64,000 nucleotides of DNA from Modestobacter sp. VKM Ac-2984 (lineage in GTDB: Bacteria > Actinomycetota > Actinomycetes > Mycobacteriales > Geodermatophilaceae), in NCBI RefSeq assembly GCF_026967985.1, contig NZ_JAPVBJ010000006.1:1-64000 (forward strand), given 5' to 3'. The position numbers and the translations under genes were made by a program. This document shows, one piece after another, positions 1-64,000 of the stretch. Under the pieces are notes generated by a model, which saw nothing but the letters and a program-made list of their open reading frames with translations, had not been told where the DNA came from and did not search any database. Each line of letters starts with the position of its first letter. Positions within the stretch are counted from its first letter, which is position 1.

Positions 1-72
1 CGGAAGCTAAGCCTTTCAGCGCCGATGGTACTGCCCGGGGGACCGGGTGGGAGAGTAGGACGCCGCCGGACA
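1..72 (+). rRNA. rrf: 5S ribosomal RNA, 3' part
   Basis: The first 72 bases match the 3' half of an actinobacterial 5S rRNA: the GATGGTACTGC segment, the GGGTGGGAGAGTAGGACGCC segment and the closing CCGCCGGAC. The gene begins before the window, so only the end of an rRNA operon is visible. No tRNA follows. The 3' end is set by similarity and may be off by a base or two. Confidence 0.93.
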
Positions 73-80
73 TAACTCCC

Positions 81-116
81 AGAACGGGGTCACAGCTACG
101 GCTGTGACCCCGTTCT
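81..116 (+). terminator. rRNA operon terminator hairpin
   Basis: A perfect 16-base-pair inverted repeat (81-96 with 101-116) closes on a TACG tetraloop and is followed by GCATTT. It begins about ten bases after the 5S end. The length, lack of mismatches and position make it the intrinsic terminator of the rRNA operon. From here to 302 I see no gene, only a 12-base palindrome (GGGACATGTCCC at 159-170). Confidence 0.85.
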
Positions 117-302
117 GCATTTACGGACCAGTACGGGATCGACAGCATGCCGTCGCCGGGGACATGTCCCTGGGGCGGCTGGCGTCAGGCAGGCTCGCCG
201 TCCCACGGGACTCGCGGGCGGTGTGCGGAGTCGCGCTGAATGGCCCCGATCTGGGTGTCGGCGCGACAGGCGGGCAGTTGCGTCACCTGCGGAAGTGGGC
301 CA

Positions 303-333
303 GACGGCCGGCGCGCGGGTGCGGCCGGCCGTC
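303..333 (-). terminator. putative terminator of the GntR/ABC operon
   Basis: A 10-base-pair stem (303-312 with 324-333) with an 11-base loop lies 24 bases past the stop of the minus-strand permease gene. The stem is GC-only apart from one pair and no clear T-tract follows, as is usual in this genome. The position suggests a terminator, but this is inference. Confidence 0.45.
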
Positions 334-356
334 GGGCCCTACGGGGTGCCCCGCCG

Positions 357-1058
357 TCACGGGACAGCGCGGCGGAGCCCCAGGTAGGTGAGTGCGGCGA
401 GCGCGATCGCGAGCACGGCCGGCAGGCCGAGGGTCGCCGTCTCCACCGACCAGCCGGTGAGCCAACTCCACAGATCCCCCCAGGCTCGCTGCCAGGTCAT
501 CAGGACGACGCCGGCGCCGATGACCACGAGCGTCGCGAGCACCAGCACGTAGATGCCCATGGCGCCCCAACGCTTGAACACGACACCGATGCCGATGCCC
601 AGGAAGCACGCGGCGAGCATGGGCAGGGCGAAGACGGCGACCTGCAGGGCGGGGTTGCCCACATCGATCGCTCCGGGGGCCCAGAAGTCCAGACCGACCC
701 CCCAACCGTTGGTGGCGTTCTCGACGGCGGTGAGCACCGTGAGGGCGAAGGCGAAGGCCAGCGACTGCAGCAGCGCCGCCACGGCAGTCCCCAGGTAGTA
801 AGCGCGCCTGCTCAGGCTCAAGCCCATGGCGAAGGGGAAGACCTGCGTGACCAGTTGGGCGAAGACGACCAGGACGGTGATGTACAGCGAGGCGATCCCG
901 CCGGTGTTCGAGGAGTTGCCGGGATGGGCGTCGAGGTCCGCCAGCCCCCAGATGGCCAGGTTGATCGCGAAGGAGATCCCGACGACCATCCACGGCACGC
1001 CGAGCGAGACGAGCGGGTGTGCCGCCTGGAGGCGCGCGGCGCTGACGATGCGGTTCAT
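357..1058 (-). CDS. ABC transporter permease subunit, six-helix type
   Basis: This 233-residue protein is almost entirely hydrophobic, with about six predicted membrane helices, and has no catalytic motif. It is the last gene of a minus-strand operon. Its ATG overlaps the stop of the ATP-binding gene in an ATGA, which fixes the start and implies translational coupling. A GntR regulator of the YtrA type, then ATPase, then small permease is the standard order of YtrA/BcrAB-like exporters or stress transporters. I recognise no subfamily motif, so the substrate is unknown. It probably pairs with the preceding ATPase in the cell membrane. Confidence 0.8.
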   Translation of the reverse strand: MNRIVSAARLQAAHPLVSLGVPWMVVGISFAINLAIWGLADLDAHPGNSSNTGGIASLYITVLVVFAQLVTQVFPFAMGLSLSRRAYYLGTAVAALLQSLAFAFALTVLTAVENATNGWGVGLDFWAPGAIDVGNPALQVAVFALPMLAACFLGIGIGVVFKRWGAMGIYVLVLATLVVIGAGVVLMTWQRAWGDLWSWLTGWSVETATLGLPAVLAIALAALTYLGLRRAVP

Positions 1059-1975
1059 CGTGGAGCTCCCTGGAGGACGTTCCGGTCGGTGGGGACGTGG
1101 GTGTTCCGGCCGGCGGACAGGCTCATGCCGACGACGAGCTGTTGCAGCGAGCTGGACTCCACACTGAGCCCCAGGGCGATGGCCTCCTGGTGTCCCGTCG
1201 CCGTCCTGACGCGGACCAGTGCGCGGGACTGGCCGGCGAGTGACTCGGTGGTCAGCAGGTCGTGGGCCGACCCGAAGGTGGCGACCTGGCGAGCCGGACC
1301 GGTCACCGTCACGGCGGAGCCGCGGAGCGTCTCCGCATCGGCGTCGAGCAGGATCCGGCCGCGGTCGATGAGAAGCACGTGCTCGAGGAGGTCGCTGATC
1401 TCCTCGATCAGGTGCGTGGAGAGCACGATCGTGCGGGGATGCTCGGCGTAGTCGGCGAGCAGGCGGTCGTAGAAGAGCTGGCGCGCGACGGCGTCCAGTC
1501 CCAGGTACGGCTCGTCGAGCAGCGTGACCGGCGCTCGCGAGGCCAGGCCCAGGACGATGCCGACGGCCGAGTTCATCCCGCGGGACAGCTTCTTGATCGG
1601 CCGCTTCCGGGGCAGGTCGAAGTCGGCGAGCAACTGGTCGGCGAGCGGCTGGTCCCACTGCGGGTAGAGCCGTGCGGCTGCCGAGACGGCGTCGCAGACC
1701 CGGAAGTGGTCGGGGTACCGCTGGCCCTCCTTGATGAAGCAGAGCCGGCTCAGCACGGCGTCGTTCTCGTACGGTGCGGCACCGAGCACCTGGACCCGAC
1801 CTGCCGTGGGCACCCGGTGGCCCGTGAGCAGCTGCATCAGGGTGGTCTTGCCGGCGCCGTTCCGGCCGAGCAGGCCGGTGATCGTGTCCGCCTCCACGGA
1901 GGTGGTGACATCGGTCAACGCCGTGTGACCACGGAAGCGCATCGTGACCCCTTCCAGCGTGGCGGCGGCGGTCAC
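1055..1975 (-). CDS. ABC transporter ATP-binding protein
   Basis: This 306-residue ATPase carries a Walker A motif (GRNGAGKTT, near residue 38), a Walker B segment (VTLLDEPYLGLD) and an H-loop (STHLIEE). The signature region reads KKLSRGMNSAVGI rather than a classical LSGGQ. That variant, with the C-terminal regulatory extension, is typical of the CcmA/YtrB group of export ATPases. The GTG start overlaps the TGA of the GntR gene in a GTGA. It should power the neighbouring permease; expression is presumably set by the regulator encoded first in the operon. Confidence 0.9.
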   Translation of the reverse strand: MTAAATLEGVTMRFRGHTALTDVTTSVEADTITGLLGRNGAGKTTLMQLLTGHRVPTAGRVQVLGAAPYENDAVLSRLCFIKEGQRYPDHFRVCDAVSAAARLYPQWDQPLADQLLADFDLPRKRPIKKLSRGMNSAVGIVLGLASRAPVTLLDEPYLGLDAVARQLFYDRLLADYAEHPRTIVLSTHLIEEISDLLEHVLLIDRGRILLDADAETLRGSAVTVTGPARQVATFGSAHDLLTTESLAGQSRALVRVRTATGHQEAIALGLSVESSSLQQLVVGMSLSAGRNTHVPTDRNVLQGAPR

Positions 1976-2334
1976 GACCGGCCTCCCCGCTCGCGCAGCA
2001 TCTGGGCGATCTCGGCGATGCTGATGCCGACCTTGTCGGCCTCGGCCAGCAGGGGCGTGAGGTACTGCTCGGCGAACTCGCTGCGGCGCCGCTTGAGCAG
2101 CTGCTCGCGGGCGCCGGTGGCGACGAACATCCCGACTCCTCGTCTCTTGTAGAGGACCCCGTCGGCCACCAGCTGGTTCAGGCCCTTGGCTGCGGTGGCG
2201 GGGTTGATGCGGTGGAATGCGGCCAGCTCGTTGGACGAGGGGGCCTGGCTCTCCTCGGGGAGGGAGCCGTCGACGATCGCGTCCTCCAGCTGCGTCGCGA
2301 TCTGCCGGAAGATCGGGCCGGCGTCCTCGTTCAC
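1972..2334 (-). CDS. GntR-family regulator, YtrA subfamily
   Basis: This 120-residue protein has an N-terminal winged helix (residues about 10-75: IFRQIATQLEDAIVDGSLP, then SSNELAAFHRINPATAAKGLNQL) and a short helical tail. The short effector-free C-terminus is the mark of the YtrA subfamily, whose members usually repress their own ABC transporter operon. The GTG at 2334 is the first possible start: an in-frame TGA lies ten codons upstream. It heads a three-gene operon, and an inverted repeat upstream is a good candidate autoregulatory operator. Confidence 0.9.
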   Translation of the reverse strand: MNEDAGPIFRQIATQLEDAIVDGSLPEESQAPSSNELAAFHRINPATAAKGLNQLVADGVLYKRRGVGMFVATGAREQLLKRRRSEFAEQYLTPLLAEADKVGISIAEIAQMLRERGGRS

Positions 2335-2361
2335 CCGGGCCCACGCCCCGACGAGCTCGTG

Positions 2362-2385
2362 GGTTCACTACTCATGTAATGGACC
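2362..2385. promoter_or_regulatory. candidate operator for the YtrA-type regulator
   Basis: GGTTCACTAC and GTAATGGACC form an inverted repeat matching at 8 of 10 positions, separated by TCAT. It starts 27 bases upstream of the GntR start, where the promoter must lie. YtrA-type regulators bind such dyads to repress their own operon. A TAGGTT at 2445-2450, ahead of ureA on the other strand, could be a -10 box, so this gap serves two divergent operons. Confidence 0.5.
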
Positions 2386-2491
2386 ATAGGACCGTCCGCA
2401 CGAGCCGCACAAGTCCCCGCAACGTGGCCGACACACGGGCCGGTTAGGTTCCTGACTCCGCCGGCCCGCCGACGTCAGGAGGACGACGCCC

Positions 2492-2794
2492 GTGTTGCTG
2501 TCCCCGCACGAGCAGGAGCGGTTGATGCTCAGCTACGCCGCCGAGCTCGCCCGCCGCCGTCAGGCCCGGGGCCTGAAGCTCAACCTCCCTGAGGCGACCG
2601 CGATCGTCACCGACCACGTGCTCGAGGGCGCCCGGGACGGCGAGCTCGTCACCGACCTCATGCAGTCCGGGCGCACCGTGCTCACCCGGGACGACGTGAT
2701 GGACGGCGTCCCCGAACTGCTGGAGGAGGTGCAGGTGGAGGCGACCTTCCCGGACGGGACGAAGCTGGTCACGGTCCACCACCCGATCTCGTGA
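2492..2794 (+). CDS. ureA: urease subunit gamma
   Basis: This 100-residue protein is full length for a separate UreA. It shows family segments such as [23 protein letters not shown], and further on [20 protein letters not shown] and [21 protein letters not shown]. The GTG start has a strong AGGAGG at 2477-2482. It opens a tightly packed ureABCFGD run in the normal order except that ureE is missing. UreA is a structural subunit of the cytoplasmic nickel enzyme that hydrolyses urea to ammonia and carbamate. Urea would come from the allantoicase encoded downstream or from outside the cell. Confidence 0.97.
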
Positions 2795-3092
2795 TCCCCG
2801 GCGAGGTCATCACCGCCGAGGGCGTCATCGAGACCCTGCCCGGCGTGCCGCGGGTCGAGCTGGCGGTGCACAACACCGGCGACCGGCCGGTCCAGGTCGG
2901 CTCGCACTTCCACTTCGCCCAGGCCAACCACGCGCTGGCGTTCGACCGCGAGGCGGCGCACGGTCACCGGCTGGACATCGCCGCCGGCACGGCCGTCCGG
3001 TTCGAGCCCGGCATCCAGCGCACCGTCGCCCTCGTCCCGCTGGCCGGCGCCCGCGTCGTCCCCGGGCTCACTGCGGAAGGTGGGCTGGCCTG

Positions 3093-3093
<1 letters not shown>
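2791..3093 (+). CDS. ureB: urease subunit beta
   Basis: The 100-residue product begins [14 protein letters not shown] and contains the UreB hallmark [23 protein letters not shown]. It is a stand-alone beta subunit, as in most bacteria, not fused to gamma. The GTG start overlaps the ureA stop in a GTGA, so the two are translationally coupled. UreB is a structural part of the urease trimer of heterotrimers and has no catalytic residues of its own. Confidence 0.97.
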
Positions 3094-4814
<1,721 letters not shown>

Positions 4815-4827
4815 TGGCCGGCTCCCG

Positions 4828-5475
4828 ATGACCGCCGCGCTGCTCACCCTCGCCGACTCCCGGCTGCCCGCCGGAGGTCACATCCATTCCGGGGGCGTGG
4901 AGCAGGCCATCGCGGCCGGGGTGCTCACCGACCCGGGCTCGCTGGCGGTCTTCCTGCGCCGGCGGCTGGCCACCTCGGGCGCGGTCGCCGCCGGGCTGGC
5001 CGCGGCGGCCTGCCGGGCGGTGGACGCCACCGACCCGGTGGCGCCCCTGGCCGCGCTGGACGCCGAGGCCGACGCCCGCACCCCCTCCCCGGCGCTGCGG
5101 GCCGCCTCCCGGCAGCAGGGCCGGGGGCTGGTCCGGGTCGGCAGCCGCGCCTGGCCGCACCCGGCCTGGGCGGCGCTACCGGCGCAGCCGCACCACCCGC
5201 TGGCGCTCGGGGTCGCCGCGGCGACCGGCGGGCTGACCCCGCGGGACGCCGCGCACGCCGCCGCGTACCTGTCGATCAGCGGGCCGGCCACCGCCGCGCA
5301 GCGCTTGCTGGCGATGGACCCGATCACCGTGGCCGCGGTGACCGCCCGGCTGGCCCCCGAGGTGGACGAGGTCGCCGAGGCCTCCGTCGAGGACCTGCCG
5401 GCCGCCACCGACCCGCTCCTCGACCTGCTGGCCGAACTGCACGCCGCACGCACGGACCGCTTCTTCGCCTCATGA
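4828..5475 (+). CDS. ureF: urease accessory protein UreF
   Basis: The 215-residue, alanine-rich helical protein starts MTAALLTLADSRLPAGGHIHSGG, matching the start of UreF and its conserved LPxGG(x)HSGG turn. UreF sits in the UreD-UreF-UreG maturation complex and acts with the GTPase to load nickel into the apo-enzyme. An earlier ATG at 4814 reads into a stop after five codons, so 4828 is used. No ureE is present, so nickel must reach the complex without the usual metallochaperone, or from one encoded elsewhere. Confidence 0.93.
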   Translation: MTAALLTLADSRLPAGGHIHSGGVEQAIAAGVLTDPGSLAVFLRRRLATSGAVAAGLAAAACRAVDATDPVAPLAALDAEADARTPSPALRAASRQQGRGLVRVGSRAWPHPAWAALPAQPHHPLALGVAAATGGLTPRDAAHAAAYLSISGPATAAQRLLAMDPITVAAVTARLAPEVDEVAEASVEDLPAATDPLLDLLAELHAARTDRFFAS

Positions 5476-5487
5476 CCGGGAGTGCAC

Positions 5488-6168
5488 ATGCCGCCTGACC
5501 ACCGGATCGACGACTACGTCGACCCCTACGCACCCGAGCACCGGCACGGCGGGCCCCTGCGGGTCGGCCTCGGCGGCCCGGTCGGCTCGGGCAAGACCGC
5601 CCTGGCCGCCGCGCTCTGCCGCACGCTGGGCGCCGAGTACGACCTCGCCGTCGTCACCAACGACATCTACACGACCGAGGACGCCGACTTCCTCCGCCGC
5701 AACGCCGTGCTGCCCGACGACCGCATCGAGGCGGTGCAGACCGGGTGCTGCCCGCACACCGCGATCCGCGACGACATCACCGCCAATCTCGACGCCGTCG
5801 AGCTGCTGGAGTCCCGGCACCCGGGGCTGGAGCTGGTGTTCGTCGAGTCGGGCGGGGACAACCTGACCGCCTCGTTCAGCTACGGGCTGGTCGACGTCCA
5901 GGTGTTCGTGGTCGACGTCGCCGGCGGGGACAAGGTGCCGCGCAAGGGCGGTCCCGGGGTGACCGCCTCGGACCTGCTGGTGGTCAACAAGACCGACCTC
6001 GCGCCGCTGGTCGGCGCCGACCTCGGGGTGATGCGCCGCGACTCCGACGCGGTGCGGGGCGACAAGCCCACGCTGCTCATCTCGCTGCGCGAGGACCCGG
6101 CGGCGACCGAGGTGGCCGAGTGGGTGCGGGAGCAGGTGCGCGCGAAGGCGTTGCAGACGGCGTCGTGA
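5488..6168 (+). CDS. ureG: urease accessory GTPase UreG
   Basis: This SIMIBI-class GTPase of 226 residues has a P-loop [10 protein letters not shown], the [12 protein letters not shown] switch segment, the nickel-binding CPH motif ([12 protein letters not shown]), the ESGGDN metal switch and the NKTDL guanine motif. The ATG at 5488 is preferred over a GTG two codons earlier because GGGAG lies at a good distance. GTP hydrolysis by UreG drives nickel insertion into urease. The histidine-rich N-terminal stretch seen in some UreG proteins is reduced here to a few residues (PEHRHGG). Confidence 0.96.
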
Positions 6169-6887
6169 GGACACTGGTCGAGGTGGTCGCCCGCTGCGAT
6201 GCGCGCGGGCGCACGGTCCTGCCGGTCGTGCGCGCCAGCGGCCAGCTGGCCGTGCGGCGCACCGGGCCGGAGGCGGTGCACCTGGTCGCGACGGCGTTCG
6301 GCCCGCTGGGCGGGGACGACGTGGAGATCAGGCTCGTGGTGGAGGCCGGCGCCCGGCTCGCCGTGCACTCGGTCGCCGCGGCCGTCGTGCTGGCCGCCCG
6401 GGGGGAGTCCCCGCCGTCGCGGCAGGTCGTGCACGCCGAGGTCGCCGGCGTGCTGCACCTGGCGCCGGAGCCGACGGTGGTCACCGCGCGGGCCGACCAC
6501 CGGGCCGAGCTGCACGTCCAGCTGTCCGACGACGCCGAGCTGACCGCCACCGAGCAGGTGCTGCTCGGCCGGGTGGGCGAGGAGCCGGGGCGCTGGACCG
6601 GCACCACCCGCGTCGAGCGGGACGGCCGCCCGCTGGTGCACACCACGATCGGGCTCGGCCCCGGCGCGCCCGCCTGGCTGCCGCCGGTCGCGCCGCGGGC
6701 CTACGTCTCCACGGTCTGGATCGGTGGCCCGCAGTCCGAGGTGGCGACCGGGGTCGACGCCGTCCGGCTCCCGCTGCCCGGCGGTTGGGTGGGGACGGCG
6801 TGGGGCGACGAGCTGCACGAGGCGGTGAGCCGGTTGGCGTCGGTGACGCCGCGGCCGGTCGACGAGCTGGTGGAGGTGGCGCGGTGA
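6165..6887 (+). CDS. ureD: urease accessory protein UreD (UreH)
   Basis: The 240-residue product has the all-beta pattern of UreD, the scaffold that holds UreF and UreG against apo-urease. It is a rather divergent member: I recognise it from the [20 protein letters not shown] and [20 protein letters not shown] segments and from its place after ureG. The GTG start overlaps the ureG stop in a GTGA. The next gene, allantoinase, overlaps its end the same way. That ties urease maturation directly to purine breakdown in one transcript. Confidence 0.87.
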
Positions 6888-8209
6888 GCGGGGCGTTCGT
6901 CGTCCGGGCCCGGCGGATGGTGCTGCCCGACGGGGAGCGGCCGGCCGCGGTGCACGTGCAGGACGGCGTCGTCACCGCCGTCACCGGGTTCGACGAGGTC
7001 GGCGACCAGGTGGTCACCCTCGCCGACGACGAGGTGCTGCTGCCCGGGCTGGTCGACAGCCACGTGCACGTCAACGAGCCCGGCCGCACGGAGTGGGAGG
7101 GGTTCGCCTCGGCGACCCGGGCGGCGGCGGCCGGCGGGATCACCACGATCGTCGACATGCCGCTGAACTCGATCCCGCCCACGGTCGACGTCCCGGCGTT
7201 GCACGTGAAACGCGCGGTCGCCGAGGGCCAGGTCAGCGTGGACGTCGCCTTCTGGGGTGGTGCCGTGCCCGGCAACGCCGACCAGCTCCGGCAGCTGCTC
7301 GCCGCCGGTGCCGTCGGCGTGAAGTGCTTCCTGCTGGACTCCGGTGTCCCGGAGTTCCCCCCGCTGGACGACGCCGGCCTCCGGGCCGCGCTCACCGAGC
7401 TGGCCGCGGTCGACGGGCTGCTCATCGCGCACTGCGAGGACGACGACGTGATCACCGCCGCCCCGCAGCCCGGCGGGCGGAGCTACGCCGACTTCCTCGC
7501 CTCGCGGCCGGGTGCGGCGGAGGAGACCGCGATCGGCCGGCTCATCGCCGCCGCCCGGGACACCGGCGCCCGGGTGCACGTCGTCCACCTGGCCGACGCC
7601 GGGGCGCTGCCGATGCTGCGGGCCGCCCGGGCGGAGGGGGTGCAGATCACGGTCGAGACCTGCCCGCACTACCTGACGTTCAGCGCCGAGGAGGTGCCCG
7701 ACGGCGACACGTCCTTCAAGTGCTGCCCGCCCATCCGGGAGGCCGGGCACCGGGAGGCGCTGTGGCAGGCGCTGGCCGACGGGGACGTCGACCTGGTGGT
7801 CAGCGACCACTCGCCGTGCACGCCGGAGCTCAAGCGGCTGGACGTCGGCGACTTCGCGCTCGCCTGGGGCGGGATCGCCGGGCTGCAGGTGACCCTGCCG
7901 GTGGTGTGGAGCGGCGCCCGGGCCCGCGGGTTCGGGCTGGCCGACGTCGTCCGGTGGATGTCGGCCGCGCCGGCACAGCTCACCGGGCTGACCGGCAAGG
8001 GCGCGATCGCCGTGGGCAAGGACGCCGACCTGGTGGCCTTCGCGCCGGACGAGCCGTGGCGGGTGGCGCAGCTGCACCACCGGAACCCGGTGACGCCCTA
8101 CGCGGGGCGGGAGCTCACCGGGGTGGTCCGCCGCACGTGGCTGCGCGGGCAGCCGCTGGTCGACGGGGCAGCTCCCCTCGGCCGCCTGCTGAGCCGGACG
8201 CAGGCGTGA
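6884..8209 (+). CDS. allB: allantoinase
   Basis: The 441-residue protein is a cyclic amidohydrolase. It has the metal pair [17 protein letters not shown], an allantoinase signature close to that of dihydroorotase. Other key residues are the carbamylated lysine in [34 protein letters not shown] and the catalytic aspartate in SDHSPC. Allantoinase opens the allantoin ring to allantoate. The GTG start overlaps the ureD stop. Allantoicase follows 61 bases later, so allantoin, allantoate and urea can be handled by consecutive genes. Confidence 0.94.
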
Positions 8210-8270
8210 GGGGCCGGCGCCCCACCCGTGCCACAGTGACCTGCGTCCACCCCGATCCGTCTGGAGCCCG

Positions 8271-9428
8271 ATGACCGGCCCTGCCCAGCCCGGCCCTGCC
8301 CAGCCCGGCCCTGCCTTCCTCGCCTTCCCCGACCTGGCGCGCCGTGACCTCGGTGGCGCCGTCGTCGCCGCGAACGACGAGTTCTTCGCCGCCCGGGAGA
8401 ACCTCGTGCTGCCGCACCCGGCCGTGCCGCGTGCCGAGTTCGGGCACAAGGGCAAGGAGTACGACGGCTGGGAGACCCGGCGGCGCCGCAGCCCGGGGCA
8501 CGACTGGGCGATCGTGCGGCTCGGGGCGCCGGGGATCGTGGCCGGGGTCGTCGTCGACACCGCGTTCTTCACCGGCAACTACCCGCCGCAGGCCTCGCTG
8601 GAGGGCGCTGCGGTCGAGGGGCACCCGTCGGTCGAGGAGCTGACCCGAGCCGACTGGCAGCCGCTGCTGCCGCTGTCGGACCTGGCCGGCGACACGACCA
8701 ACGCCTTCGCCGTGGAGTCCGACCGGCGGTACACGCACGTGCGGCTGTCCATCCACCCCGACGGCGGGGTGGCCCGGCTGCGGGTGCACGGCACGGTCGT
8801 CGCGGACCCGCGGCTGGTGGACGCCGGGCCGTTCGACCTGGCCGCCCTGGAGAACGGCGGGCGGGTCACCGGCGTGAGCAACGCCCACTACGGCAGCCCG
8901 CACCAGCTGATCGGCCGGGGGACGGCCCGGTCGATGGGGGAGGGCTGGGAGAACGCCCGCCGTCGCGGCACGGGCAACGACTGGGTCGATCTCGACCTGG
9001 CCTGCGAGGGCGTGGTCACCCTCGCCGAGCTGGACACCTCGTGGTTCCTGGGCAACGCCCCCGGCACCGCGTCGCTCACCGGCCGCACCACCGACGGTGG
9101 GGAGGTCGAACTGCTGCCGCGCACCCGGCTCCAGCCGGACACCCGGCACCGGTTCGTCCTGGACGGCGCCACGGGCGTCAGCAGCGTCCGGCTCGACGTC
9201 TTCCCGGACGGCGGGATGGCCCGGCTGCGGCTGTGGGGTCGCCCCACCGCCGCCGGCCGTGCTGCGCTGGGGCGCCGCTGGTTCGACGCGCTGCCCGACG
9301 TCCAGGCCCTGGAGGTGCTGGGCTCCCTCGGCGTCGACCCGGCCGAGGCGGGCCGGCTGGTCGGCGGCCGCCCGCTGTCCGGCGACGTCCCACCCACCCT
9401 CCGCAGGCTGGTCGACGGTCCCGCCTGA
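8271..9428 (+). CDS. alc: allantoicase with C-terminal extension
   Basis: The enzyme splits allantoate into ureidoglycolate and urea. Two homologous beta-sandwich halves are visible: residues about 30-175 (GHDWAIVRLG, DTAFFTGNYPPQASLEG, RLSIHPDGGVARLRVHG) and 195-325 (GNDWVDLDL, DTSWFLGNAPGTASLTG, RLDVFPDGGMARLRLWG). A tail of about 55 residues follows (RWFDALPDVQAL to RRLVDG) that resembles the start of OHCU decarboxylase. The N-terminus has a 15-base tandem repeat encoding GPAQP units. The start is the ATG at 8271, with CTGGAG nearby. Confidence 0.92.
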   Translation: MTGPAQPGPAQPGPAFLAFPDLARRDLGGAVVAANDEFFAARENLVLPHPAVPRAEFGHKGKEYDGWETRRRRSPGHDWAIVRLGAPGIVAGVVVDTAFFTGNYPPQASLEGAAVEGHPSVEELTRADWQPLLPLSDLAGDTTNAFAVESDRRYTHVRLSIHPDGGVARLRVHGTVVADPRLVDAGPFDLAALENGGRVTGVSNAHYGSPHQLIGRGTARSMGEGWENARRRGTGNDWVDLDLACEGVVTLAELDTSWFLGNAPGTASLTGRTTDGGEVELLPRTRLQPDTRHRFVLDGATGVSSVRLDVFPDGGMARLRLWGRPTAAGRAALGRRWFDALPDVQALEVLGSLGVDPAEAGRLVGGRPLSGDVPPTLRRLVDGPA

Positions 9429-9477
9429 GGCCGGCGGCTCCGGCCGCGCTCGGGCCTGACCGGTAGGCCCGCGAACG

Positions 9478-9521
9478 CGTGGACGGCCCGCCGGCGCAGC
9501 GGCTCCGGCGGGCCGTCCACG
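9478..9521 (+). terminator. terminator after the urease/allantoin operon
   Basis: A perfect 17-base-pair stem (9478-9494 with 9505-9521) with a 10-base loop lies 49 bases past the allantoicase stop. The next gene, on the opposite strand, ends at 9582, so this hairpin probably serves both converging transcripts. The rest of the gap holds nothing recognisable. Confidence 0.75.
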
Positions 9522-9581
9522 TGTCGCGGCGGCGGGTCAGCCGGGTCGCCCGGCGGAGCCCCGCACCTCCGAGACCGTCGG

Positions 9582-10412
9582 TCAGGACCGGTTGGTCGCC
9601 ACGCGACGACTCGCCGCGGCGGCCGCCGCGAGCCCGGCCAGCGAGACCGCGATCAGCGGCAGCGGCAGCTCGTCGTCGGCCAGTCCGGCCTCGCCGCCCG
9701 GCACCCCGGTGGGCGCCGATGCGGTGTCCGTGCTGGTCTGGCTGGCGAACTGGTAGCCCGCGTCCTCGGAGCCGTAGGCGTAGACGGTCGTCACCGCCCC
9801 CTCGGCCAGGTCCAGGTCGACCGGGTCGACGGCGACCGTGTCGGTCCCGGCGAGCACCGCGTCCGCGCTGACCACGCCCGGGTCGACGACGAGGACCTCC
9901 TCGTCGGGGTTCTCCAGCCCGGTCACGATCGGCACCCCGTCGGCCCGGACGTCGACCGCCGGTGCCGCAGCGACGTGCCGCACCACCAGACGGGACTGCC
10001 CCGCGGGGACGACGGAGACGTCGTTGACGAACGGCATCAGCGTCGGGGTGCCGTCCTCGGCGAGGAACGCGGTCACGGTGGCGTCCAGCCCCGGGGTGAG
10101 CGCCACGTCGGCCAGCTCGGCCGTCGGCTCGTCCTCCAGCGGGTCGGCGTCCACCGGGAAGATCTCCAGGTCGTAGTCGCCGGCCGGCAGGAGGAGCGGG
10201 TCGGTCAGCGTCCCCGGCTCGAAGTCGGCGATCAGCTCCTCCCCGTTGGCGTAGACGTCCACCGGCACGTCCGGGATCGCGTGCAGGACGGTCACGGTGG
10301 CCACGTCGGTCGCGGGATCGGCCTCCGCAGCGAGAGCGGGGGCGGCGCCGGTGCCGAGGACCAGGGCGCCCGCCGTGCCGGTGACCAGGGTGAGCGATCG
10401 GGTCGTGCGCAT
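9582..10412 (-). CDS. DUF4397 secreted, probably wall-anchored protein
   Basis: This 276-residue protein has a signal peptide (to about residue 28, ending PALAAEA) and one DUF4397 beta domain (VTVLHAIPDVPVDVYANGEELI, VVRHVAAAPAVDVRADG). A low-complexity linker and a C-terminal sorting-like tail follow: LPLPL, a hydrophobic helix, then SRRVATNRS. Two close homologues lie at 17944 and 19011 beside a class F sortase. The role of DUF4397 is unknown; surface exposure is inferred from the ends. It is transcribed alone, with GGAGGAAGG before the ATG. No sortase is adjacent to this copy. Confidence 0.85.
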   Translation of the reverse strand: MRTTRSLTLVTGTAGALVLGTGAAPALAAEADPATDVATVTVLHAIPDVPVDVYANGEELIADFEPGTLTDPLLLPAGDYDLEIFPVDADPLEDEPTAELADVALTPGLDATVTAFLAEDGTPTLMPFVNDVSVVPAGQSRLVVRHVAAAPAVDVRADGVPIVTGLENPDEEVLVVDPGVVSADAVLAGTDTVAVDPVDLDLAEGAVTTVYAYGSEDAGYQFASQTSTDTASAPTGVPGGEAGLADDELPLPLIAVSLAGLAAAAAASRRVATNRS

Positions 10413-10527
10413 GGTGGGTCCTTCCTCCGGGGACAGGTCTGCACTGGTTGCGGTGCCCAGCGATCCCGGTCGGACCCATCACGATTGTGTTGCGAGCCCG
10501 TGGGGCGCAGGACGGGGGTCGGTCCGG

Positions 10528-12897
10528 TCAGGTGCCCGTGATGTGCTCCGGCCGCACCGGCACCCGGGTCAGCGGGAGGCCGGTCGCGGCGCGGATGGCG
10601 GCGAGCACCGCGGGGCCGGAGGAGATGTTGGGCGCCTCGCCGACCCCGCGCAGGCCGTAGGGGGCGTGCGGATCGGCGTACTCGAGGACCTCGATGCGCA
10701 TCGGCGGCATGTCCAGGATGGTCGGGATCAGGTAGTCGGTGAACGACGGGTTCCGCACCTTGCCGTCCTGGATCAGGATCTCCTCCATCACCGCCAGCCC
10801 CAGCCCCTGCGCGGTGCCGCCCTGGATCTGGCCGACCACCGCCTGCGGGTTGATCGCCTTGCCGACGTCCTGGGTGCAGGCCATCTCGACCACCTTGACC
10901 AGCCCGAGCTCGGTGTCGACGTCGACCACGGCCCGGTGTGCGGAGAAGGCGTACTGCACGTGCGCGAACCCCTGGCCGGTCTCCGGGTCGATCGCCTCGG
11001 TGGGGCGGTGCCGCCACTCGAGGGTCTCCTCCAGCACGTCGTCACCCAGCAGGTCGGCCAGCGGGACGGTGATGTCCTCGCTGTCGGACACCACGGCACC
11101 ACCGGCCAGCCGGAGGTCGGGAACGGTCCGTCCCACCAGTCGTTCGGCCCGGGCGACCAGCTGCTCGCGCACCTTCTCGCACGCGGCCTTGACCGCCCCG
11201 CCGGTGACGTAGGTCTGCCGGGAGGCCGAGGTCGAGCCGGCCGATCCCACGCTGGTGTCCTTGGGGTGCACGACGACGCGCTCCACCCCGAGCTCGGTGC
11301 GGGCGATCTGCTGCTCGACGGTGACCAGCCCCTGGCCGACCTCCGCGGCCGCGGTGTGCACGGTCGCGGTCGGTTCGCCGCCGACGACCTCCAGGCGCAC
11401 CCGGGCGGTGGAGTGGTCGTCGTACCCCTCGGAGAAGGCGACGTTCTTGTACGCCACGGCGTAGCCGACCCCGCGCCGGACGCCCTCCCCGTGGGTGGTG
11501 TTGGAGACCCCGCCGGGCATGTCGCGCAGGTCGACCTCGCCGTCGCCGGACCGAGCCGGCAGCGGCATGGCCTCCAGCCGGCGCAGCAGCTCCACCACCG
11601 GGGCCGGGCTGTCGATCACCTGGCCGGTGGGGGTGGCCGACCCCTCCTCCATCGCGTTGCGGCAGCGCAGCTCCACCGGGTCCATGTCCAGCTCGGCGGC
11701 GAGGGCGTCCATCTGCGACTCGTAGGCGAAGGCGGTCTGCACCGACCCGAACCCGCGCATGGCCCCGCACGGCGGGTTGTTCGTGTACGCGCCGTAGCAG
11801 TCGACGTGCACGTTGGGGACGACGTAGGGGCCGATCCCCATCGTCCCGCCGTTGCCCACCACGGCCGGGGTGCTGGAGGCGTAGGCGCCACCGTCGAAGT
11901 AGATCGCCGCCTTCACGTAGACCAGCTCGCCGTCCCGGGTGGCGCCGTGCTCGTAGCGCATGGTCGCCGGGTGCCGGTGCACGTGGCCGAAGAAGGACTC
12001 CTCCCGGTTGTAGGACATCTTCACCGGGCGCCCGGTGCGCAGGGCCAGCAGGCAGGCGTGCACGTGCATCGACAGGTCCTCGCGGCCGCCGAAGGCGCCG
12101 CCCACGCCGGCCAGCGTGAGCCGGACCTGCTCGGGCGGCAGGGCGAGGGCGGAGCAGATCTGCTTCTGGTCCACGTGCAGCCACTGGGTGGCGACGTGCA
12201 GCTCCACGCCGCCGTCCTCGGCCGGCACGGCGAGGCCGGCCTCCGGGCCGAGGAACGCCTGGTCCTGCATGCCCACCTCGTACTCGCCCACCACGACGAC
12301 GTCCGCGGTCGGGGCCGGGTCACCGGTGCGGACCTTCAGGTGCCGCACCAGGTTCCCCTCCGGGTGCAGGTGGGCGCTCTCCCGGCTGAGCTCGGTGACC
12401 TCGGCGGTGGAGTCGTGCACCTGGTTCCAGGTCGGGTGCCCCAGCGCGGTGCGCGCGTCGGTGACCGGCTCCAGCACGTCGTAGTCGACGTGGATGCGGG
12501 CGGCGGCCAGCCGGGCGGTCTCCGGGTGGTCGGCGGCGACCAGCGCCACCGGTTCGCCCTGGTAGCGGACGACGTCGAGGGCCAGCACCGGCTGGTCGGC
12601 CAGCTCGAGCCCGTAGACCTTCTCGCCGGGCACGTCGTCGGAGGTCAGCACGGCGGAGACGCCGGGGGTGGCCAGCGCCGCGCTGGTGTCGACCGAGCGG
12701 ATCCGGGCGTAGGGATGGGGGCTGCGCAGGGTGACCCCCCAGAGCATGTCCTCCATCCACAGGTCGCTGCCGTAGGCGAACTCGCCGCGGACCTTGAGGA
12801 CGCCGTCGGGCCGCTGTGCGTCGTCGCCGACCCCGCCGCTGCCCGGCCCGGTCAGGTGCTCCGGTGCCCCGGTCGGCGTGCGGGTCGGCGTGCTCAT
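10528..12897 (-). CDS. xanthine dehydrogenase, molybdopterin-binding subunit
   Basis: The 789-residue large subunit of a molybdenum hydroxylase has the family motifs GVGGAFGGRED, AMRGFGSVQTAFAYESQMD and the catalytic glutamate in GLRGVGEAPNISSGPA. The arginine in RGFGSVQ matches the purine-binding position of xanthine dehydrogenases. It oxidises hypoxanthine and xanthine to urate. Its ATG overlaps the stop of the 2Fe-2S gene (ATGA). The purine-catabolic neighbourhood supports xanthine as substrate rather than CO or an aldehyde; PucD-like is the nearest name. Confidence 0.9.
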   Translation of the reverse strand: MSTPTRTPTGAPEHLTGPGSGGVGDDAQRPDGVLKVRGEFAYGSDLWMEDMLWGVTLRSPHPYARIRSVDTSAALATPGVSAVLTSDDVPGEKVYGLELADQPVLALDVVRYQGEPVALVAADHPETARLAAARIHVDYDVLEPVTDARTALGHPTWNQVHDSTAEVTELSRESAHLHPEGNLVRHLKVRTGDPAPTADVVVVGEYEVGMQDQAFLGPEAGLAVPAEDGGVELHVATQWLHVDQKQICSALALPPEQVRLTLAGVGGAFGGREDLSMHVHACLLALRTGRPVKMSYNREESFFGHVHRHPATMRYEHGATRDGELVYVKAAIYFDGGAYASSTPAVVGNGGTMGIGPYVVPNVHVDCYGAYTNNPPCGAMRGFGSVQTAFAYESQMDALAAELDMDPVELRCRNAMEEGSATPTGQVIDSPAPVVELLRRLEAMPLPARSGDGEVDLRDMPGGVSNTTHGEGVRRGVGYAVAYKNVAFSEGYDDHSTARVRLEVVGGEPTATVHTAAAEVGQGLVTVEQQIARTELGVERVVVHPKDTSVGSAGSTSASRQTYVTGGAVKAACEKVREQLVARAERLVGRTVPDLRLAGGAVVSDSEDITVPLADLLGDDVLEETLEWRHRPTEAIDPETGQGFAHVQYAFSAHRAVVDVDTELGLVKVVEMACTQDVGKAINPQAVVGQIQGGTAQGLGLAVMEEILIQDGKVRNPSFTDYLIPTILDMPPMRIEVLEYADPHAPYGLRGVGEAPNISSGPAVLAAIRAATGLPLTRVPVRPEHITGT

Positions 12898-13382
12898 CGG
12901 TCTCCCCCTGCCGCGGGCTCGGCCATCCGGTCCGCGGCGAGCCGGACGGCGTCCAGGATCTTCTCGTAGCCGGTGCACCGGCAGAGGTTGCCGGCCAGCG
13001 CCTCGCGGGTCTCGGCGTCACTGGGCCGCCCGTGCCGGGCGATCAGGTCGTGCGTGGCCACCAGCAGCCCGGGCGTGCAGAAGCCGCACTGGACGGCGCC
13101 GGCGTCGAGGAAGGCCTGCTGCACCGGGTGCAGCGCCTCGGGGCCGGCCAGCCCCTCGACGGTGCCGATCTGCCGGCCCTCGGCCTGGCCCGCGGCGACC
13201 AGACAGGCGCAGACCGGCAGGCCGTCGAGGTAGACGGTGCAGGAGCCGCACTCGCCCTGCTCGCAGGCGTTCTTCGACCCGGGGAGGCCCATCCGCTCCC
13301 GGAGGACGTAGAGCAGGCTCTCGCCCTCCCAGACGTCGTCCACGTGCTGCTCGGTGCCGTTCACGGTGCAGGTCAGACGCAT
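12894..13382 (-). CDS. xanthine dehydrogenase, 2Fe-2S subunit
   Basis: The 162-residue protein binds two 2Fe-2S clusters. The plant-type ferredoxin cysteines lie in NACEQGECGSCTVYLDG with a later CAC, and the C-terminal pair in QCGFCTPG and GNLCRCTGY. It passes electrons from the molybdenum subunit to the FAD subunit. The three genes run FAD, 2Fe-2S, Mo, with one base between the first two and an ATGA overlap between the last two. It is the PucE/CoxS-like member, full length. Confidence 0.94.
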   Translation of the reverse strand: MRLTCTVNGTEQHVDDVWEGESLLYVLRERMGLPGSKNACEQGECGSCTVYLDGLPVCACLVAAGQAEGRQIGTVEGLAGPEALHPVQQAFLDAGAVQCGFCTPGLLVATHDLIARHGRPSDAETREALAGNLCRCTGYEKILDAVRLAADRMAEPAAGGDR

Positions 13383-13383
13383 G

Positions 13384-14262
13384 TCAGGCCTCCTGGTTCG
13401 CGGAGCGGTAGTCGGCCCAGGCCCAGCTCAGGGCGCGGCGGGCCATCACGGACAGCGCGTGCACGCGATAGGGGGCACTGCCGCGGACGTCGTCGATGGG
13501 GGCGGCCGCGGCGGCGACCAGCTCCCCGAAGCGGGCGATCGTCGCCTCCGGCAGCTCGGCACGGGACTCCCACAGGCCGCTGCTGTCGAGCTCGCCGGCC
13601 AGGAACTCCTCGGCGGCCGGCGCGCGGCGCGGAGTCGGCGCGGCCGAGCCGATGCCGGTGCCGACCGCACGGCGGTCGGGGTGCAGGGCCAGGCCGAACG
13701 CGGCCACGGCGATGACCATCGCGTTGCGGGTGCCGATCTTGCTGTACTGCTGCGGGCCGCTCGGCGGGGCGACGTGGACGGCGGCGATCAGCTCATCGTC
13801 GTCCATCGCGGTGCGCTTGACCCCGGTGTAGAAGTCGTCGATCGGGATCCGGCGGGTCCCCCGGGCCGACGCCACCTCGACCTCGGACCCGGCGGCCAGC
13901 AGCGCCGGGTGGGCGTCGCCGGCCGGTGAGGCGGTGGCGAGGTTGCCGGCGACCGTGCCGCGGTTGCGGATCTGCGGGGAGCCGATGGTGCGGGAGGCCA
14001 TGGCCAGGCCGGGCAGCCGGTCACCGAGCTCGCTGATCACCCGGGCGTAGCTCACCCCCGCCCCCAGCCGGACCGCGCCGTCGGCGACCTGCCAGTCGCG
14101 CAGGTCGGCGATCCGGGTGAGGTCGAGGAGCAGCGCCGGGCGGAGGTGGCCGAAGTTGAGGCCCACCATCACGTCGGTGCCCCCGGCGATCGGCACGGCG
14201 TCGGGATGGGCGGCCTTCGCCTCCAGCGCCTCCGCCCAGGTGACCGGTTGCAGGAAGTCCAT
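13384..14262 (-). CDS. xanthine dehydrogenase, FAD-binding subunit
   Basis: The 292-residue flavoprotein has the two FAD contact motifs of the CoxM/PucC family, PIAGGTDVMVGLN (near residue 25) and TIGSPQIRNRGTVAGNLATASPAGD (near 95-120). The C-terminal domain is the CO-dehydrogenase flavoprotein type. I start it at the ATG at 14262, which has GAGGAG just upstream; a longer frame to 14292 has no such site. It is first in the xanthine dehydrogenase operon and diverges from the 8-oxoguanine deaminase gene. Confidence 0.92.
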   Translation of the reverse strand: MDFLQPVTWAEALEAKAAHPDAVPIAGGTDVMVGLNFGHLRPALLLDLTRIADLRDWQVADGAVRLGAGVSYARVISELGDRLPGLAMASRTIGSPQIRNRGTVAGNLATASPAGDAHPALLAAGSEVEVASARGTRRIPIDDFYTGVKRTAMDDDELIAAVHVAPPSGPQQYSKIGTRNAMVIAVAAFGLALHPDRRAVGTGIGSAAPTPRRAPAAEEFLAGELDSSGLWESRAELPEATIARFGELVAAAAAPIDDVRGSAPYRVHALSVMARRALSWAWADYRSANQEA

Positions 14263-14306
14263 GGGGCTCCTCGTCGGTGGGGGGACGGCCACGGTAGCCC
14301 GGCCGT

Positions 14307-14403
14307 GTCACGGGGTGGTGACGAGCGATGCGACGTGGGTCACGTCCGGCGGTCCCGTGGTGGTGGGCTCGGACACGCGCCGGACACGTCCGGGCGGCAG
14401 GAT
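14307..14403. promoter_or_regulatory. divergent control region with three inverted repeats
   Basis: The 139-base gap between the xanthine dehydrogenase operon and the 8-oxoguanine deaminase gene holds three exact dyads: GTCAC/GTGAC (14307-14322, spacer 6), GACGT/ACGTC (14332-14346, spacer 5) and CGGAC/GTCCG (14381-14392, spacer 2). The last lies just before CAGGAT (14398-14403), a possible -10 box for the plus-strand gene. They could be operators for a purine-responsive regulator. No regulator gene is adjacent. Confidence 0.4.
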
Positions 14404-15784
14404 GCGCGGGGTGCAGACCGCTGACCTGCTCGTGCACGATGCCGAGCTGATCGCCACCGTCGACGACGCCCGCCGCGAGCTCGCCGGGGGGTGGGTCGCG
14501 ATCACCGACGGCGTGGTCAGCGGACTCGGCGGCCCGGGGGACCCGCAGCCGGCCGCCGTCCGGCGGGTCGACGCCCGCGGCTGCCTGGTCACACCGGGGC
14601 TGGTGAACACCCACCACCACCTGTACCAGAACCTGACCCGTGCCTACGCCCCTGCGCTCACCGGCGGGCTGTTCGAGTGGCTGGTCACGCTGTACCCGCT
14701 GTGGGCCCGGCTGGACGAGGAGGCGGCGCACGTCAGCGCGTTCGTCGGGCTCGCGGAGCTGGCGCTCTCCGGCGGCACGACGTCGACCGACCACCTGTAC
14801 GTGCACCCGCGCGGCGCGGGCGACCTGATCTCCGCCGAGGTGGCCGCGGCCCGCGAGCTCGGCGTCCGGTTCTCGCCCACCCGCGGGTCGATGTCGCTCT
14901 CCGTCAAGGACGGCGGCTTGCCGCCGGACTCGGTGGTCCAGGACGACGACGAGGTCCTGGCCGACTCGCTGCGGCTGGTCCAGGCCCACCACGATCCCTC
15001 ACCCACCGCCATGACCCAGATCGCGCTCGCGCCCTGCTCGCCGTTCAGCGTCTCCCCCGACCTGATGCGCCGCACCGCGGAGCTGGCCGAGTCCCTCGAC
15101 GTCCGGCTGCACACCCACCTCGCCGAGACCCTGGACGAGGACGCCTTCTGCCTGGCGACCTTCGGCCGGCGTCCGGTCGACCACCTGGCCGACGTCGGCT
15201 GGATGACCGACCGGACGTGGCTCGCGCACGTGGTCTGGCCGGACGCCGCCGAGGTCGGCCGGCTCGGTGCGGCCCGGGTCGGGGCGGCGCACTGTCCCTC
15301 GTCGAACATGATCCTGGGCAGCGGTCTGGCGCCGGTGACCGAGCTGCGGGCGGCCGGCGCACCGGTCGGGCTGGGCGTCGACGGCTCGGCGTCGGCGGAC
15401 TCCGCGTCACTGTGGCTGGAGGCCCGCACCGCGATGCTGCAGGGCAAGCTGCGGCACGGCGCCGCGGCGATGTCGGCCCGGGATGCGCTGGAGATCGCCA
15501 CCCGCGGCGGCGCCGCCTGCCTGGGCCGGGCCGGGGAGATCGGCGAGCTGTCCATCGGCGCCTGCGGTGACCTCGCGATCTGGTCACTGGAGGGCGTGCA
15601 GTTCGCCGGCGCGCTGTCCGACCCGGTGGAGGCCTGGCTGCGCTGTGGCCCGGTGTCCGCGCGGCACACGGTCGTGGCAGGGCGGTTCGTGGTCTCCGAC
15701 GGCGCCGTCGTGCACCCCGGGCTCGAGGAGCAGCTCGCCGTCCACCGGCGGGTGTCGCAGCGGATGCAGGCCCCGCTCGGCTGA
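14402..15784 (+). CDS. 8-oxoguanine deaminase
   Basis: The 460-residue amidohydrolase has the metal motif VNTHHHLYQNLTRAYAP and the FEWLVTLYPLWA segment typical of 8-oxoguanine deaminases. It also has HTHLAETLDED, CPSSNMILGSG and the catalytic GVDGSASADS, where DGS replaces the usual DGA. It converts 8-oxoguanine to urate, so its product joins that of xanthine dehydrogenase. The relatives TrzN/AtzB act on triazines, but the purine neighbourhood favours this assignment. The ATG at 14402 overlaps a possible -10 box, so a leaderless GTG at 14411 is also plausible. Confidence 0.88.
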   Translation: MRGVQTADLLVHDAELIATVDDARRELAGGWVAITDGVVSGLGGPGDPQPAAVRRVDARGCLVTPGLVNTHHHLYQNLTRAYAPALTGGLFEWLVTLYPLWARLDEEAAHVSAFVGLAELALSGGTTSTDHLYVHPRGAGDLISAEVAAARELGVRFSPTRGSMSLSVKDGGLPPDSVVQDDDEVLADSLRLVQAHHDPSPTAMTQIALAPCSPFSVSPDLMRRTAELAESLDVRLHTHLAETLDEDAFCLATFGRRPVDHLADVGWMTDRTWLAHVVWPDAAEVGRLGAARVGAAHCPSSNMILGSGLAPVTELRAAGAPVGLGVDGSASADSASLWLEARTAMLQGKLRHGAAAMSARDALEIATRGGAACLGRAGEIGELSIGACGDLAIWSLEGVQFAGALSDPVEAWLRCGPVSARHTVVAGRFVVSDGAVVHPGLEEQLAVHRRVSQRMQAPLG

Positions 15785-15797
15785 GCGGGCGCCAGGG

Positions 15798-16586
15798 TCA
15801 GGTGGCGAGCTCGCCGCGGACCACCGAGACGCCGGAGTGCGTCGGGTCGCCGTCGAGCGGCTCGACCGAGACGTCGACCAGGGGGTAGGCGGCGAGGTCG
15901 ATGCCGTCGGGCAGCCGCAGCACGGTCGCGCCCTGCTGGACGATGCCGACCGGCACCATCCGCTGGGCGTCGGCCTGCAGCAGCCACACCTCGTAGTAGG
16001 CGTCGTCCAGCGCCGGCACGTCGAGGTCTACCTGCAGCTCGCGGACTCCGCCACGTTCCCGGACCTCAGCCGTGCCCGACGCGACCTGCTCCGGCAGCGG
16101 GTCGAGCCCTGCCTGGGCCACCACGGCGCCGCCGGCACCGTCCTGGGTGACCGCGACCGCCCCGGCGCCGATGAGGCCACCCACGAGCACGGCAGCGGCC
16201 AGCGGCAGCCACCGGGCCGCCGGCCCTCGAGCCGACCGCGGGCGGAAGGGCAGGACGGTGGACCCGGCCGGTTCGGGAACGGCTGTTTCGACCTCAGTCG
16301 ACCGGGGCATGGGGACCTCGCGTGACAGACCGGCCTCGATCTCGGCCGGACGAGGAGAGACCGCGACCCCGGTCGCAGCGGCGATGGCTGCCCACACCTG
16401 AGGGGGTGGGGCCACCGCCTGACGGGGCGTGGCCAGCGCGGGGACGGCGAGGACGGCGACGCTTCGCCGGAGGGAGGCGACCTCCCGCTCGCACTCGGCA
16501 CAGTCGCCCAGGTGTGCGGCGCACTCGGGCGCGGGCTGCTCGCCGAGGGCGGCCAGCGCCAGCTCGTCAGGATCGCAGTGCTGCAC
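15798..16586 (-). CDS. anti-sigma factor, RskA type
   Basis: This 262-residue protein has an N-terminal zinc-binding anti-sigma segment (HLGDCAECE, HxxxCxxC), a proline-rich linker, one membrane helix (about residues 127-147, WLPLAAAVLVGGLIGAGAVA) and an outer RskA C-terminal domain (DDAYYEVWLLQADAQRMVPVG). It should hold the sigma factor encoded just upstream at the membrane until a signal triggers its cleavage. The GTG start lies inside the last codons of the sigma gene (20-base overlap) behind a GGAGG. Its 3' end converges on the deaminase gene with a 13-base gap. Confidence 0.9.
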   Translation of the reverse strand: MQHCDPDELALAALGEQPAPECAAHLGDCAECEREVASLRRSVAVLAVPALATPRQAVAPPPQVWAAIAAATGVAVSPRPAEIEAGLSREVPMPRSTEVETAVPEPAGSTVLPFRPRSARGPAARWLPLAAAVLVGGLIGAGAVAVTQDGAGGAVVAQAGLDPLPEQVASGTAEVRERGGVRELQVDLDVPALDDAYYEVWLLQADAQRMVPVGIVQQGATVLRLPDGIDLAAYPLVDVSVEPLDGDPTHSGVSVVRGELAT

Positions 16587-17214
16587 CGTCCACCTCCAAT
16601 CGGTCTCGCAGGCGCTCCAGGGTGCGTCTGATGTGGCTCTTCACGGTGCCCAGCGGGATGCCGGTGCGTGCCGCGATCTGTGCATGGGTCAGGTCCTCGA
16701 AGAACGCGAGCTCGATGATGCTTCGTTGTGGCTGGCCGATCCGGTTCAACTCGCCCAGCAGGAGCACGCGGTCGGCCACCTCGGTGGCCAGCTCGCTGCC
16801 GGGGCCGGCGGTCGGTGCTGAGCGGGCCTCGCTCGCGGCCGCCTCGGTGGACCGACGCTGCCGTTCCCGTTTGGCCCAGGTGTCGGCGATCTTGTGCCGG
16901 CACACCCCCACCAGCCAGGCCGGCAGTGCGCCCTGGTCGGGGCGGTACCGAGCTCGCCCGGTCCAGGCCGAGATGAACGTCTGCTGGGTGACGTCCTCGG
17001 CGTCGGGGCCGGGCCCGAAGGCCCGCACCGCCATGCCGTGCACCTGCGCCGCCCATCGCTCGTAGGCCCAGGCCAGAGCCTGCTCATCGCCGTCGACGAA
17101 GCGCCGGGCGACCTCGGTGTCGTCCGGCTCGGCGCTCTGCTGCACCGAGCCCTGGGTGGTGGGCACGTCAGCGACCGTACCCAGTGGTGGCCGACGGACG
17201 GCCAGGAGGCTCAT
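16567..17214 (-). CDS. ECF sigma factor, SigK-like
   Basis: The 215-residue protein has sigma region 2 (FVDGDEQALAWAYERWAAQVHGMA, AEDVTQQTFISAWTG, PAWLVGVCRHKIADTWAKRER) and region 4 (QRSIIELAFFEDLTHAQIAARTGIPLGTVKSHIRRTLERLRDRL). Lengths and the partner RskA-type anti-sigma point to a SigK-like group. The ATG overlaps the sortase stop in an ATGA; a GTG at 17166 is a possible alternative. The gene order (DUF4397 protein, sortase, sigma, anti-sigma) suggests that it controls surface proteins, including its own locus. Confidence 0.9.
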   Translation of the reverse strand: MSLLAVRRPPLGTVADVPTTQGSVQQSAEPDDTEVARRFVDGDEQALAWAYERWAAQVHGMAVRAFGPGPDAEDVTQQTFISAWTGRARYRPDQGALPAWLVGVCRHKIADTWAKRERQRRSTEAAASEARSAPTAGPGSELATEVADRVLLLGELNRIGQPQRSIIELAFFEDLTHAQIAARTGIPLGTVKSHIRRTLERLRDRLEVDGAALRS

Positions 17215-17918
17215 GGGAGCGGTTCGGCAACGACGACCACGTTGTCGCGATAACTGCGGAGCTCGGGGATGAAGGGGCCACCGCAGGTGACCAGCACCAG
17301 CCGTGGCGGGCCGTCCCGGCCGAAGATCGTGTCCAGCGGCAGGACCTGCTTGGTGATCAGCTCGCGGGAGACCACCTGCCAGCGGGTCTCCGCGCCGTTC
17401 GCGCCGGTGACCACGACGACGTCACCGACCTCGGTGCTGCGCAGCGGGGCCAGGGCGCCCAGCCCCTGCTCCCGGTCGTCGACGTGCCCGGCGAGCACCG
17501 CCGAGCCGTCGTCCCCCGGCACCGGACCGAACCGGTACCAGCCGACCCGGTCCACGTCCTCCGGCAGTTCCATCTGACCGTCCGGGGAGACCCCCACCGG
17601 GTCCAGTGGGGCGTCCACGCCCCGGGCCGGCAGGCTCAGCCGGACCGGAGCCGCAACCGGTGCAGCCACGGTGGGCGCCGCGTCCCGGGTGGTCACCGGA
17701 GGGAGGTCGAGTGCAGGCGGCGACGGCGGTACCGCCCCGGAGGGGGACGGTGCCGCCGTCGGTGACGGTGCCGGGGCCATCGCCGAGGGCGAGGACGCGT
17801 CGATCGCCTGCTCCACCGTGGTGCCCGTCGCCTCGTCGGGCTGGGTCAGTGCCCAGGTGACCGGTGTCCCGATCCCCAGGGCGAGGCCCAGCACCAAGAC
17901 GACGGCGGGGGTGCGCAC
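17211..17918 (-). CDS. class F sortase
   Basis: This 235-residue membrane-anchored transpeptidase has an N-terminal helix (VVLVLGLALGIGTPVTWAL), a 60-residue proline/serine/alanine linker, then a sortase barrel. The catalytic histidine lies in LAGHVDDREQGLG, the cysteine in LVLVTCGGPF and the arginine in SYRDNVVVV, so all three are present. Class F enzymes of actinobacteria attach surface proteins to the wall. The likely substrates are the two DUF4397 proteins encoded just upstream in the same direction. The start is a GTG 25 bases after the DUF4397 stop. A second, broken copy of this gene lies at 18881-18985. Confidence 0.88.
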   Translation of the reverse strand: MRTPAVVLVLGLALGIGTPVTWALTQPDEATGTTVEQAIDASSPSAMAPAPSPTAAPSPSGAVPPSPPALDLPPVTTRDAAPTVAAPVAAPVRLSLPARGVDAPLDPVGVSPDGQMELPEDVDRVGWYRFGPVPGDDGSAVLAGHVDDREQGLGALAPLRSTEVGDVVVVTGANGAETRWQVVSRELITKQVLPLDTIFGRDGPPRLVLVTCGGPFIPELRSYRDNVVVVAEPLP

Positions 17919-17943
17919 GGTGGTGCTCCTGTCCTCGGTCGGG

Positions 17944-18762
17944 TCAGACCCGGCTGGTGGCGTACTTGCGGCCGGCGAACGCGGCAGCGGCGAGGCCGGC
18001 CACGGTCAGGCCGACCAGCGGAGCCGGCATGCCCTCGTCAGCGGCCAGACCGGCCGAGCCACCGGGGACGCCGGACGGGGCCGAGGCCCCGGCCTGGACC
18101 GTCTGGGTGGCGAGCTCGTAGCCGGCGTCAGCCGAACCCCACGCATAGACGATCGTGTTGGCGCCCTCGGCCACGGTCAGGTCGGCCGGGCCGATCGCCA
18201 CGGTGTCGGTCCCGGCGACGACCACGTCGGCGCTCACGTCGCCGGCCGGGACGGTCACCGACTCCTCGTTCGGGTTGACCAGGCCGTCGATGATGACCTC
18301 GCCACCGGCCCGGACGTCGACGGCGGGCGCCGCGGCCACGTGGCGCACGGTGAGCCGGCCCTCGCCCGCGGGCACCGCGGAGGTGTCGTTCACGAACGGG
18401 GTGAGCTCCGGGGCGCCGGCCTCGGTGAGGTGGGCGACCACGGTGGCGTCGGCGCCGGCCGGGATCTCCACGTCGTCGAGGCTGATCGCGACCTCGGCGG
18501 ACTCCGGGTCGGCGCCGGCCGGGTAGACCGTCAGGTCGTACTCGCCGCCGGGCAGGGTGAGCGGCCCGGCGAGGGTGCCGGGCATGAAGTCGGAGATGAG
18601 CTCTTCACCGTTGGCGTAGACGTCGACCGGGGTCTCCGGGATCGCGTGCAGGACCGAGACGGTCGCGGTGTGCGTGTCGGCCAGCGCGGGGGTGGCCGCG
18701 AAGAGCAGGGCGAACGCGCCGGTGGCGCCGGCGGTCAGGGCAATCGGGCGGGTCTTGTTCAC
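17944..18762 (-). CDS. DUF4397 sortase-substrate-like protein, copy A
   Basis: The 272-residue protein has a signal peptide ending ATPALADTH (about residue 29), one DUF4397 domain and a flexible stretch (SAPSGVPGGSAGLAAD). The C-terminus reads MPAPLVGL, then a hydrophobic helix, then RKYATSRV, which is the layout of a wall-sorting signal. The GTG at 18762 follows AAGGA. Copy B at 19011 has the same length and is almost identical after residue 110. It lies 25 bases from the sortase gene, so enzyme and substrate are probably co-expressed. The function of the exposed domain is unknown. Confidence 0.87.
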   Translation of the reverse strand: MNKTRPIALTAGATGAFALLFAATPALADTHTATVSVLHAIPETPVDVYANGEELISDFMPGTLAGPLTLPGGEYDLTVYPAGADPESAEVAISLDDVEIPAGADATVVAHLTEAGAPELTPFVNDTSAVPAGEGRLTVRHVAAAPAVDVRAGGEVIIDGLVNPNEESVTVPAGDVSADVVVAGTDTVAIGPADLTVAEGANTIVYAWGSADAGYELATQTVQAGASAPSGVPGGSAGLAADEGMPAPLVGLTVAGLAAAAFAGRKYATSRV

Positions 18763-18880
18763 GGTGACGTTCCTTCCGTTGGAATGCACTGTTGTCTCGT
18801 ACTCCCTGCCCACCTCCGGTCGTCGATGCACCTGATCCGGATCTGGAATTCATCGGATCTGCGTGCCAGCGTCGTGACCG

Positions 18881-18985
18881 GACCGTGGTGCCCGCCGTCG
18901 CGTTGGGCTGGGTCAGTGCCCAGGTGACCGGTGTCCCGATCCCCGGGGCGAGGCCCAGCACCAACACGACGGCGGGGCTGCACAC
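18881..18985 (-). pseudogene. remnant of a class F sortase gene
   Basis: A GTG at 18985 opens a frame whose first 35 residues match the N-terminus of the intact sortase nearly residue for residue (PAVVLVLGLA.GIGTPVTWALTQP). Identity stops after GTTV, and the linker and the whole catalytic domain are missing. The DNA match continues into the 3' end of the DUF4397 gene on the upstream side. The remnant therefore marks one end of a tandem duplication of a DUF4397-sortase unit in which the first sortase was later deleted. Confidence 0.8.
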
Positions 18986-19010
18986 GGTGGTGCGGCAGTT
19001 CTCGGTCGGG

Positions 19011-19829
19011 TCAGACCCGGCTGGTGGCGTACTTGCGGCCGGCGAACGCGGCAGCGGCGAGGCCGGCCACGGTCAGGCCGACCAGCGGAGCCGGCATGCC
19101 CTCGTCAGCGGCCAGACCGGCCGAGCCACCGGGGACGCCGGACGGGGCCGAGGCCCCGGCCTGGACCGTCTGGGTGGCGAACGCGTAGCCGGCGTCAGCC
19201 GAACCCCACGCGTAGACGATGGTGTTGGCGCCCTCGGCCACGGTCAGGTCGGCCGGGCCGATCGCCACGGTGTCGGTCCCGGCGACGACCACGTCGGCGG
19301 ACACGTCACCCGCCGGCACGGTGACCGACTCCTCGTTCGGGTTGACCAGGCCGTCGATGATGACCTCGCCACCGGCCCGCACGTCGACCGCGGGCGCGTA
19401 GGCCACGTGGCGCACGGTGAGCCGGCCCTCGCCCGCGGGCACGGCCGAGGTGTCGTTGACGTACGGCGTGAGGGCGGGCTCGCCGGCCTCGGTCAGGTGG
19501 GCGGCCACCGTGGCGTTGGCGCCCGCCGGGACGGCGACGTCCATCGCCTGCAGCAGCGGGTCGCCGGACGCGTCCTCGGCGTCGGCCGGGTAGAGCGCCA
19601 GGTCGTACTCGCCGCCGGGCAGCGTGAGCGGGCCGGCCAGGGTGCCGGGCTGGAAGTCGTCGATCAGCAGCTCGCCGTTGGCGTAGACGTCGACCGGGGT
19701 CTCCGGGATGGCGTGCAGGACCGACAGGGTCGCGGTGTGCGTGTCGGCCAGCGCGGGCGTGGCCGCGAAGAGCAGGGCGAACGCGCCGGTGGCGCCGGCG
19801 GTCAGGGCGATCGGGCGGGTCTTGTTCAC
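19011..19829 (-). CDS. DUF4397 sortase-substrate-like protein, copy B
   Basis: This is the paralogue of the gene at 17944: 272 residues, the same signal peptide (MNKTRPIALTAGATGAFALL), the same DUF4397 domain and an identical sorting-like C-terminus (MPAPL, helix, RKYATSRV). Differences cluster between residues about 55 and 120 (for example YPADAEDASGDPLLQAMDV against YPAGADPESAEVAISLDDV). The GTG at 19829 and its leader, including AAGGA, are also duplicated. The sortase that should follow is only a remnant, so this protein would depend on the sortase further downstream. Confidence 0.87.
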   Translation of the reverse strand: MNKTRPIALTAGATGAFALLFAATPALADTHTATLSVLHAIPETPVDVYANGELLIDDFQPGTLAGPLTLPGGEYDLALYPADAEDASGDPLLQAMDVAVPAGANATVAAHLTEAGEPALTPYVNDTSAVPAGEGRLTVRHVAYAPAVDVRAGGEVIIDGLVNPNEESVTVPAGDVSADVVVAGTDTVAIGPADLTVAEGANTIVYAWGSADAGYAFATQTVQAGASAPSGVPGGSAGLAADEGMPAPLVGLTVAGLAAAAFAGRKYATSRV

Positions 19830-19908
19830 GGTGACGTTCCTTCCGTTGGGGTGGACTGTCATCTCGTACTTCCCGCCCACCCCCGGTCCTGGATGCAGCC
19901 GGCCCGGA

Positions 19909-21051
19909 TCAGCGGGCCAGGGCAGTGGCCAGCAGGTCCAGCTGCTCGACGGTGGCGTCCAGGTGGGGGGAGACCCGGAGCACCGGGCCGGTGAGCTCAC
20001 GGGGGGCCCGTTCCCGGCCGGCCGCCGTCGTCAGCACGCCGTGCTCGGTGCGCAGCCGGGCGGCCACCTGCCGGACGTCGACGTCCGGCGGCGGACGCAG
20101 CGTGGTGATCGCGGTCGGCTCGTCCAGCGGCTCGGCCACCTGCCACCCACCCCGGCCGTCGAGCCGCTCCCGGGTGGCGCGGCCCAGCGCGGTCAGCCGC
20201 TCGCGGGCCCGGTGCGGGCCGGCGGCCAGGTGCTCGCCCAGGGCCACCACCAGACCGACCCGGCCGGCCACGTGCGCGTCGTGCGACTCGTACCAGCGGG
20301 CGTGGTCGACCCCGGTGCGGTCCTCGTCGTGCAGCTCCGGGCCCACGAGCGGGGAGAGCAGCGCGCTGACCGCCGGGCGCAGGACGAGGAAGCCGACGCC
20401 ACGCGGCCCGGCGAGCCACTTGCGCGAGGTGCCGTAGGCCGCGTCGGCACCCAGGTCGCAGTCGACGTGGCCGAGGGCCTGCGCCACGTCCAGCACCAGG
20501 GGGACGCCGGCGGCCCGGCACAGTGCGGCGACCTCCCGCCCGGGCTGGACGACGCCGCGGTGGCTGGCCACCAGGGTGACGTGCACGAACGCCGGCGGGT
20601 CGTCGCGCAGCGCCCGTTCGACGCCGGCCAGGTCGGCCCGGCCCACGGCGTCGGCGGGCAGCACCACCGGCGTCAGCCCGGCGGCGGTGAACGCGGCGAT
20701 GTTCTGCCAGTACTCCCCGGGCAGCACGCCGACCCGGGCGCCCGGCGCCAGCCGCCAGCGGGAGACCAGCGTGCGCACCGCCGCCGACGCGCTCTCGGTG
20801 AAGGCCACGTCGGCGGCGGCCATCCCGACCAGCCCGGCCAGCACCGAGCGGCCCTGCTGCAGCAACCCCTCGGCCGCCTGCTCGGCGACGTAGCCGCCGA
20901 GCTCGGCCTCGTGCCGGGCGTGCCGGGCGACGGCGTCGAGCACCGCGGTGCTCTGCCGGCTGCAGGCGGCGTGGTCCACGTGCACGGCAGCCGCCCGCGG
21001 GCGGGCGGCGCGCCAGGCCTCGCCGAGGTCGTCGTGCGGGAGCCGGCTCAC
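19909..21051 (-). CDS. egtE: ergothioneine biosynthesis PLP lyase EgtE
   Basis: This 380-residue PLP-dependent enzyme of aminotransferase class V has the Schiff-base lysine in GTSRKWLAGPRGVGFLVL and an upstream aspartate in VPLVLDVAQALGHVD. EgtE cleaves the sulfoxide made by EgtB and EgtC to give ergothioneine. It is the last gene of a five-gene operon in the order A-B-C-D-E. The GTG at 21051 lies 7 bases after the egtD stop and fits the family N-terminus (SRLPHDDLGEAWRAARP) better than a longer frame to 21102. Confidence 0.93.
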   Translation of the reverse strand: MSRLPHDDLGEAWRAARPRAAAVHVDHAACSRQSTAVLDAVARHARHEAELGGYVAEQAAEGLLQQGRSVLAGLVGMAAADVAFTESASAAVRTLVSRWRLAPGARVGVLPGEYWQNIAAFTAAGLTPVVLPADAVGRADLAGVERALRDDPPAFVHVTLVASHRGVVQPGREVAALCRAAGVPLVLDVAQALGHVDCDLGADAAYGTSRKWLAGPRGVGFLVLRPAVSALLSPLVGPELHDEDRTGVDHARWYESHDAHVAGRVGLVVALGEHLAAGPHRARERLTALGRATRERLDGRGGWQVAEPLDEPTAITTLRPPPDVDVRQVAARLRTEHGVLTTAAGRERAPRELTGPVLRVSPHLDATVEQLDLLATALAR

Positions 21052-21058
21052 CGTCGGG

Positions 21059-22027
21059 TCACGCCCGCACCGACAGGGACAGCGCGACGTCACCGGCGGC
21101 ATCGGTCCACCAGTGGGTCATCCGCAGGCCGGCGGCGGCCAGCTCCTGCTCGACCCGGGCGCGGCGGAACTTGCTCGACACCTCGGTGCGCACCTCCTCC
21201 CCGGCGGCGAAGGGCACCGTCAGCCCGATCGCGGCCAGCTCCACGACCTGGTCCCGGGTCGACCGCAGCCGCATCTCGATCCGCTCCTCCTCGGGGTCCC
21301 ACACCGCGACGTGCTCGAAGGCGGCCGGGTCGGCGTCGCCCTTCAGCTCCCGGTTCAGCACCGCGAGGACGTTCTTGTTGAACGCCGCGGTCACCCCGGC
21401 GGCGTCGTCGTAGGCGCGCACCAGCCGGGCGGGGTCCTTGACCAGGTCGGTGCCGAGCAGGAACGAGTCCCCGGGCCGCAGGGTCGCCGCGAGGGAGGAC
21501 AGGAAGGCCGCCCGCGCGTCGGGCTCCAGGTTGCCGATCGTGGAGCCCAGGAAGGCGACCAGCCGGCGACCCTCCTGCGGCAGCTCGCCGAGGTGCACGG
21601 TGAAGTCGGCGACCACCGCGTCGACCGCCGTCCCCGGGTAGGCCGCGGTGATCTGGGCGCCGGCGGCCCGCAGCACCGTGGGGTCGACGTCGACGGGCAC
21701 GAACCGGCGGAGCGTGCCCGCCTCGGTCAGTGCGGTGAGCAGCAGCCGGGTCTTCTCCGAGGTCCCGCTGCCCAGCTCCACCAGCGTGTCCGCACCGGTG
21801 GCCGCGGCGACGTCCGCGGCCCGTTCGGCCAGCAGGGCCCGCTCCGCGCGGGTCGGGTAGTACTCCGGCAGCCGGGTGATCTCGTCGAACAGCTCGCTGC
21901 CGCGCTCGTCGTAGAACCAGCGGGGCGGCAGGGTCTTCGTCGGTCCCGTCAGGCCGGCGCGCGCGTCGGCGGCGAGCGCGGCGCCGGGGTCGACCGTGCC
22001 GAGGTGGTCGGTGAGCGTGAACGTCAT
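21059..22027 (-). CDS. egtD: histidine N-alpha-methyltransferase EgtD
   Basis: This 322-residue SAM-dependent enzyme makes hercynine from histidine. Family markers are [28 protein letters not shown] in the N-terminal part, the SAM motif [23 protein letters not shown] and [11 protein letters not shown], and the SSKF segment with WWTD near the end. The ATG overlaps the egtC stop in an ATGA. The enzyme acts in the cytoplasm and gives the committed step of ergothioneine synthesis. Its place between egtC and egtE is the usual actinobacterial order. Confidence 0.97.
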
Positions 22028-22728
22028 GCGGGCTCCGATGCATCGAGGGAGGTCTGGGTCAGGCCGTCGGGGGTGACCTCGACGAGCGTGCGGTCGGGGA
22101 CGTCGGCCCAGCGCGGGTCGTCGTCCCACGGTTCGCTGGCCAGCGCCGTCCCCTCGTCGGTGACCAGCACCGAGAGGGTGTCCCCCCAGGTGGTGGCCAG
22201 CAGCCGGGTGCCGTCGGCGGCCAGCAGGTTCAGCCGTGCGGCCGGGTCGGCGGCGCCCACCTCCCGGACGGTGGCGCCGAGGCGCTCCAGCCCGCGGGAG
22301 AAGACCAGCGCGGCCAGCAGTGCGCTGTCGACCACCGACTCGGCGTCCCGGGCCGGGGGCAGCACCGCCCGGTCGACCCGGCCGTTGTGCGAGAGCAGCC
22401 AGCGGCCGTCGGTGAACGGGGCGGCTGCCGCCTCCTCGATGGGCATCCCCACGGTCGCCGAGCGGACGGCCGCGAGCACGCAGCGGGCCGAGACCGCGGG
22501 GGCGACCGAGGCGAAGGAGCCTGACCCCCACAGCGGCCGCTCCGACCGCCAGCGGGCCGGCTCCGGGCGGCCGTCGGCCCAGAAGCCCACCCCCCAGCCG
22601 TCGGCGTTCACCGTGCCGTAGCGCTGCCGGCGGGGCGCGTAGGACTGCACCAGCAGGGACGACGGCGGGTCGAGCACCAGGGCCGCCAACGTCCGCGGTT
22701 GGCCGAGCCAGGCGAGGTGCCGGCACAT
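22024..22728 (-). CDS. egtC: gamma-glutamyl hercynylcysteine sulfoxide hydrolase EgtC
   Basis: This 234-residue class II glutamine amidotransferase-like (Ntn) hydrolase begins MCRHLAWLG. The second-residue cysteine is the nucleophile after methionine removal, which fixes the start at 22728. The [10 protein letters not shown] and LLSHNGRV motifs line the active site. EgtC removes the gamma-glutamyl group from the EgtB product. Thirteen bases separate it from the egtB stop and its own stop overlaps egtD, so the operon is tightly coupled. Confidence 0.95.
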
Positions 22729-22741
22729 CAGACGGCCGCGG

Positions 22742-24019
22742 TCACGCGTCGAGGGCGAGTCGGATGCCGCTGAAGACCTGCCGGCGCACCGGGTGGTCCC
22801 AGTTGCGGAAGCTCGGCCGCAATACCGAGGCGCCCACCGCCCAGGAGCCGCCGCGCAGCACCTTGTAGTCACCGCCGAAGAAGGGGGCGGAGTAGTCGGC
22901 GTAGAGCATCGGGGTGAAGCCCGGCCACGGTCGGAGGTCCGAGGAGGTCCACTCCCACACGTCCCCCATCAGCTGCTCCACTCCGAGCGCGGACGCGCCG
23001 GCGGGGTAGGCGCCCACGGGGGCGGGCCGCAGCGCCGAGCCACCGAGGTTGGCCAGCTCCGGCGTCGGGTCGGCCTGACCCCACGGGAACCGCCGCCGGC
23101 CGCCGGTGTCCGGGTCCCAGGTCGCCGCCTTCTCCCACTCCTCCTCGGTCGGCAGCCGGCCACCGGCCCAGGCGGCGTACGCCTCGGCCTCGAAGAAGGT
23201 GACGTGCTGGACCGGTTCGTCACCCGGCAGCTCCTCGACCAGGCCGAACCGGGTCCGGGTGCCCTCCGGCCCCCAGAACTGTGGTGCGGTGAGGCCGGCG
23301 TCGCAGCGGTGCTGCCAGCCGCGCGCGGACCACCAGCGCGGGTCGGTGTAGCCGCCGTCGGCGACGAACGCGGCGTACTCGGCGTTGGTGACCGGCACCC
23401 GCCCGATCCGGAACGCCGGGACGTCGACGACGTGCGCCGGTCGCTCGTTGTCCAGCGAGAACGGCTCGTCGGTGCCGTCGACACCGAGCCGGAACGGGCC
23501 GCCGGGGACCAGCACCGTCGTGCCGGCCACCCCGGACCGGCCGAGCGGCAGCGGGGAACCGGTGCCCAGCAGCGGCGGGCCGGCCCGCAGCTGCAGGGTC
23601 TGCAGCATCGTCTCGTCGTGCTGCTGCTCGTGGCTGACCACCATGGCGACCTCGAACGGGTCGTCGTCCGGCCCGGACCGGTCGAGCCGGTCCAGCACCC
23701 GGCCCCGCACCTCGGCGCAGAACGCCCGGGCCTCCACCGGCGGCAGCAGCGGCAGCCGGACGCGCGCGGCCCGGGGGTGGGTGAAGGCGTCGTACAGCTG
23801 CTCGACGTCCGGTGGCAGCACGCCGGTGCACCGGGCGTCGCCGCCGCGCAGCAGCCACAGGTCCTCCTGTTGGCCGACGTGGGCCAGGTCCCAGACCAGC
23901 GGGCTCATCAGCGGCGAGTGCTGGCGCAGCAGCTCGGGCTCGTCGTGTTCGGTGAGCAGCAGGGTGCGGTCGCGGGCGTCGGCGAGATCCCGGGCGAGGG
24001 TCTCCCTCAGGTCGGTCAT
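22742..24019 (-). CDS. egtB: hercynine sulfoxide synthase EgtB
   Basis: The non-haem iron enzyme, 425 residues, joins hercynine to gamma-glutamylcysteine with O2. The N-terminal DinB-like domain gives the iron histidines in [11 protein letters not shown] and [12 protein letters not shown]. The C-terminal FGE-sulfatase domain (from about residue 190) has [50 protein letters not shown] and VLRGGSWAV. The ATG overlaps the egtA stop in an ATGA. The predicted partner thiol matches the presence of egtA in the operon. Confidence 0.97.
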
Positions 24020-25290
24020 GTCCCCTCCTCGGTGTCGTGGGCGGCGGCCAGCAGCGCGGCTGCCGGGCCGTCGGTCCGGGCGGTGTGCAGCAGTGCGTCG
24101 CCGGGGCTTGCCCGGCGCCCGACCAGTTCGACCAGGGCCTCGACCTGCGCCCGCAGGCCCGCCGGCGCCCGGTCGGCAGCGACCTCCAGGCAGGTGACGG
24201 CCGCGGTGTGCAGCTCCCGGTCGGCGAGCCCGGCCCGGGCGGCCGGTTCCCAGCGGTCGGCGACCGGCTCGACCGCCGCGGCGGCGGTGTCGGCGGCCAC
24301 CGGGTCGTCGAGCAGGGTGCCGGCCACGGCCGCGAGCGCCGGCCACCACGGTTCAGGGGCGGCGTCGAGGTAGCGCAGCTCCAGGTAGCCGCGCAGCCGG
24401 ACCGGGGGGAAGAGCGTGGTCAGGTGGTAGTCGAGGTCGGCCACCGTCGGCCGCCGGTCGGTCGGTCCGGCCCCGCGGACCCACTCGTCGAACGACGTCC
24501 GACCGCGCACCGGGACGGCGTCGCCCGCCGGGCCGCGGACCAGCATCACCGGGGCTGCCATCGCGAAGGCGGCCCATTCGTCGGCCGGGTCGGCTCCACC
24601 GGGCAGGGGGCCGCAGCGACCGGGGTCGAGCTGGGCCCAGATCCGCTGCCGACCGGAGCGCCACCCGGTCTCCGCGCCGGCCAGGAGCGGGGAGCAGGCG
24701 GAGACCGCCACGAGCACCGGGCCCAGCGCGGTGGCCAGCCGGACCCGTGCCGCCCAGTCCGCAGGCGCCCCGGCCTCCAGGTTGACCTGCAGCGCGGCGG
24801 TGCAGGTCATCATCGCGACGCCGGCGGCCCGGTGGCCCGCCGCCCGGAAGTGCTCCTCCATGGCCACGTACCGGGGGCCGGGGTTCACCCGGTGCGCGGG
24901 CCGGCAGGGGTCCGTGCCGATCGGGGCCAGCCCCAGGCCCCCCGCGCCCAGTCGGCTCCGGACGGCCGCGAGGTCTGCTCGCAGGGCGGTGACCGCGGCG
25001 GTGACGTCGGCGGCCGGCGGGCCGGACAGCTCGACCTGGCCGCCGGGCTCCAGGGTGACCCGGCTGCCGCCGTCCAGCGGGGGCAGCGTCGCGACGGCCG
25101 CGGTGACCCGGTGCCACGGCACCCGGGTGCCGGGGGAAGCCAGGTCGACCAGGTGGGCCTCGAGCTCCAGCCCGATCGGCCCGGTCGTCGCCGGGCGCAG
25201 CGCACGGGCGGCGACGTGCTCCCGGGCGGCGTCCAGGTCGGGCAGGACGTCGTCGGTGGGATGGTCGGCGAGTGCTGTGGACGTGGTCAT
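24016..25290 (-). CDS. egtA: glutamate-cysteine ligase EgtA
   Basis: This 424-residue enzyme of the actinobacterial glutamate-cysteine ligase type makes gamma-glutamylcysteine for EgtB. Visible motifs are [57 protein letters not shown] and [17 protein letters not shown]. It heads the egt operon at an ATG behind GAGGG. The 245 bases between it and the divergent kinase gene (25291-25535) hold the promoters of both; I could not pick out an operator there. Ergothioneine would buffer oxidative and desiccation stress. Confidence 0.94.
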
Positions 25291-25535
25291 GTCGCCCCCT
25301 CCAGGTCCGGACCGGTCGAGTCGACCGCGGGTCGGTGCGGGGGCGGCGTGCCGTGCGGCGGCCGTCCTCGCTGACCATCTTCCACGGATGTGGCCGCGCG
25401 GCAACCCGCTCCTCCGGCGTCCTCGGCAGCTCCCGGCCGGCGGTACGCCTAGGTGGGCCGTGAGCGGGTAGGGACGCCCTGGACACGGCTGCCAGGACGG
25501 CGGCTCCGCGACGGGCAGGACGGGGATCAGCACGC

Positions 25536-26510
25536 ATGGACGGGGCAGCCGGGTCCGGCAGACACCGGGCGCTGATCGGCGCCTCGGACGCCGAGTTGGT
25601 CGACGGCACCGTCGCCTTCGTCTGCGCCGGGCTGGACGCCGGGCAGCCCGTGGTGGTCGCCTGCAGCGACCGCACCGCCCAGGTCCTGCAGCACGCGCTC
25701 AGTGACCGGCCGCAGGTGACCTGGATCCCGTGGTCCGACGTGTACGGCAACGGCCCGGCCGCGGCGATCACCGCCGTCCGCCGTCTCGGGGAGCGCCACC
25801 GGGTGGCGGCCAGCCCGGTGGTCCGCGTCGTCCTCGAGCCCGTGCCCGGCTCCGACCACGACACCTGGCGGGAGTGGCAGCGGTACGACGCCGTCCTGGA
25901 CCACCAGCTCGCCGAGGCGCAACGCACCGGTGACGACCCGCTGATGGTGCTCTGCCTGTGCGACACCCGGCGGATGCCGGGGCCCCTGGTCGACGCCGCC
26001 CGGGCCACCCACCCGGTGCTCCAGGTCGACGGACGGGAGCAGGTGAACCCCGACCACGTCGACCCCGGGGAGTACCTGGCCTCGCTGCCGGTCCCGCCCG
26101 AGCCGCTGGAGTCGACCGAGCCGCTGGTGCACGCGGACTCGGTGCGCGACCTGCGCGGGCTGCGCCGTGACCTCGCCACCCGGGCTGCCGACGCCCGGTT
26201 GCCGACCGGTTCCGAGCCCGCGCTGGAGGACTTCCTCCTCGCCGTCGACGAGATGACCACGAACGCGCTGCGCCACGGCCGGCCACCGGTCGACCTGCGG
26301 CTGTGGGCCGGCGAGGACCGGCTGGTCTGCACGGTGACCGACCACGGCGCCGGGCTGCAGGACCCGTTCATCGGCTACGGCCCGGCCCATGGCGATGACC
26401 TGTCGCTGGGCGGCATGGGGCTGTGGCTGGCCCGCCAGCTGTGCGACCACGTCGACATCACCGAGGCCGGTGACGGCGTGCAGGTCCGGCTCACCACCGT
26501 CCTGCGCTGA
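25536..26510 (+). CDS. MEDS-domain sensor with RsbW-like ATPase
   Basis: The 324-residue soluble protein has an N-terminal MEDS sensor domain (HRALIGASDAELVDGTVAFVCAGLDAGQPVVVAC, residues about 10-180). A HATPase_c domain of the anti-sigma kinase kind follows (about 195-324), with an N-box in VDEMTTNALRHG, G1 in DHGAGL and a G2-type GGMGLWLARQLCD. Such fusions are common in actinobacteria and are thought to phosphorylate anti-sigma antagonists in response to an unknown ligand. No partner STAS or sigma gene is adjacent. It starts three likely co-transcribed genes. Confidence 0.86.
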   Translation: MDGAAGSGRHRALIGASDAELVDGTVAFVCAGLDAGQPVVVACSDRTAQVLQHALSDRPQVTWIPWSDVYGNGPAAAITAVRRLGERHRVAASPVVRVVLEPVPGSDHDTWREWQRYDAVLDHQLAEAQRTGDDPLMVLCLCDTRRMPGPLVDAARATHPVLQVDGREQVNPDHVDPGEYLASLPVPPEPLESTEPLVHADSVRDLRGLRRDLATRAADARLPTGSEPALEDFLLAVDEMTTNALRHGRPPVDLRLWAGEDRLVCTVTDHGAGLQDPFIGYGPAHGDDLSLGGMGLWLARQLCDHVDITEAGDGVQVRLTTVLR

Positions 26511-26511
26511 C

Positions 26512-27024
26512 GTGCCCGGGGAGCCCCGCGACCGGGACGACGCCGGTCGGGCGCGCAGCGGCCGACCGCGCGACGCGCTGGGCCGGCCGCTGCCCCACGG
26601 GTCACCGGGCGAGCCGCGCGCGCCGGAGGGGCTGATCCGCACGCCCGGCCAGACGTTGGCGGAGGCGCAGCAGCTGCTGGACGCCGGCCGCCCGTTCCAC
26701 GCCCACGAGGTGCTCGAGGACGCGTGGAAGACCGGTCCGGACGACGAGCGGGACCTGTGGCGGGGCCTGGCCCAGCTCGCCGTCGGCCTGACCCACGTGC
26801 TGCGCGGCAACCTGCCGGGTGCGGCCACCCTGCTGACCCGGGGCGCCCGCTCGCTGGGCACCGCCGGGCCGGCCGCCGCCCGGCACGGCGTGGACACCGC
26901 GGGGCTGGTCGCGTGGGGGGACCGGCTGGGCGAGGTCGCCGCGGCCGGTGCGCCCCCGGACCCGGCGCCGCCGCGGCTGACCCTTCCACCGAGGGGTGAC
27001 GAAGAGCACACTCGGCCCCGATGA
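26512..27024 (+). CDS. DUF309 family protein
   Basis: The 170-residue protein contains the DUF309 core: RPFHAHEVLEDAWKTGPDDERDLWRGLAQLAVGLTHVLRGNLPGA (residues about 60-105). The HExxE-like HAHEVLEDAW motif suggests a metal site, but no activity is established for the family. The first 40 residues are charged and low in complexity. The GTG start comes one base after the kinase stop, and the end overlaps the next gene in an ATGA. I infer co-expression, not function. Confidence 0.82.
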   Translation: MPGEPRDRDDAGRARSGRPRDALGRPLPHGSPGEPRAPEGLIRTPGQTLAEAQQLLDAGRPFHAHEVLEDAWKTGPDDERDLWRGLAQLAVGLTHVLRGNLPGAATLLTRGARSLGTAGPAAARHGVDTAGLVAWGDRLGEVAAAGAPPDPAPPRLTLPPRGDEEHTRPR

Positions 27025-27461
27025 GGAGCTACGAGGCGGCCACCCGCATCGACGCCGGGGCCGAACAGGTGTGGGCGGTGCTGGTCGACGTCGGCAGCTG
27101 GCGCGACTGGAACTCGGGGATCGACCGGGTGGAGGGCGCCGTGCGGCTCGGTGCCCCGCTGCTGCTGGTCGCCACCGGCACCCGGCGCCGGCCGTTGCGG
27201 GCCACGGTGACCGAGATCCGGCCGGCGGAGTCGATGCGCTGGCACAGCGGCCTGCCGCTGGACCTGTTCGTCGCCGAGCGCACCTTCCGGCTCGACCCGC
27301 AGGGCGACGGCAGCACCGCGTTCACCGTGCGCGAGGAGTACCGCGGCCCGCTGGCGCCGTTGATGATCCGCACCGTGCCCGACCTCAACCCGGCCTTCCG
27401 CCAGTTCGCGGTCGGGCTCAAGGCCCGGGCTGAGCAGCGGGCCGCCGAACTCCCGTCCTGA
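27021..27461 (+). CDS. SRPBCC (START-like) family protein
   Basis: This 146-residue protein has the helix-grip pattern of polyketide cyclase/dehydrase-like SRPBCC proteins: TRIDAGAEQVWAVLVDVGSWRDWNSGI at the start, GTRRRPLRATVTEIRP in the middle, and a long C-terminal helix (LNPAFRQFAVGLKARAEQR). The fold makes a hydrophobic ligand pocket. The ligand is unknown. Its ATG overlaps the DUF309 stop. It ends 67 bases before the malic enzyme, which has its own likely promoter. Confidence 0.83.
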   Translation: MRSYEAATRIDAGAEQVWAVLVDVGSWRDWNSGIDRVEGAVRLGAPLLLVATGTRRRPLRATVTEIRPAESMRWHSGLPLDLFVAERTFRLDPQGDGSTAFTVREEYRGPLAPLMIRTVPDLNPAFRQFAVGLKARAEQRAAELPS

Positions 27462-27516
27462 GTTCCGCATGGTGGGATGGATCGCCCGACAGGTGGAAAA
27501 ACGGGGTCCGTGGTGC

Positions 27517-27522
27517 CACGAT
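27517..27522 (+). promoter_or_regulatory. -10 box for a leaderless malic enzyme transcript
   Basis: CACGAT lies 6 bases before the GTG at 27529. Initiation 6-7 bases downstream of a -10 box would give a leaderless mRNA starting at the start codon. The same hexamer and spacing recur before the genes at 53773 and 55718. No Shine-Dalgarno sequence is present. Confidence 0.5.
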
Positions 27523-27528
27523 GGTCGA

Positions 27529-28998
27529 GTGACGTCCCTCACTCCTGACTCGGCACCCGCTCCCGTCGTCCACCGCGGGCCGGTGACCTCGGCGTCCTAC
27601 TCGATCACCGTCCGGCTCACCGCCGACGGTGACCCGGCCAGCGTCGGCCGGATCGCCACCGCGGTGGGCAACGCCGGCGGCGCGGTCACCGCGATCGACG
27701 TGGTCGAGTCCCGCCCCGACGGCCTCACCGTGGACGTCACCTGCTCGGCCGCCGACGCCGAGCACTCCGAGGAGGTCGTCGCCGCCCTCGACGCGGTGGA
27801 GAACGTGCACGTCCGCAAGGTCAGCGACCGCACCTTCCTGCTGCACCTGGGCGGCAAGCTGGAGGTCGCCTCCCGGGTGCCGCTGAAGACCCGCGACGAC
27901 CTGTCGATGGCCTACACCCCCGGCGTCGCCCGGGTCTGCCTGGCGCTGGCCGAGCACCCCGAGGACGTCCGCCGGCTCACCATCAAGGGCAACACCGTCG
28001 CCGTCGTCACCGACGGCTCGGCGGTGCTGGGGCTGGGCGACATCGGGCCGGGCGCCTCCATGCCGGTCATGGAGGGCAAGGCGGCCCTGTTCAAGCGGTT
28101 CGGCGACATCGACGCCTGGCCGATCGCGCTGGACACCCAGGACGTCGACGAGATCGTGCGCACCGTCGAGCTCATCGCCCCCGGCTTCGGCGGCATCAAC
28201 CTGGAGGACATCTCCGCCCCCCGCTGCTTCGAGATCGAGGCCCGGCTGCGGGAGAAGCTCGACATCCCGGTCTTCCACGACGACCAGCACGGCACCGCGA
28301 TCTGCGTGCTCGCCGCGCTGCGCAACGCGCTGCGCGTCGTGGACAAGCAGCTCGAGGACGTCGCGGTCGTCGTCGCCGGCGGCGGCGCGGCCGGGACGGC
28401 GATCGTCACCCTGCTGCTGGAGGCCGGGGCCACGAACGTGCTGGTCTGGGACCGGGAGGGCGTCCTCGCCCCCGACGACGAGCGGCTCTCCCCGGCGAAG
28501 CTGGACCTGGCCCGGCGCACCAACCCCGGCTGCCGGCGGGGCGAGCTGGCCGACGCCCTGGTCGGCGCGGACGTGTTCATCGGGGTCAGCGCGGCCAACG
28601 TCATCCAGGCCGAGGTGCTCGCCGGGATGGCCGACCGGGCGGTGGTCTTCCCGATGGCCAACCCCACGCCGGACGTCGACCCGGTGCGGGCCCGGCAGTA
28701 CGCCGCCGTCGTCGCCTCCGGCCGCTCGGACCTGCCCAACCAGATCAACAACGTGCTGGCGTTCCCCGGGGTCTTCCGCGGGCTGCTCGACGCCCGGGCC
28801 AAGGAGATCCGCCCCGGCATGCTGCTGGCTGCCGCCGACGCGCTGGCCGCGGTGGTGGGCGACGACCAGCTCAACGCCAACTACATCATCCCCAGCGTCT
28901 TCGACCCCGCCGTCGCCACCGCGGTGGCCAGCGCCGTGGAGGAGTCGGCCCGCGCCGAGCCCGGTGCCACCGTGGACCTGCCCGGCGACGCAGACTGA
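27529..28998 (+). CDS. NAD-dependent malic enzyme with N-terminal ACT domain
   Basis: This 489-residue enzyme decarboxylates malate to pyruvate. An ACT domain fills residues about 18-95 (SYSITVRLTADGDPASVGRIATAVGNAGG). The malic enzyme core follows: YTPGVARVC, VTDGSAVLGLGDIGP, FGGINLEDISAPRCFEIE, DIPVFHDDQHGTA, a Rossmann motif VVAGGGAAGTAIV and MANPTPDVDP. The ACT domain suggests allosteric control, possibly by an amino acid. No Shine-Dalgarno precedes the GTG, which fits a leaderless start. The lyase gene begins 5 bases after the stop, so the two form an operon. Confidence 0.94.
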   Translation: MTSLTPDSAPAPVVHRGPVTSASYSITVRLTADGDPASVGRIATAVGNAGGAVTAIDVVESRPDGLTVDVTCSAADAEHSEEVVAALDAVENVHVRKVSDRTFLLHLGGKLEVASRVPLKTRDDLSMAYTPGVARVCLALAEHPEDVRRLTIKGNTVAVVTDGSAVLGLGDIGPGASMPVMEGKAALFKRFGDIDAWPIALDTQDVDEIVRTVELIAPGFGGINLEDISAPRCFEIEARLREKLDIPVFHDDQHGTAICVLAALRNALRVVDKQLEDVAVVVAGGGAAGTAIVTLLLEAGATNVLVWDREGVLAPDDERLSPAKLDLARRTNPGCRRGELADALVGADVFIGVSAANVIQAEVLAGMADRAVVFPMANPTPDVDPVRARQYAAVVASGRSDLPNQINNVLAFPGVFRGLLDARAKEIRPGMLLAAADALAAVVGDDQLNANYIIPSVFDPAVATAVASAVEESARAEPGATVDLPGDAD

Positions 28999-29003
28999 CC
29001 CGG

Positions 29004-30161
29004 GTGGGCACCTCCTTCGACGCACTGACCGAGGACGCGCTGCGCTCGGCCGGCAGCCTCAAGTGGACGAGGTACGGCGACGCGCTGGGTGCCTTCGTCG
29101 CCGAGATGGACTTCGGGACGGCGCCGGTGGTGACCCGGGCGCTGCACGACGCGGTCGACGCCGGGGCGCTGGGCTACCTGCCCGGCCCGGTCGCCGATGC
29201 GATGGCGCAGGCGTGCGCCAGCTGGCAGCTGCGCCGGTACGGCTGGGAGCTGCCGGCCGAGTGGATCACCCCGCTGGGCGACGTCGTCGCCGGCCTGCAG
29301 GCGGCGATCGAGCACTTCACCCCCGCCGGCGCGCCGGTCGTGCTGCCCACCCCGGCGTACATGCCGTTCCTGAAGGTGCCCCGGCTGATGGGCCGCGAGC
29401 TGGTCGAGGTGCCGATGGTGCCGGGCGACGACGGCCGACTGACCCATGACCTCGCGGCGCTGGACCGGGCACTGAGCCCGGGGGCCCTGCTGGTGCACGT
29501 CAACCCGCACAACCCGGTGGGTCGGGTGTTCACCACGGCCGAGCAGGTCGCCCTGGCCGAGGTCGTGGACCGGAACGGCGCCCGGGTGTTCGCCGACGAG
29601 ATCCACGCGCCGCTGGTGTACCCGGGGGCGGTGCACCGGCCCTACGCCGCGCTGTCGGAGGCCACGGCCCGGCACACGGTGACCGCGACGTCGGCGTCCA
29701 AGGCGTTCAACGTGCCCGGGCTCAAGGCCGCGCAGCTGCTGCTGTCCAACCCGGCCGACGCCGCGCACTGGGCCGAGGTCGGCGAGCTGGCCGGTCACGG
29801 CGCCTCCACCCCCGGGGTGCTGGCCAGCACGGCGGCGTACGAGCAGGGGGAGGAGTGGCTGGACGACGTCCTGGCGTACCTGGACGGCAACCGCCGGCTG
29901 CTGGCCGAGCTGCTCGCCGAGCACCTGCCGGCGGTGCGGTACACCCCGCCGGAGGGCACCTACCTGGCCTGGCTGGACGGCCGGGAGCTGGGGATCGAGG
30001 AGCCGCTGGGCGAGTTCTTCCTGCGCGAGGCCGGCGTGGCGCTGGTGGACGGGCCGGAGTGCGGCGCCCCCGGGGCCGGGCACGTCCGGCTGAACCTGGC
30101 CACCCCCCGCCCGGTGCTCCGCACGATCGTCGACCGCATGGCCACCGCCGTCACCCGCTGA
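29004..30161 (+). CDS. MalY/PatB-type C-S lyase or aminotransferase
   Basis: This is a 385-residue fold-type I PLP enzyme. The Schiff-base lysine lies in ATSASKAFNVPGLKAAQ, with HNPVGRVF and RVFADEIHAPLVYPG earlier; both are typical of MalY/PatB cystathionine beta-lyases. Members cleave cystathionine or other S-alkyl cysteines, and some act as aminotransferases, so the substrate is open. The GTG at 29004 lies 5 bases after the malic enzyme stop, and pyruvate is a product of both activities. The gene ends 70 bases before the DNA glycosylase gene. Confidence 0.88.
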   Translation: MGTSFDALTEDALRSAGSLKWTRYGDALGAFVAEMDFGTAPVVTRALHDAVDAGALGYLPGPVADAMAQACASWQLRRYGWELPAEWITPLGDVVAGLQAAIEHFTPAGAPVVLPTPAYMPFLKVPRLMGRELVEVPMVPGDDGRLTHDLAALDRALSPGALLVHVNPHNPVGRVFTTAEQVALAEVVDRNGARVFADEIHAPLVYPGAVHRPYAALSEATARHTVTATSASKAFNVPGLKAAQLLLSNPADAAHWAEVGELAGHGASTPGVLASTAAYEQGEEWLDDVLAYLDGNRRLLAELLAEHLPAVRYTPPEGTYLAWLDGRELGIEEPLGEFFLREAGVALVDGPECGAPGAGHVRLNLATPRPVLRTIVDRMATAVTR

Positions 30162-30231
30162 GGGGCCGAAGTCGCGATTTTGGCCCCTGGGGAGGACGAC
30201 GGGGGTGGTGTTCCACGTGGATCATGGGGCC

Positions 30232-31101
30232 GTGCCCGAGTTGCCCGAGGTGGAGGCGCTGGCGGCGTTCCTGCGGGAGAACGCGGTCGGCCGGATCGTG
30301 ACGCGCGTCGACCTGGCCGCGGTGCAGGCGATCAAGACGTTCGACCCGCCGCTGTCCTCGTTGGCCGGGCTGGAGCTCACCGGCGCCTCCCGGCACGGCA
30401 AGTTCCTCGACCTGGACGTCTCCGGGCTGCACCTGGTCGTCCACCTGGCCCGGGCCGGCTGGCTGCACTGGCGGCAGAACCTGCCCACCGCACCGCCCAA
30501 GCCGGGCAAGGGCCCGCTGGCGCTGCGGGTGCACCTGGAGCCGCGCGAGGGAGAGCTGCCCGAGGGCTTCGACCTGACCGAGCAGGGCACCCGCAAGGGG
30601 CTGGCGGTGTACGTCGTCCGCTCGCCGGCGGAGGTGCCGGGCATCGCCCGGCTGGGCCCGGACGCGCTGGAGCTGGACGCCGAGACGCTCGGGGCGCTGC
30701 TGGCCGGCCGGCGCACCCAGCTCAAGGGCACCCTCACCGACCAGACCGTGCTGTCCGGGATCGGGAACGCCTACTCCGACGAGATCCTGCACGCCGCCCG
30801 GCTCTCCCCGTTCAAGATGGCCGACAAGGTCACCGACGACGAGCTGCTCCGGCTGCACATGGCTGTGCACGAGACGTTGACCGGGGCCCTGGACCGTCAG
30901 CTGGGGCAGCGGGCGGCGACGCTCAAGGGAGAGAAGCGGGCCGGCCTGCAGGTGCACGCCCGCACCGGGCTGCCCTGCCCGGTCTGCGGGGACACCGTGC
31001 GTGAGGTGTCCTTCGCCGACACCTCGCTGCAGTACTGCGCGACCTGCCAGACCGGCGGCAAGCCGCTGGCCGACCGGCGGATGTCCAAGCTGCTGCGCTG
31101 A
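30232..31101 (+). CDS. Fpg/Nei family DNA glycosylase
   Basis: The 289-residue base-excision repair enzyme starts M-PELPEVEAL, where proline 2 is the catalytic nucleophile; this fixes the GTG at 30232. The active lysine is in TGASRHGKFLDL, the H2TH region in GTLTDQTVLSGIGNAYSDEILHAARLSP, and the zinc finger in CPVCG and YCATCQT near the end. It removes oxidised purines or pyrimidines and nicks the strand. I cannot decide between Fpg and Nei2 from motifs. A conserved hairpin element follows directly after the stop. Confidence 0.9.
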   Translation: MPELPEVEALAAFLRENAVGRIVTRVDLAAVQAIKTFDPPLSSLAGLELTGASRHGKFLDLDVSGLHLVVHLARAGWLHWRQNLPTAPPKPGKGPLALRVHLEPREGELPEGFDLTEQGTRKGLAVYVVRSPAEVPGIARLGPDALELDAETLGALLAGRRTQLKGTLTDQTVLSGIGNAYSDEILHAARLSPFKMADKVTDDELLRLHMAVHETLTGALDRQLGQRAATLKGEKRAGLQVHARTGLPCPVCGDTVREVSFADTSLQYCATCQTGGKPLADRRMSKLLR

Positions 31102-31103
31102 CG

Positions 31104-31161
31104 AAGGACCCCGTTGCCCCCCGCCACTCGCACGCTCGCGGCGGGACCCTGCAACGGGGCC
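31104..31161 (+). repeat. dispersed hairpin element, copy 1 (stop-adjacent)
   Basis: The element starts AAGGACC two bases after the Fpg/Nei stop and ends GGGGCC. CCCCGTTGC (31109-31117) pairs perfectly with GCAACGGGG (31151-31159). An inner stem, CCCGCC (31120-31125) with GGCGGG (31140-31145), closes a loop with the conserved core CTCGCACGCTCGC. Copies 2 to 4 share the core but have different, still paired, outer stems. Position and structure suggest a terminator. The -10-like CATACT of the next gene begins at its last base. Confidence 0.75.
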
Positions 31162-31172
31162 ATACTGGCGGC

Positions 31173-31832
31173 GTGCTGGTGACCTTCGACCTGTTCAGCG
31201 CGCTGATCGACTCCCGGACGGGCGGGTCGGCGGTGTTCGCCCGGCTGGCGACCGGCCACGGCTGGGACGTCGCCGGCACCGACCTCTACGACGACTGGGA
31301 CGCCCGCAACAAGGCCTCGCAGAAGGACGTCGCCGACTGGGTGCCCTTCGCCGAGCACTGCCGGCGCGCCCTCACCGACACCTACGCGGCCCGGGGCCTG
31401 GACGCCGACGCCACCGCGGACACCCTCGCGCTGCTGGCGTCGTTGCCGGACTGGCCGCTGTGGCCCGACGTCGGCCGGGCGCTGCCGCTGGTGGCCGAGC
31501 AGCACCAGGTCGGGGTGCTGTCCAACGTGGACGACGACCTGTTCGCCCGCACCCGCGTCGCCGGCCTGGTGCACCCGGACGCCGTCCTGACCAGTGAGCG
31601 GCTGCACGCCTACAAGCCGCACCCGGAGATCTACCAGCGGGCGGCCGAGGCCGGGGCCGCGGTGCACGTCCCCGCGTCCGCGCGGGACACCCGGGGGGCG
31701 CTGGAGGCCGGGCTCACGGTCGTCCGGGTGCGCCGTCCGGGGCACCGCGTCGACCCGGACGGGCCGCAGCCGCAGCACGAGGTCACCGATCTCCTGGAGC
31801 TCCCCGGCGTGCTCGCTGCCCTGACCGGGTAG
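31173..31832 (+). CDS. HAD superfamily hydrolase
   Basis: This 219-residue haloacid dehalogenase-type enzyme has motif I as FDLFSALIDS (the second catalytic aspartate is replaced by serine), motif II VGVLSNVDDD, motif III lysine in HAYKPHPEIYQ and a short cap domain. The D-to-S change in motif I resembles the dehalogenase branch more than phosphatases, so the reaction is uncertain. CATACT at 31161-31166 lies 6 bases before the GTG, again the leaderless pattern. It stands alone between the hairpin element and the TspO-like gene. Confidence 0.82.
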   Translation: MLVTFDLFSALIDSRTGGSAVFARLATGHGWDVAGTDLYDDWDARNKASQKDVADWVPFAEHCRRALTDTYAARGLDADATADTLALLASLPDWPLWPDVGRALPLVAEQHQVGVLSNVDDDLFARTRVAGLVHPDAVLTSERLHAYKPHPEIYQRAAEAGAAVHVPASARDTRGALEAGLTVVRVRRPGHRVDPDGPQPQHEVTDLLELPGVLAALTG

Positions 31833-31913
31833 ACCGCCCGCGGACGCGGCCGATCCCGGTGGCTCGACGGACCGGGGGAGAGCCGACGAGCAGGAGCGGA
31901 CGAGGAGGTACCG

Positions 31914-32681
31914 ATGAGGGACACCCCCCGCGTCGTCGCGGTGGTCGCTGCGGCGGTCGCCCAGATCGTCGGGAGCCCGCTGGGCTCCGCCATCGCCGGC
32001 CGCAGCGTCGGCGACGTCAGCGACGCCGACCGCTCGTTGGTCACCCCGGCCGGTTGGGCCTTCAGCATCTGGGGGCTGATCTTCGCCGGGTCGCTGGCCT
32101 GGGCGGTCTACCAGGCGCTGCCCGCCCAGCGCGAGCGCGAGGTGCACCGGCGCACCGGGTGGCCGCTGGCCGTCGCGTTCGCCGGGAACGCCGTCTGGGA
32201 GGTCGTCTTCCCACTGGACGGGGCCTGGCAGTACGTCGCCACGGTGCTGATCTTCGGGATCACCGCAGCGGCCGCCGTCGCCTACGTCCGGCTGCAGACC
32301 GTGCCGGCCGACGGGCTGGCCCGGTTCCTGCCGCGGGCCACCGCGGGGTTGCTGTTGGGCTGGCTCACCGTGGCGTCGGTGGCCGCGGTGGGCAGCACCG
32401 GGGTGGCGCTCGGGCTGTCCCCGGACACCCTCGCGGCCCAGGCCTGGGCGGTCGCCGCGCTGGTCACGGTCGCCGGGGTCGCCGCCGCGGTGCTCCTCGG
32501 CTCCTACGTCGCCGCCGGCCCGTTCGCGGCCGCGGTCATCTGGGGCCTGCTCGGCATCGCTGCCGCCGAGGGGCCGCAGCAGGTCGCCGTGGCCGCGATC
32601 AGCGCAGCCGCCGTCGTCCTGGTGGCGCTGGCCGGCCGGGCGTTGACCCGGACCGACCGCAGCGCCCTGCTGGTCGGCTGA
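31914..32681 (+). CDS. TspO/MBR-like membrane protein
   Basis: The 255-residue protein has about seven hydrophobic segments and the segment VTPAGWAFSIWGLIFAGSLAWAVYQ, which is characteristic of the large TspO-related (tryptophan-rich) family. Family members bind tetrapyrroles or act as stress sensors; no ligand can be read here. AGGAGG stands before the ATG at 31914. The gene is alone on the plus strand and converges on the MBL hydrolase gene with a 30-base gap. Confidence 0.75.
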   Translation: MRDTPRVVAVVAAAVAQIVGSPLGSAIAGRSVGDVSDADRSLVTPAGWAFSIWGLIFAGSLAWAVYQALPAQREREVHRRTGWPLAVAFAGNAVWEVVFPLDGAWQYVATVLIFGITAAAAVAYVRLQTVPADGLARFLPRATAGLLLGWLTVASVAAVGSTGVALGLSPDTLAAQAWAVAALVTVAGVAAAVLLGSYVAAGPFAAAVIWGLLGIAAAEGPQQVAVAAISAAAVVLVALAGRALTRTDRSALLVG

Positions 32682-32711
32682 GCGCGCCGCCCGGGCCGGA
32701 GGGCGCTGCCC

Positions 32712-33914
32712 TCAGCCCCGGCTGCCGGCCCGCCGGGAGGTCAGCCGCCGGACGCGGGCGGGGGCAGCCACCGGCCGGCCCGGGGGGACGTCGTCGGCCG
32801 AGCCGACCGCCGTCCACCAGTCGCGCACCGGGGGCGGGGCCAGCACGTCGACCCGCTCACCGGGCTGCGGGACGACGACCGTGACCCCGCGGGCCTCGGC
32901 GGCGGCGAGCAGCCGCTGCACCGGCTCGGCCCAGCGGTGGAAGGCCAGGTTGAACGTCGCCCAGTGGATCGGCACGAGCACCCGGCCGCCCAGGTCGCCG
33001 TGCGCGCGCACGGCCTCCTCCGGGTCCATGTGGATGGCGTGCCAGGCGTCGTTGTAGGCGCCGATCGGCTGCAGTGTCAGGTCGAAGGGCCCCAGGCGTG
33101 CACCGATCCCGGCGAAGGCCGGGGTGTAGCCGGTGTCGCCGCCGAAGAACACCCGGTGCCGGGGGCCGGCCACCACCCAGGACGACCAGAGCGTGGTGTC
33201 CCGGGCGAAGAACCGGCCGGAGAAGTGCCGGGCCTCGGTGCAGGTGAGGGTGAGCCCGGCGACGGTCGTGGCGCCGTCCCAGTCCAGCTCGACGATCCGG
33301 TCGTCCGGCACACCCCACCGGCGCAGGTGCGCGCCGATGCCGAGTGGGACGACGAACGGCGCCGACTGCTCGCGCACGAGGGCCCGGACGGTGGGCAGGT
33401 CCAGGTGGTCGTAGTGGTCGTGGCTGATCAGCACGGCGTCGACCGGCGGCAGGCTCTCGACCGGCGTCGGGGGCTCGTGCAGCCGGGTGGGGCCGAGCAG
33501 CGGGGAGGGGGACACCCGCTCGCCCCACACCGGGTCGACCAGCACCCGCCGGCCGTCGATCTCGAGCAGGGCGCTGGAGTGCCCGAACCAGGTGACCGCC
33601 AGCTCGGCGGCCTGCTCGGGCACCTCGGGGACGGTCAGCGGGATCGGCCCGCCGGGCAGCCCCTTGTGCCGGTCCTCGTGCCACTGGCGGAGCAGGCCGT
33701 CCCGGGCGTTGGCCGGGGCGAGCGCCGGGGTCGGGAGGTTGTTGTGGAACTTGCCCTCGGCGAACTGGGACGAGCCGGTGACGGTCGGGCGGAGCCGGCG
33801 CTGGCTGGCGCCGAGGGCGACGGGCAGGCCCCAGGCGGCGCGGGCGACCCAGCTCGCGCCGCCCAGCAGGGCGGTGGCAGCGGTGGCGGTGGCGACACGA
33901 CGGAGGAACGGCAC
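32712..33914 (-). CDS. MBL-fold hydrolase, NAPE-PLD/UlaG type
   Basis: The 400-residue protein has an N-terminal hydrophobic segment (ATATAATALLGGASWVARAAW), probably an anchor or signal, then a metallo-beta-lactamase domain. The metal motifs are TWFGHSSALLEIDG, LISHDHYDHLD (HxHxDH), a histidine in EARHFSGRFF, FFGGDTGY and PIHWATFNLAFH. These fit the bacterial relatives of N-acyl phosphatidylethanolamine phospholipase D. The GTG at 33914 is used; the frame runs further up into a hairpin without a good start. The substrate is unknown. Confidence 0.85.
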   Translation of the reverse strand: MPFLRRVATATAATALLGGASWVARAAWGLPVALGASQRRLRPTVTGSSQFAEGKFHNNLPTPALAPANARDGLLRQWHEDRHKGLPGGPIPLTVPEVPEQAAELAVTWFGHSSALLEIDGRRVLVDPVWGERVSPSPLLGPTRLHEPPTPVESLPPVDAVLISHDHYDHLDLPTVRALVREQSAPFVVPLGIGAHLRRWGVPDDRIVELDWDGATTVAGLTLTCTEARHFSGRFFARDTTLWSSWVVAGPRHRVFFGGDTGYTPAFAGIGARLGPFDLTLQPIGAYNDAWHAIHMDPEEAVRAHGDLGGRVLVPIHWATFNLAFHRWAEPVQRLLAAAEARGVTVVVPQPGERVDVLAPPPVRDWWTAVGSADDVPPGRPVAAPARVRRLTSRRAGSRG

Positions 33915-33965
33915 GTCCCCAGCATCCCCGACGCAGCTGGGCGATGCCCAGGAAGTGGTGCAGAA

Positions 33966-34010
33966 GACGCTTGTGCTCTGCTCACCGGGGGTGAGCAGAG
34001 CACAAGCGTC
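33966..34010 (-). terminator. terminator of the FtsX-type exporter operon
   Basis: A perfect 21-base-pair inverted repeat (33966-33986 with 33990-34010) has a loop of only 3 bases. It lies 48 bases past the stop of the minus-strand permease gene and 51 bases before the start of the MBL hydrolase gene. The stem includes the AT-bearing word CTTGTGCTCTGCTCA, unlike its surroundings. It should insulate the two minus-strand genes from each other. Confidence 0.75.
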
Positions 34011-34058
34011 CGGAAGACTCACCGCCCCCGGGTCACGGGTGCGGAGCGGAGGCCCTCG

Positions 34059-36536
34059 TCAGCCGGCGATCGCCGCCACCGGCGGGGTCTTGGCGGCCCG
34101 CCGGGCCGGCAGCACCGAGGCCAGCAGCCCGGCCACCGTGGCGACCAGCACGATCGCGCCGATCTGCAGCCACGGGATGCTGATCACCACCTCGCCGATC
34201 TCGCCGAGCGCCGAGGCCGCTCCCACCAGGCCGTAGGCGCCGCCGACCAGCACGCCGAGCACCGCGGCCACGCCGGCGACCAGCACCGCCTCCCAGGCCA
34301 GCAGCGCGCGCAGCTGGCGCCGGGTCAGCCCCAGTGCCCGCAGCAGGCCGCTCTCCTGGCGCCGCTCGACCACCGACAGGGCCAGCGTGTTGCCGACCCC
34401 GATCAGGGCGATCAGCACGGCCACACCGAGCAGCCCGGTGACGACGAGGAGCAGCACGTCCACGATCTGGTCGATCGCGGCGCGCTCGCTGGCCACCCCG
34501 GTCACGAACGCGGTGGGCAGCGCCGTGCCGGCCAGTTCGGTGACCTCGTCGATCACCGCGGTCTGGTCGACCCCGTCGGCCATCCGCAGCCACATGGTCT
34601 CCACGGCTGCCTCGGGAACCAGCGCCTGCAGGTCGGTGGTGCTCAGCAGCGTCCGGTCGGTCTCGCCGGCCACCACGGTCAGCGTGCGCGAGCGGTCACC
34701 AGCGGTCAGCGTCAGCGAGTCGCCGGGCTGCGCGTCCCAGGAGTCGGCCTCCCAGTCGGCGAGGACGACCTGGCCGAGTTCGGGCAGCGTGACGTCGCTC
34801 GTCGAGCGCAGCACCGGGAGCGCCGAGGCCGCGTCGACGCCGCTGACCCAGCTCTCCGTGCCGTCCGGCCCGGTGACCGTCGCCGCGGTGAGCCCGGTGG
34901 CTCCCACCACGCCCTCCACCGACTCCAGCTGGCCCTGCAACGTGGCCGGGACGGGCTCGTCGTAGCTCTGGAGGATCACGTCGGTCGGGTAGTTGGCCGC
35001 CAGTCCCGCCTGGGCGGTGGCCCGGGTGGAGCTGGCCCCGACGACCATCGCCGTGGTCAGCGTGACGCCGATCAGCAGCGCGGTGGCGGTGGCCGCCGTC
35101 CGGCGGGGGTTGCGGGTCGCGTTGCCGCTGGCCAGGCGCGCCGGGAGCCCGCCGAACCGGCCGAGCAGCCGGCCGGCCGCCGCGACGACCGGCGGAACCG
35201 CCCGCTGGGCGAGCAGCAGGAGCCCCAGCGAACTGAGCACCCCGCCGCCCAGCGAGACCAGGATGTCCGCGCTCACCACGCCCAGGGTCATCAGCGCCAC
35301 GCCGGGGACGGTGAGCAGCAGGCCGGTGACCAGCCGGGCGACGCCGCTGCGGGAACGCAGCGGGGCCGGGTCCGTCGGGCGCAGCGCGGCCAGCGGGGCG
35401 ACCCGGGTGGCGGCGCGGGCCGGGGAGAGCGCGGCGATCAGCGTGGTGACCGTGCCGACGACGATGCCGACGCCGACGACGTACGGCGGCACCGCCACCC
35501 CGGACAGCGGGATGGGGGAGTCGATGCGAGACACCAGGGCCGAGACGCCGGCGGCCAGCCCGATCCCGGCGAGCACGCCGATCACGGAGGCGACCAGCCC
35601 GGTGAGCACGGCCTCGCCGAGCACGCTCCGGCGGATCTGCCGGGAGGTCGCGCCGATGCAGCGCAGCAGGGCCAGGTCGCGGGTCCGCTGGGCCAGCAGC
35701 ACGGCGAAGGTGTTGGCGATGACCAGCCCGGCGACGAGCACCGCGATGGTGGCGAACACCAGCAGCGAGGTGGTGAGCCAGTCGGCGTCACCGGTCAGCA
35801 TCGCGACGGACTCCTCGGCCTGCGCGGTGCCGGTGCGGACGGTGACGTCCTCGCCGGACAGCGTGGCGCGCACCTCATCGGCGAGGAGAGCGGGGTCGGT
35901 GCGGACGGGCCCGGCGACGCGCAGCTCGGTCGGCTCCGCCGCCCCCCACGCCTGGGCCTGGTCGGCGGTGACGTAGGCCTTGCCGTAGATCCCGGCGGTG
36001 GGGTCGCCGCCCAGGTCGACGACGCCGGTCACCATCGCGTCGATGGTGGTGGCCGTGCCCTCGTCGTCGTAGACGGTGACCGGCAGGACGTCGCCGACGG
36101 CGGCACCGACGCGCTCGCTGACCGCGATCTCGCCCGGGCGCACCGGCAGCGAGCCGTCGCTCAGCTGCTGCCAGCGCAGCGCCGGGTCACCGGCCACCGA
36201 CTCGACCTGCAGGTACTGGGCGCCGGTGCGACCGGGGGCCACGGCCTGCACGGAGGTCTCCCAGGTCGGGTCGACGGCCTGCACGGCGGTCAGCGCGGTG
36301 AGGGTGTCGACGTGCTCGGCCAGCCCGGCGCCGCTGTCGGAGGTGACCACCACGTCGGCGTCGACGTATTGAGCGCCGGCCGCCGCCAGGACGGTGGCCT
36401 TCGTGGTCTCGTTGAGCACCAGGGTGGCGACCACGAACCCCACGGCGATGACGATCGCCAGGGTCGAGGCGACCAGCCGGCCGGCGTGCGCCCGGATGCT
36501 CGCTCGCGTCACTCGGGACATGGCGCCTGCACGCAT
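34059..36536 (-). CDS. FtsX-type ABC transporter permease
   Basis: This 825-residue membrane protein has an N-terminal helix (LVASTLAIVIAVGFVVATLVLNE), a periplasmic-type MacB domain, and two FtsX domains. The first is near residues 245-375 (LLVFATIAVLVAGLVIANTFAVLLAQRTRDLALLRCIGA) and the second near 690-815 (LLVVTGLLGVAVLIALIGVGNTLALSVVERRQESGLLRALG). Large permeases of this kind work with an LolD/MacB-type ATPase to export or extract lipophilic or peptide cargo. The ATPase gene ends 5 bases upstream. The cargo is not apparent. Confidence 0.92.
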   Translation of the reverse strand: MRAGAMSRVTRASIRAHAGRLVASTLAIVIAVGFVVATLVLNETTKATVLAAAGAQYVDADVVVTSDSGAGLAEHVDTLTALTAVQAVDPTWETSVQAVAPGRTGAQYLQVESVAGDPALRWQQLSDGSLPVRPGEIAVSERVGAAVGDVLPVTVYDDEGTATTIDAMVTGVVDLGGDPTAGIYGKAYVTADQAQAWGAAEPTELRVAGPVRTDPALLADEVRATLSGEDVTVRTGTAQAEESVAMLTGDADWLTTSLLVFATIAVLVAGLVIANTFAVLLAQRTRDLALLRCIGATSRQIRRSVLGEAVLTGLVASVIGVLAGIGLAAGVSALVSRIDSPIPLSGVAVPPYVVGVGIVVGTVTTLIAALSPARAATRVAPLAALRPTDPAPLRSRSGVARLVTGLLLTVPGVALMTLGVVSADILVSLGGGVLSSLGLLLLAQRAVPPVVAAAGRLLGRFGGLPARLASGNATRNPRRTAATATALLIGVTLTTAMVVGASSTRATAQAGLAANYPTDVILQSYDEPVPATLQGQLESVEGVVGATGLTAATVTGPDGTESWVSGVDAASALPVLRSTSDVTLPELGQVVLADWEADSWDAQPGDSLTLTAGDRSRTLTVVAGETDRTLLSTTDLQALVPEAAVETMWLRMADGVDQTAVIDEVTELAGTALPTAFVTGVASERAAIDQIVDVLLLVVTGLLGVAVLIALIGVGNTLALSVVERRQESGLLRALGLTRRQLRALLAWEAVLVAGVAAVLGVLVGGAYGLVGAASALGEIGEVVISIPWLQIGAIVLVATVAGLLASVLPARRAAKTPPVAAIAG

Positions 36537-36541
36537 GACGG

Positions 36542-37312
36542 TCAGCCCCCGAGCCCGCGGAGCGCGTTGATGATCGAGTCGGTGGTCGGCTGGTGGACCT
36601 CGCCGGCCAGCCGGCCGTCGGCGAGCAGCACGACCCGGTCGGCGTAGGCGGCGGCCACCGGGTCGTGGGTGACCATGACGACGGTCTGGCCGGTCTCCCG
36701 GACGCTGGAGCGCAGCAGGTCCAGCACCTCGGCGCCGGCGTGGCTGTCCAGGTTGCCGGTCGGCTCGTCGGCGAAGACGACGTCGGGGCGGGGGAGCAGG
36801 GCCCGGGCAACGGCGACCCGCTGCTGCTGGCCACCGGAGAGCTCGTGCGGGCGGTGCTGGAGCCGGTCGCGCAGGCCGAGGCGGCTGATCACGGAGTCCA
36901 TCCAGGCGCGGTCGGGGCGCTGCCCGGCCAGCTGCATCGGCAGCAGCATGTTGTCCTGGGCGTTGAGCACCGGCAGCAGGTTGAAGGACTGGAAGACGAA
37001 GCCGATCCGCTGGCGTCGCAGCGTGGTCAGCTGCTCGTCGCGCAGGCTGGTCAGCTCGGTGTCGCCGAGCCAGACCTTGCCGCTGGTCGCAGCGTCCAGG
37101 CCGGCCAGGCAGTGCATCAGGGTGGACTTGCCGGAGCCCGAGGGGCCCATGATCGCGGTGAAGGCGCCCCGGTCGAACGCGACGTCGACCCCGGCGAGGG
37201 CGTGCACCGCGGTCTCACCCGAGCCGTAGGTCTTGCGCAGGTCGGTGGCGTGGACGGCGGCGGACAGGGTCGCGGCGGGCTCACCCGGGACGGTCATGAC
37301 GGGGACGGACAC
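36542..37312 (-). CDS. ABC transporter ATP-binding protein, LolD/MacB type
   Basis: The 256-residue ATPase has Walker A GPSGSGKST, the Q-loop FVFQSFNLLP, the signature LSGGQQQRVAVARAL, Walker B VVFADEPTGNLD and the H-loop VTHDP. All are intact and typical of ATPases that serve FtsX-type permeases. The GTG at 37312 has AGGAGG five bases ahead, better than the ATG five codons later. The 279-base gap to the response regulator upstream on the same strand holds hairpin copy 3 and, closer to this gene, its probable promoter. Confidence 0.95.
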   Translation of the reverse strand: MSVPVMTVPGEPAATLSAAVHATDLRKTYGSGETAVHALAGVDVAFDRGAFTAIMGPSGSGKSTLMHCLAGLDAATSGKVWLGDTELTSLRDEQLTTLRRQRIGFVFQSFNLLPVLNAQDNMLLPMQLAGQRPDRAWMDSVISRLGLRDRLQHRPHELSGGQQQRVAVARALLPRPDVVFADEPTGNLDSHAGAEVLDLLRSSVRETGQTVVMVTHDPVAAAYADRVVLLADGRLAGEVHQPTTDSIINALRGLGG

Positions 37313-37536
37313 TTCGGCCTCCTGAGGCGGTGGTCTTCGACGTGATCACGTTCTCCCGCCGTCGTGCCCGCCCGCGTCGCCGCAGGGGCTGGTCTCCACG
37401 GAGGCTGTGGTGCACCTGTGGGCTGACCCCGGGTCATCCCCCAGGTGCATGCCCCCGCCCCTGGTCGGCGCTGAGTGCGGTCCCGTCGACGCCTCGCCGG
37501 GCCGGCAGACGTCGGCAACTCCGCACTCGGCGGACC

Positions 37537-37592
37537 GGCCCCCTCCAGGGGCCCGCCGCGAGCCTGCGAGTGGTGGGGAGGAGGGGGTCCTT
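37537..37592 (-). repeat. dispersed hairpin element, copy 3 (overlaps a stop codon)
   Basis: Read on the minus strand, the element begins AAGGACC, overlapping the TGA of the response regulator by one base, and ends GGGGGCC. The outer stem pairs 37539-37546 with 37580-37587 (CCCCCTCC with GGAGGGGG). The core CCACCACTCGCAGGCTCGCG matches copies 1 and 2 with a few changes. It sits exactly where a terminator for the kinase-regulator operon should be. Confidence 0.72.
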
Positions 37593-38305
37593 CAGCAGGC
37601 AGGGGCGTCGCGGAGGAGGTCGGCGGGGGCGACCAGGCCGGTGCGGTAGGCCAGGACGACGGCCTGCACCCGGTCCCGGGAGCCGGTCTTGAACAGCACC
37701 CGGCCGACGTGGGTCTTCACCGTCGCCTCGCTGACGAACAGCTGCGCGGCGATCTCGGTGTTGGACGCGCCGTAGGCCATCAGCACCAGCACCTCCCGCT
37801 CCCGCGGGGTGAGCTCGGCCAGCGCACTCGGGTCGACCTGGCTGGTCCCGCCCCCGTTGCCGGCCCCGCGGAGGATCGGCGCGACGTGCTGCAGCAGCCG
37901 GCGGGTGGAGCTGGCTGCGATCACCGAGTCGCCGGCGTGCACCGTGCGCACCGCGGCCAGCATCTCCTCCGGCGGGGCGTCCTTGAGCAGGAAGCCGCTG
38001 GCCCCGGCCCCGATCGCGGCCACCACGTACTCGTCGAGGTCGAAGGTGGTGAGGACGACGACCCGGGGCGGCTCGGGGAGCGCCGTCACCAGCTCGGTCG
38101 CGGCGATGCCGTCGGTGCCGGGCATCCGGACGTCCATCAGGACGACGTCGGCCGGTGTCCGGCGCAGCAGCTCGACCGCCGCGGCGCCGTCCCCGGCCTC
38201 CCCGACCACGGTGAGGTCGGGCTGGGAGTCGATCACCATCCGGAACCCGGCCCGGACCAGCTGCTGGTCGTCGACGAGGACGACGCGGATCTGTCCTGTG
38301 CTCAT
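37592..38305 (-). CDS. NarL/LuxR-family response regulator
   Basis: The 237-residue regulator has a receiver domain with the acidic pair VDDQQ, the phosphoryl aspartate in VVLMDVRMPG, the conserved threonine in VVVLTTFD and lysine in GFLLKDAPPEE. A LuxR-type helix-turn-helix follows (LTPREREVLVLMAYGASNTEIAAQLFVSEATVKTHVGRVLFKTG). The ATG overlaps the kinase stop in an ATGA, so the pair is co-translated. Targets are unknown; the downstream ABC exporter on the same strand is a reasonable candidate. Confidence 0.94.
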   Translation of the reverse strand: MSTGQIRVVLVDDQQLVRAGFRMVIDSQPDLTVVGEAGDGAAAVELLRRTPADVVLMDVRMPGTDGIAATELVTALPEPPRVVVLTTFDLDEYVVAAIGAGASGFLLKDAPPEEMLAAVRTVHAGDSVIAASSTRRLLQHVAPILRGAGNGGGTSQVDPSALAELTPREREVLVLMAYGASNTEIAAQLFVSEATVKTHVGRVLFKTGSRDRVQAVVLAYRTGLVAPADLLRDAPAC

Positions 38306-40014
38306 CGGGGAGGACCGTAGGGCAGGGCGGCGTGCACGCCGAACCCGCCGCCGGTCCGCGGTCCGGCGGCCAGCGTCCCGCCGTGCAGCGCCGCCCTCTC
38401 GCGCATGCCGAGCAGGCCCTGTCCCTGCCCGTCGGACTCCACGATCGCCGCCGACGCACCCCGGCCGTCGTCCAGCACGGCCAGCTCCAGGGCGTCCGGG
38501 CGCCAGTGCAGCCGCACCCACGCCCGGCCGGCCGGGCCGGCGTGCTTGAGCACGTTGGTCAGCGACTCCTGCACGATCCGGTAGGCGGCCAGCTGGGCGC
38601 CGGCCGGCATCGGCCGCGGGGTGCCTGCGACGACCAGGTCGACGTCCAGGCCGCTGGCCCGGACGTCGGCCACCAGCTGGTCGATCGCGGCGACGTCGGG
38701 CTGGGGGGCGTACTCCTGCCCGTCGCCCTCCCGCAGCACCCCGAGCAGCTTCCGCATGTCGGTCAGCGCCTGCCGGCCGGTGGCCGAGATCGCCTCCAGC
38801 GCCCCGGTCGCGGCCGCCGGGTCGGTCTGCCCCGCGTAGCGCCCGCCGTCGGCCTGGGCGATGACGACGGACAGCGAGTGGGCGACGACGTCGTGCATCT
38901 CCCGGGCGATCCGGGCCCGCTCGGTCGACGCCGCGAGCCGCATCTCCTGCTCCCGTTCCAGCTCCAGCAGCCGGGCGCGCTCCTCCAGGCCGGCGACCTG
39001 CTGCAGCCGGGCCCGGCGCAGGTCGCCCAGCGCCCAGCACGCCACCACCAGCACGCCGATGACACCGGAGGCGAAGACGAAGCCGTACCAGGTGCCCTGG
39101 GCGAAGTAGACGGCCGAGGCGAGCACGGCGCCGACCAGCCCGATGGCCAGCCCGGCCCGGCTGGCACGGCGCGGGGCGTAGGCGGCCAGCGCGTAGACCA
39201 TCACCGGGGCGGCGATGTTCGCGGGCAGGAAGTACCCCGGCACGAGCGCGAGCTCGAGCAGGCTGGCGACGACGACGACCGCGGCCGCACGGACCGGGCT
39301 CCGCCGTCGCCAGGCCAACGGGACCACCAGGACCAGCGACAGCACCATCGCGACGCCGGCGGGTCCGTCGGTGTAGCCCGTCGAGGCGACGACCAGGAAG
39401 AACGCGACCACGGCGGTGAGGACGGCGTCGACACCGAAGGGGTGCTGGCGCAGCCACGTCGCCGCCCGCTCCAGCAGTGGCTGGCCCGCATCGGCGGGGA
39501 CCCAGGCCGATGCCGCGTCCCGCACGCGGGTGCGGCGCAGCAGCCCCAGCACCCAGGCCGCGGCGACCAGCGCCCCGAGCAGGGCCGTCGTGGTGAGGAC
39601 GAGGTCGGGCGACGACCCCGCGAAGAACGTGGCTGCGGCGAGCACCGCGCCCAGCAGCCCGGCGACCAGCCCGGCCCGGCCGGCCCAGCGGGGACCGTGG
39701 ACCGTCAGCGCGTAGACCATCATCGGGACGGCGACGTCGGCGAGCAGCAGCTCACCGGGCAGCAGGAGCAGCTGGAGCAGGCAGACCAGCACCAGCACGG
39801 CAGCGGCGGCGACCGTGCGGCGGCGCCGCCAGGCCAGCGGTGCGCACAGCGCCAGACCCACCAGGACGGTCGCCGCCGGGCTGGATCCGCCGTACCCGGA
39901 CAGCCCGGGCACCGGGACCGTGACCAGCGCGACCAGGCAGGCGAGGACGACGTCCGCGTCGAAGGGGTGGCGCCTGGCCCACGCCGCCACCCGTTCGAGC
40001 AGCGGCTGGTCCAT
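38302..40014 (-). CDS. sensor histidine kinase with duplicated membrane domain
   Basis: This 570-residue DesK/NarX-type kinase has a HisKA_3 box with the phosphoryl histidine in RIAREMHDVVAHSLSV (near residue 374) and a HATPase_c domain (IVQESLTNVLKHAG, LDDGRGA, GQGLLGMRERAALHGG). The N-terminal part is unusual. The block PLLERVAAWARRHPFDADVVL to about residue 165 recurs at residues 178-335 (PLLERAATWLRQHPFGVDAVL), each copy with about five membrane helices. Family members normally have one such block. The kinase starts its operon with the response regulator. Confidence 0.92.
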   Translation of the reverse strand: MDQPLLERVAAWARRHPFDADVVLACLVALVTVPVPGLSGYGGSSPAATVLVGLALCAPLAWRRRRTVAAAAVLVLVCLLQLLLLPGELLLADVAVPMMVYALTVHGPRWAGRAGLVAGLLGAVLAAATFFAGSSPDLVLTTTALLGALVAAAWVLGLLRRTRVRDAASAWVPADAGQPLLERAATWLRQHPFGVDAVLTAVVAFFLVVASTGYTDGPAGVAMVLSLVLVVPLAWRRRSPVRAAAVVVVASLLELALVPGYFLPANIAAPVMVYALAAYAPRRASRAGLAIGLVGAVLASAVYFAQGTWYGFVFASGVIGVLVVACWALGDLRRARLQQVAGLEERARLLELEREQEMRLAASTERARIAREMHDVVAHSLSVVIAQADGGRYAGQTDPAAATGALEAISATGRQALTDMRKLLGVLREGDGQEYAPQPDVAAIDQLVADVRASGLDVDLVVAGTPRPMPAGAQLAAYRIVQESLTNVLKHAGPAGRAWVRLHWRPDALELAVLDDGRGASAAIVESDGQGQGLLGMRERAALHGGTLAAGPRTGGGFGVHAALPYGPPR

Positions 40015-40148
40015 GCTGCCGACCCTAGGCAGCCCGGTGCCGTCCGTCGTCGTCCCGCGGGGTGAACCGCGTGTCCGCCCCCGGGATGAGCCGCCGCCCT
40101 CGCCGGGTCGGCGCCCGGGTGTCGGAGGGCACTGGCAGGGTGCCGGTC

Positions 40149-41390
40149 GTGTCCTCGCCCCTCGGTCCGGCGTTCTGGCGGCTCTGGTCGTCCAGCGCGG
40201 CCTCCAACCTCGCCGACGGGGTGAACCGGGTCGCGCTGCCGTTGCTGGCGGCCACCCTGACCCGCGACCCGGTCGCGATCGCCGGGCTGACGGCGCTGGC
40301 CTTCCTGCCCTGGCTGCTGTTCGCCCTGCCGGCCGGCGCGTTCGTCGACCGGACCGACCGCAAGCGCGCGATGGCCGTCGCCAACGTCGTCCGGGCCGCC
40401 GCCCTGGCCGCGCTGGCCGCCACCGTGCTCACCGGGACGGTGTCGCTCGTCGTCCTCTACGCCGTGGCCTTCGCGGTGGGGGTCGCCGAGACCGTGTACG
40501 ACAGCGCAGCCCGGGCGATGCTGCCGCAGGTGGTCCGCCGCGACCAGCTGGACCGCGGCAACGGGCTGCTCACCACCGCCGAGGAGGCCAGTCAGGGCTT
40601 CATCGGCGCACCACTGGGCTCGGTGCTCTTCGTCCTCGCCGCCGCCGCGCCGCTGCTCACCACCGCCGGCGGCTTCCTGCTCGCCGCCGTCCTCGTGGTC
40701 GGCATCGCCGGCAGCCACCGGCCGGCCCGCGGGGCGGGCCCGCGCACGACCATCCGGCGGGACGTCGCCGAGGGCGTGGGCTGGCTGTGGCGGCACCGCT
40801 TCCTCCGCGGCCTCACGCTCGTCTCGGCGAGCACCGCCCTCACCTCGGCGATGACCACCGGCGTCTTCGTGCTCTACGCCCTGGAGACGCTGGAGATCGG
40901 CGAAGCCGGGTACGGCCTGCTGCTGACCGCCTCCGCGGTGGGCGCGGTGGTGGGCGGGCTGACCGCCGCACCGCTGGCCCGCCGGATCGGTCGCACGGCC
41001 ACGCTGGTCGCCGGGTGCGTGTTGGCGGCGCTGACCCTGGGCGGCATGGGCTTCACCGAGAACGGTGTCGTGGCCGGGGTGCTGTTCGCGGCCGGGACCG
41101 CGGGGGTGCTGTTCTGGAACGTGCTCACCATGTCGCTGCGGCAGGCGCTCATCCCGGAGGCGCTGTTCGGCCGCGTGCAGGGCGGCTACCGCACGCTGGT
41201 CTGGGGTGGCATCCCGCTGGGTGCCCTGGCCGGTGGGCTGCTGGCCGACGCCACGAGCGTGCCCACCGTCTTCGCCGTGTCCGGCGCCGTCCAGCTGGCG
41301 CTCGCCGGGGCGCTGTGGTGGCTGCTCGCCGCCCATCGGGAGCTGGTGGCGAACGCCTTCGCCGCGGACGAGGAGCCGGCGCCGGCCTGA
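40149..41390 (+). CDS. MFS exporter, enterobactin-exporter-like (MFS_3)
   Basis: This 413-residue transporter has about twelve membrane helices and the segments LWSSSAASNLADGVNRVALPLLAA, AGAFVDRTDRKRAM and VGVAETVYDSAARAMLPQVVRRDQLDRGNG of the MFS_3 exporter family. The start is uncertain: the GTG at 40149 gives the family-like beginning SSPLGPAFWRLW and has GCAGGG at a proper distance, but in-frame starts at 40062, 40086 and 40140 exist. It diverges from the kinase operon. The substrate cannot be told; relatives export siderophores, macrolides or other drugs. Confidence 0.87.
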   Translation: MSSPLGPAFWRLWSSSAASNLADGVNRVALPLLAATLTRDPVAIAGLTALAFLPWLLFALPAGAFVDRTDRKRAMAVANVVRAAALAALAATVLTGTVSLVVLYAVAFAVGVAETVYDSAARAMLPQVVRRDQLDRGNGLLTTAEEASQGFIGAPLGSVLFVLAAAAPLLTTAGGFLLAAVLVVGIAGSHRPARGAGPRTTIRRDVAEGVGWLWRHRFLRGLTLVSASTALTSAMTTGVFVLYALETLEIGEAGYGLLLTASAVGAVVGGLTAAPLARRIGRTATLVAGCVLAALTLGGMGFTENGVVAGVLFAAGTAGVLFWNVLTMSLRQALIPEALFGRVQGGYRTLVWGGIPLGALAGGLLADATSVPTVFAVSGAVQLALAGALWWLLAAHRELVANAFAADEEPAPA

Positions 41391-41393
41391 GCG

Positions 41394-41849
41394 TCAGGCC
41401 GGGCCCGGGACGTCGACGTGCAGGACGTGCGGGCCGCCGCCGTCGGCGTCGTACCCGGTGTCCAGCTTGAGGTCGCCGGAGGGCAGGCCCTGGTCGGCGC
41501 ACCAGTCGTGCAGCCGGCCGAAGCCCTCCGTGACCTGGGCCAGCGGCCCGTCGTGGACCACCCGGGCCCAGCGGCCCGCGGGCAGGACCACGGCACGCAT
41601 CCCGGCCGGCACCGCCGTGTCCGCGCCGGTGAGCACCCCGACCGTCTCCCGGTAGCGACCGCCACCGAGGTGCTCGCTGGCCTCCACGTACCCCGTCGCC
41701 TCTGGGTCCGGCAGCTCGGTGGCCCGGCTCAGCAGCGCCTTCCAGGCCGTCGGCACCCGGTGTCGCAGCTCCTCGAACGGGGCCTCCAGCTGCACCCCCA
41801 CCACGCGCAGCTCGGGCAGGTCGGTCAGCTCCGCAGAGATCGTCGTCAC
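41394..41849 (-). CDS. GyrI-like effector-binding domain protein
   Basis: The 151-residue protein is a stand-alone GyrI/AraC-type effector-binding domain (ISAELTDLPELRVVGVQLEAPFEELRHRVPTAWKALLSRA, AVVLPAGRWARVVHDGPLAQV, GLPSGDLKLDTGYDADGG). Such domains bind hydrophobic cations, inhibit gyrase or hydrolyse small electrophiles. No DNA-binding domain is attached. It converges on the MFS gene with a 3-base gap, and a link between drug binding and export is possible but unproven. The GTG at 41849 is used because the longer frame adds no family sequence. Confidence 0.78.
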   Translation of the reverse strand: MTTISAELTDLPELRVVGVQLEAPFEELRHRVPTAWKALLSRATELPDPEATGYVEASEHLGGGRYRETVGVLTGADTAVPAGMRAVVLPAGRWARVVHDGPLAQVTEGFGRLHDWCADQGLPSGDLKLDTGYDADGGGPHVLHVDVPGPA

Positions 41850-41924
41850 GGCGGCGAACCGTAGCGGCTCACGGGACCATCGCACCGGTCCCGCCCCGCG
41901 GCCGCTGGCGATGCCCCCCCAGGG

Positions 41925-43274
41925 TCAGGCGGAGGCTCGGCGCTGCAGCAGGTCGGCCTGGTCCACCGCGGGGCAGTCGGCGGTGAAGTCGGCCAGCACC
42001 CGGCGGAGGGCCACCCCCAGGAGGTCGGCCCGCACGTGCAGCTCGTCCCGGGGCAGCAGCGGCAGCCCGGTGCTGCCCACCCGGGCCAGCAGCGCCAGGT
42101 CCTCGTCGAGCACCGCGGCCGCGGCCGCCCGGGCCGCGGTGAGGGCCGCGGCGAGGGCGTCGGGGGACGCCGTGCCCCGGGTCTGCTGCACGAGCACGCA
42201 GGTGTGCACCCGGGTCGAGTCGGCGTCCTCGGGCTGCAGCAGCCGGACGACCGTGGTGACCAGCCCCGTCCGCAGGTCCTCCTCCCGCCGCACCAGCTGG
42301 AACGGGGCCCGGTGGACGGCGGTCACCCGACGACGGTCCGTCCGCTCCTCCTGCACGCCGGAGAAGCCGCCACGCTCGTAGGTCAGCACCGGGGCGGCCG
42401 GCTCCGGCACCTCCGGCGTCGGGCGCACCGGGCGGCGGGACGTGTCGAGGAAGGCGTCGGCGAGCGCGCCGGCCGACGCGGGGCTGCGCGCCGGGGGCAG
42501 CCAGCCGGACACGGCCCGCGGGTCGGCGGTCTCCGGGACGGCGAGCAGCTCGTCGCGCGGCTCGGCCGGGGCGATCCAGACGACGCCGAGGCGCTCGACG
42601 ACGGCCCACGCGGGGGGATCGGCGTCCAGCGCGCCGCCGGCCCGGCGGTGCACCGTCCAGGTGCGGCCCAGCAGCCGGGTCTGCAGGTAGCCGCCCTCGC
42701 GGAGCTCGGTGGCCAGGGCGACCGGGTGCCAGGCGTGCTCGAGCACGGGGTGCAGGTTGTCCAGGACCGGTCCGTCCGGCGGCGGCAGGTCGGGCACCGG
42801 CTCCGGCGAGGGTGCCGTGCCGTTCGTCCGCGGTGGCCGGGTGGTCGGCGTGGGGTCGGGGGCCAGCCACACCCAGCCGTCCCGCTCCTCGACCGCCCAG
42901 GGGGCGGAGAGGTCCGCCCGCGGCGGTGGGGTGCCCACCGGCCCCAGCGACGGGATCTCCACGCAGCGGCCCTCCGCGTTGAACTGCCAGCCGTGGTAGC
43001 TGCACTGCACCCGCCCGTCGACGACGGTGGCGGTGGTCAGCGGCACCAGCCGGTGCGGGCAGCGCGCCGACAGCGCGGTCACCTCGGCCCCGGGCCGGGT
43101 GCGGAGGACGACGTAGGCCTGCCCGCCCGCGCCCACCTGGAGCGGTGTCGTCCCCACCTCACTGGAGCGGGCGACGGGGAACCAGCCGGTGGCGGCCGTG
43201 GCCGGCCCGCCGGCCCAGGGCGGACCGGTCCGGGAGTTCGGGGTCCGGGAGCTCGGGGTCCGGGAGGAGGCCAT
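41925..43274 (-). CDS. Rieske 2Fe-2S domain oxygenase
   Basis: The 449-residue protein has a Rieske domain with C72-P-H74 and C91-S-Y-H94 as cluster ligands, preceded by VGAGGQAYVVLRTRPG. A C-terminal catalytic-type domain follows, in which DNLHPVLEHAWHPVAL is a possible iron site. This layout resembles the alpha subunit of ring-hydroxylating or demethylating oxygenases. No ferredoxin, reductase or beta subunit gene is nearby. The N-terminus carries a 15-base tandem repeat (RTPSS/RTPNS units). The substrate is unknown. A palindrome lies 71 bases upstream. Confidence 0.83.
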   Translation of the reverse strand: MASSRTPSSRTPNSRTGPPWAGGPATAATGWFPVARSSEVGTTPLQVGAGGQAYVVLRTRPGAEVTALSARCPHRLVPLTTATVVDGRVQCSYHGWQFNAEGRCVEIPSLGPVGTPPPRADLSAPWAVEERDGWVWLAPDPTPTTRPPRTNGTAPSPEPVPDLPPPDGPVLDNLHPVLEHAWHPVALATELREGGYLQTRLLGRTWTVHRRAGGALDADPPAWAVVERLGVVWIAPAEPRDELLAVPETADPRAVSGWLPPARSPASAGALADAFLDTSRRPVRPTPEVPEPAAPVLTYERGGFSGVQEERTDRRRVTAVHRAPFQLVRREEDLRTGLVTTVVRLLQPEDADSTRVHTCVLVQQTRGTASPDALAAALTAARAAAAAVLDEDLALLARVGSTGLPLLPRDELHVRADLLGVALRRVLADFTADCPAVDQADLLQRRASA

Positions 43275-43344
43275 GCACCCATGGCACCAGTCGGCCGTTT
43301 CCCCGGCGTTGCCCCTGCGTGGACTTCAGGCGTCCTTCGAGACC

Positions 43345-43364
43345 GTCCCGATAACTATCGGGAC
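43345..43364. promoter_or_regulatory. exact palindromic operator candidate
   Basis: GTCCCGATA and TATCGGGAC form an exact 9-base inverted repeat around AC. It lies between the divergent Rieske oxygenase (start 43274) and DUF485/ActP (start 43443) genes. The AT-rich centre stands out from the GC-rich background, and the size fits a dimeric regulator such as MarR, TetR or Rrf2 type. No regulator gene is adjacent. Which operon it controls cannot be told from position alone. Confidence 0.6.
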
Positions 43365-43397
43365 ACCTTGGCTGCCATTGTGAACGTCCACACCCTA

Positions 43398-43415
43398 GGG
43401 TGACCGCGATCACCC
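43398..43415. promoter_or_regulatory. CRP/GlxR-like site upstream of DUF485-ActP
   Basis: GGGTGA and TCACCC are separated by exactly six bases, which gives the GTGA-N6-TCAC arrangement of CRP-family sites. A weaker one (TGTG-N6-CACA) lies at about 43379-43392. The site is 28 bases upstream of the DUF485 start. Acetate uptake genes of actinobacteria are often under cAMP-receptor-type control, which makes this plausible but not proven. Confidence 0.4.
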
Positions 43416-43442
43416 GACGGGCAACACACAGTGAGGTGCCAT

Positions 43443-43817
43443 GTGACGCCACCGAACGAACGCAAGCTGCTGACCCCGGAGGAGTACCGCCTGGCGCAGG
43501 ACTCCCCGGAGTTCACCGAGCTGCGTCGCCGGTTCCGCAGCTTCGCCGTCCCCATGACGGTCGCCTTCCTGGTCTGGTACGCGCTCTTCGTCCTGCTCTC
43601 CACGTACGCGACCGACTTCATGTCGACGGAGGTGTTCGGCAACGTCAACATCGGGATCCTCCTGGGTCTGGGGCAGTTCGTGAGCACCTTCCTGATCACC
43701 CAGCTCTACGTGCGGCACGCGAGCAAGAACACCGACCCCATCTCCGACGAGATGCGCACCCGCCTCGAGGCCCACGAGTTCGCCGCCCCCCGGAACGAGG
43801 AGACCCCCCGTGGCTGA
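43443..43817 (+). CDS. DUF485 membrane protein, symporter partner
   Basis: This 124-residue protein has two membrane helices (SFAVPMTVAFLVWYALFVLLSTYA and GILLGLGQFVSTFLITQLYVRHA) and the charged N-terminus of the DUF485 family. DUF485 genes nearly always precede an ActP/DhlC-type sodium:solute symporter, as here, and probably assist it. The GTG at 43443 has GAGGT upstream. Its last eight bases overlap the symporter start, so the pair is translationally coupled. Confidence 0.9.
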   Translation: MTPPNERKLLTPEEYRLAQDSPEFTELRRRFRSFAVPMTVAFLVWYALFVLLSTYATDFMSTEVFGNVNIGILLGLGQFVSTFLITQLYVRHASKNTDPISDEMRTRLEAHEFAAPRNEETPRG

Positions 43818-45423
43818 CGTGTTCGCCGCCGAGAGCGCGACCATCGGCGAGCCGGCGATCAACATCTCGATCTTCGGCGTCTTCGTGCTGATCACCCTGG
43901 TGATCACGTTCCGGGCCAGCCGCAACAACAAGAGCGCCGCCGACTACTACGCCGCCGGCCGCAACATCACCGGCACCCAGAACGGCCTGGCCATCGCCGG
44001 TGACTACCTCTCGGCGGCCTCGTTCCTGGGCATCGCCGGGGCGATCGCCATCTACGGCTACGACGGCTTCCTGTACTCGATCGGCTTCCTCGTCGCCTGG
44101 CTGGTGGCGCTGCTGCTGGTCGCGGAGCTGATGCGCAACACCGCCCGCTTCACCATGGCCGACGTGCTGGCCTTCCGGATGCGGCAGGGGCCGGTGCGCA
44201 CCGCGGCGGCCATCTCCACGCTGTTCGTCTCGCTCTTCTACCTGCTCGCCCAGATGGCCGGGGCCGGCGGCCTGGTCGCCCTGCTGCTGGGCGTCAGCGG
44301 CGCCGCGGCCGAGGCGATCGTCGTGGTCGTCGTCGGCGCGCTGATGATCTTCTACGTGCTGGTCGGCGGCATGCGCGGTACCACCTACGTGCAGATGATC
44401 AAGGCGACGCTGCTCATCGCCGGCGCCCTGGTCATGACGATCTGGGTGCTCGCCGAGTACGGCTTCAACCTGTCCTCCCTGCTCGGCGGCGCGGTCGCGT
44501 CGGAGGGCCAGCAGGTCCTGGAGCCCGGCGCCCAGTACGGGGTCTCGAACGCCACCCGGCTGGACTTCATCAGCCTCGCGCTGGCCCTGGTGCTCGGCAC
44601 CGCCGGGCTGCCGCACGTGCTGATGCGCTTCTACACCGTGCCGACCGCCAAGGACGCGCGGAAGTCCGTCGTCTGGGCCATCTGGCTCATCGGCGGCTTC
44701 TACCTGTTCAGCCTGGTCATCGGCTACGGCGCCGGTGCCCTGGTGGGCTCCGAGACGATCCTCGCCGCACCCGGTGGGGTCAACGCGGCGGCCCCGCTGC
44801 TGGCGTTCGAGCTCGGTGGCACGGTGCTGCTGGGCATCATCGCCGGCGTCGCCTTCGCCACGATCCTCGCGGTCGTGGCCGGCCTGACCATCACCGCGTC
44901 GGCGTCCTTCGCCCACGACGTCTACGCCTCGGTGCTCAAGAAGGGCGACGTCGACCCGAACGCGGAGGTCCGGGTCGCCCGGATCACCGCCGTCGTCATC
45001 GGTGCGGTCTCCATCGGCCTGGGCATCCTGGCGCTGCAGGCCGGGATCAACATCGCCTTCCTGGTGGCCCTGGCCTTCGCCGTGGCGGCCTCGGCCAACC
45101 TGCCGACGATCCTCTACACGCTCTTCTGGAAGAACTTCACCACCCAGGGCGCGCTGTGGTCGATCTACGGCGGGCTGATCGTCTGCATCGGCCTGATCAT
45201 CTTCTCGCCGGTCGTGTCGGGCTCGGAGACGGCGATGTTCTCCAACTTCGACATCGCGTGGTTCCCGCTGCGGAACCCGGGCCTGGTCTCCATCCCGCTG
45301 TCGTTCTTCCTCGGCTGGCTGGGCACGAAGGTCTCCAAGGAGAAGCCGGACGTCGACAAGTACGCCGAGCTCGAGGTCCGGTCGCTGACCGGCATCGGTG
45401 CCGAGAAGGCAGTCGCTCACTGA
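43810..45423 (+). CDS. actP: sodium:solute symporter, acetate permease ActP type
   Basis: The 537-residue protein has about thirteen membrane helices and the SSS-family segments SAADYYAAGRNITGTQNGLAIAGDYLSAASFLG, LIAGALVMTIWVL and GLPHVLMRFYTVPTAKDARKSVVWA. The last is diagnostic of the acetate/monocarboxylate branch. It imports acetate or another short carboxylate with sodium. The DUF485 partner and a CRP-like upstream site support carbon-source control. Hairpin copy 2 begins right after its TGA. Confidence 0.9.
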   Translation: MADVFAAESATIGEPAINISIFGVFVLITLVITFRASRNNKSAADYYAAGRNITGTQNGLAIAGDYLSAASFLGIAGAIAIYGYDGFLYSIGFLVAWLVALLLVAELMRNTARFTMADVLAFRMRQGPVRTAAAISTLFVSLFYLLAQMAGAGGLVALLLGVSGAAAEAIVVVVVGALMIFYVLVGGMRGTTYVQMIKATLLIAGALVMTIWVLAEYGFNLSSLLGGAVASEGQQVLEPGAQYGVSNATRLDFISLALALVLGTAGLPHVLMRFYTVPTAKDARKSVVWAIWLIGGFYLFSLVIGYGAGALVGSETILAAPGGVNAAAPLLAFELGGTVLLGIIAGVAFATILAVVAGLTITASASFAHDVYASVLKKGDVDPNAEVRVARITAVVIGAVSIGLGILALQAGINIAFLVALAFAVAASANLPTILYTLFWKNFTTQGALWSIYGGLIVCIGLIIFSPVVSGSETAMFSNFDIAWFPLRNPGLVSIPLSFFLGWLGTKVSKEKPDVDKYAELEVRSLTGIGAEKAVAH

Positions 45424-45425
45424 GA

Positions 45426-45484
45426 AAGGACCCTCCTGCCCCCCCACCGCTCGCACGCTCGCGGCGGGGCCCTGCAGGAGGGCC
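45426..45484 (+). repeat. dispersed hairpin element, copy 2 (stop-adjacent)
   Basis: AAGGACC begins two bases after the ActP stop. CCCTCCTGC (45431-45439) pairs perfectly with GCAGGAGGG (45474-45482). The interior carries the core CTCGCACGCTCGCGGCGGGG shared with copy 1. Compared with copy 1, five adjacent stem bases changed on both arms with pairing kept. The place and form fit a terminator for the DUF485-ActP operon; downstream to 45554 nothing else is seen. Confidence 0.75.
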
Positions 45485-45554
45485 GTTCCAGCACGTTGCG
45501 GTAGCGCGAGGCGCGTCCCCGGTGGGGGCGCGCCTCGCGTCGTCCCCGGGTGTC

Positions 45555-45896
45555 TCAGGCGGCAGCCGGGGCGGTGGCCGGCTCCTCCCGCGCTGCGGCG
45601 GGCAGGGCGGCGGGCTCGGGCAGGACGGCGTCGACGGCGACCGTCGCGGCGCTGACCGCACCGGCGGCGGAGCGGCGCCGACGGACGACGGAGCGGCTGA
45701 CCAGCCCGGCCAGCACCACGCAACCGGCGAGCACGTGCTGACCGGGGGCGAGGAGGGCGACGACGATCGCCGCGGCGTAGACCAGCGAGAGCAGCACCGT
45801 GGCGACGGGGAGCCGGCCGGCCAGGTGCAGGGCCGGCAGGCGGGGCAGGGACAGCCGGGGCAGGGAGAGGTGGGGGGCGGGGACGGGCAGGTGCAC
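45555..45896 (-). CDS. small membrane protein of unknown function
   Basis: This 113-residue protein starts at a GTG preceded by GGAGGT at a good distance. The N-terminus has a short repeat (HLSLPRLSLPRLPALHL), followed by two hydrophobic helices (PVATVLLSLVYAAAIVVALLAPG and HVLAGCVVLAGLVS), a basic RSVVRRRRS turn and an alanine-rich tail. I do not recognise a family. It may be a real but lineage-restricted gene. It stands between the convergent ActP operon and the Mn catalase gene. Confidence 0.6.
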   Translation of the reverse strand: MHLPVPAPHLSLPRLSLPRLPALHLAGRLPVATVLLSLVYAAAIVVALLAPGQHVLAGCVVLAGLVSRSVVRRRRSAAGAVSAATVAVDAVLPEPAALPAAAREEPATAPAAA

Positions 45897-46029
45897 GGCG
45901 GACCTCCAGCGGGTGCTCGGGCGCCCGCCGGGCCGGCGTCCCGGGTCCGCTGGGGAGCGGAGCCGGGACGCCGGCACGGCGACGGCGCAGCGGGCGTGCC
46001 CCCTGTGGCTGATCACAGGAGGCGACGCG

Positions 46030-46893
46030 TCACTTGAGGGCGTCCTTGGCCTTCTGGAGGATCCCCTGCATCGGCACCGGCGGGGTGCCGTACAGGCGCG
46101 GGTCGCCCGGCGGCAGGATCGGGGCGTCGGCGTTCGCCGCGATCGGCCGGGCGGTCAGCTGGTTGTCGGTGCCGTCCAGCGCCGGCCCGTTGGCCCAGCG
46201 GCCGTTGGCCGCATCGGGACCGTCGGAGGCGTCGAGGAACGCGTAGGCGAACTCCGGCGGCTCCTCGTCCAGCGGGAAGGCCGCCGGCACCGGGATGTTG
46301 TCCAGCCCGTCCGCCTTGAGCTCCTCGGCCGCGGCCAGCCACTGCATCTGGTGGTAGTGGTCCCGCGCGATCAGGAAGCGGAGGGTGTCCTTGACGCCCT
46401 TGTCGTCGGTCATGTTGTAGAGCCGGCTCACCTGCAGCCGGCCCATCATCTCGGCGGTGGCGTTGTAGTGGAAGTCGGCCATCAGGTTGCCGCTGGCGGT
46501 CACGTACCCGCCGCTCCACGGGAGGCCCATGCTGTCGCGGAAGTAGGCGCCGCCGCCGTTGACGATGGCGTGCTGCGGGTTGGCCTGCCCGTAGGCGGCA
46601 GCGCTCTCCTTCGAGTGGTCGGCCGAGTCGGGCTTGAGCGGCTGGTGGTCCAGCAGCCGGTCGATCAGCGTCACCAGGATCTCGACGTGCGCCAGCTCCT
46701 CGGTGCCGATGGCCAGCAGCATGTCCTTGTACTTGCCGGGCAGGCGGCAGTTCCAGCCCTGCAGGAGGTACTGGGTCGCGACGGTCATCTCGCCCCACTG
46801 ACCACCGAGCACCTCCTGGAGGCGGCGGGCGTAGTTGGCGTCGGGGCCGTCGGGCTTGGCCTCGTACTGCAGGGCGTGGGTGTGCGTGAACAC
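46030..46893 (-). CDS. manganese catalase
   Basis: The 287-residue enzyme breaks down hydrogen peroxide with a dimanganese centre. The four-helix bundle ligands are seen in GGQWGEMTVATQYLLQGWN, IGTEELAHVEIL, TASGNLMADFHYNATAEMMGRLQVSRLY and LIARDHYHQMQWLAAAEEL. Length and motifs fit the non-haem catalases of spores and soil bacteria. The GTG start follows GAGGGAGAA. It is monocistronic and suits a desiccation- and oxidation-tolerant lifestyle, together with the egt operon. Confidence 0.95.
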   Translation of the reverse strand: MFTHTHALQYEAKPDGPDANYARRLQEVLGGQWGEMTVATQYLLQGWNCRLPGKYKDMLLAIGTEELAHVEILVTLIDRLLDHQPLKPDSADHSKESAAAYGQANPQHAIVNGGGAYFRDSMGLPWSGGYVTASGNLMADFHYNATAEMMGRLQVSRLYNMTDDKGVKDTLRFLIARDHYHQMQWLAAAEELKADGLDNIPVPAAFPLDEEPPEFAYAFLDASDGPDAANGRWANGPALDGTDNQLTARPIAANADAPILPPGDPRLYGTPPVPMQGILQKAKDALK

Positions 46894-47009
46894 GGGCGTT
46901 CTCCCTCTGCGTCGGTCGCTGTCGCCGCCCTCGCGGTGACAACAGACAGATGCCCCCTCCCGGTGTCACCCCCGTGCCGTCCGCTGGCCCGCAGGGGCCG
47001 ACCTGTCCG

Positions 47010-47027
47010 GCCCTCCGGCAGGAGGGC
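47010..47027 (-). terminator. putative terminator after a histidine kinase gene
   Basis: GCCCTCC (47010-47016) pairs with GGAGGGC (47021-47027) around a GGCA tetraloop. It starts 5 bases past the stop of the minus-strand kinase gene. A weaker GGCCC/GGGCC hairpin lies about 10 bases further on. The stem is short, so the assignment rests mainly on position. Confidence 0.4.
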
Positions 47028-47032
47028 GTCCC

Positions 47033-47746
47033 TCACCGGTCCGGCAGGCGCACCACCAGCGTGAACGCGCCGTCGGCGCCCCGGGACCAGGCCAGCCGCC
47101 CGCCGAGCTCCCGGGTCTGCCGCTGCACCGACCACAGGCCCAGGCCGCTGAGGTCCACCGGTGGGGTCGTCCGGTTCAGGTGCCCCAGCACCTGGTCGGC
47201 CGGCACGCCCTGCTGGGTCACCGCGAGGTCGACCCACCCCTGCCGCCGGTCGACCCGCAGCCGGACCGGCTGGCCGCGGCCGTGCCGGTGGGCGTTCTCC
47301 AGCAGGTTGGTCAGGATCCGCTGGACCCGGGCGTCGGCCACGGTGACCGCGGCGGCGTCCGCGTCCAGCTCCACCTCCAGCTGGTGGTCGGGCAGCCCCG
47401 AGGCGCCCACCGAGGCGCGGACCACGTCGACCAGCTGCCGGACCCCGCGCCGTTCGGACGCACCCCCGGTCGCGTCCGCCGTGCGGAGCATGGAGGCGAG
47501 GTGCTGCGCCTGGCTGCGGGCCAGGTCGAGCAGCTCCGGCCGGCGTTCGTCGTCCTCCAGCCGGGCCAGCGCCGTCTCCAGGGCGGCCAGCGGGCTGCGC
47601 ATGTCGTGGCACAGCGCCCGCACCAGCGCATCGCCGGTGCTCACCGGCTCAGCGGCGGGCCGGGGGAGGTGGCTGCGCACCACGCGCAGCAGGTCGGTGA
47701 GCAGTCCGGGCAGTGTCGCAGGGTGTGTGTCGGCAGCGAGGGTCAC
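47033..47746 (-). CDS. soluble sensor histidine kinase
   Basis: This 237-residue kinase has a HisKA helix pair (ALVRALCHDMRSPLAALETALARLEDD, phosphoryl histidine near residue 48) and a HATPase_c domain (RILTNLLENAHRHG N-box, then DLSGLGLWSVQRQTRELGGRLAWSRG). No membrane segment or clear sensor domain precedes it, so the signal is cytoplasmic or comes from a partner. The GTG at 47746 has GGAGG five bases ahead and is preferred to 47752. It diverges from a response regulator gene 61 bases away, a likely cognate pair. Confidence 0.88.
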   Translation of the reverse strand: MTLAADTHPATLPGLLTDLLRVVRSHLPRPAAEPVSTGDALVRALCHDMRSPLAALETALARLEDDERRPELLDLARSQAQHLASMLRTADATGGASERRGVRQLVDVVRASVGASGLPDHQLEVELDADAAAVTVADARVQRILTNLLENAHRHGRGQPVRLRVDRRQGWVDLAVTQQGVPADQVLGHLNRTTPPVDLSGLGLWSVQRQTRELGGRLAWSRGADGAFTLVVRLPDR

Positions 47747-47807
47747 GGGCACCTCCGGGAGTGCGGTCGGTCAGCCACGCCGGGCGCAGCCGATCTCTGG
47801 GAGTGAC

Positions 47808-48509
47808 GTGGGAGGACTCGACGTCGGTGCCGCTGCTGAGCACCGTCCCCCCGTGGACGTGGTGGTGGTCGACGACCACCCGTTGTTCAGCCGAGGCCTG
47901 GAACTGCTGCTGCCGCCGGAGAGCGGCGGCCGGGTGCGGGTCGTGGGGACGACGGACGACGCCTCGGCCGGCGCGGCGCTGGTGCTCCGGCACAACGCCG
48001 ACGTGGCCGTCGTGGACCTGCACATGCCGCCCCCCGGGGGCACCCGGGCGATCGCGGCGATCCGCCGGGCACGGCCGATGACCCGGATCGTGGCGCTCTC
48101 CGGGCTGGCCGAGGCCGATGCGGCCCTGGAGGCGCTGCGGGCCGGGGCCAGCGGGTTCCTGCCGAAGACCGCCAGCCCCGAGGCGCTGGTCCGCCCGCTG
48201 CTCGCCGTCCTCGACGGCTGGTCGGTGATCCCCGAGTCGCTCCTGCGCCAACTGCTGGACGACGCGGCGCCCACCGCCGACCAGGGCATCGCCGCCCAGC
48301 TGACCGCCGACGACCGCCGGCTCTGGCGGCTGGTGGCCGCCGGCACCAGCACCGTCGACATCGCCACGACGCTGCACGTCTCCGAGCGCACCGTGAAGCG
48401 GCTGGTGGCCAACCTGCTCCGCCAGTTGCGGGTCTCCACCCGGGTGGAGGCGGCCGCGCTCGCCGGGCGGGTCGGGCTCGAGGCGACCGGATCCGGCACG
48501 GGACGCTGA
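47808..48509 (+). CDS. LuxR-type response regulator
   Basis: The 233-residue regulator has a receiver domain (VVVVDDHPLFSRGLELLL, VAVVDLHMPPPGG with the phosphoryl aspartate, IVALSG, GFLPKTASPEAL) and a LuxR-type helix-turn-helix (LTADDRRLWRLVAAGTSTVDIATTLHVSERTVKRLVANLL). The GTG at 47808 has GGGAG four bases ahead; a GTG at 47853 lacks any such site. The serine in IVALSG replaces the usual threonine equivalently. It is divergent from the kinase at 47033, so the short gap holds both promoters. Confidence 0.9.
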   Translation: MGGLDVGAAAEHRPPVDVVVVDDHPLFSRGLELLLPPESGGRVRVVGTTDDASAGAALVLRHNADVAVVDLHMPPPGGTRAIAAIRRARPMTRIVALSGLAEADAALEALRAGASGFLPKTASPEALVRPLLAVLDGWSVIPESLLRQLLDDAAPTADQGIAAQLTADDRRLWRLVAAGTSTVDIATTLHVSERTVKRLVANLLRQLRVSTRVEAAALAGRVGLEATGSGTGR

Positions 48510-48605
48510 GTGGTGCATCGGGAGGTGCATCACGCCCCGGCTACCCGGAGCGGCGCGGCGCACCCGCGGACCGTTCAGTTCCGGTTTACCGCGGCGCGTC
48601 GTGGC

Positions 48606-48611
48606 TAGGGT
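48606..48611 (+). promoter_or_regulatory. -10 box for a leaderless reductase transcript
   Basis: TAGGGT lies 6 bases before the ATG at 48618, and a possible -35 (TTTACC at 48585-48590) stands 15 bases further up. No Shine-Dalgarno site is present. This is one of several genes here whose start codon falls at the expected +1. Confidence 0.55.
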
Positions 48612-48617
48612 CCGCCC

Positions 48618-49727
48618 ATGCCTGCACGGATCGTCCTGCTCGGTGCCACCGGCCACACCGGCGGCCGGACGGCGGCCGCCCTGGCCGCCCGCGGCGCGCG
48701 CCCGGTGCTCGCCGGCCGTGATCCCGCCCGGCTCGCCGCCCTCGCCGACCGGCTCGGCGGCGCGGCCGGGCCGCTGGAGACCGCGGCCGCCGACGTCACC
48801 GACCAGGGATCGGTGCGCGCGCTGCTCGGTGCGGGCGACGTGCTGGTCACCACGGTGGGGCCGTTCCAGCGGTTGGGGGAGGCCGCCGTCGCCGCGGCCG
48901 CCGACGCCGGGGCGGTCTACCTGGACTCGACGGGGGAACCGCCCTTCCTGCGCCGGGTGTTCGAGGAGTTCGGGCCGCGGGCGCAGGCCTCGGGCGCGGT
49001 GCTGCTGACCGCCTTCGGCCACGACTACGTGCCCGGGGTGCTGGCCGGCGCGCTGGCCCTGGCCGAGGCCGGCGACCGGGCGTACCGGCTGGACGTCGGC
49101 TACGGCCTGGACGGCGGCGGCGGGGGGCAGGGCTTCTCCCGCGGCACGCTGGTCTCGCTGATCGGGGTGCTGCTGGAGCCGGGGCACGCCTGGCGCGGGG
49201 GCCGGCTGGTCGAGGAGCCGGCTGGGGTGCGGGACTGGCGGTTCGACGTCGCCGGCCGCACCCGCCGCGGGCTGTCGGTGGGCGGCTCGGAGCACCTCAC
49301 GCTGCCCGACCTGTCGCCGTCCCTGCGTGAGGTCGGCGTCTACCTGGCCTGGTTCGGCCCGGCGACGCCGGTCGCGCACCGGCTCGCGCCGTTGGGCCCG
49401 TGGCTGGGCCGGGTGCCCGGGGCCACGGCGCGGGTGGAGCAGTTCGCCGACCTGGTCGGGCGCCGGGTCGCCGACGCGCCGACGACCGAGGGGGAGGCCC
49501 GCACCCACGTCGTCGCCGAGGTGCGCGACCGGTCGGGGGAGCGGGTGGCCCGGGTGCGGCTCCGCGGCGGCGACCCCTACGGGATGACCGCGGACCTGCT
49601 GGCCTGGGGTGCGGTCCGGGCCGCCGACGGCGGGGTCCGGGGCGCCGGCGCCCTCGGCCCGGTGCAGGCCTTCGGGCTCGACGAGCTCACCGCGGGGGCG
49701 GCGGCCGCCGGGCTGCGGCCGGCGTGA
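48618..49727 (+). CDS. saccharopine dehydrogenase-like oxidoreductase
   Basis: The 369-residue protein has a Rossmann dinucleotide site (IVLLGATGHTGGRTAAALAARG) and the segment AGAVYLDSTGEPPFLRRVFEEFGPRAQASGAVLLTAFGHDYVPG of the saccharopine-dehydrogenase/trans-acting enoyl reductase family. Family members reduce enoyl lipids or remain uncharacterised, so no reaction is assigned. The stop overlaps the GTG of the GlmL-type gene (GTGA), which ties the two together although no joint pathway is known. Confidence 0.8.
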   Translation: MPARIVLLGATGHTGGRTAAALAARGARPVLAGRDPARLAALADRLGGAAGPLETAAADVTDQGSVRALLGAGDVLVTTVGPFQRLGEAAVAAAADAGAVYLDSTGEPPFLRRVFEEFGPRAQASGAVLLTAFGHDYVPGVLAGALALAEAGDRAYRLDVGYGLDGGGGGQGFSRGTLVSLIGVLLEPGHAWRGGRLVEEPAGVRDWRFDVAGRTRRGLSVGGSEHLTLPDLSPSLREVGVYLAWFGPATPVAHRLAPLGPWLGRVPGATARVEQFADLVGRRVADAPTTEGEARTHVVAEVRDRSGERVARVRLRGGDPYGMTADLLAWGAVRAADGGVRGAGALGPVQAFGLDELTAGAAAAGLRPA

Positions 49728-51019
49728 CCCTGCTCGCCTGCGTCGACATCGGCTCCACCTGGACCAAGGCGGCGCTGGTCGAGCCGGCCACCGGGCGGCT
49801 GGTCGACACACGCCAGGCGCCGACGACGCCGGGGGACGTGGTGGCCGGCGTCCTGGCCGCGACGGAGGGGTGGGACGCGCCGGTGCGCGCCTGTTCCAGC
49901 GCCGGCGGGGGACTGCGGCTGGCGGTCGTCGGCTACGAGGAGCTGATCAGCGCGGAGGCCGGGCACCGGGCCGCCCTCTCCGCCGGCGCCCGCGTGGTGC
50001 ACGTGGCCGCGGGCCGGCTGGACGCCGCGGCGCTCGGGCAGCTGGCGGCCGCCGCCCCGGACGTCGTCCTGCTGGTCGGCGGCACGGACGGCGGCGACGC
50101 CACCGTGCTGCGGCACAACGCCGCCGCCCTGGCGGCCCCGCTGCAGGGTCCCGGCGCGAGCCCGCGAGGGCTGGGGGGCAGTGGGGTCCTTCCTCGGTCC
50201 GTCCCGGTGGTCGTGGCCGGGAACGCGGCGGTCCGGGCTGAGGTCTGCGCCGTCCTGGCGGCGGCCGGGACCCCGGTCACCCCGGCCGACAACGTGCTCC
50301 CCGACATCGGGCGGCTGGCCCCGGAGTCGGCCCGCGCGGCGATCCGCGACGTCTTCCTGACCCACGTGATCGGCGGGGCCCGGCTGTCGGCGGACCCGCG
50401 GCTGAGCCGGTGGGTTCGGGCGGTCACGCCGGACGCGGTGCTCGACGGCGTGGCGGCGCTGGCGGAGCTGCGGGCCGGCGTGGAGGCCCCGGGCGTGCTG
50501 GTGCTCGACGTCGGTGGGGCGACGACCGACGTGTACTGCGTGCCGGCCGTCGACGCCGAGCAGGCGTCGCTGCACCGGGCGGCGGTCGGGGTGCCGGCCC
50601 GGCGGCGCACCGTGGAGGGCGACCTGGGGGTGCACGCCAGCGCCGACGCGCTGCGGCAGGCGGCCGGGGGTGAAGGGCTGTCCGCACCCGGGGACGATCC
50701 GCTGGCCCTCGGCGAGGCCGCGGCGGTGGTGGCGCTGCGCCGGCACCTGCGGGCCGAGGCGGCCTACGGCCCGGGCGGTGCGAGTGCGCGCGGGGTCGGG
50801 CTGGTGGTGCTCTCCGGCGGGGTCTTCCGGCACGCGCCGACGGCGGCGACGGCCGCGGTGGTGCAGCGGGTGGCGGCCGACCGTGGCGGGGCCGGTGGGG
50901 TGCTGGCCGGCGCGCGGGTGGTCGTGGACGGCCGGTACGTGCTGGCCGCGGCCGGCCTGCTCGCCCCGGACGCCCCGGCGGCGGCGTCCGGACTGCTCAC
51001 CGGCCTCCTCGACGGTTGA
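49724..51019 (+). CDS. GlmL/MutL-type ATPase carrying a hairpin-element insertion
   Basis: The 431-residue ASKHA-fold ATPase has the phosphate-1 motif VDIGSTWTKAALVEP, LLVGGTDGGDATVLRHNAAAL, PVVVAGNAAVR, PADNVLPDIG and VLVLDVGGATTDVYCVPAV. These are marks of GlmL, the putative reactivating factor of coenzyme B12-dependent glutamate mutase. No mutase subunit gene is near. Residues about 137-157 (PLQGPGASPRGLGGSGVLPR) are encoded by hairpin copy 4 in frame and interrupt the usual NAAALA-VPVVVAGN connection. The protein may still fold, since the insert falls in a loop. Confidence 0.83.
   Translation: MTLLACVDIGSTWTKAALVEPATGRLVDTRQAPTTPGDVVAGVLAATEGWDAPVRACSSAGGGLRLAVVGYEELISAEAGHRAALSAGARVVHVAAGRLDAAALGQLAAAAPDVVLLVGGTDGGDATVLRHNAAALAAPLQGPGASPRGLGGSGVLPRSVPVVVAGNAAVRAEVCAVLAAAGTPVTPADNVLPDIGRLAPESARAAIRDVFLTHVIGGARLSADPRLSRWVRAVTPDAVLDGVAALAELRAGVEAPGVLVLDVGGATTDVYCVPAVDAEQASLHRAAVGVPARRRTVEGDLGVHASADALRQAAGGEGLSAPGDDPLALGEAAAVVALRRHLRAEAAYGPGGASARGVGLVVLSGGVFRHAPTAATAAVVQRVAADRGGAGGVLAGARVVVDGRYVLAAAGLLAPDAPAAASGLLTGLLDG
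50134..50193 (-). repeat. dispersed hairpin element, copy 4 (inside a coding region)
   Basis: Read on the minus strand it shows AAGGACC, the core CTCGCGGGCTCGCG and a GGGGCC end, as in copies 1 to 3. The outer arms are 50136-50144 (CCCCGCTGC) and 50178-50186 (GCAGTGGGG), paired through one G-T wobble on the plus strand. The core has more changes than the others, consistent with an older copy. It lies antisense within the GlmL-type gene and keeps the frame open across about 20 codons. Confidence 0.65.
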
Positions 51020-51031
51020 GCGCGGCCGCGG

Positions 51032-51673
51032 TCAGCCGACCCGGATGCCCAGCTCGGCCGCCATCCCGGCGGACCAGCCGGCCAGCTGGGCGGTGTTGAT
51101 CGTGCAGCCGCGCAGGTCGGCCACGCCGTCGAGCCGGGTCACCTCGGCGCCGCGCAGGTCGACCGAACGGCTGCGGGCGCCGCTGAGCACGAGCGACTCC
51201 ACCGTGCAGTCGAGGAGCCGCAGGTCGCGCAGGTCTGCGCCGGTGAGGTCCAGCTCGCCCACGGTGCACCCGGTGAGGGTGACGTCGACCAGGGTGGCGC
51301 CCCGCAGGTCGAGGAAGTCCACCTTCACCTCCTGCAGGGCCACCCGGCTGAGCTCGGCGCCGTGTGCGGTGACCGCGCCGAACCGTCCGCCGTCGACCAC
51401 GACGTCCAGCAGTGTCGCGTCGACGAGCGACCAGCCGGCCGCCCGCAGGTCGGCGAGCAGGCACGTGGCGAACCGGGCCCGGTCGAAGGGCACGCCGTCG
51501 AGGTCGCACCCGGCCAGCGCGCACTCCAGGAAGGAGGCGCCGGTCGCGTCCCCGGTGAGCTCCAGACCGGTGAACCGCAGGCCGTCGGCGCTGCCGGCGC
51601 CGGTGAGCTGTGGCCCCGGCGCCTCCTCCAGGGGCGGGAGGAGGGTCTCGAGGTCGCTTCCGTCGATCGGCAC
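51032..51673 (-). CDS. pentapeptide-repeat protein
   Basis: The 213-residue protein consists largely of degenerate A(D/N)LXX repeats (for example FLECALAGCDLDGVPFDRARF, FLDLRGATLVDVTLTGC, LDLTGADLRDLRLLDCTV, SVDLRGAEVTRLDGVADLRGC), which should form a right-handed beta helix. Such proteins may protect gyrase or act as scaffolds; nothing here points to one role. The GTG start at 51673 has no strong Shine-Dalgarno site. It converges on the GlmL-type gene with a 12-base gap. Confidence 0.85.
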   Translation of the reverse strand: MPIDGSDLETLLPPLEEAPGPQLTGAGSADGLRFTGLELTGDATGASFLECALAGCDLDGVPFDRARFATCLLADLRAAGWSLVDATLLDVVVDGGRFGAVTAHGAELSRVALQEVKVDFLDLRGATLVDVTLTGCTVGELDLTGADLRDLRLLDCTVESLVLSGARSRSVDLRGAEVTRLDGVADLRGCTINTAQLAGWSAGMAAELGIRVG

Positions 51674-51712
51674 GGGGCCATCCTGGCCCGGCCGACCGTC
51701 CGCCGGGGAGGG

Positions 51713-53179
51713 TCAGCCGTACGGCGTGAGGGTGGCCGCCCAGCTCCCGGACGCGGCCTGGGCGAACTCGGGGACCTCGTCGGCGGCCATGTCCCGAGCG
51801 GTGTAGCCGCCGCTGCCGGCGCCGACGCACGCCAGCACGGTCACCAGCCCGGCCCGGCGCTGGGCCAGGGACTGCCGTACCTGCCACCCCACCACGGCGC
51901 GGTCCTGCAGCACGGTGTGGCTGCGCACCAGCCACCCCGAGCGCATCGCGAACGACCGGGGGCCCGCCACGTGGCCCAGGGCGTCGTAGCGGGCCAGGCC
52001 GAGCGGGATGCCGAGCAGCACGAGGGCGCCCCCGGCGGCCAGCAGCGACCACCAGCCCGTCGTCGCCATCAGCACCCCGCCCGCGGCCGTCACCAGCAGC
52101 CCGGGCACGGTGCCCCGCGCGATGCTCCGCCGACGGGCGGCCGGGGGGTGCCGGTGCAGCGGGCCGGGGTGGTCGACGAGCTCGACGGAGAGCGCGCGGG
52201 CCAGCTCCACCGGTCCCAGCGGCAGCACCTGCCCCCGCCGCGTGGCGTCCCCGAGCCCGGTGACCAGGGCGCTGACCCGGGCTGCGCCGACCAGCCGCAT
52301 GCCCAGCCCCTCGCTGACCGTGCAGCCGCGGATCCGGTCGATGTCCAGCTCGGTGTGCCGCCGGGTGACCAGGCCGCGGACGGCGACGAGCGCGCCACCG
52401 CGCCGGAGCAGCCGGAACCGCCAGTTCACCAGGGCGCTGCCGATGATCGAGCCGAGGATCAGCAGCAGCAGCGCACCGACCACCAGCCGGACCACGATCC
52501 GGGTGTCGGAGACGTCCGGTGACCAGAACTCCGGCTGGAACTGGTCGGGCAGCTCCTCGGCGGCCCGGAGCAGCGCGCCGCCGGCGGCCAGCGGCACCGC
52601 CAGGTAGCTGCCCACCAGCGGGGCGTAGACCAGCCAGCGGTAGTCGAAGCGGAGCAGCTCCTCCTCCGGGTCGTCGGCGGCGTGCCGGCCGGCCTCGGAG
52701 TCCTGCGCGGAGGCGGCGTGGGTGAGCAGCCGGTGGCGCAGCCGGTCGCCCTCGGCGCGGGTGACGCCGTCGATGACCAGCTCCTCCTCGCTGGTCACCG
52801 AGCCGGCCGCCGCGTCGATCCGCACCCGGACGAGCCCCAGCAGCCGGTGCAGCACCGGCGCCTCGACCTCCACCCCGCGGATCCGGTCGTTGGGCACCGT
52901 GCGCGCCGACCGGGAGAGCAGCCCGCGGGTGACGACGACGGCGGAGTCCCCGTCGGTGTAGCTGAACCGCCACCAGCTGATCGCCGCGCCCAGCAGCGAG
53001 AGCACGGTGATCCCGACGACCAGCGCGACCACCGTGCCCAGGCCGTCGCCGAGGCCGCGGGTGACCCCGAGGGCCAGCACCGCCGGCACCAGGGCCCGCG
53101 CCTGGCGGAAGGTCACGGTGTGCAGCAGCAGCACCCACGGCGACGTCCGCCGCCCGAGCGCCTCGGGTGCGCCGGTCAC
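51713..53179 (-). CDS. PH-domain (bPH2/YdbT-like) membrane protein
   Basis: This 488-residue protein has three pairs of membrane helices, each followed by a bacterial PH-like domain (about residues 60-150, 250-340 and 395-480). Repeated motifs are SYTDGDSAVVVTRGLLSRSARTVPNDRIRGVEVEAPVLHRLLGLVRVRID and VRGLVTRRHTELDIDRIRGCTVSEGLGMRLVG. It matches the YdbT family, usually encoded with a smaller PH protein (YdbS), as here. The GTG overlaps the stop of that gene in a GTGA. The family's role is poorly known, with some tie to envelope stress. Confidence 0.88.
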   Translation of the reverse strand: MTGAPEALGRRTSPWVLLLHTVTFRQARALVPAVLALGVTRGLGDGLGTVVALVVGITVLSLLGAAISWWRFSYTDGDSAVVVTRGLLSRSARTVPNDRIRGVEVEAPVLHRLLGLVRVRIDAAAGSVTSEEELVIDGVTRAEGDRLRHRLLTHAASAQDSEAGRHAADDPEEELLRFDYRWLVYAPLVGSYLAVPLAAGGALLRAAEELPDQFQPEFWSPDVSDTRIVVRLVVGALLLLILGSIIGSALVNWRFRLLRRGGALVAVRGLVTRRHTELDIDRIRGCTVSEGLGMRLVGAARVSALVTGLGDATRRGQVLPLGPVELARALSVELVDHPGPLHRHPPAARRRSIARGTVPGLLVTAAGGVLMATTGWWSLLAAGGALVLLGIPLGLARYDALGHVAGPRSFAMRSGWLVRSHTVLQDRAVVGWQVRQSLAQRRAGLVTVLACVGAGSGGYTARDMAADEVPEFAQAASGSWAATLTPYG

Positions 53180-53691
53180 GTGGCCTCGTCGCGCACGAGC
53201 TCCGCCCGCCGCGCGAGGTCCTCGGCCACCCGCCGGGCCACGTCCACCTCCAGGTGCGGCACCCGGACGGTGCCCTGCGAGGACGCCGTCAGCACCGCGA
53301 CGGTCGCCAGGCCGAACAGCTGCTGGAACACCCCGCGGTTGACGTCGACGGTCTGGATCCGGGAGATCGGCACCAGGGTCCAGGTGCGGGTCAGCCAGCC
53401 GGTGAGCGTGTAGACCGCCTCGGCGGTGACCTCCCAGCGGTGCACCCGGTAGCGCAGCCGCGGGCGGATCGCGATCGCGACCACGGCGTAGCCCAGCACG
53501 AAGGCCGGACCCAGCCAGCGCAGCAGGGGGACGGCCCAGCCGGCGTCGGCGGGCACGAAGACGATCGCGGCCGCCACGATCGCCCCGTACACGACCGTGC
53601 CGAGGACCGCCTGCGTCACCCAGAGCCCGATCGCGGCGCGGGACAGCGACCAGGCGGGTTCCCGGACGGGGGCCGGCGGGGGAGCGGACAT
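53176..53691 (-). CDS. PH-domain (YdbS-like) membrane protein
   Basis: The 171-residue protein has a proline-rich N-terminus, two membrane helices (ALGLWVTQ-like segment to about residue 60, and a second to about 80) and one PH-like domain (YRVHRWEVTAEAVYTLTGWLTRTWTLVPISRIQTVDVNRGVFQQLFGLATVAVLTA). It is the small partner of the YdbT-like protein encoded directly after it. The ATG at 53691 has AGGA eight bases ahead; an ATG three codons earlier is also possible. Confidence 0.88.
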   Translation of the reverse strand: MSAPPPAPVREPAWSLSRAAIGLWVTQAVLGTVVYGAIVAAAIVFVPADAGWAVPLLRWLGPAFVLGYAVVAIAIRPRLRYRVHRWEVTAEAVYTLTGWLTRTWTLVPISRIQTVDVNRGVFQQLFGLATVAVLTASSQGTVRVPHLEVDVARRVAEDLARRAELVRDEAT

Positions 53692-53759
53692 CGGGTCCAT
53701 CCTCGCAGTGCCGGGCCGGCCGAGGGACCGCACCGCCGGTGGCGCGCCCCCCTGCGTGC

Positions 53760-53765
53760 CACGAT
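53760..53765 (+). promoter_or_regulatory. -10 box for a leaderless rhodanese transcript
   Basis: CACGAT lies 7 bases before the GTG at 53773. The sequence GCCACGATGG is also found before the malic enzyme gene (27516-27524), in the same position relative to the start. Confidence 0.45.
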
Positions 53766-53772
53766 GGATCGC

Positions 53773-54108
53773 GTGATGATGCCGCAGCAGGTCCCGACCG
53801 TGCCCGCCGCCGAGGTGCCCGACGACGCCGTCGTGCTGGACGTGCGCGAGGACGACGAGTGGTCCGCCGGGCACGTCCAGGGCGCGACGCACATCCCGAT
53901 GGGCGACGTCCCCGCCCGGCTCGGCGAGGTGCCCGAGGGCGACCCGCTCTACGTCACCTGCCGCAGCGGGGGGCGCTCGGCGCGGGTGACCGCCTGGCTC
54001 AACCAGAACGGCTACGACGCGGTGAACGTCGGCGGCGGGATGGGCGAGTGGGACGCCGCCGGCCGGCCGATGGTGAGCGAGACCGGCCGGCCGCCCTACG
54101 TCGTCTAG
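53773..54108 (+). CDS. rhodanese-like domain protein
   Basis: This single-domain protein of 111 residues has the rhodanese fold (VPAAEVPDDAVVLDVREDDEWSAGHVQGATHIPMGDV) and an active-site loop YVTCRSGGRSARVTAWL with the catalytic cysteine. It could transfer sulfur to cyanide, thiols or acceptor proteins. Starts at 53764, 53773 and 53776 are in frame; 53773 is chosen from the -10 position. Its TAG and the stop of the convergent acyl-CoA ligase share one palindromic CTAG (54105-54108). Confidence 0.88.
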   Translation: MMMPQQVPTVPAAEVPDDAVVLDVREDDEWSAGHVQGATHIPMGDVPARLGEVPEGDPLYVTCRSGGRSARVTAWLNQNGYDAVNVGGGMGEWDAAGRPMVSETGRPPYVV

Positions 54109-55718
54109 CTCGTCGGGTAGTCGGCGAAGCGGGAGCGCAGGTCCTTCTTGGAGAACTTGCCGACGCTGGTCTTGGGCACCTCGTCGATGAACTCGACCGC
54201 TTCGGGCAGCCACCACTTGGCCACCAGCGGGGTGATGTGGTCGAGGATCTCCTGCTCGGTGGCCTGCTCCCCGGGCTTGAGGACGACGCAGGCCAGCGGC
54301 CGCTCGTCCCACTTGGGGTGCGGGATCGCGATGACCGCGGCCTCGGCGACCGCCGGGTGGCTCATGATCGCGTTCTCCAGGTCGACCGAGGAGATCCACT
54401 CGCCACCGGACTTGATCAGGTCCTTGGTGCGGTCGGCGATCCGGATGTTGCCGAACTCGTCCAGCGCGGCGACGTCCCCGGTCTTCATCCAGCCGTCGGG
54501 GGTGGTCAGCTCCACGCCGGCGTCGGGCTCGTAGTACTCCTTCGCGCACCACGGGCCGCGGACCTGGAGCTCACCGGTGGCCTTGTCGTCCCAGGGCTGC
54601 TCCTCGAGGGTGTCCGCGTCGACGATCCGGGCCTGCACGCCGAACAGCGGCAGGCCGGCCCGGGCCCGCCGCTCGGCCTTGGTGGCCTCGTCGGCGTCCG
54701 CCCAGCGGGTCGACAGCGTGCCACCGGAGGCGACCGGGTGGGTCTCGGTCATGCCCCACGCCTGGTAGATCGGCAGGCCCACCTGCTCGCGGTAGGCCTC
54801 CGACAGCCCCTTGGGGACGGCGGAACCGCCGCAGCCGATCTTGCGCAGCCGGTGCGGGCGCCCGGCCAGGTGCGGCAGCATGCCCTGCCAGATGGTGGGC
54901 ACGCCGGCGGTGAAGGTGACCCCCTCGTCGACGATCAGGTCGGCCAGCGCCTGCGGCTGCATCATCGCCCCGGGGAACACCATCGCCGCGCCGGCGGCCG
55001 GGGCGGCCTGGGCGATGCCCCAGGCGTTGGCGTGGAACATCGGGACGACGGGCATCGCGACGTCCTCGACCCCGATGCCGAAGCCGTTGGGGGAGATCAC
55101 GGCCATGGTGTGCAGCACCGTGGACCGGTGGGTGTAGACGACGCCCTTCGGGTTGCCCGTGGTGCCGCTGGTGTAGCACATGGAGGCGGCCGCGTTCTCG
55201 TCCGTGGTGGAGAACTCGACCGGTTCGGCGTCGGCCAGCAGCGCCTCGTAGTCGAGCACCCGCGGGTCGTCGGGGATCTCGTTGTCACCGCCGTCGTCCA
55301 TCACCACCACGTGGCGGACGGTCGTCATCGTGTCGATCAGCGGCCACAGCAGGGGCAGCACGGTGCGGTCGACGAAGACGACCTCGTCCTCGGCGTGGTT
55401 GGCGATGTAGGTCAGCTGCTCGGGGAAGAGGCGCACGTTGAGGGTGTGCAGCACCCGCCCGGTGCAGGGCGCGGCGAAGTAGAGCTCCAGGTGGCGGGCG
55501 GAGTTCCAGGCGAAGGTGCCCACCCGGCCGTCGGCGCTGATGCCCAGGGTGTCCAGCACCCCGCCCAGCCGCCGGGTGCGGGCTGCCCACTCGGCGTAGG
55601 TGGTGCGCACCTTGCCGCTGGGGTTGTTGGTGACGATCGGGACGTCGCCGTGGTGCTGCTCGGCGTGCCGGAAGATCGTGTCGATGGTCAGGGGGACGTC
55701 CTGCATCAGCCCGCGCAT
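54105..55718 (-). CDS. fatty acyl-CoA ligase (AMP-forming)
   Basis: The 537-residue enzyme has the adenylation motifs MCYTSGTTGNPKGVVYTHRS, YQAWGMTETHPVAS, GWMKTGDVAALDEFGNI and DRTKDLIKSGGEWISSVDLENAI, and ends with the catalytic lysine in TSVGKFSKKDLR. Length and the HANAWGIAQAAPAAGAAMV region fit medium- to long-chain acyl-CoA synthetases. CACGAT followed by six bases precedes the ATG, the leaderless pattern. It is monocistronic, between the rhodanese and aldehyde dehydrogenase genes. Confidence 0.93.
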   Translation of the reverse strand: MRGLMQDVPLTIDTIFRHAEQHHGDVPIVTNNPSGKVRTTYAEWAARTRRLGGVLDTLGISADGRVGTFAWNSARHLELYFAAPCTGRVLHTLNVRLFPEQLTYIANHAEDEVVFVDRTVLPLLWPLIDTMTTVRHVVVMDDGGDNEIPDDPRVLDYEALLADAEPVEFSTTDENAAASMCYTSGTTGNPKGVVYTHRSTVLHTMAVISPNGFGIGVEDVAMPVVPMFHANAWGIAQAAPAAGAAMVFPGAMMQPQALADLIVDEGVTFTAGVPTIWQGMLPHLAGRPHRLRKIGCGGSAVPKGLSEAYREQVGLPIYQAWGMTETHPVASGGTLSTRWADADEATKAERRARAGLPLFGVQARIVDADTLEEQPWDDKATGELQVRGPWCAKEYYEPDAGVELTTPDGWMKTGDVAALDEFGNIRIADRTKDLIKSGGEWISSVDLENAIMSHPAVAEAAVIAIPHPKWDERPLACVVLKPGEQATEQEILDHITPLVAKWWLPEAVEFIDEVPKTSVGKFSKKDLRSRFADYPTS

Positions 55719-55724
55719 GCGGGC

Positions 55725-55730
55725 ATCGTG
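55725..55730 (-). promoter_or_regulatory. -10 box for a leaderless acyl-CoA ligase transcript
   Basis: On the minus strand CACGAT is followed by GCCCGC and then the ATG at 55718. The hexamer and the six-base spacing match those before the malic enzyme gene. No ribosome binding site precedes the start. Confidence 0.5.
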
Positions 55731-55801
55731 CCAGTGACGGAGGTCACCTGCCAGCCTGCGGCGGGGCCGTCCACCGTCCGCTGCAGACCCGAGGGGGAGA
55801 C

Positions 55802-57268
55802 ATGGACGTCGCCGACGCCGGCACGGTCGAGGACGCGGTCGCGGCCGCCCGGCGCGCCTTCCCGGGGTGGTCGGCCACACCGGCGGCCGACCGCCAGGCG
55901 CGGCTGCGGGCACTGCGCCAGGTCGTCCTGGACCGGGCCGAGGAGATCGTGGCCACCGTGCGGGCGGAGACCGGCCGGCACCCGGCCGACATCGCGGTGG
56001 CGGAGGTGCTGCACGCCGCGGCACACCTGGACTGGCTGGCCCGGCACACCGCCGGTGCGCTCGCCGGCCGGCGGACCACCGTCTGGCCGCTGGTGCACAA
56101 GCGGACGGAGGTGCACGCCCGGCCGCGCGGGGTCGCCGCCGTGCTGGCGCCGTGGAACTACCCCTTCCTGCTGGCGCTGCTGCCCGCGACGACCGCGCTG
56201 GCCGCCGGGTGCACCGTCGTCCTCAAGCCCTCCGAGCACACCCCGGACGCGGCCCGGCTGGTCGAGCACCTGGTGGCCGAGGCCGGCTTCCCCCCGGACG
56301 TGCTGCGGGTCGTGCCGGGCGGGGCCGAGGTGGGCGAGCTGCTGGTCACCGCCGACGTCGACGTCATCTCGGTGACCGGGTCGGCGGCGACCGGCCGCCG
56401 GGTCGCCGCGCTCGCCGCCGACCGGCTGACGCCGGTCGTGGCCGAGCTGGGGGGCACCGACGCCATGATCGTCCTGGCGGACGCCGACCTCCGGCGGGCG
56501 GCCCGGGCGGCGGCCTGGGGTGCGTGCTTCAACGCCGGCCAGTCCTGCGTGTCGATCGAGCGGCTGTACGTCGTCGCCGCCGTGCACGACCGGTTCCTCG
56601 CCGAGCTGGAACGGGCCTTCGACGACCTCACGGTGGGCGGCGGGGGCCGCCGGGACATCGGGCCGATGGTCCTGCCGGCCACGCTGGCGACCGTCCAGCG
56701 GCAGGTCCGGGAGGCGGTGGTCGCGGGTGCGCGGCTGCACCGCGGTGGCCGGCGGGTCCGGATCGGGTCCCGGGACCACCTGGAGCCGACGCTGCTCTCC
56801 GCCGTCCAGCAGGGCTCCGACCTGGTGCAGCAGGAGACCTTCGGGCCGGTCCTGCCGGTGGTGTCGGTGCCCGACGAGGAGACGGCGGTCCGGCTGGCCA
56901 ACGACTCGGCCTACGGGCTGCAGGCCTCGGTCTGGACGGCCGACCGGGCCCGCGGGCGGTCGCTGGCCGGGCGGCTGCGGGTCGGCGCGGTGGCGGTCAA
57001 CGACTGCCTGGTCAACTACGCCGCCCCCGGCCTGCCCTTCGGTGGTCGGGGGGCGTCCGGGACCGGCCGGCAGGGCGGGGCGGAGGGTCTGCGCGCGTAC
57101 TGCTACACCCAGACCCTGACCGACAGCCGGCTGCAGCCGCGCCGGGAGCTGCAGTGGTTCCCCCGGATCGGCGGTGCCGGGACGTGGATCAGAGTGGCTC
57201 GGCTGCTGTACGGCCGGCCACGTCGGGCTCCCCGAGCTCCTTCCGGACCCGCTCCTCAGCGGTCGTGA
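55802..57268 (+). CDS. aldehyde dehydrogenase, class 3-like
   Basis: The 488-residue enzyme has VLAPWNYPFLLALLPATTALAAGCTVVLKPSE, the nucleotide-site glycines in SVTGSAATGRRV, the general base glutamate in VVAELGGTDAMIV and the catalytic cysteine in FNAGQSCVSIERLYV. The N-terminus is short and the C-terminus extended past YTQTLTDSR, as in class 3 (fatty aldehyde) enzymes. GGGGGAGA precedes the ATG. It could supply acids to the nearby acyl-CoA ligase, but this is inference. Its 3' end overlaps the convergent KARI-like gene by 80 bases. Confidence 0.91.
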   Translation: MDVADAGTVEDAVAAARRAFPGWSATPAADRQARLRALRQVVLDRAEEIVATVRAETGRHPADIAVAEVLHAAAHLDWLARHTAGALAGRRTTVWPLVHKRTEVHARPRGVAAVLAPWNYPFLLALLPATTALAAGCTVVLKPSEHTPDAARLVEHLVAEAGFPPDVLRVVPGGAEVGELLVTADVDVISVTGSAATGRRVAALAADRLTPVVAELGGTDAMIVLADADLRRAARAAAWGACFNAGQSCVSIERLYVVAAVHDRFLAELERAFDDLTVGGGGRRDIGPMVLPATLATVQRQVREAVVAGARLHRGGRRVRIGSRDHLEPTLLSAVQQGSDLVQQETFGPVLPVVSVPDEETAVRLANDSAYGLQASVWTADRARGRSLAGRLRVGAVAVNDCLVNYAAPGLPFGGRGASGTGRQGGAEGLRAYCYTQTLTDSRLQPRRELQWFPRIGGAGTWIRVARLLYGRPRRAPRAPSGPAPQRS

Positions 57269-58223
57269 GCGGGTTGTCGCTGTCGGTGACCGCGTTGATC
57301 AGCTCGACGATCGGGTAGCCCTTGGCCTCCTCCTCCTGGAGCTTCTGCGCGAACCCGCCGGACCGGATCTGCGCCAGGACGTCGCGGAAGTGCCGTTCCA
57401 TGCCCTCGGCGTCCTGGCCCATCGTGCCCAGGAAGCCGCCGTACATCGCCACCAGACCGTGCGAGCGGACCGACTCGAAGAACCCCGCGCTGGCCATCGT
57501 GCTGATCACCCGCGACATCTCCCCGGACAGGTAGAGCTCGCTGACCAGGGCCTCGGCCGGGAGCCCGGCCTCCAGGCCCAGCCGGAACGCCAGCTGGAAG
57601 GTGGTGCCCAGGTAGGAGCCGACGCTCTGCTCGATGAACAGGTCGAGGGTGGCCTCCTGCTCGGCGCTCAGCTGGATCGCGCCCCGCCGCAGCGAGCCGA
57701 CCGCCGAGGCCAGCGCGAGCAGCCGCTCCTGGGCCCGGCCGGTGGCGTCCTGCTCCACGTTGACGTAGCTGAGGAAGCCGCTGCCCTCCACGAACGTCGT
57801 CCGGACCTCCTCGCCGAGCATTCGGGGTGCCAGCAGCAGGACGTCGACCCCCGCCGGTGGCTGCACCAGGCCGAAGGCGAGCACGTAGCCGGACGCGAAG
57901 CAGATCGCCGACCCGGGGGTGAGCCGCGGCGCGACCTGCTCGCGGAAGACCTGGGGGATCGCCTCGTCGGGCAGCAGCAGGTAGACGACGTCCGCGCCGA
58001 CCACGGCCTCGCCGAGGTCGAGGACCTCGAACCCCTCGGCCACCGCGCGCAGGCGGTGGTCGTCGTCGATGTTGCCGACGGTCACCGCCAGACCGCGGTC
58101 GCGCAGGTTCAGCGCCACCGACCGGCCCAGGTTGCCGTACCCGAGCACCGTCACGGCGGCGCCGGCGAGCGCCGCGGGGTCGGCGTCGGTCTCGCGGTAG
58201 AACACCGTCTCCTGCTGAGTCAT
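57189..58223 (-). CDS. divergent ketol-acid reductoisomerase-like protein
   Basis: The 344-residue protein has an IlvC-type Rossmann domain (AGAAVTVLGYGNLGRSVALNLRDRGLAVTVG, ADVVYLLLPDEAIPQVFREQVAPRL) and the knotted C-terminal domain. Metal-binding acids appear kept in EQEATLDLFIEQSVGS and VSELYLSGEMSRVI. It is not a housekeeping IlvC: GYGNLGRS replaces GYGSQGHA, and no ilvB, ilvN or leu gene is near. The ATG at 58223 is used. It lies 52 bases after an O-methyltransferase gene on the same strand, at the edge of a probable natural-product cluster. Confidence 0.85.
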   Translation of the reverse strand: MTQQETVFYRETDADPAALAGAAVTVLGYGNLGRSVALNLRDRGLAVTVGNIDDDHRLRAVAEGFEVLDLGEAVVGADVVYLLLPDEAIPQVFREQVAPRLTPGSAICFASGYVLAFGLVQPPAGVDVLLLAPRMLGEEVRTTFVEGSGFLSYVNVEQDATGRAQERLLALASAVGSLRRGAIQLSAEQEATLDLFIEQSVGSYLGTTFQLAFRLGLEAGLPAEALVSELYLSGEMSRVISTMASAGFFESVRSHGLVAMYGGFLGTMGQDAEGMERHFRDVLAQIRSGGFAQKLQEEEAKGYPIVELINAVTDSDNPLTTAEERVRKELGEPDVAGRTAAEPL

Positions 58224-58275
58224 GCGGTCGGCTCCGTCTCTGGTCGTGTCGTCCCGGTCGGGCGTCGCCCGGCGG

Positions 58276-59019
58276 TCACCGCTTGCGGGCCAGGGTGAGG
58301 CCGTCGGCCATCGGCAGCACGACCACCTCCACCCGGTCGTCGGCCACCAGCCGGCTGTTGAAGGCCCGGAGCGCCGCGGCGTCCCCGGACGCGGCCGGGT
58401 CCAGCACCCGGCCGCCCAGCAGCGTGTTGTCGTACACCAGCAGCCCACCCGGCCGGACCCGGGGGAGCAGCTCGTCGTGGTAGGTGGCGTAGCCGGCCTT
58501 GTCCGCGTCGACGAAGGCCAGCTCGAAGCGCTCCTCCCGGGGGAGCGCGCGGAGGGTCTCCGCTGCCGGGCCGAGCCGGAGCTCGACCCGGTCGGTGAGC
58601 CCCGCCTCGGCCCAGGCGTGGGCGGCCGTCGTGGTCGCCGCCGCGCTGATGTCGCAGCACAGCAGCCGCCCGCCCGGTGGCAGGGCCCGGGCGATCGAGA
58701 TCGACGAGTACCCGGTGAACGTGCCGATCTCCACCGCCTGCCGGGCGCCCACCAGGTGGGTCAGCAGGGTGAGCAGCGGGCCCTGCTCGGGGGCGATCTG
58801 CATGGTCGCGTGCCGCGGGTACTGCTGACGGGTCCGGGCGACCAGCAGCTCCTGAACCGGATGGGCCGGGGTGCTGTGCGCGAGGACGTAGTCGACGACG
58901 TCCGGGGTCGGGGCCACCCGGCGCGGCTCCCCGGGGGTCCGGGTCACCGCACCGGCCGTGGCCGGTCCGGACGGCGTCGGGGGCCGGTCGTGGTCCCCGA
59001 CGCCCTCCGGTGTGCTCAC
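58276..59019 (-). CDS. class I SAM-dependent O-methyltransferase
   Basis: The 247-residue enzyme belongs to the caffeoyl-CoA/catechol O-methyltransferase (Methyltransf_3) group: MQIAPEQGPLLTLLTHLVGARQAVEIGTFTGYSSISIARALPPGG, LLCCDIS, ELAFVDADKAGYATYHDELLPRVRPGGLLVYDNTLLGG. The metal-binding DADK and DN are in place. The first 35 residues are a low-complexity extension. The GTG at 59019 comes 8 bases after the stop of the preceding gene. A catechol or enol hydroxyl is the expected target; the cluster context suggests a tailoring role. Confidence 0.88.
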   Translation of the reverse strand: MSTPEGVGDHDRPPTPSGPATAGAVTRTPGEPRRVAPTPDVVDYVLAHSTPAHPVQELLVARTRQQYPRHATMQIAPEQGPLLTLLTHLVGARQAVEIGTFTGYSSISIARALPPGGRLLCCDISAAATTTAAHAWAEAGLTDRVELRLGPAAETLRALPREERFELAFVDADKAGYATYHDELLPRVRPGGLLVYDNTLLGGRVLDPAASGDAAALRAFNSRLVADDRVEVVVLPMADGLTLARKR

Positions 59020-59027
59020 CCGGCAGG

Positions 59028-59618
59028 TCAGCGGCGGAAGCGGGACTTGTGCGACGTCTCCCGCATGTCCTGCTTGAGGTGGGAGAACATCAGGGCCCCG
59101 ACCGCCGCCGGCACGATGACGTGCCAGGCGTGCCCGATCCGCTCGAGCCGTTCGGCCCGCCCCTTCTCCTCGGGGCTGAGCGTCACCACCGTGCCGGTCG
59201 CGGTGCCGGCGGGGGTGCCGACCGCGGTCACGGTCGAGGCGCGCTTCGCGTAGATCTCGTTGCCCTTGTTGCGGGCCTTCATGGCGGCCACGGATGCGCC
59301 GAGCGCCACCCCGGTCAGGGTGGCCCGCATCGCGTCCTCGGGGCCGTCCTTGATCCACTTCGGCACGCCGTTGTCGAACGGGGCGCCGTCGTAGCGCGCC
59401 ATGCTGGTGCCCCACACGTAGGCGGTCACCGCCCCGGCGGTCAGGCCGCGGGACGCCTTCCACCCTGAGTCGAGCACCCGGGCGCGCTCGGCCGGGTCGT
59501 CGATCGCCCCGCCGACGCCCCGGAGCAGGGAGCCCAGCGCGGCGAGCGAACTGCCCCACCAGGCTGCCAGACCCATGTCCCGGATCGCCCGGTAGTTCCT
59601 GTCGGACCTCTCGCTCAC
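59028..59618 (-). CDS. conserved-type protein of unknown function
   Basis: The 196-residue protein starts at a GTG behind a perfect AGGAGG. It has small hydrophobic segments (GLAAWWGSSLAALGSLLRGVGGAI, GLTAGAVTAYVWGTSM, HAWHVIVPAAVGALMFSHL) separated by charged stretches, and ends basic (SHKSRFRR). I recognise no family. It is the first gene of a three-gene minus-strand run with the methyltransferase and, after 52 bases, the KARI-like enzyme. It diverges from the adenylation gene across a 164-base gap, so both runs may be co-regulated. Confidence 0.78.
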   Translation of the reverse strand: MSERSDRNYRAIRDMGLAAWWGSSLAALGSLLRGVGGAIDDPAERARVLDSGWKASRGLTAGAVTAYVWGTSMARYDGAPFDNGVPKWIKDGPEDAMRATLTGVALGASVAAMKARNKGNEIYAKRASTVTAVGTPAGTATGTVVTLSPEEKGRAERLERIGHAWHVIVPAAVGALMFSHLKQDMRETSHKSRFRR

Positions 59619-59782
59619 GTTTCCTCCTGGGATGGCTGTCGCGTCGGCCGTGGCCTCGTCGGCCGGTGACCCTGGACAGGACGCCGGGCCTGCGCTCTCT
59701 CCGAGTGCGACCGCTACCGGGGCTGGGTACGGTGGGGCCTACGGATGTGAGGATCGTCTCAATACCGGGTGGAGGCCGCATC

Positions 59783-61387
59783 TTGAGCTCGTCCCGGGAC
59801 GGGGCCGTGCGCACACCCGGGGACGAGCCGGCCGCCGCCCTCCGCGGGCTCTACGAGGACGTCCTGGGCGTCGTCGGGGTCGGTGCCGACGACGGGTTCT
59901 TCGTGGTCGGCGGGTCGTCCCTGCTCGTCGAGGTGCTGCTGGAGCGGGTGGTGGGCGAGTTCGGCGTGACGGTGCCCGTGGAGGACTTCTACGCCGAGCC
60001 GACGCTGGCCGGCCTCCAGACGCTGGTGTTCCCCGTCGCCGACGGGGGGCCGTGGGGCGACCAGGTGACCGGGGAGACGGACCTGCTGGCACTGCTGACC
60101 GACGCGGCCGGCGACGACCCGGCGCGCGCGGCGGTCACCGGACCGGACGGCACCCTGACCTACGCCGACGTGCTGGCCGTGGTGGCCGAGGCGCGTGCTG
60201 CTGCCGCGGACCGACCGGCGGACCCGCGGGTGGTCCGGCTGCCGACGACGGCGTCGGGTGCCCGGGTCGCCCTCGCCGCGCTGGCCGGGCAGGAGCCGGT
60301 GCTGCTGCTGGACCCCGCCGCGACCGGGGCCGAGGAGCAGCAGGCCTGGACGGCGTTGACCGGCGAGCTCGCCGAGGGCCGGCTCCCGGTGGCGGTCCAC
60401 GCCGTCACGACGTCCGGGTCCACCGGGCGGGCGAAGGTCGTGCTCACCCCGAACGACGGCACCGTGCGGCTCCGGCTGAGCCAGGCCCGGGACCTGGGCG
60501 TACGCCCGGGGGACCGCTACCTGGTGACCGCACCGCTGCACTACGGCTACGGGCTCGGCGCCGGCCTGCTGGCCGGCCTGCTCGGTGGGGCCACCGTGCT
60601 GCTCCCGCCGCAGCCGCTGACGCCGGAGTCCGTGCGGACCTGGGCCGAGCAGCACGCGATCACCCTGCTGATGGGCGTCGGGCTGCCCTACCGCTTCCTG
60701 CTGGCCGCCGGGGCGTCCCTGCCGTCTCTCCGGCTGGCGATGGTCGGCGGCGAGCCGCTGGCACCGGCGCTGGCCGACGCCTGGCGGGAGCGCATCGGCG
60801 TGCCGCTGGCCGATGCCTACGGCACCAGCGAGACCGGGCACGTCAGCACGAACGTCGCGGGGGTCCCCGGCTCGGTGGGCCGGGCGCTGCCGGGCGTGGA
60901 GCTCCGGGTGCTGCCCGAGGGCGGGGTGCCGCAGCCGACGGGCACGGGCGAGCTGCTGGTCCGGTCCCCGGCGCTGGCCCTGGGCTACGCCGGTGACCCG
61001 GAGCTGACCGCCGACCGGTTCCGGGACGGCTGGTACCACACCGGCGACCTCGCCGAGGTGCGCCCCGACGGGCAGTTGTACCTGCGCGGCCGCCTGGACG
61101 ACCAGCTCAACGTGGGCGGCGCGAAGGTCGACCCGCGCGAGGTGGAGGCGGTGTGCCGGGAGGCGCTGGAGCTGCGGGACTGCGCCGTCGTCGGGCAGCC
61201 GCTCCCGTCGGGCCGCACGGAGATCTGCGCCTACGTCGTCGCCGACCGGCCGGTGAGCCGGGCCGACCTGGTGCAGGCGCTCGGCGACCGGCTCAGCAGC
61301 TACAAGATCCCCAGCCGGGTGGTGCAGCTGGACGCACTGCCCCGCGGCAGCAACGGCAAGCTCGCCCGCCAGGAGCTGCCCCGATGA
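59783..61387 (+). CDS. carrier-adenylation didomain protein (NRPS-like)
   Basis: An N-terminal carrier domain (residues about 17-80: LRGLYEDVLGVVGVGADDGFFVVGGSSLLVEVLLERV) provides the phosphopantetheine serine in GGSSL. An AMP-forming adenylation domain follows: HAVTTSGSTGRAKVVL, the region LHYGYGLGAGLLAGLLGGATVLLP, DAYGTSETGHVS, WYHTGDLAEV, GRLDDQLNVGGAKVDPREVE and the lysine in SNGKLARQEL. The order is reversed relative to normal A-PCP modules. The benzoate-ligase-like YGYGLG stretch suggests an acyl or aryl acid. TTG 59783 has GGTGGAGG at 7 bases; GTG 59807 is an alternative. Confidence 0.85.
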   Translation: MSSSRDGAVRTPGDEPAAALRGLYEDVLGVVGVGADDGFFVVGGSSLLVEVLLERVVGEFGVTVPVEDFYAEPTLAGLQTLVFPVADGGPWGDQVTGETDLLALLTDAAGDDPARAAVTGPDGTLTYADVLAVVAEARAAAADRPADPRVVRLPTTASGARVALAALAGQEPVLLLDPAATGAEEQQAWTALTGELAEGRLPVAVHAVTTSGSTGRAKVVLTPNDGTVRLRLSQARDLGVRPGDRYLVTAPLHYGYGLGAGLLAGLLGGATVLLPPQPLTPESVRTWAEQHAITLLMGVGLPYRFLLAAGASLPSLRLAMVGGEPLAPALADAWRERIGVPLADAYGTSETGHVSTNVAGVPGSVGRALPGVELRVLPEGGVPQPTGTGELLVRSPALALGYAGDPELTADRFRDGWYHTGDLAEVRPDGQLYLRGRLDDQLNVGGAKVDPREVEAVCREALELRDCAVVGQPLPSGRTEICAYVVADRPVSRADLVQALGDRLSSYKIPSRVVQLDALPRGSNGKLARQELPR

Positions 61388-61911
61388 CCGTCACCGGTGG
61401 GCGGCCGGACCCGGCGCCGGCCGGGGACCCCGCAGTGGCGGCCCGGCTGGCCGAGGGGTCCCTGGGCGACGTGCCGCTGGCGGTGCTGCAGGCGGGGCTG
61501 CGACTGCCGCTGCACGACCACCTCGGGCTCGAGCTGACCGGGCTGCGGCCGGTGGTGGTCGAGCTGCCGCTCACCGACCACTGCCGCACCCAGGCCGGCC
61601 CGCTCCACGGCGGTGCGCTCGCCACGCTCGTCGACGTGGCCGGCAACGTCGCCGTCGCCACCAGCGGCGCGGTCGACGTCTCCCGCTACGGCCTGGTCAC
61701 CGTCCGGGCCGAGATCGACTTCCGGGCCCAGCCGACCGGGGAGCGGGTCCGGGCCGAGGCCGAGGTCGTCGAGGTCGGCCGGCGGTCGGCGCGGACCGAG
61801 TGCGTCGTTCGGGACGACGCCGGGCGGGTCGTCGGCCGGGCCACGCTGACCACCCGGATGCTGCCGCGCGCCGGGCTGCCCGGGACCGGCCTGGCGGGCG
61901 CCGGGTGCTGA
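61384..61911 (+). CDS. hotdog-fold thioesterase, PaaI type
   Basis: The 175-residue protein has the hotdog core (LELTGLRPVVVELPLTDHCRTQAGPLHGGALATLVDVAGNVAV, TVRAEIDFRAQPTGERVRAEAEVVEVGRRSARTECVVRDDAGRVVGRA). The catalytic region is HGGALATLVD, as in PaaI and 4-hydroxybenzoyl-CoA thioesterases. The ATG overlaps the adenylation gene stop. It may release or proofread acyl groups on the neighbouring carrier, or act on a CoA ester; which one is not visible. The first 45 residues are a low-complexity extension. Confidence 0.87.
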   Translation: MTVTGGRPDPAPAGDPAVAARLAEGSLGDVPLAVLQAGLRLPLHDHLGLELTGLRPVVVELPLTDHCRTQAGPLHGGALATLVDVAGNVAVATSGAVDVSRYGLVTVRAEIDFRAQPTGERVRAEAEVVEVGRRSARTECVVRDDAGRVVGRATLTTRMLPRAGLPGTGLAGAGC

Positions 61912-63290
61912 CCGCGGCGGGGCCTGCGACGGGGCCGGGGAGTGGGCCCGCGGCCGGGGGTCCGCCGCTGTCCTGGCCGCAGGAGGTGTTGTGGCTCGCC
62001 GAGCGGATGCGCCCGGGCACGGTGCTGGACCCGCGCTGCGCGGTGCACCGGGCCTTCCACTTCCCCGAACCGCCGGACCTGGCGCTGCTCGGCCGGGCGC
62101 TCACCGCGGTGGTGGCGCGGCACGACGGCGTCCGCACCGTGCCGGTCCCGGAGGACGACGGGGTGCGCCTGGTGGTGTGCCGTCCTTCGGCGGTGACGGT
62201 CGAGATCGCGCCGCTGCCCCTGGGCGCCGGGGACGACGAGGTCCGCCGCGGCGTCCTCGCCGCCGCCACCGCCCCCTACGACCTGGCGGCCGGCCCGCTG
62301 CTGCGGGCGGCCTGGCTGCCCCGCGACCGCGGCGGGACCCTGGTCCTGGCCCTGCACCACTGGGCCGGCGACGTCGCCGCCCTCGACGCGCTGCAGCAGG
62401 AGGCCGCCGAGCTGTACGCGTGCCTCCGCGACGGCCGCCCGGCGCCGCCGGAGCCACCGGGCTACGCCGCCCTCGCCGCGGCCCGGCGGGCGGCGGACCC
62501 GGCCGGGCACGAGGAGCTCTCGGCCTGGTGGCGGACGGAGCTGGCCGGTGCCCGCCGGGGCGCCCTGCCGGGCAGCGGGGCGGGCCGGACCGGCGGGGCG
62601 ACCGGGCTGCTGGCCCGGCCGCTCGGCGGCCCGGCGTCGACCGCGTTGCTGGAGCTCACCGCCGTCCACCGCGCCTCGCCGTACATGGTGCTGCTGGCCG
62701 CGATCGGTGCCCTGCTGGACGACGGCCGGGACGACCCGGACCACCTGGACGCCACCGTCTTCACCGTGGACGGCGGCCGGTCGGGGTCGGACCGCCGGGT
62801 GATCGGCTTCCTGTCCGAACCGCTGCCGCTGCGGCTGCGGCTGGACCGGACCCAGCCGTTCGGTGCCGCGGTCGCCGCCGCACGGACCACGGTGCTGGCC
62901 GCGATGGGGCACCGCGACGTCCCGTTCGTCCGGCTGCTGCAGACCGCGCCCCGCCTGGCGGTCGCCCTGCTCCGCGGGCGGCGGCCGGCCACGCTCGTGC
63001 AGTACTTCGCACCGGCCGACCTCGACCTCGGCGGCCGGCGGGGACACGTGCTGCCGACGTTCCCGGCCACCGGGGCGGTGGAGGCCCACCCGTGGGCGGT
63101 CCCGGTGGACCTGGACGTCACCGTGGAGCGGCAGGGCGCCGAGCACAGCGTGGCGGTGCTCTTCGACCCCGGGCTCTGGGACCGGGCCGACCTCGAGTCC
63201 GCCCTGGACCGGCTGGAGGCCGTGCTCACCGGCGGCCTGGCCGACCCGGTGCGGCCACTGGCCCGGCTCGCCGCCGGCGGGCCGCGATGA
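61905..63290 (+). CDS. free-standing NRPS condensation domain
   Basis: This 461-residue protein is one condensation domain: LSWPQEVLWLAERMRPGTV (C1), the catalytic histidine motif LALHHWAGDVAALD (HHxxxD, with valine in place of the usual glycine), RRVIGFLSEPLPLRLRLDRTQPF (C5-like) and HRDVPFVRLLQ (C6-like). No adenylation or carrier domain is attached. It could join the carrier-bound acyl group to an amine or alcohol acceptor. The GTG at 61905 overlaps the thioesterase end by 7 bases, giving a four-gene coupled run. Confidence 0.86.
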   Translation: MLTAAGPATGPGSGPAAGGPPLSWPQEVLWLAERMRPGTVLDPRCAVHRAFHFPEPPDLALLGRALTAVVARHDGVRTVPVPEDDGVRLVVCRPSAVTVEIAPLPLGAGDDEVRRGVLAAATAPYDLAAGPLLRAAWLPRDRGGTLVLALHHWAGDVAALDALQQEAAELYACLRDGRPAPPEPPGYAALAAARRAADPAGHEELSAWWRTELAGARRGALPGSGAGRTGGATGLLARPLGGPASTALLELTAVHRASPYMVLLAAIGALLDDGRDDPDHLDATVFTVDGGRSGSDRRVIGFLSEPLPLRLRLDRTQPFGAAVAAARTTVLAAMGHRDVPFVRLLQTAPRLAVALLRGRRPATLVQYFAPADLDLGGRRGHVLPTFPATGAVEAHPWAVPVDLDVTVERQGAEHSVAVLFDPGLWDRADLESALDRLEAVLTGGLADPVRPLARLAAGGPR

Positions 63291-64000
63291 CCACCGGCGG
63301 GGCCGCGATGGCCACCGGTGCCACGGCGCCGGGCCCGGTGGACTGGTTCCCCCTCCAGCTGCCCGGTGTGCCGGCCGGCCCGCCGGCCGCCCGGGCGGCC
63401 GCCCTCGCGGGCAAGCGCGCCCGGACCCCCGTCGAGCCGATGGCCGCCTTCGGCGCGGACGGGGCGGTGTGGACGGTCTACCGGTACGACGACGCCGCCG
63501 CGGTCCTGGCCGACGACGCCCGGTTCTCCGTCGGGGTGGTCGAGGAGCGGTACGGCGCCGTCCTCGGCCGGTCGATGCTCACCGGGGCGCCGCGGGTCCG
63601 GCGGGCGCTGCGCCGGGTGCTCGCCACCCACCTGCACCCGGACGACCCGGCGGTGGCCGCCCTGGTCGAGTCGGTCGTCACCGAGCGGGTCGCGGCGCTG
63701 GCGCCGGCCCCGGACGGCCCGGTCGACCTTGCTCCGCTGCTGGGCGCCCAGGTGCCGGCGCGGGTGCTCGTCCGGCTGCTGGGGCTCCCGGCGGAGGAGT
63801 GGGCGGCGGTCGCCGGGCTGGCGTCGGCCGCGGCCGGCTTCCTGTCCGACCCGCGGGGTGCGCTGCGGGCGGCCCGGGCGCTGCGCCGGTCGTTCGCCGG
63901 GCAGCTGCACGCCACCGGACCGGGAGACGACGTGGTCACCGCCCTGGCGCAGCTGGAGGTCGACGGGGAACGGCTGGCCGAGGCCGAAGTGGTGGCGTCC
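63287..64000 (+). CDS. cytochrome P450, N-terminal part (runs off the window)
   Basis: The ATG overlaps the stop of the condensation gene (ATGA), and 238 codons are open to the window edge. The visible part fits the N-terminal half of a bacterial P450: VWTVYRYDDAAAVLADDARFSVG, RVRRALRRVLATHLHPDD, PARVLVRLLGLPAEEWAAVAGLASAAAGFLSDP and GDDVVTALAQLEVDGERLAEAEVVAS, the last leading into the I helix. The I-helix threonine, ExxR and haem cysteine lie beyond the edge. Its place suggests oxidative tailoring of the condensation product. Confidence 0.82.
   Translation, partial: MTTGGAAMATGATAPGPVDWFPLQLPGVPAGPPAARAAALAGKRARTPVEPMAAFGADGAVWTVYRYDDAAAVLADDARFSVGVVEERYGAVLGRSMLTGAPRVRRALRRVLATHLHPDDPAVAALVESVVTERVAALAPAPDGPVDLAPLLGAQVPARVLVRLLGLPAEEWAAVAGLASAAAGFLSDPRGALRAARALRRSFAGQLHATGPGDDVVTALAQLEVDGERLAEAEVVAS

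What the first reader, a model, noticed from the sequence alone, without database searches (positions are those of the whole stretch)
31104..50193. A family of four covarying hairpin elements scattered over 19 kb
At 31104, 37537 (minus), 45426 and 50134 (minus) the same plan recurs: AAGGACC, a variable arm, a conserved core around CTCGCACGCTCGCGGCGGG, CCCT, the paired arm, then GGCC. The arm sequences differ (CCGTTGC/GCAACGG, CTCCTGC/GCAGGAG, CCCTCC/GGAGGG) but stay complementary, so the structure is under selection. Three copies start within two bases of a stop codon, or overlap it, on the coding strand. I know of no named repeat matching this. It may be a terminator family or a REP-like palindrome that has been recruited as one.
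Basis: seen in the sequence. Interest (0 to 1): 0.78.

Follow-up and report, generated by a model that had tools for sequence, protein, structure and literature searches.

The report
REP-like palindromes hugging stop codons
The four hairpins belong to a family of more than a hundred short palindromic repeats in this soil actinobacterium, widespread in its bacterial family, which often start exactly two bases after a stop codon, come and go between close relatives like mobile DNA, and lack any detectable copy of the enzyme that spreads similar repeats elsewhere.

Summary
A covariance model gives 117 matches in this 4.56-Mb genome (probably Modestobacter) and matches in 102 of 112 genomes of the family. 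Stems covary: 94.4% of cells paired, 10 of 18 pairs changed on both sides. The unit reads GNNG-AAGGACC-[variable arm]-core-CCCT-[arm]-GGCC-G. Of 338 copies, 256 follow a gene on its own strand, 157 of them exactly 2 nt after the stop, nearly always CTGA (98 of 103). Presence differs between relatives with 95-99% identical flanking proteins, and deletion scars occur. Copy 4 is not intergenic: it is a 17-residue in-frame insertion in a PF13941 gene, absent from four congeners.

Best reading: a new REP-like mobile palindrome tolerated at gene ends. No RAYT, the usual REP mobiliser, was found in 112 genomes by two models. Termination is not shown: no T-tract, the coding-strand hairpin is weaker in 325 of 331 copies, and another hairpin persists beyond the copy-3 site in 19 of 22 loci. 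Transposition and its enzyme are inferred.

The parts
31104..31161 (+). copy 1, 58 nt, 2 nt after the TGA (31099-31101) of an Fpg/Nei-type glycosylase gene (30205-31101); 5' tag GACG at 31100-31103
   Evidence: element match at this site in 5 of 22 loci of the genus, own included; only a short spacer in G001, G018, G016, G017
37537..37592 (-). copy 2, 56 nt; its first A is the last base of the TGA (37594-37592) of a LuxR-type response regulator gene (37592-38305, -); tag GCTG at 37596-37593
   Evidence: present in G013 and G018, empty in G001, deletion remnant in G008. G018 reads CCTGACG|AAGG (+2 register) where this copy reads CCTGCTG|AAGG (-1)
45426..45484 (+). copy 3, 59 nt, 2 nt after the TGA of a sodium:solute symporter gene (43819-45423)
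   Evidence: element match at this site in 11 of 22 loci, own included, one of them (L267) on the opposite strand
45485..45499 (+). 3' extension GTTCCAGCACGTTGC, versions of which follow other copies
   Evidence: GTTCCAGC in the first 25 nt after 9 of 246 copies, GTTCCATC after 7
45505..45539 (.). separate G+C-rich hairpin (11-bp perfect arms) between the convergent genes, downstream of copy 3; not a family member
   Evidence: arms checked; a matching motif within 170 nt of the stop in 19 of 22 orthologous loci, with or without the element
50134..50191 (-). copy 4, 58 nt, inside a coding gene and antisense to it; part of a net +51-nt insertion (17 residues); tag GAGG at 50195-50192
   Evidence: present in own, G013, G021; absent in G001, G018, G008, G003
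49724..51019 (+). PF13941 gene (Pfam name 'MutL'; the glutamate-mutase type, from recall, not mismatch-repair MutL) carrying copy 4 in frame
   Evidence: Pfam E = 4.1e-95; tblastn comparison

Best explanation
This is a REP-like, non-autonomous mobile palindrome of mostly 56-59 nt, spread through a whole bacterial family. Anatomy (shown): a 5' tag GNNG; AA; closing pairs GG-(A)-CC/GGCC with a one-base bulge; a variable arm of about 6-8 bp; a conserved asymmetric internal loop (CC / NCCCT); a short inner stem with a recurrent A.C mismatch; a conserved 10-nt loop TCGCNNGCTC; then a 3' G. Behaviour (shown by comparison): copies are present, absent or partly deleted at orthologous sites in close relatives; most lie in one orientation relative to the preceding gene, and the largest class in one register to its stop; some form tandem arrays; a few lie in frame inside genes. 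Mechanism (inferred): the folded single strand is moved or copied by an enzyme that reads the hairpin and its 5' tag, as TnpA_REP/RAYT does for REPs, but of another protein family. Copies landing just after a stop codon, or just upstream of a divergent promoter, do least harm and accumulate; the tag GNNG fits TGANG, which fixes the +2 register. Any role at mRNA 3' ends would be secondary.
For: Copy number and range: 117 matches in own genome; 102 of 112 family genomes, but only 0-5 matches in several near-complete ones (G039 0, G067 1, G055 2, G045 4, G114 5), so the family looks dispensable (strict filters, 49 candidates scored per genome). Covariation: 94.4% of 622 cells paired against 81.9% in shuffles; 69 double changes against 16.3. 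Register: own genome 54 of 88 sense-linked rows at exactly +2; pooled 157 of 256. CTGA in 98 of 103 +2 cases against 185 of 277 TGA stops called in own stretches, element-linked ones included. Hairpins that are not family members start at scattered offsets after stops. The tag is seen away from stops too: G at -4 in 0.68-0.86 and at -1 in 0.55-0.87 of copies in three contexts without a called stop at the copy, genome G 0.37 (the class 'other' still holds some stops my gene caller missed). Mobility signs: filled/empty differences at two loci, 22 genomes of the genus each, own included; a site filled in G013 and empty in own without target duplication; the in-frame insertion of copy 4; two further in-ORF copies in other genomes, same strand and frame; tandem arrays.
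Against: No transposition was observed and no enzyme found; PF01797 and NF047646 gave 0 of 112. Some 'empty' sites may be old deletions, since deletion scars are common. Only one empty site is clean to the base, and it differs in the two adjoining bases (GC against CG). At copy 4 the empty allele has 7 nt not present in the filled one. Ten genes between or beside closely spaced copies in five places included no recombinase: 8 had Pfam families, 2 none (not every gene there was scanned). Copies avoid tightly coupled genes: all 15 codirectional cases keep at least 12 nt besides the element, whereas 39% of such junctions without one have 10 nt or less; a 3'-end function would predict that too. 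A CT dinucleotide just 5' of the tag, as in E. coli REP cleavage, is not a feature of its own: 0.72 at stops but 0.35, 0.13 and 0.05 elsewhere.
Confidence: 0.62

Rival explanations
1. A family of transcription terminators (or 3'-end blocks to exonucleases) kept by selection at the ends of transcription units and spread by recombination.
For: 256 of 338 copies follow a gene on its own strand; in the syntenic sample divergent junctions hold 1 in 172; tightly spaced gene pairs are avoided; other palindromes occupy the same gene ends in other species (for example GGAGTGG...CCACTCC palindromes at the Fpg site).
Against: No T tract after GGCC. The coding-strand hairpin is the weaker one in 325 of 331 copies, and sporadic arm mismatches are A.C more often than G.T, 37 against 15, the wrong way round for a coding-strand RNA. 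Beyond copy 3 a separate hairpin is kept in 19 of 22 loci while the element is found in 11 of 22. Per gene end the element is about as common at convergent (9 of 314) as at codirectional (15 of 696) positions, while ordinary strong hairpins are about twofold commoner at convergent ends; with these small numbers a twofold difference for the element is not excluded.
Confidence: 0.2
2. A protein-binding element without mobility: a DNA site for a nucleoid protein or topoisomerase (as proposed for E. coli REPs, from recall), or an RNA-protein 3'-UTR element.
For: Loop and internal loop are more conserved than a bare hairpin needs (alignment A1).
Against: Near-complete genomes of the same genera with almost no matches; gain or loss between relatives with 95-99% identical flanking proteins; an insertion inside a coding gene.
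Confidence: 0.1
3. Old repeats whose arms stay complementary because replication template-switching corrects palindromes, with no current mobility or function.
For: Few mismatched cells for the amount of change: in the six most variable pairs, 15 G.T, 37 A.C and 38 other mismatches among about 2,090 cells. Frequent internal deletions.
Against: Does not explain the fixed register to stop codons, the GNNG tag, or the gains inferred at copy 4 and at L320:9828.
Confidence: 0.08

Closest known systems
GTAG-tagged REP / TnpA_REP (RAYT) system
   Same: High-copy imperfect palindromes with a 5' tetranucleotide tag at the hairpin foot, found after coding regions between codirectional and convergent genes, with termini that supply stop codons and with copies inside ORFs (PMC3733652: abstract and sections 6 and 15 read); conserved stem mismatches (PMC8266576: passages); size 21-65 nt (PMC6006769: passages).
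   Different: The tag is GNNG, separated from the stem by AA; two stems with highly variable arms around a conserved core; a sharp +2 register to TGA; no PF01797 or NF047646 hit in 112 genomes.
CGTC-tagged REPs (mostly alpha-proteobacteria; include RPE-4 and RPE-6)
   Same: Tagged palindromes that apparently lack a dedicated transposase, near gene 3' ends, some inside ORFs (PMC3733652, abstract and sections 6 and 15).
   Different: Tag CGTC, stems of 8-9 bp, loops of 4-5 nt; no such tag or size here.
Rickettsia palindromic elements (RPE)
   Same: Palindromes lying in frame inside protein genes (described in PMC3733652 section 15; otherwise from recall).
   Different: Here in-ORF copies are the exception: 9 rows by a strict rule among 363 copies, 3 of them copy 4 and its two orthologues, and some of the rest doubtful.
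TRIT terminators of M. tuberculosis (RNIE)
   Same: Sequence-conserved hairpins at gene ends in an actinobacterium (from recall; the RNIE paper was not read, only passages of PMC3526491 that use its TRIT model).
   Different: Termination is not shown here; signs of mobility are.

Membership tests
GTAG REP / REPtron | 5' tetranucleotide GT[AG]G at the foot of the hairpin | tested here: not met
   Tag is GNNG. GTAG itself occurs in some copies; at the +2 register GANG prevails (CTGAAG 43, CTGAGG 31, CTGACG 28, CTGATG 14 of 157)
GTAG REP / REPtron | short imperfect palindrome in high copy, mostly extragenic and downstream of genes | tested here: met
   mostly 56-59 nt, within the 21-65 nt given in PMC6006769 (passage)
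GTAG REP / REPtron | cognate TnpA_REP (RAYT) in the genome | tested here: not met
   PF01797 0 of 112 at E <= 0.001 (5 of 14 control genomes ring); NF047646 0 of 112 at E <= 0.1 (7 of 14 controls ring, 1 over the cut-off)
GTAG REP / REPtron | strand-specific recognition of the folded single strand | not testable with these tools
   Only the asymmetry between the two strands was computed
GTAG REP / REPtron | head-to-head or tail-to-tail dimers (BIME-like) | not tested
   Head-to-tail arrays were seen; inverted dimers were not counted
CGTC REP | unpaired CGTC at one end, stem of 8-9 bp | tested here: not met
   consensus, flank table
Intrinsic terminator | G+C-rich hairpin followed by a T tract | tested here: not met
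   hairpin yes; T is 0.04 at +1 and 0.07-0.28 at +2 to +6 after stop-linked copies
Intrinsic terminator | ends transcription | not testable with these tools
   needs Term-seq or a reporter
Rickettsia palindromic element type | in-frame insertion into protein genes | tested here: met
   copy 4, with empty orthologues; L102 and L189 also carry in-ORF copies, but empty orthologues of those were not sought
Rfam families | match to a curated covariance model at gathering score | tested here: not met
   only 5S rRNA and 5_ureB_sRNA in the window, neither at a copy

The most novel reading that the evidence does not exclude
A hairpin-mobilising system in Actinobacteria that spreads REP-like palindromes with an enzyme outside the Y1/HUH RAYT family, choosing targets by a GNNG tag such that stop codons are preferred landing sites.
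Probability: 0.3. Interest if true: 0.8.

Novelty: new variant of a known kind. Interest (0 to 1): 0.58.

Why it matters
GTAG REPs are usually explained by RAYT transposases. Here an abundant tagged palindrome family with fresh-looking presence/absence differences runs through a bacterial family in which no RAYT could be found, so either RAYTs were lost throughout or something else moves such hairpins. The sharp stop-codon register and the many close genomes with filled and empty sites make the question testable by comparing gene content with copy number, and by resequencing.

Tried and rejected
RAYT in own genome and family: none. Rfam: none at the copies. A transposase near closely spaced copies: ten genes scanned with Pfam, 8 ordinary and 2 without a family. 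The loose core pattern was not above chance in the window. 'Hairpins generally start 2 nt after stops in this genome' was rejected: offsets of other hairpins are scattered. 'The antisense strand is the working strand' is left open: it folds better because the recurrent A.C mismatches read as G.U there, but E. coli REPs also carry conserved mismatches on the active strand that are reported to be needed (PMC8266576, passages). Orthologous filled pairs were too few to measure arm evolution: 12 distinct pairs of 58-mers, 60 other rows dropped for length, two of the 12 clearly not true pairs.

Limits. Gene calls are from my own simple codon-model caller. One search lists 115 rows, at least two of which repeat copies seen in overlapping loci. 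In some searches only a capped number of candidates per genome was scored (143, 49 and 18), so counts there are lower bounds. Many of the 338-363 pooled copies are related, so p-values on them are only rough.

Literature: searches listed no paper that describes such repeats in Geodermatophilaceae, judging by listings only, apart from passages of PMC9686282 (CRISPR counts only) and PMC2625358 (BOX-A1R fingerprinting of Modestobacter and Blastococcus isolates). The library holds open-licence papers only.
Full report
What is there. The window lies in a 4.56-Mb genome of a genus that is most likely Modestobacter: the congener G001 has a contig of 1,919,881 bases, the length of a Modestobacter sp. 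VKM Ac-2985 contig returned by the named scan. A first alignment of 35 copies gave a two-stem hairpin. Of 622 pair cells 94.4% form standard pairs against 81.9% in shuffles, 10 of 18 pairs have changes on both sides, and sliding the partner by 1-3 columns drops pairing to 38-52%. The model finds 117 matches at E <= 0.1 in the whole genome with 150 candidates scored.

Range. In the family draw, 102 of 112 genomes match at E <= 0.001. The ten without are one genome of g18 and the nine of g22, g23 and g24. Several near-complete genomes in otherwise rich genera hold 0-5 matches. In an order-wide draw 53 of 298 genomes matched at 1e-6, and three of the 53 are outside the family, with 1-2 matches each. 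I do not know whether those three are transfer or contamination.

Placement. In own genome 88 of 115 rows have a same-strand gene upstream, and 54 of those start exactly 2 nt after its stop; 21 have an antisense gene upstream and 6 fall in called genes. Over 338 copies from all sources: 256 sense-linked, 157 of them at +2; 43 beyond a divergently read gene; 28 called inside genes by a lenient rule; 11 unknown. At +2 the stop is CTGA in 98 of 103 cases, against 185 of 277 TGA stops in own stretches. The flank carries a signal of its own: G at -4 and at -1, and G after GGCC, also in contexts without a called stop. Thus the constant thing is GNNG-AAGGACC...GGCC-G, and stop codons fit it in some registers: TGANG|, CTG|A, TAG|. 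The +1 register, which would put T at -4, occurs in 3 of 256. The fit is loose outside +2: G at -4 is 0.55 in the -1 class and 0.35 in the 0 class. Hairpins that are not family members show no such register.

Turnover. At the copy-3 site the model matches in 11 of 22 loci of the genus, one on the opposite strand; at the copy-1 site in 5 of 22 (own included in both). The proteins are 82-99% identical to this genome's; the three genomes closest by the symporter (98-99%) lack copy 3. Scars that keep outer ends but lose the middle are common. Other palindromes stand at some of the same gene ends in other species. A G013 copy (L320:9828) has an empty orthologue in own genome without target duplication, CTGAGC|GTCAG against CTGACG[element]GTCAG.

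Copy 4. It lies within the PF13941 gene 49724-51019. Own, G013 and G021 carry the insert; G001, G018, G008 and G003 lack it, and the reading frame continues in each. The net gain is 51 nt. Two other in-ORF copies (L102, L189) lie on the same strand and in the same frame, giving related peptides: QGPGASPRGLGG here, QGPAASLRVAGG and QGPAASSRVAGG there.

Strands. As RNA the strand opposite to the upstream gene folds better in 325 of 331 copies, by 6.6 kcal/mol on average; with DNA parameters in 288 against 38 (window copies). The cause is a set of A.C mismatches that are G.U on the other strand. Sporadic mismatches in the variable arms lean the same way, 37 A.C against 15 G.T, with 38 of other kinds. 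This speaks against a coding-strand RNA hairpin as the selected form, but not decisively.

Terminator test. In the unbiased syntenic sample the element is at 9 of 170 convergent, 15 of 718 codirectional and 1 of 172 divergent junctions, that is 9 of 314 and 15 of 696 gene ends. Ordinary strong hairpins are about twice as common at convergent ends. The element avoids tight gene pairs. These data fit gene-end landing with purging of harmful insertions, and do not exclude a terminator.

Reading. Placement, tag, conserved mismatches, arrays, ORF insertions and turnover resemble what PMC3733652 (abstract and sections 6 and 15 read) and PMC8266576 (passages) report for REPs. The defining partner of GTAG REPs, a RAYT, was sought and not found in 112 genomes. 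I therefore call it REP-like, not a GTAG REP. Shown: anatomy, range, register, gain or loss, in-frame insertion. Inferred: single-strand transposition, an unknown enzyme, harmless landing at gene ends. Termination remains possible as a side effect.

Noticed in passing
output, e.g. own L310, G001 L335 and L339, G008 L361: Other recurring palindromes at gene ends in Modestobacter (GCRCTGTGCG...CGCACAGTGC, CACCAAAATGGCCATTTTGGTG, AGGCATAGGAA...TTCCTATGCC; also GGAGTGGGAG...CTCCCACTCC) stand where relatives have the element.
   Followed up: no
window 45485-45499; L098, L168, L104: A 3' extension close to GTTCCAGCACGTCACC follows GGCC in a minority of copies (GTTCCAGC in 9, GTTCCATC in 7 of 246); in L098, L168 and L104 it leads into a second partial element.
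   Followed up: partly
L084 1501-1822, L132 1260-1417, L178 6560-6718: Head-to-tail arrays of the element with a spacing of roughly 48-59 nt.
   Followed up: partly
e.g. L002, L046, L050, L246:2521: Copies upstream of divergent genes often lie about 16 nt from the start, next to a CTANNNT box that looks like a -10 element of a leaderless promoter (the promoter reading is inference).
   Followed up: no
alignments A2, A3: A 56-nt subfamily has CTC/GAG in the middle stem together with CCTCT in place of NCCCT in the internal loop, a three-way change.
   Followed up: no
window 3394-3532 (-): Rfam 5_ureB_sRNA match, 42.1 bits against a gathering score of 40.
   Followed up: no
L083 319-1785: The translation begins FPYTTLFRSL, which looks like sequencing adapter (from recall), so its in-ORF copy was disregarded.
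   Followed up: no
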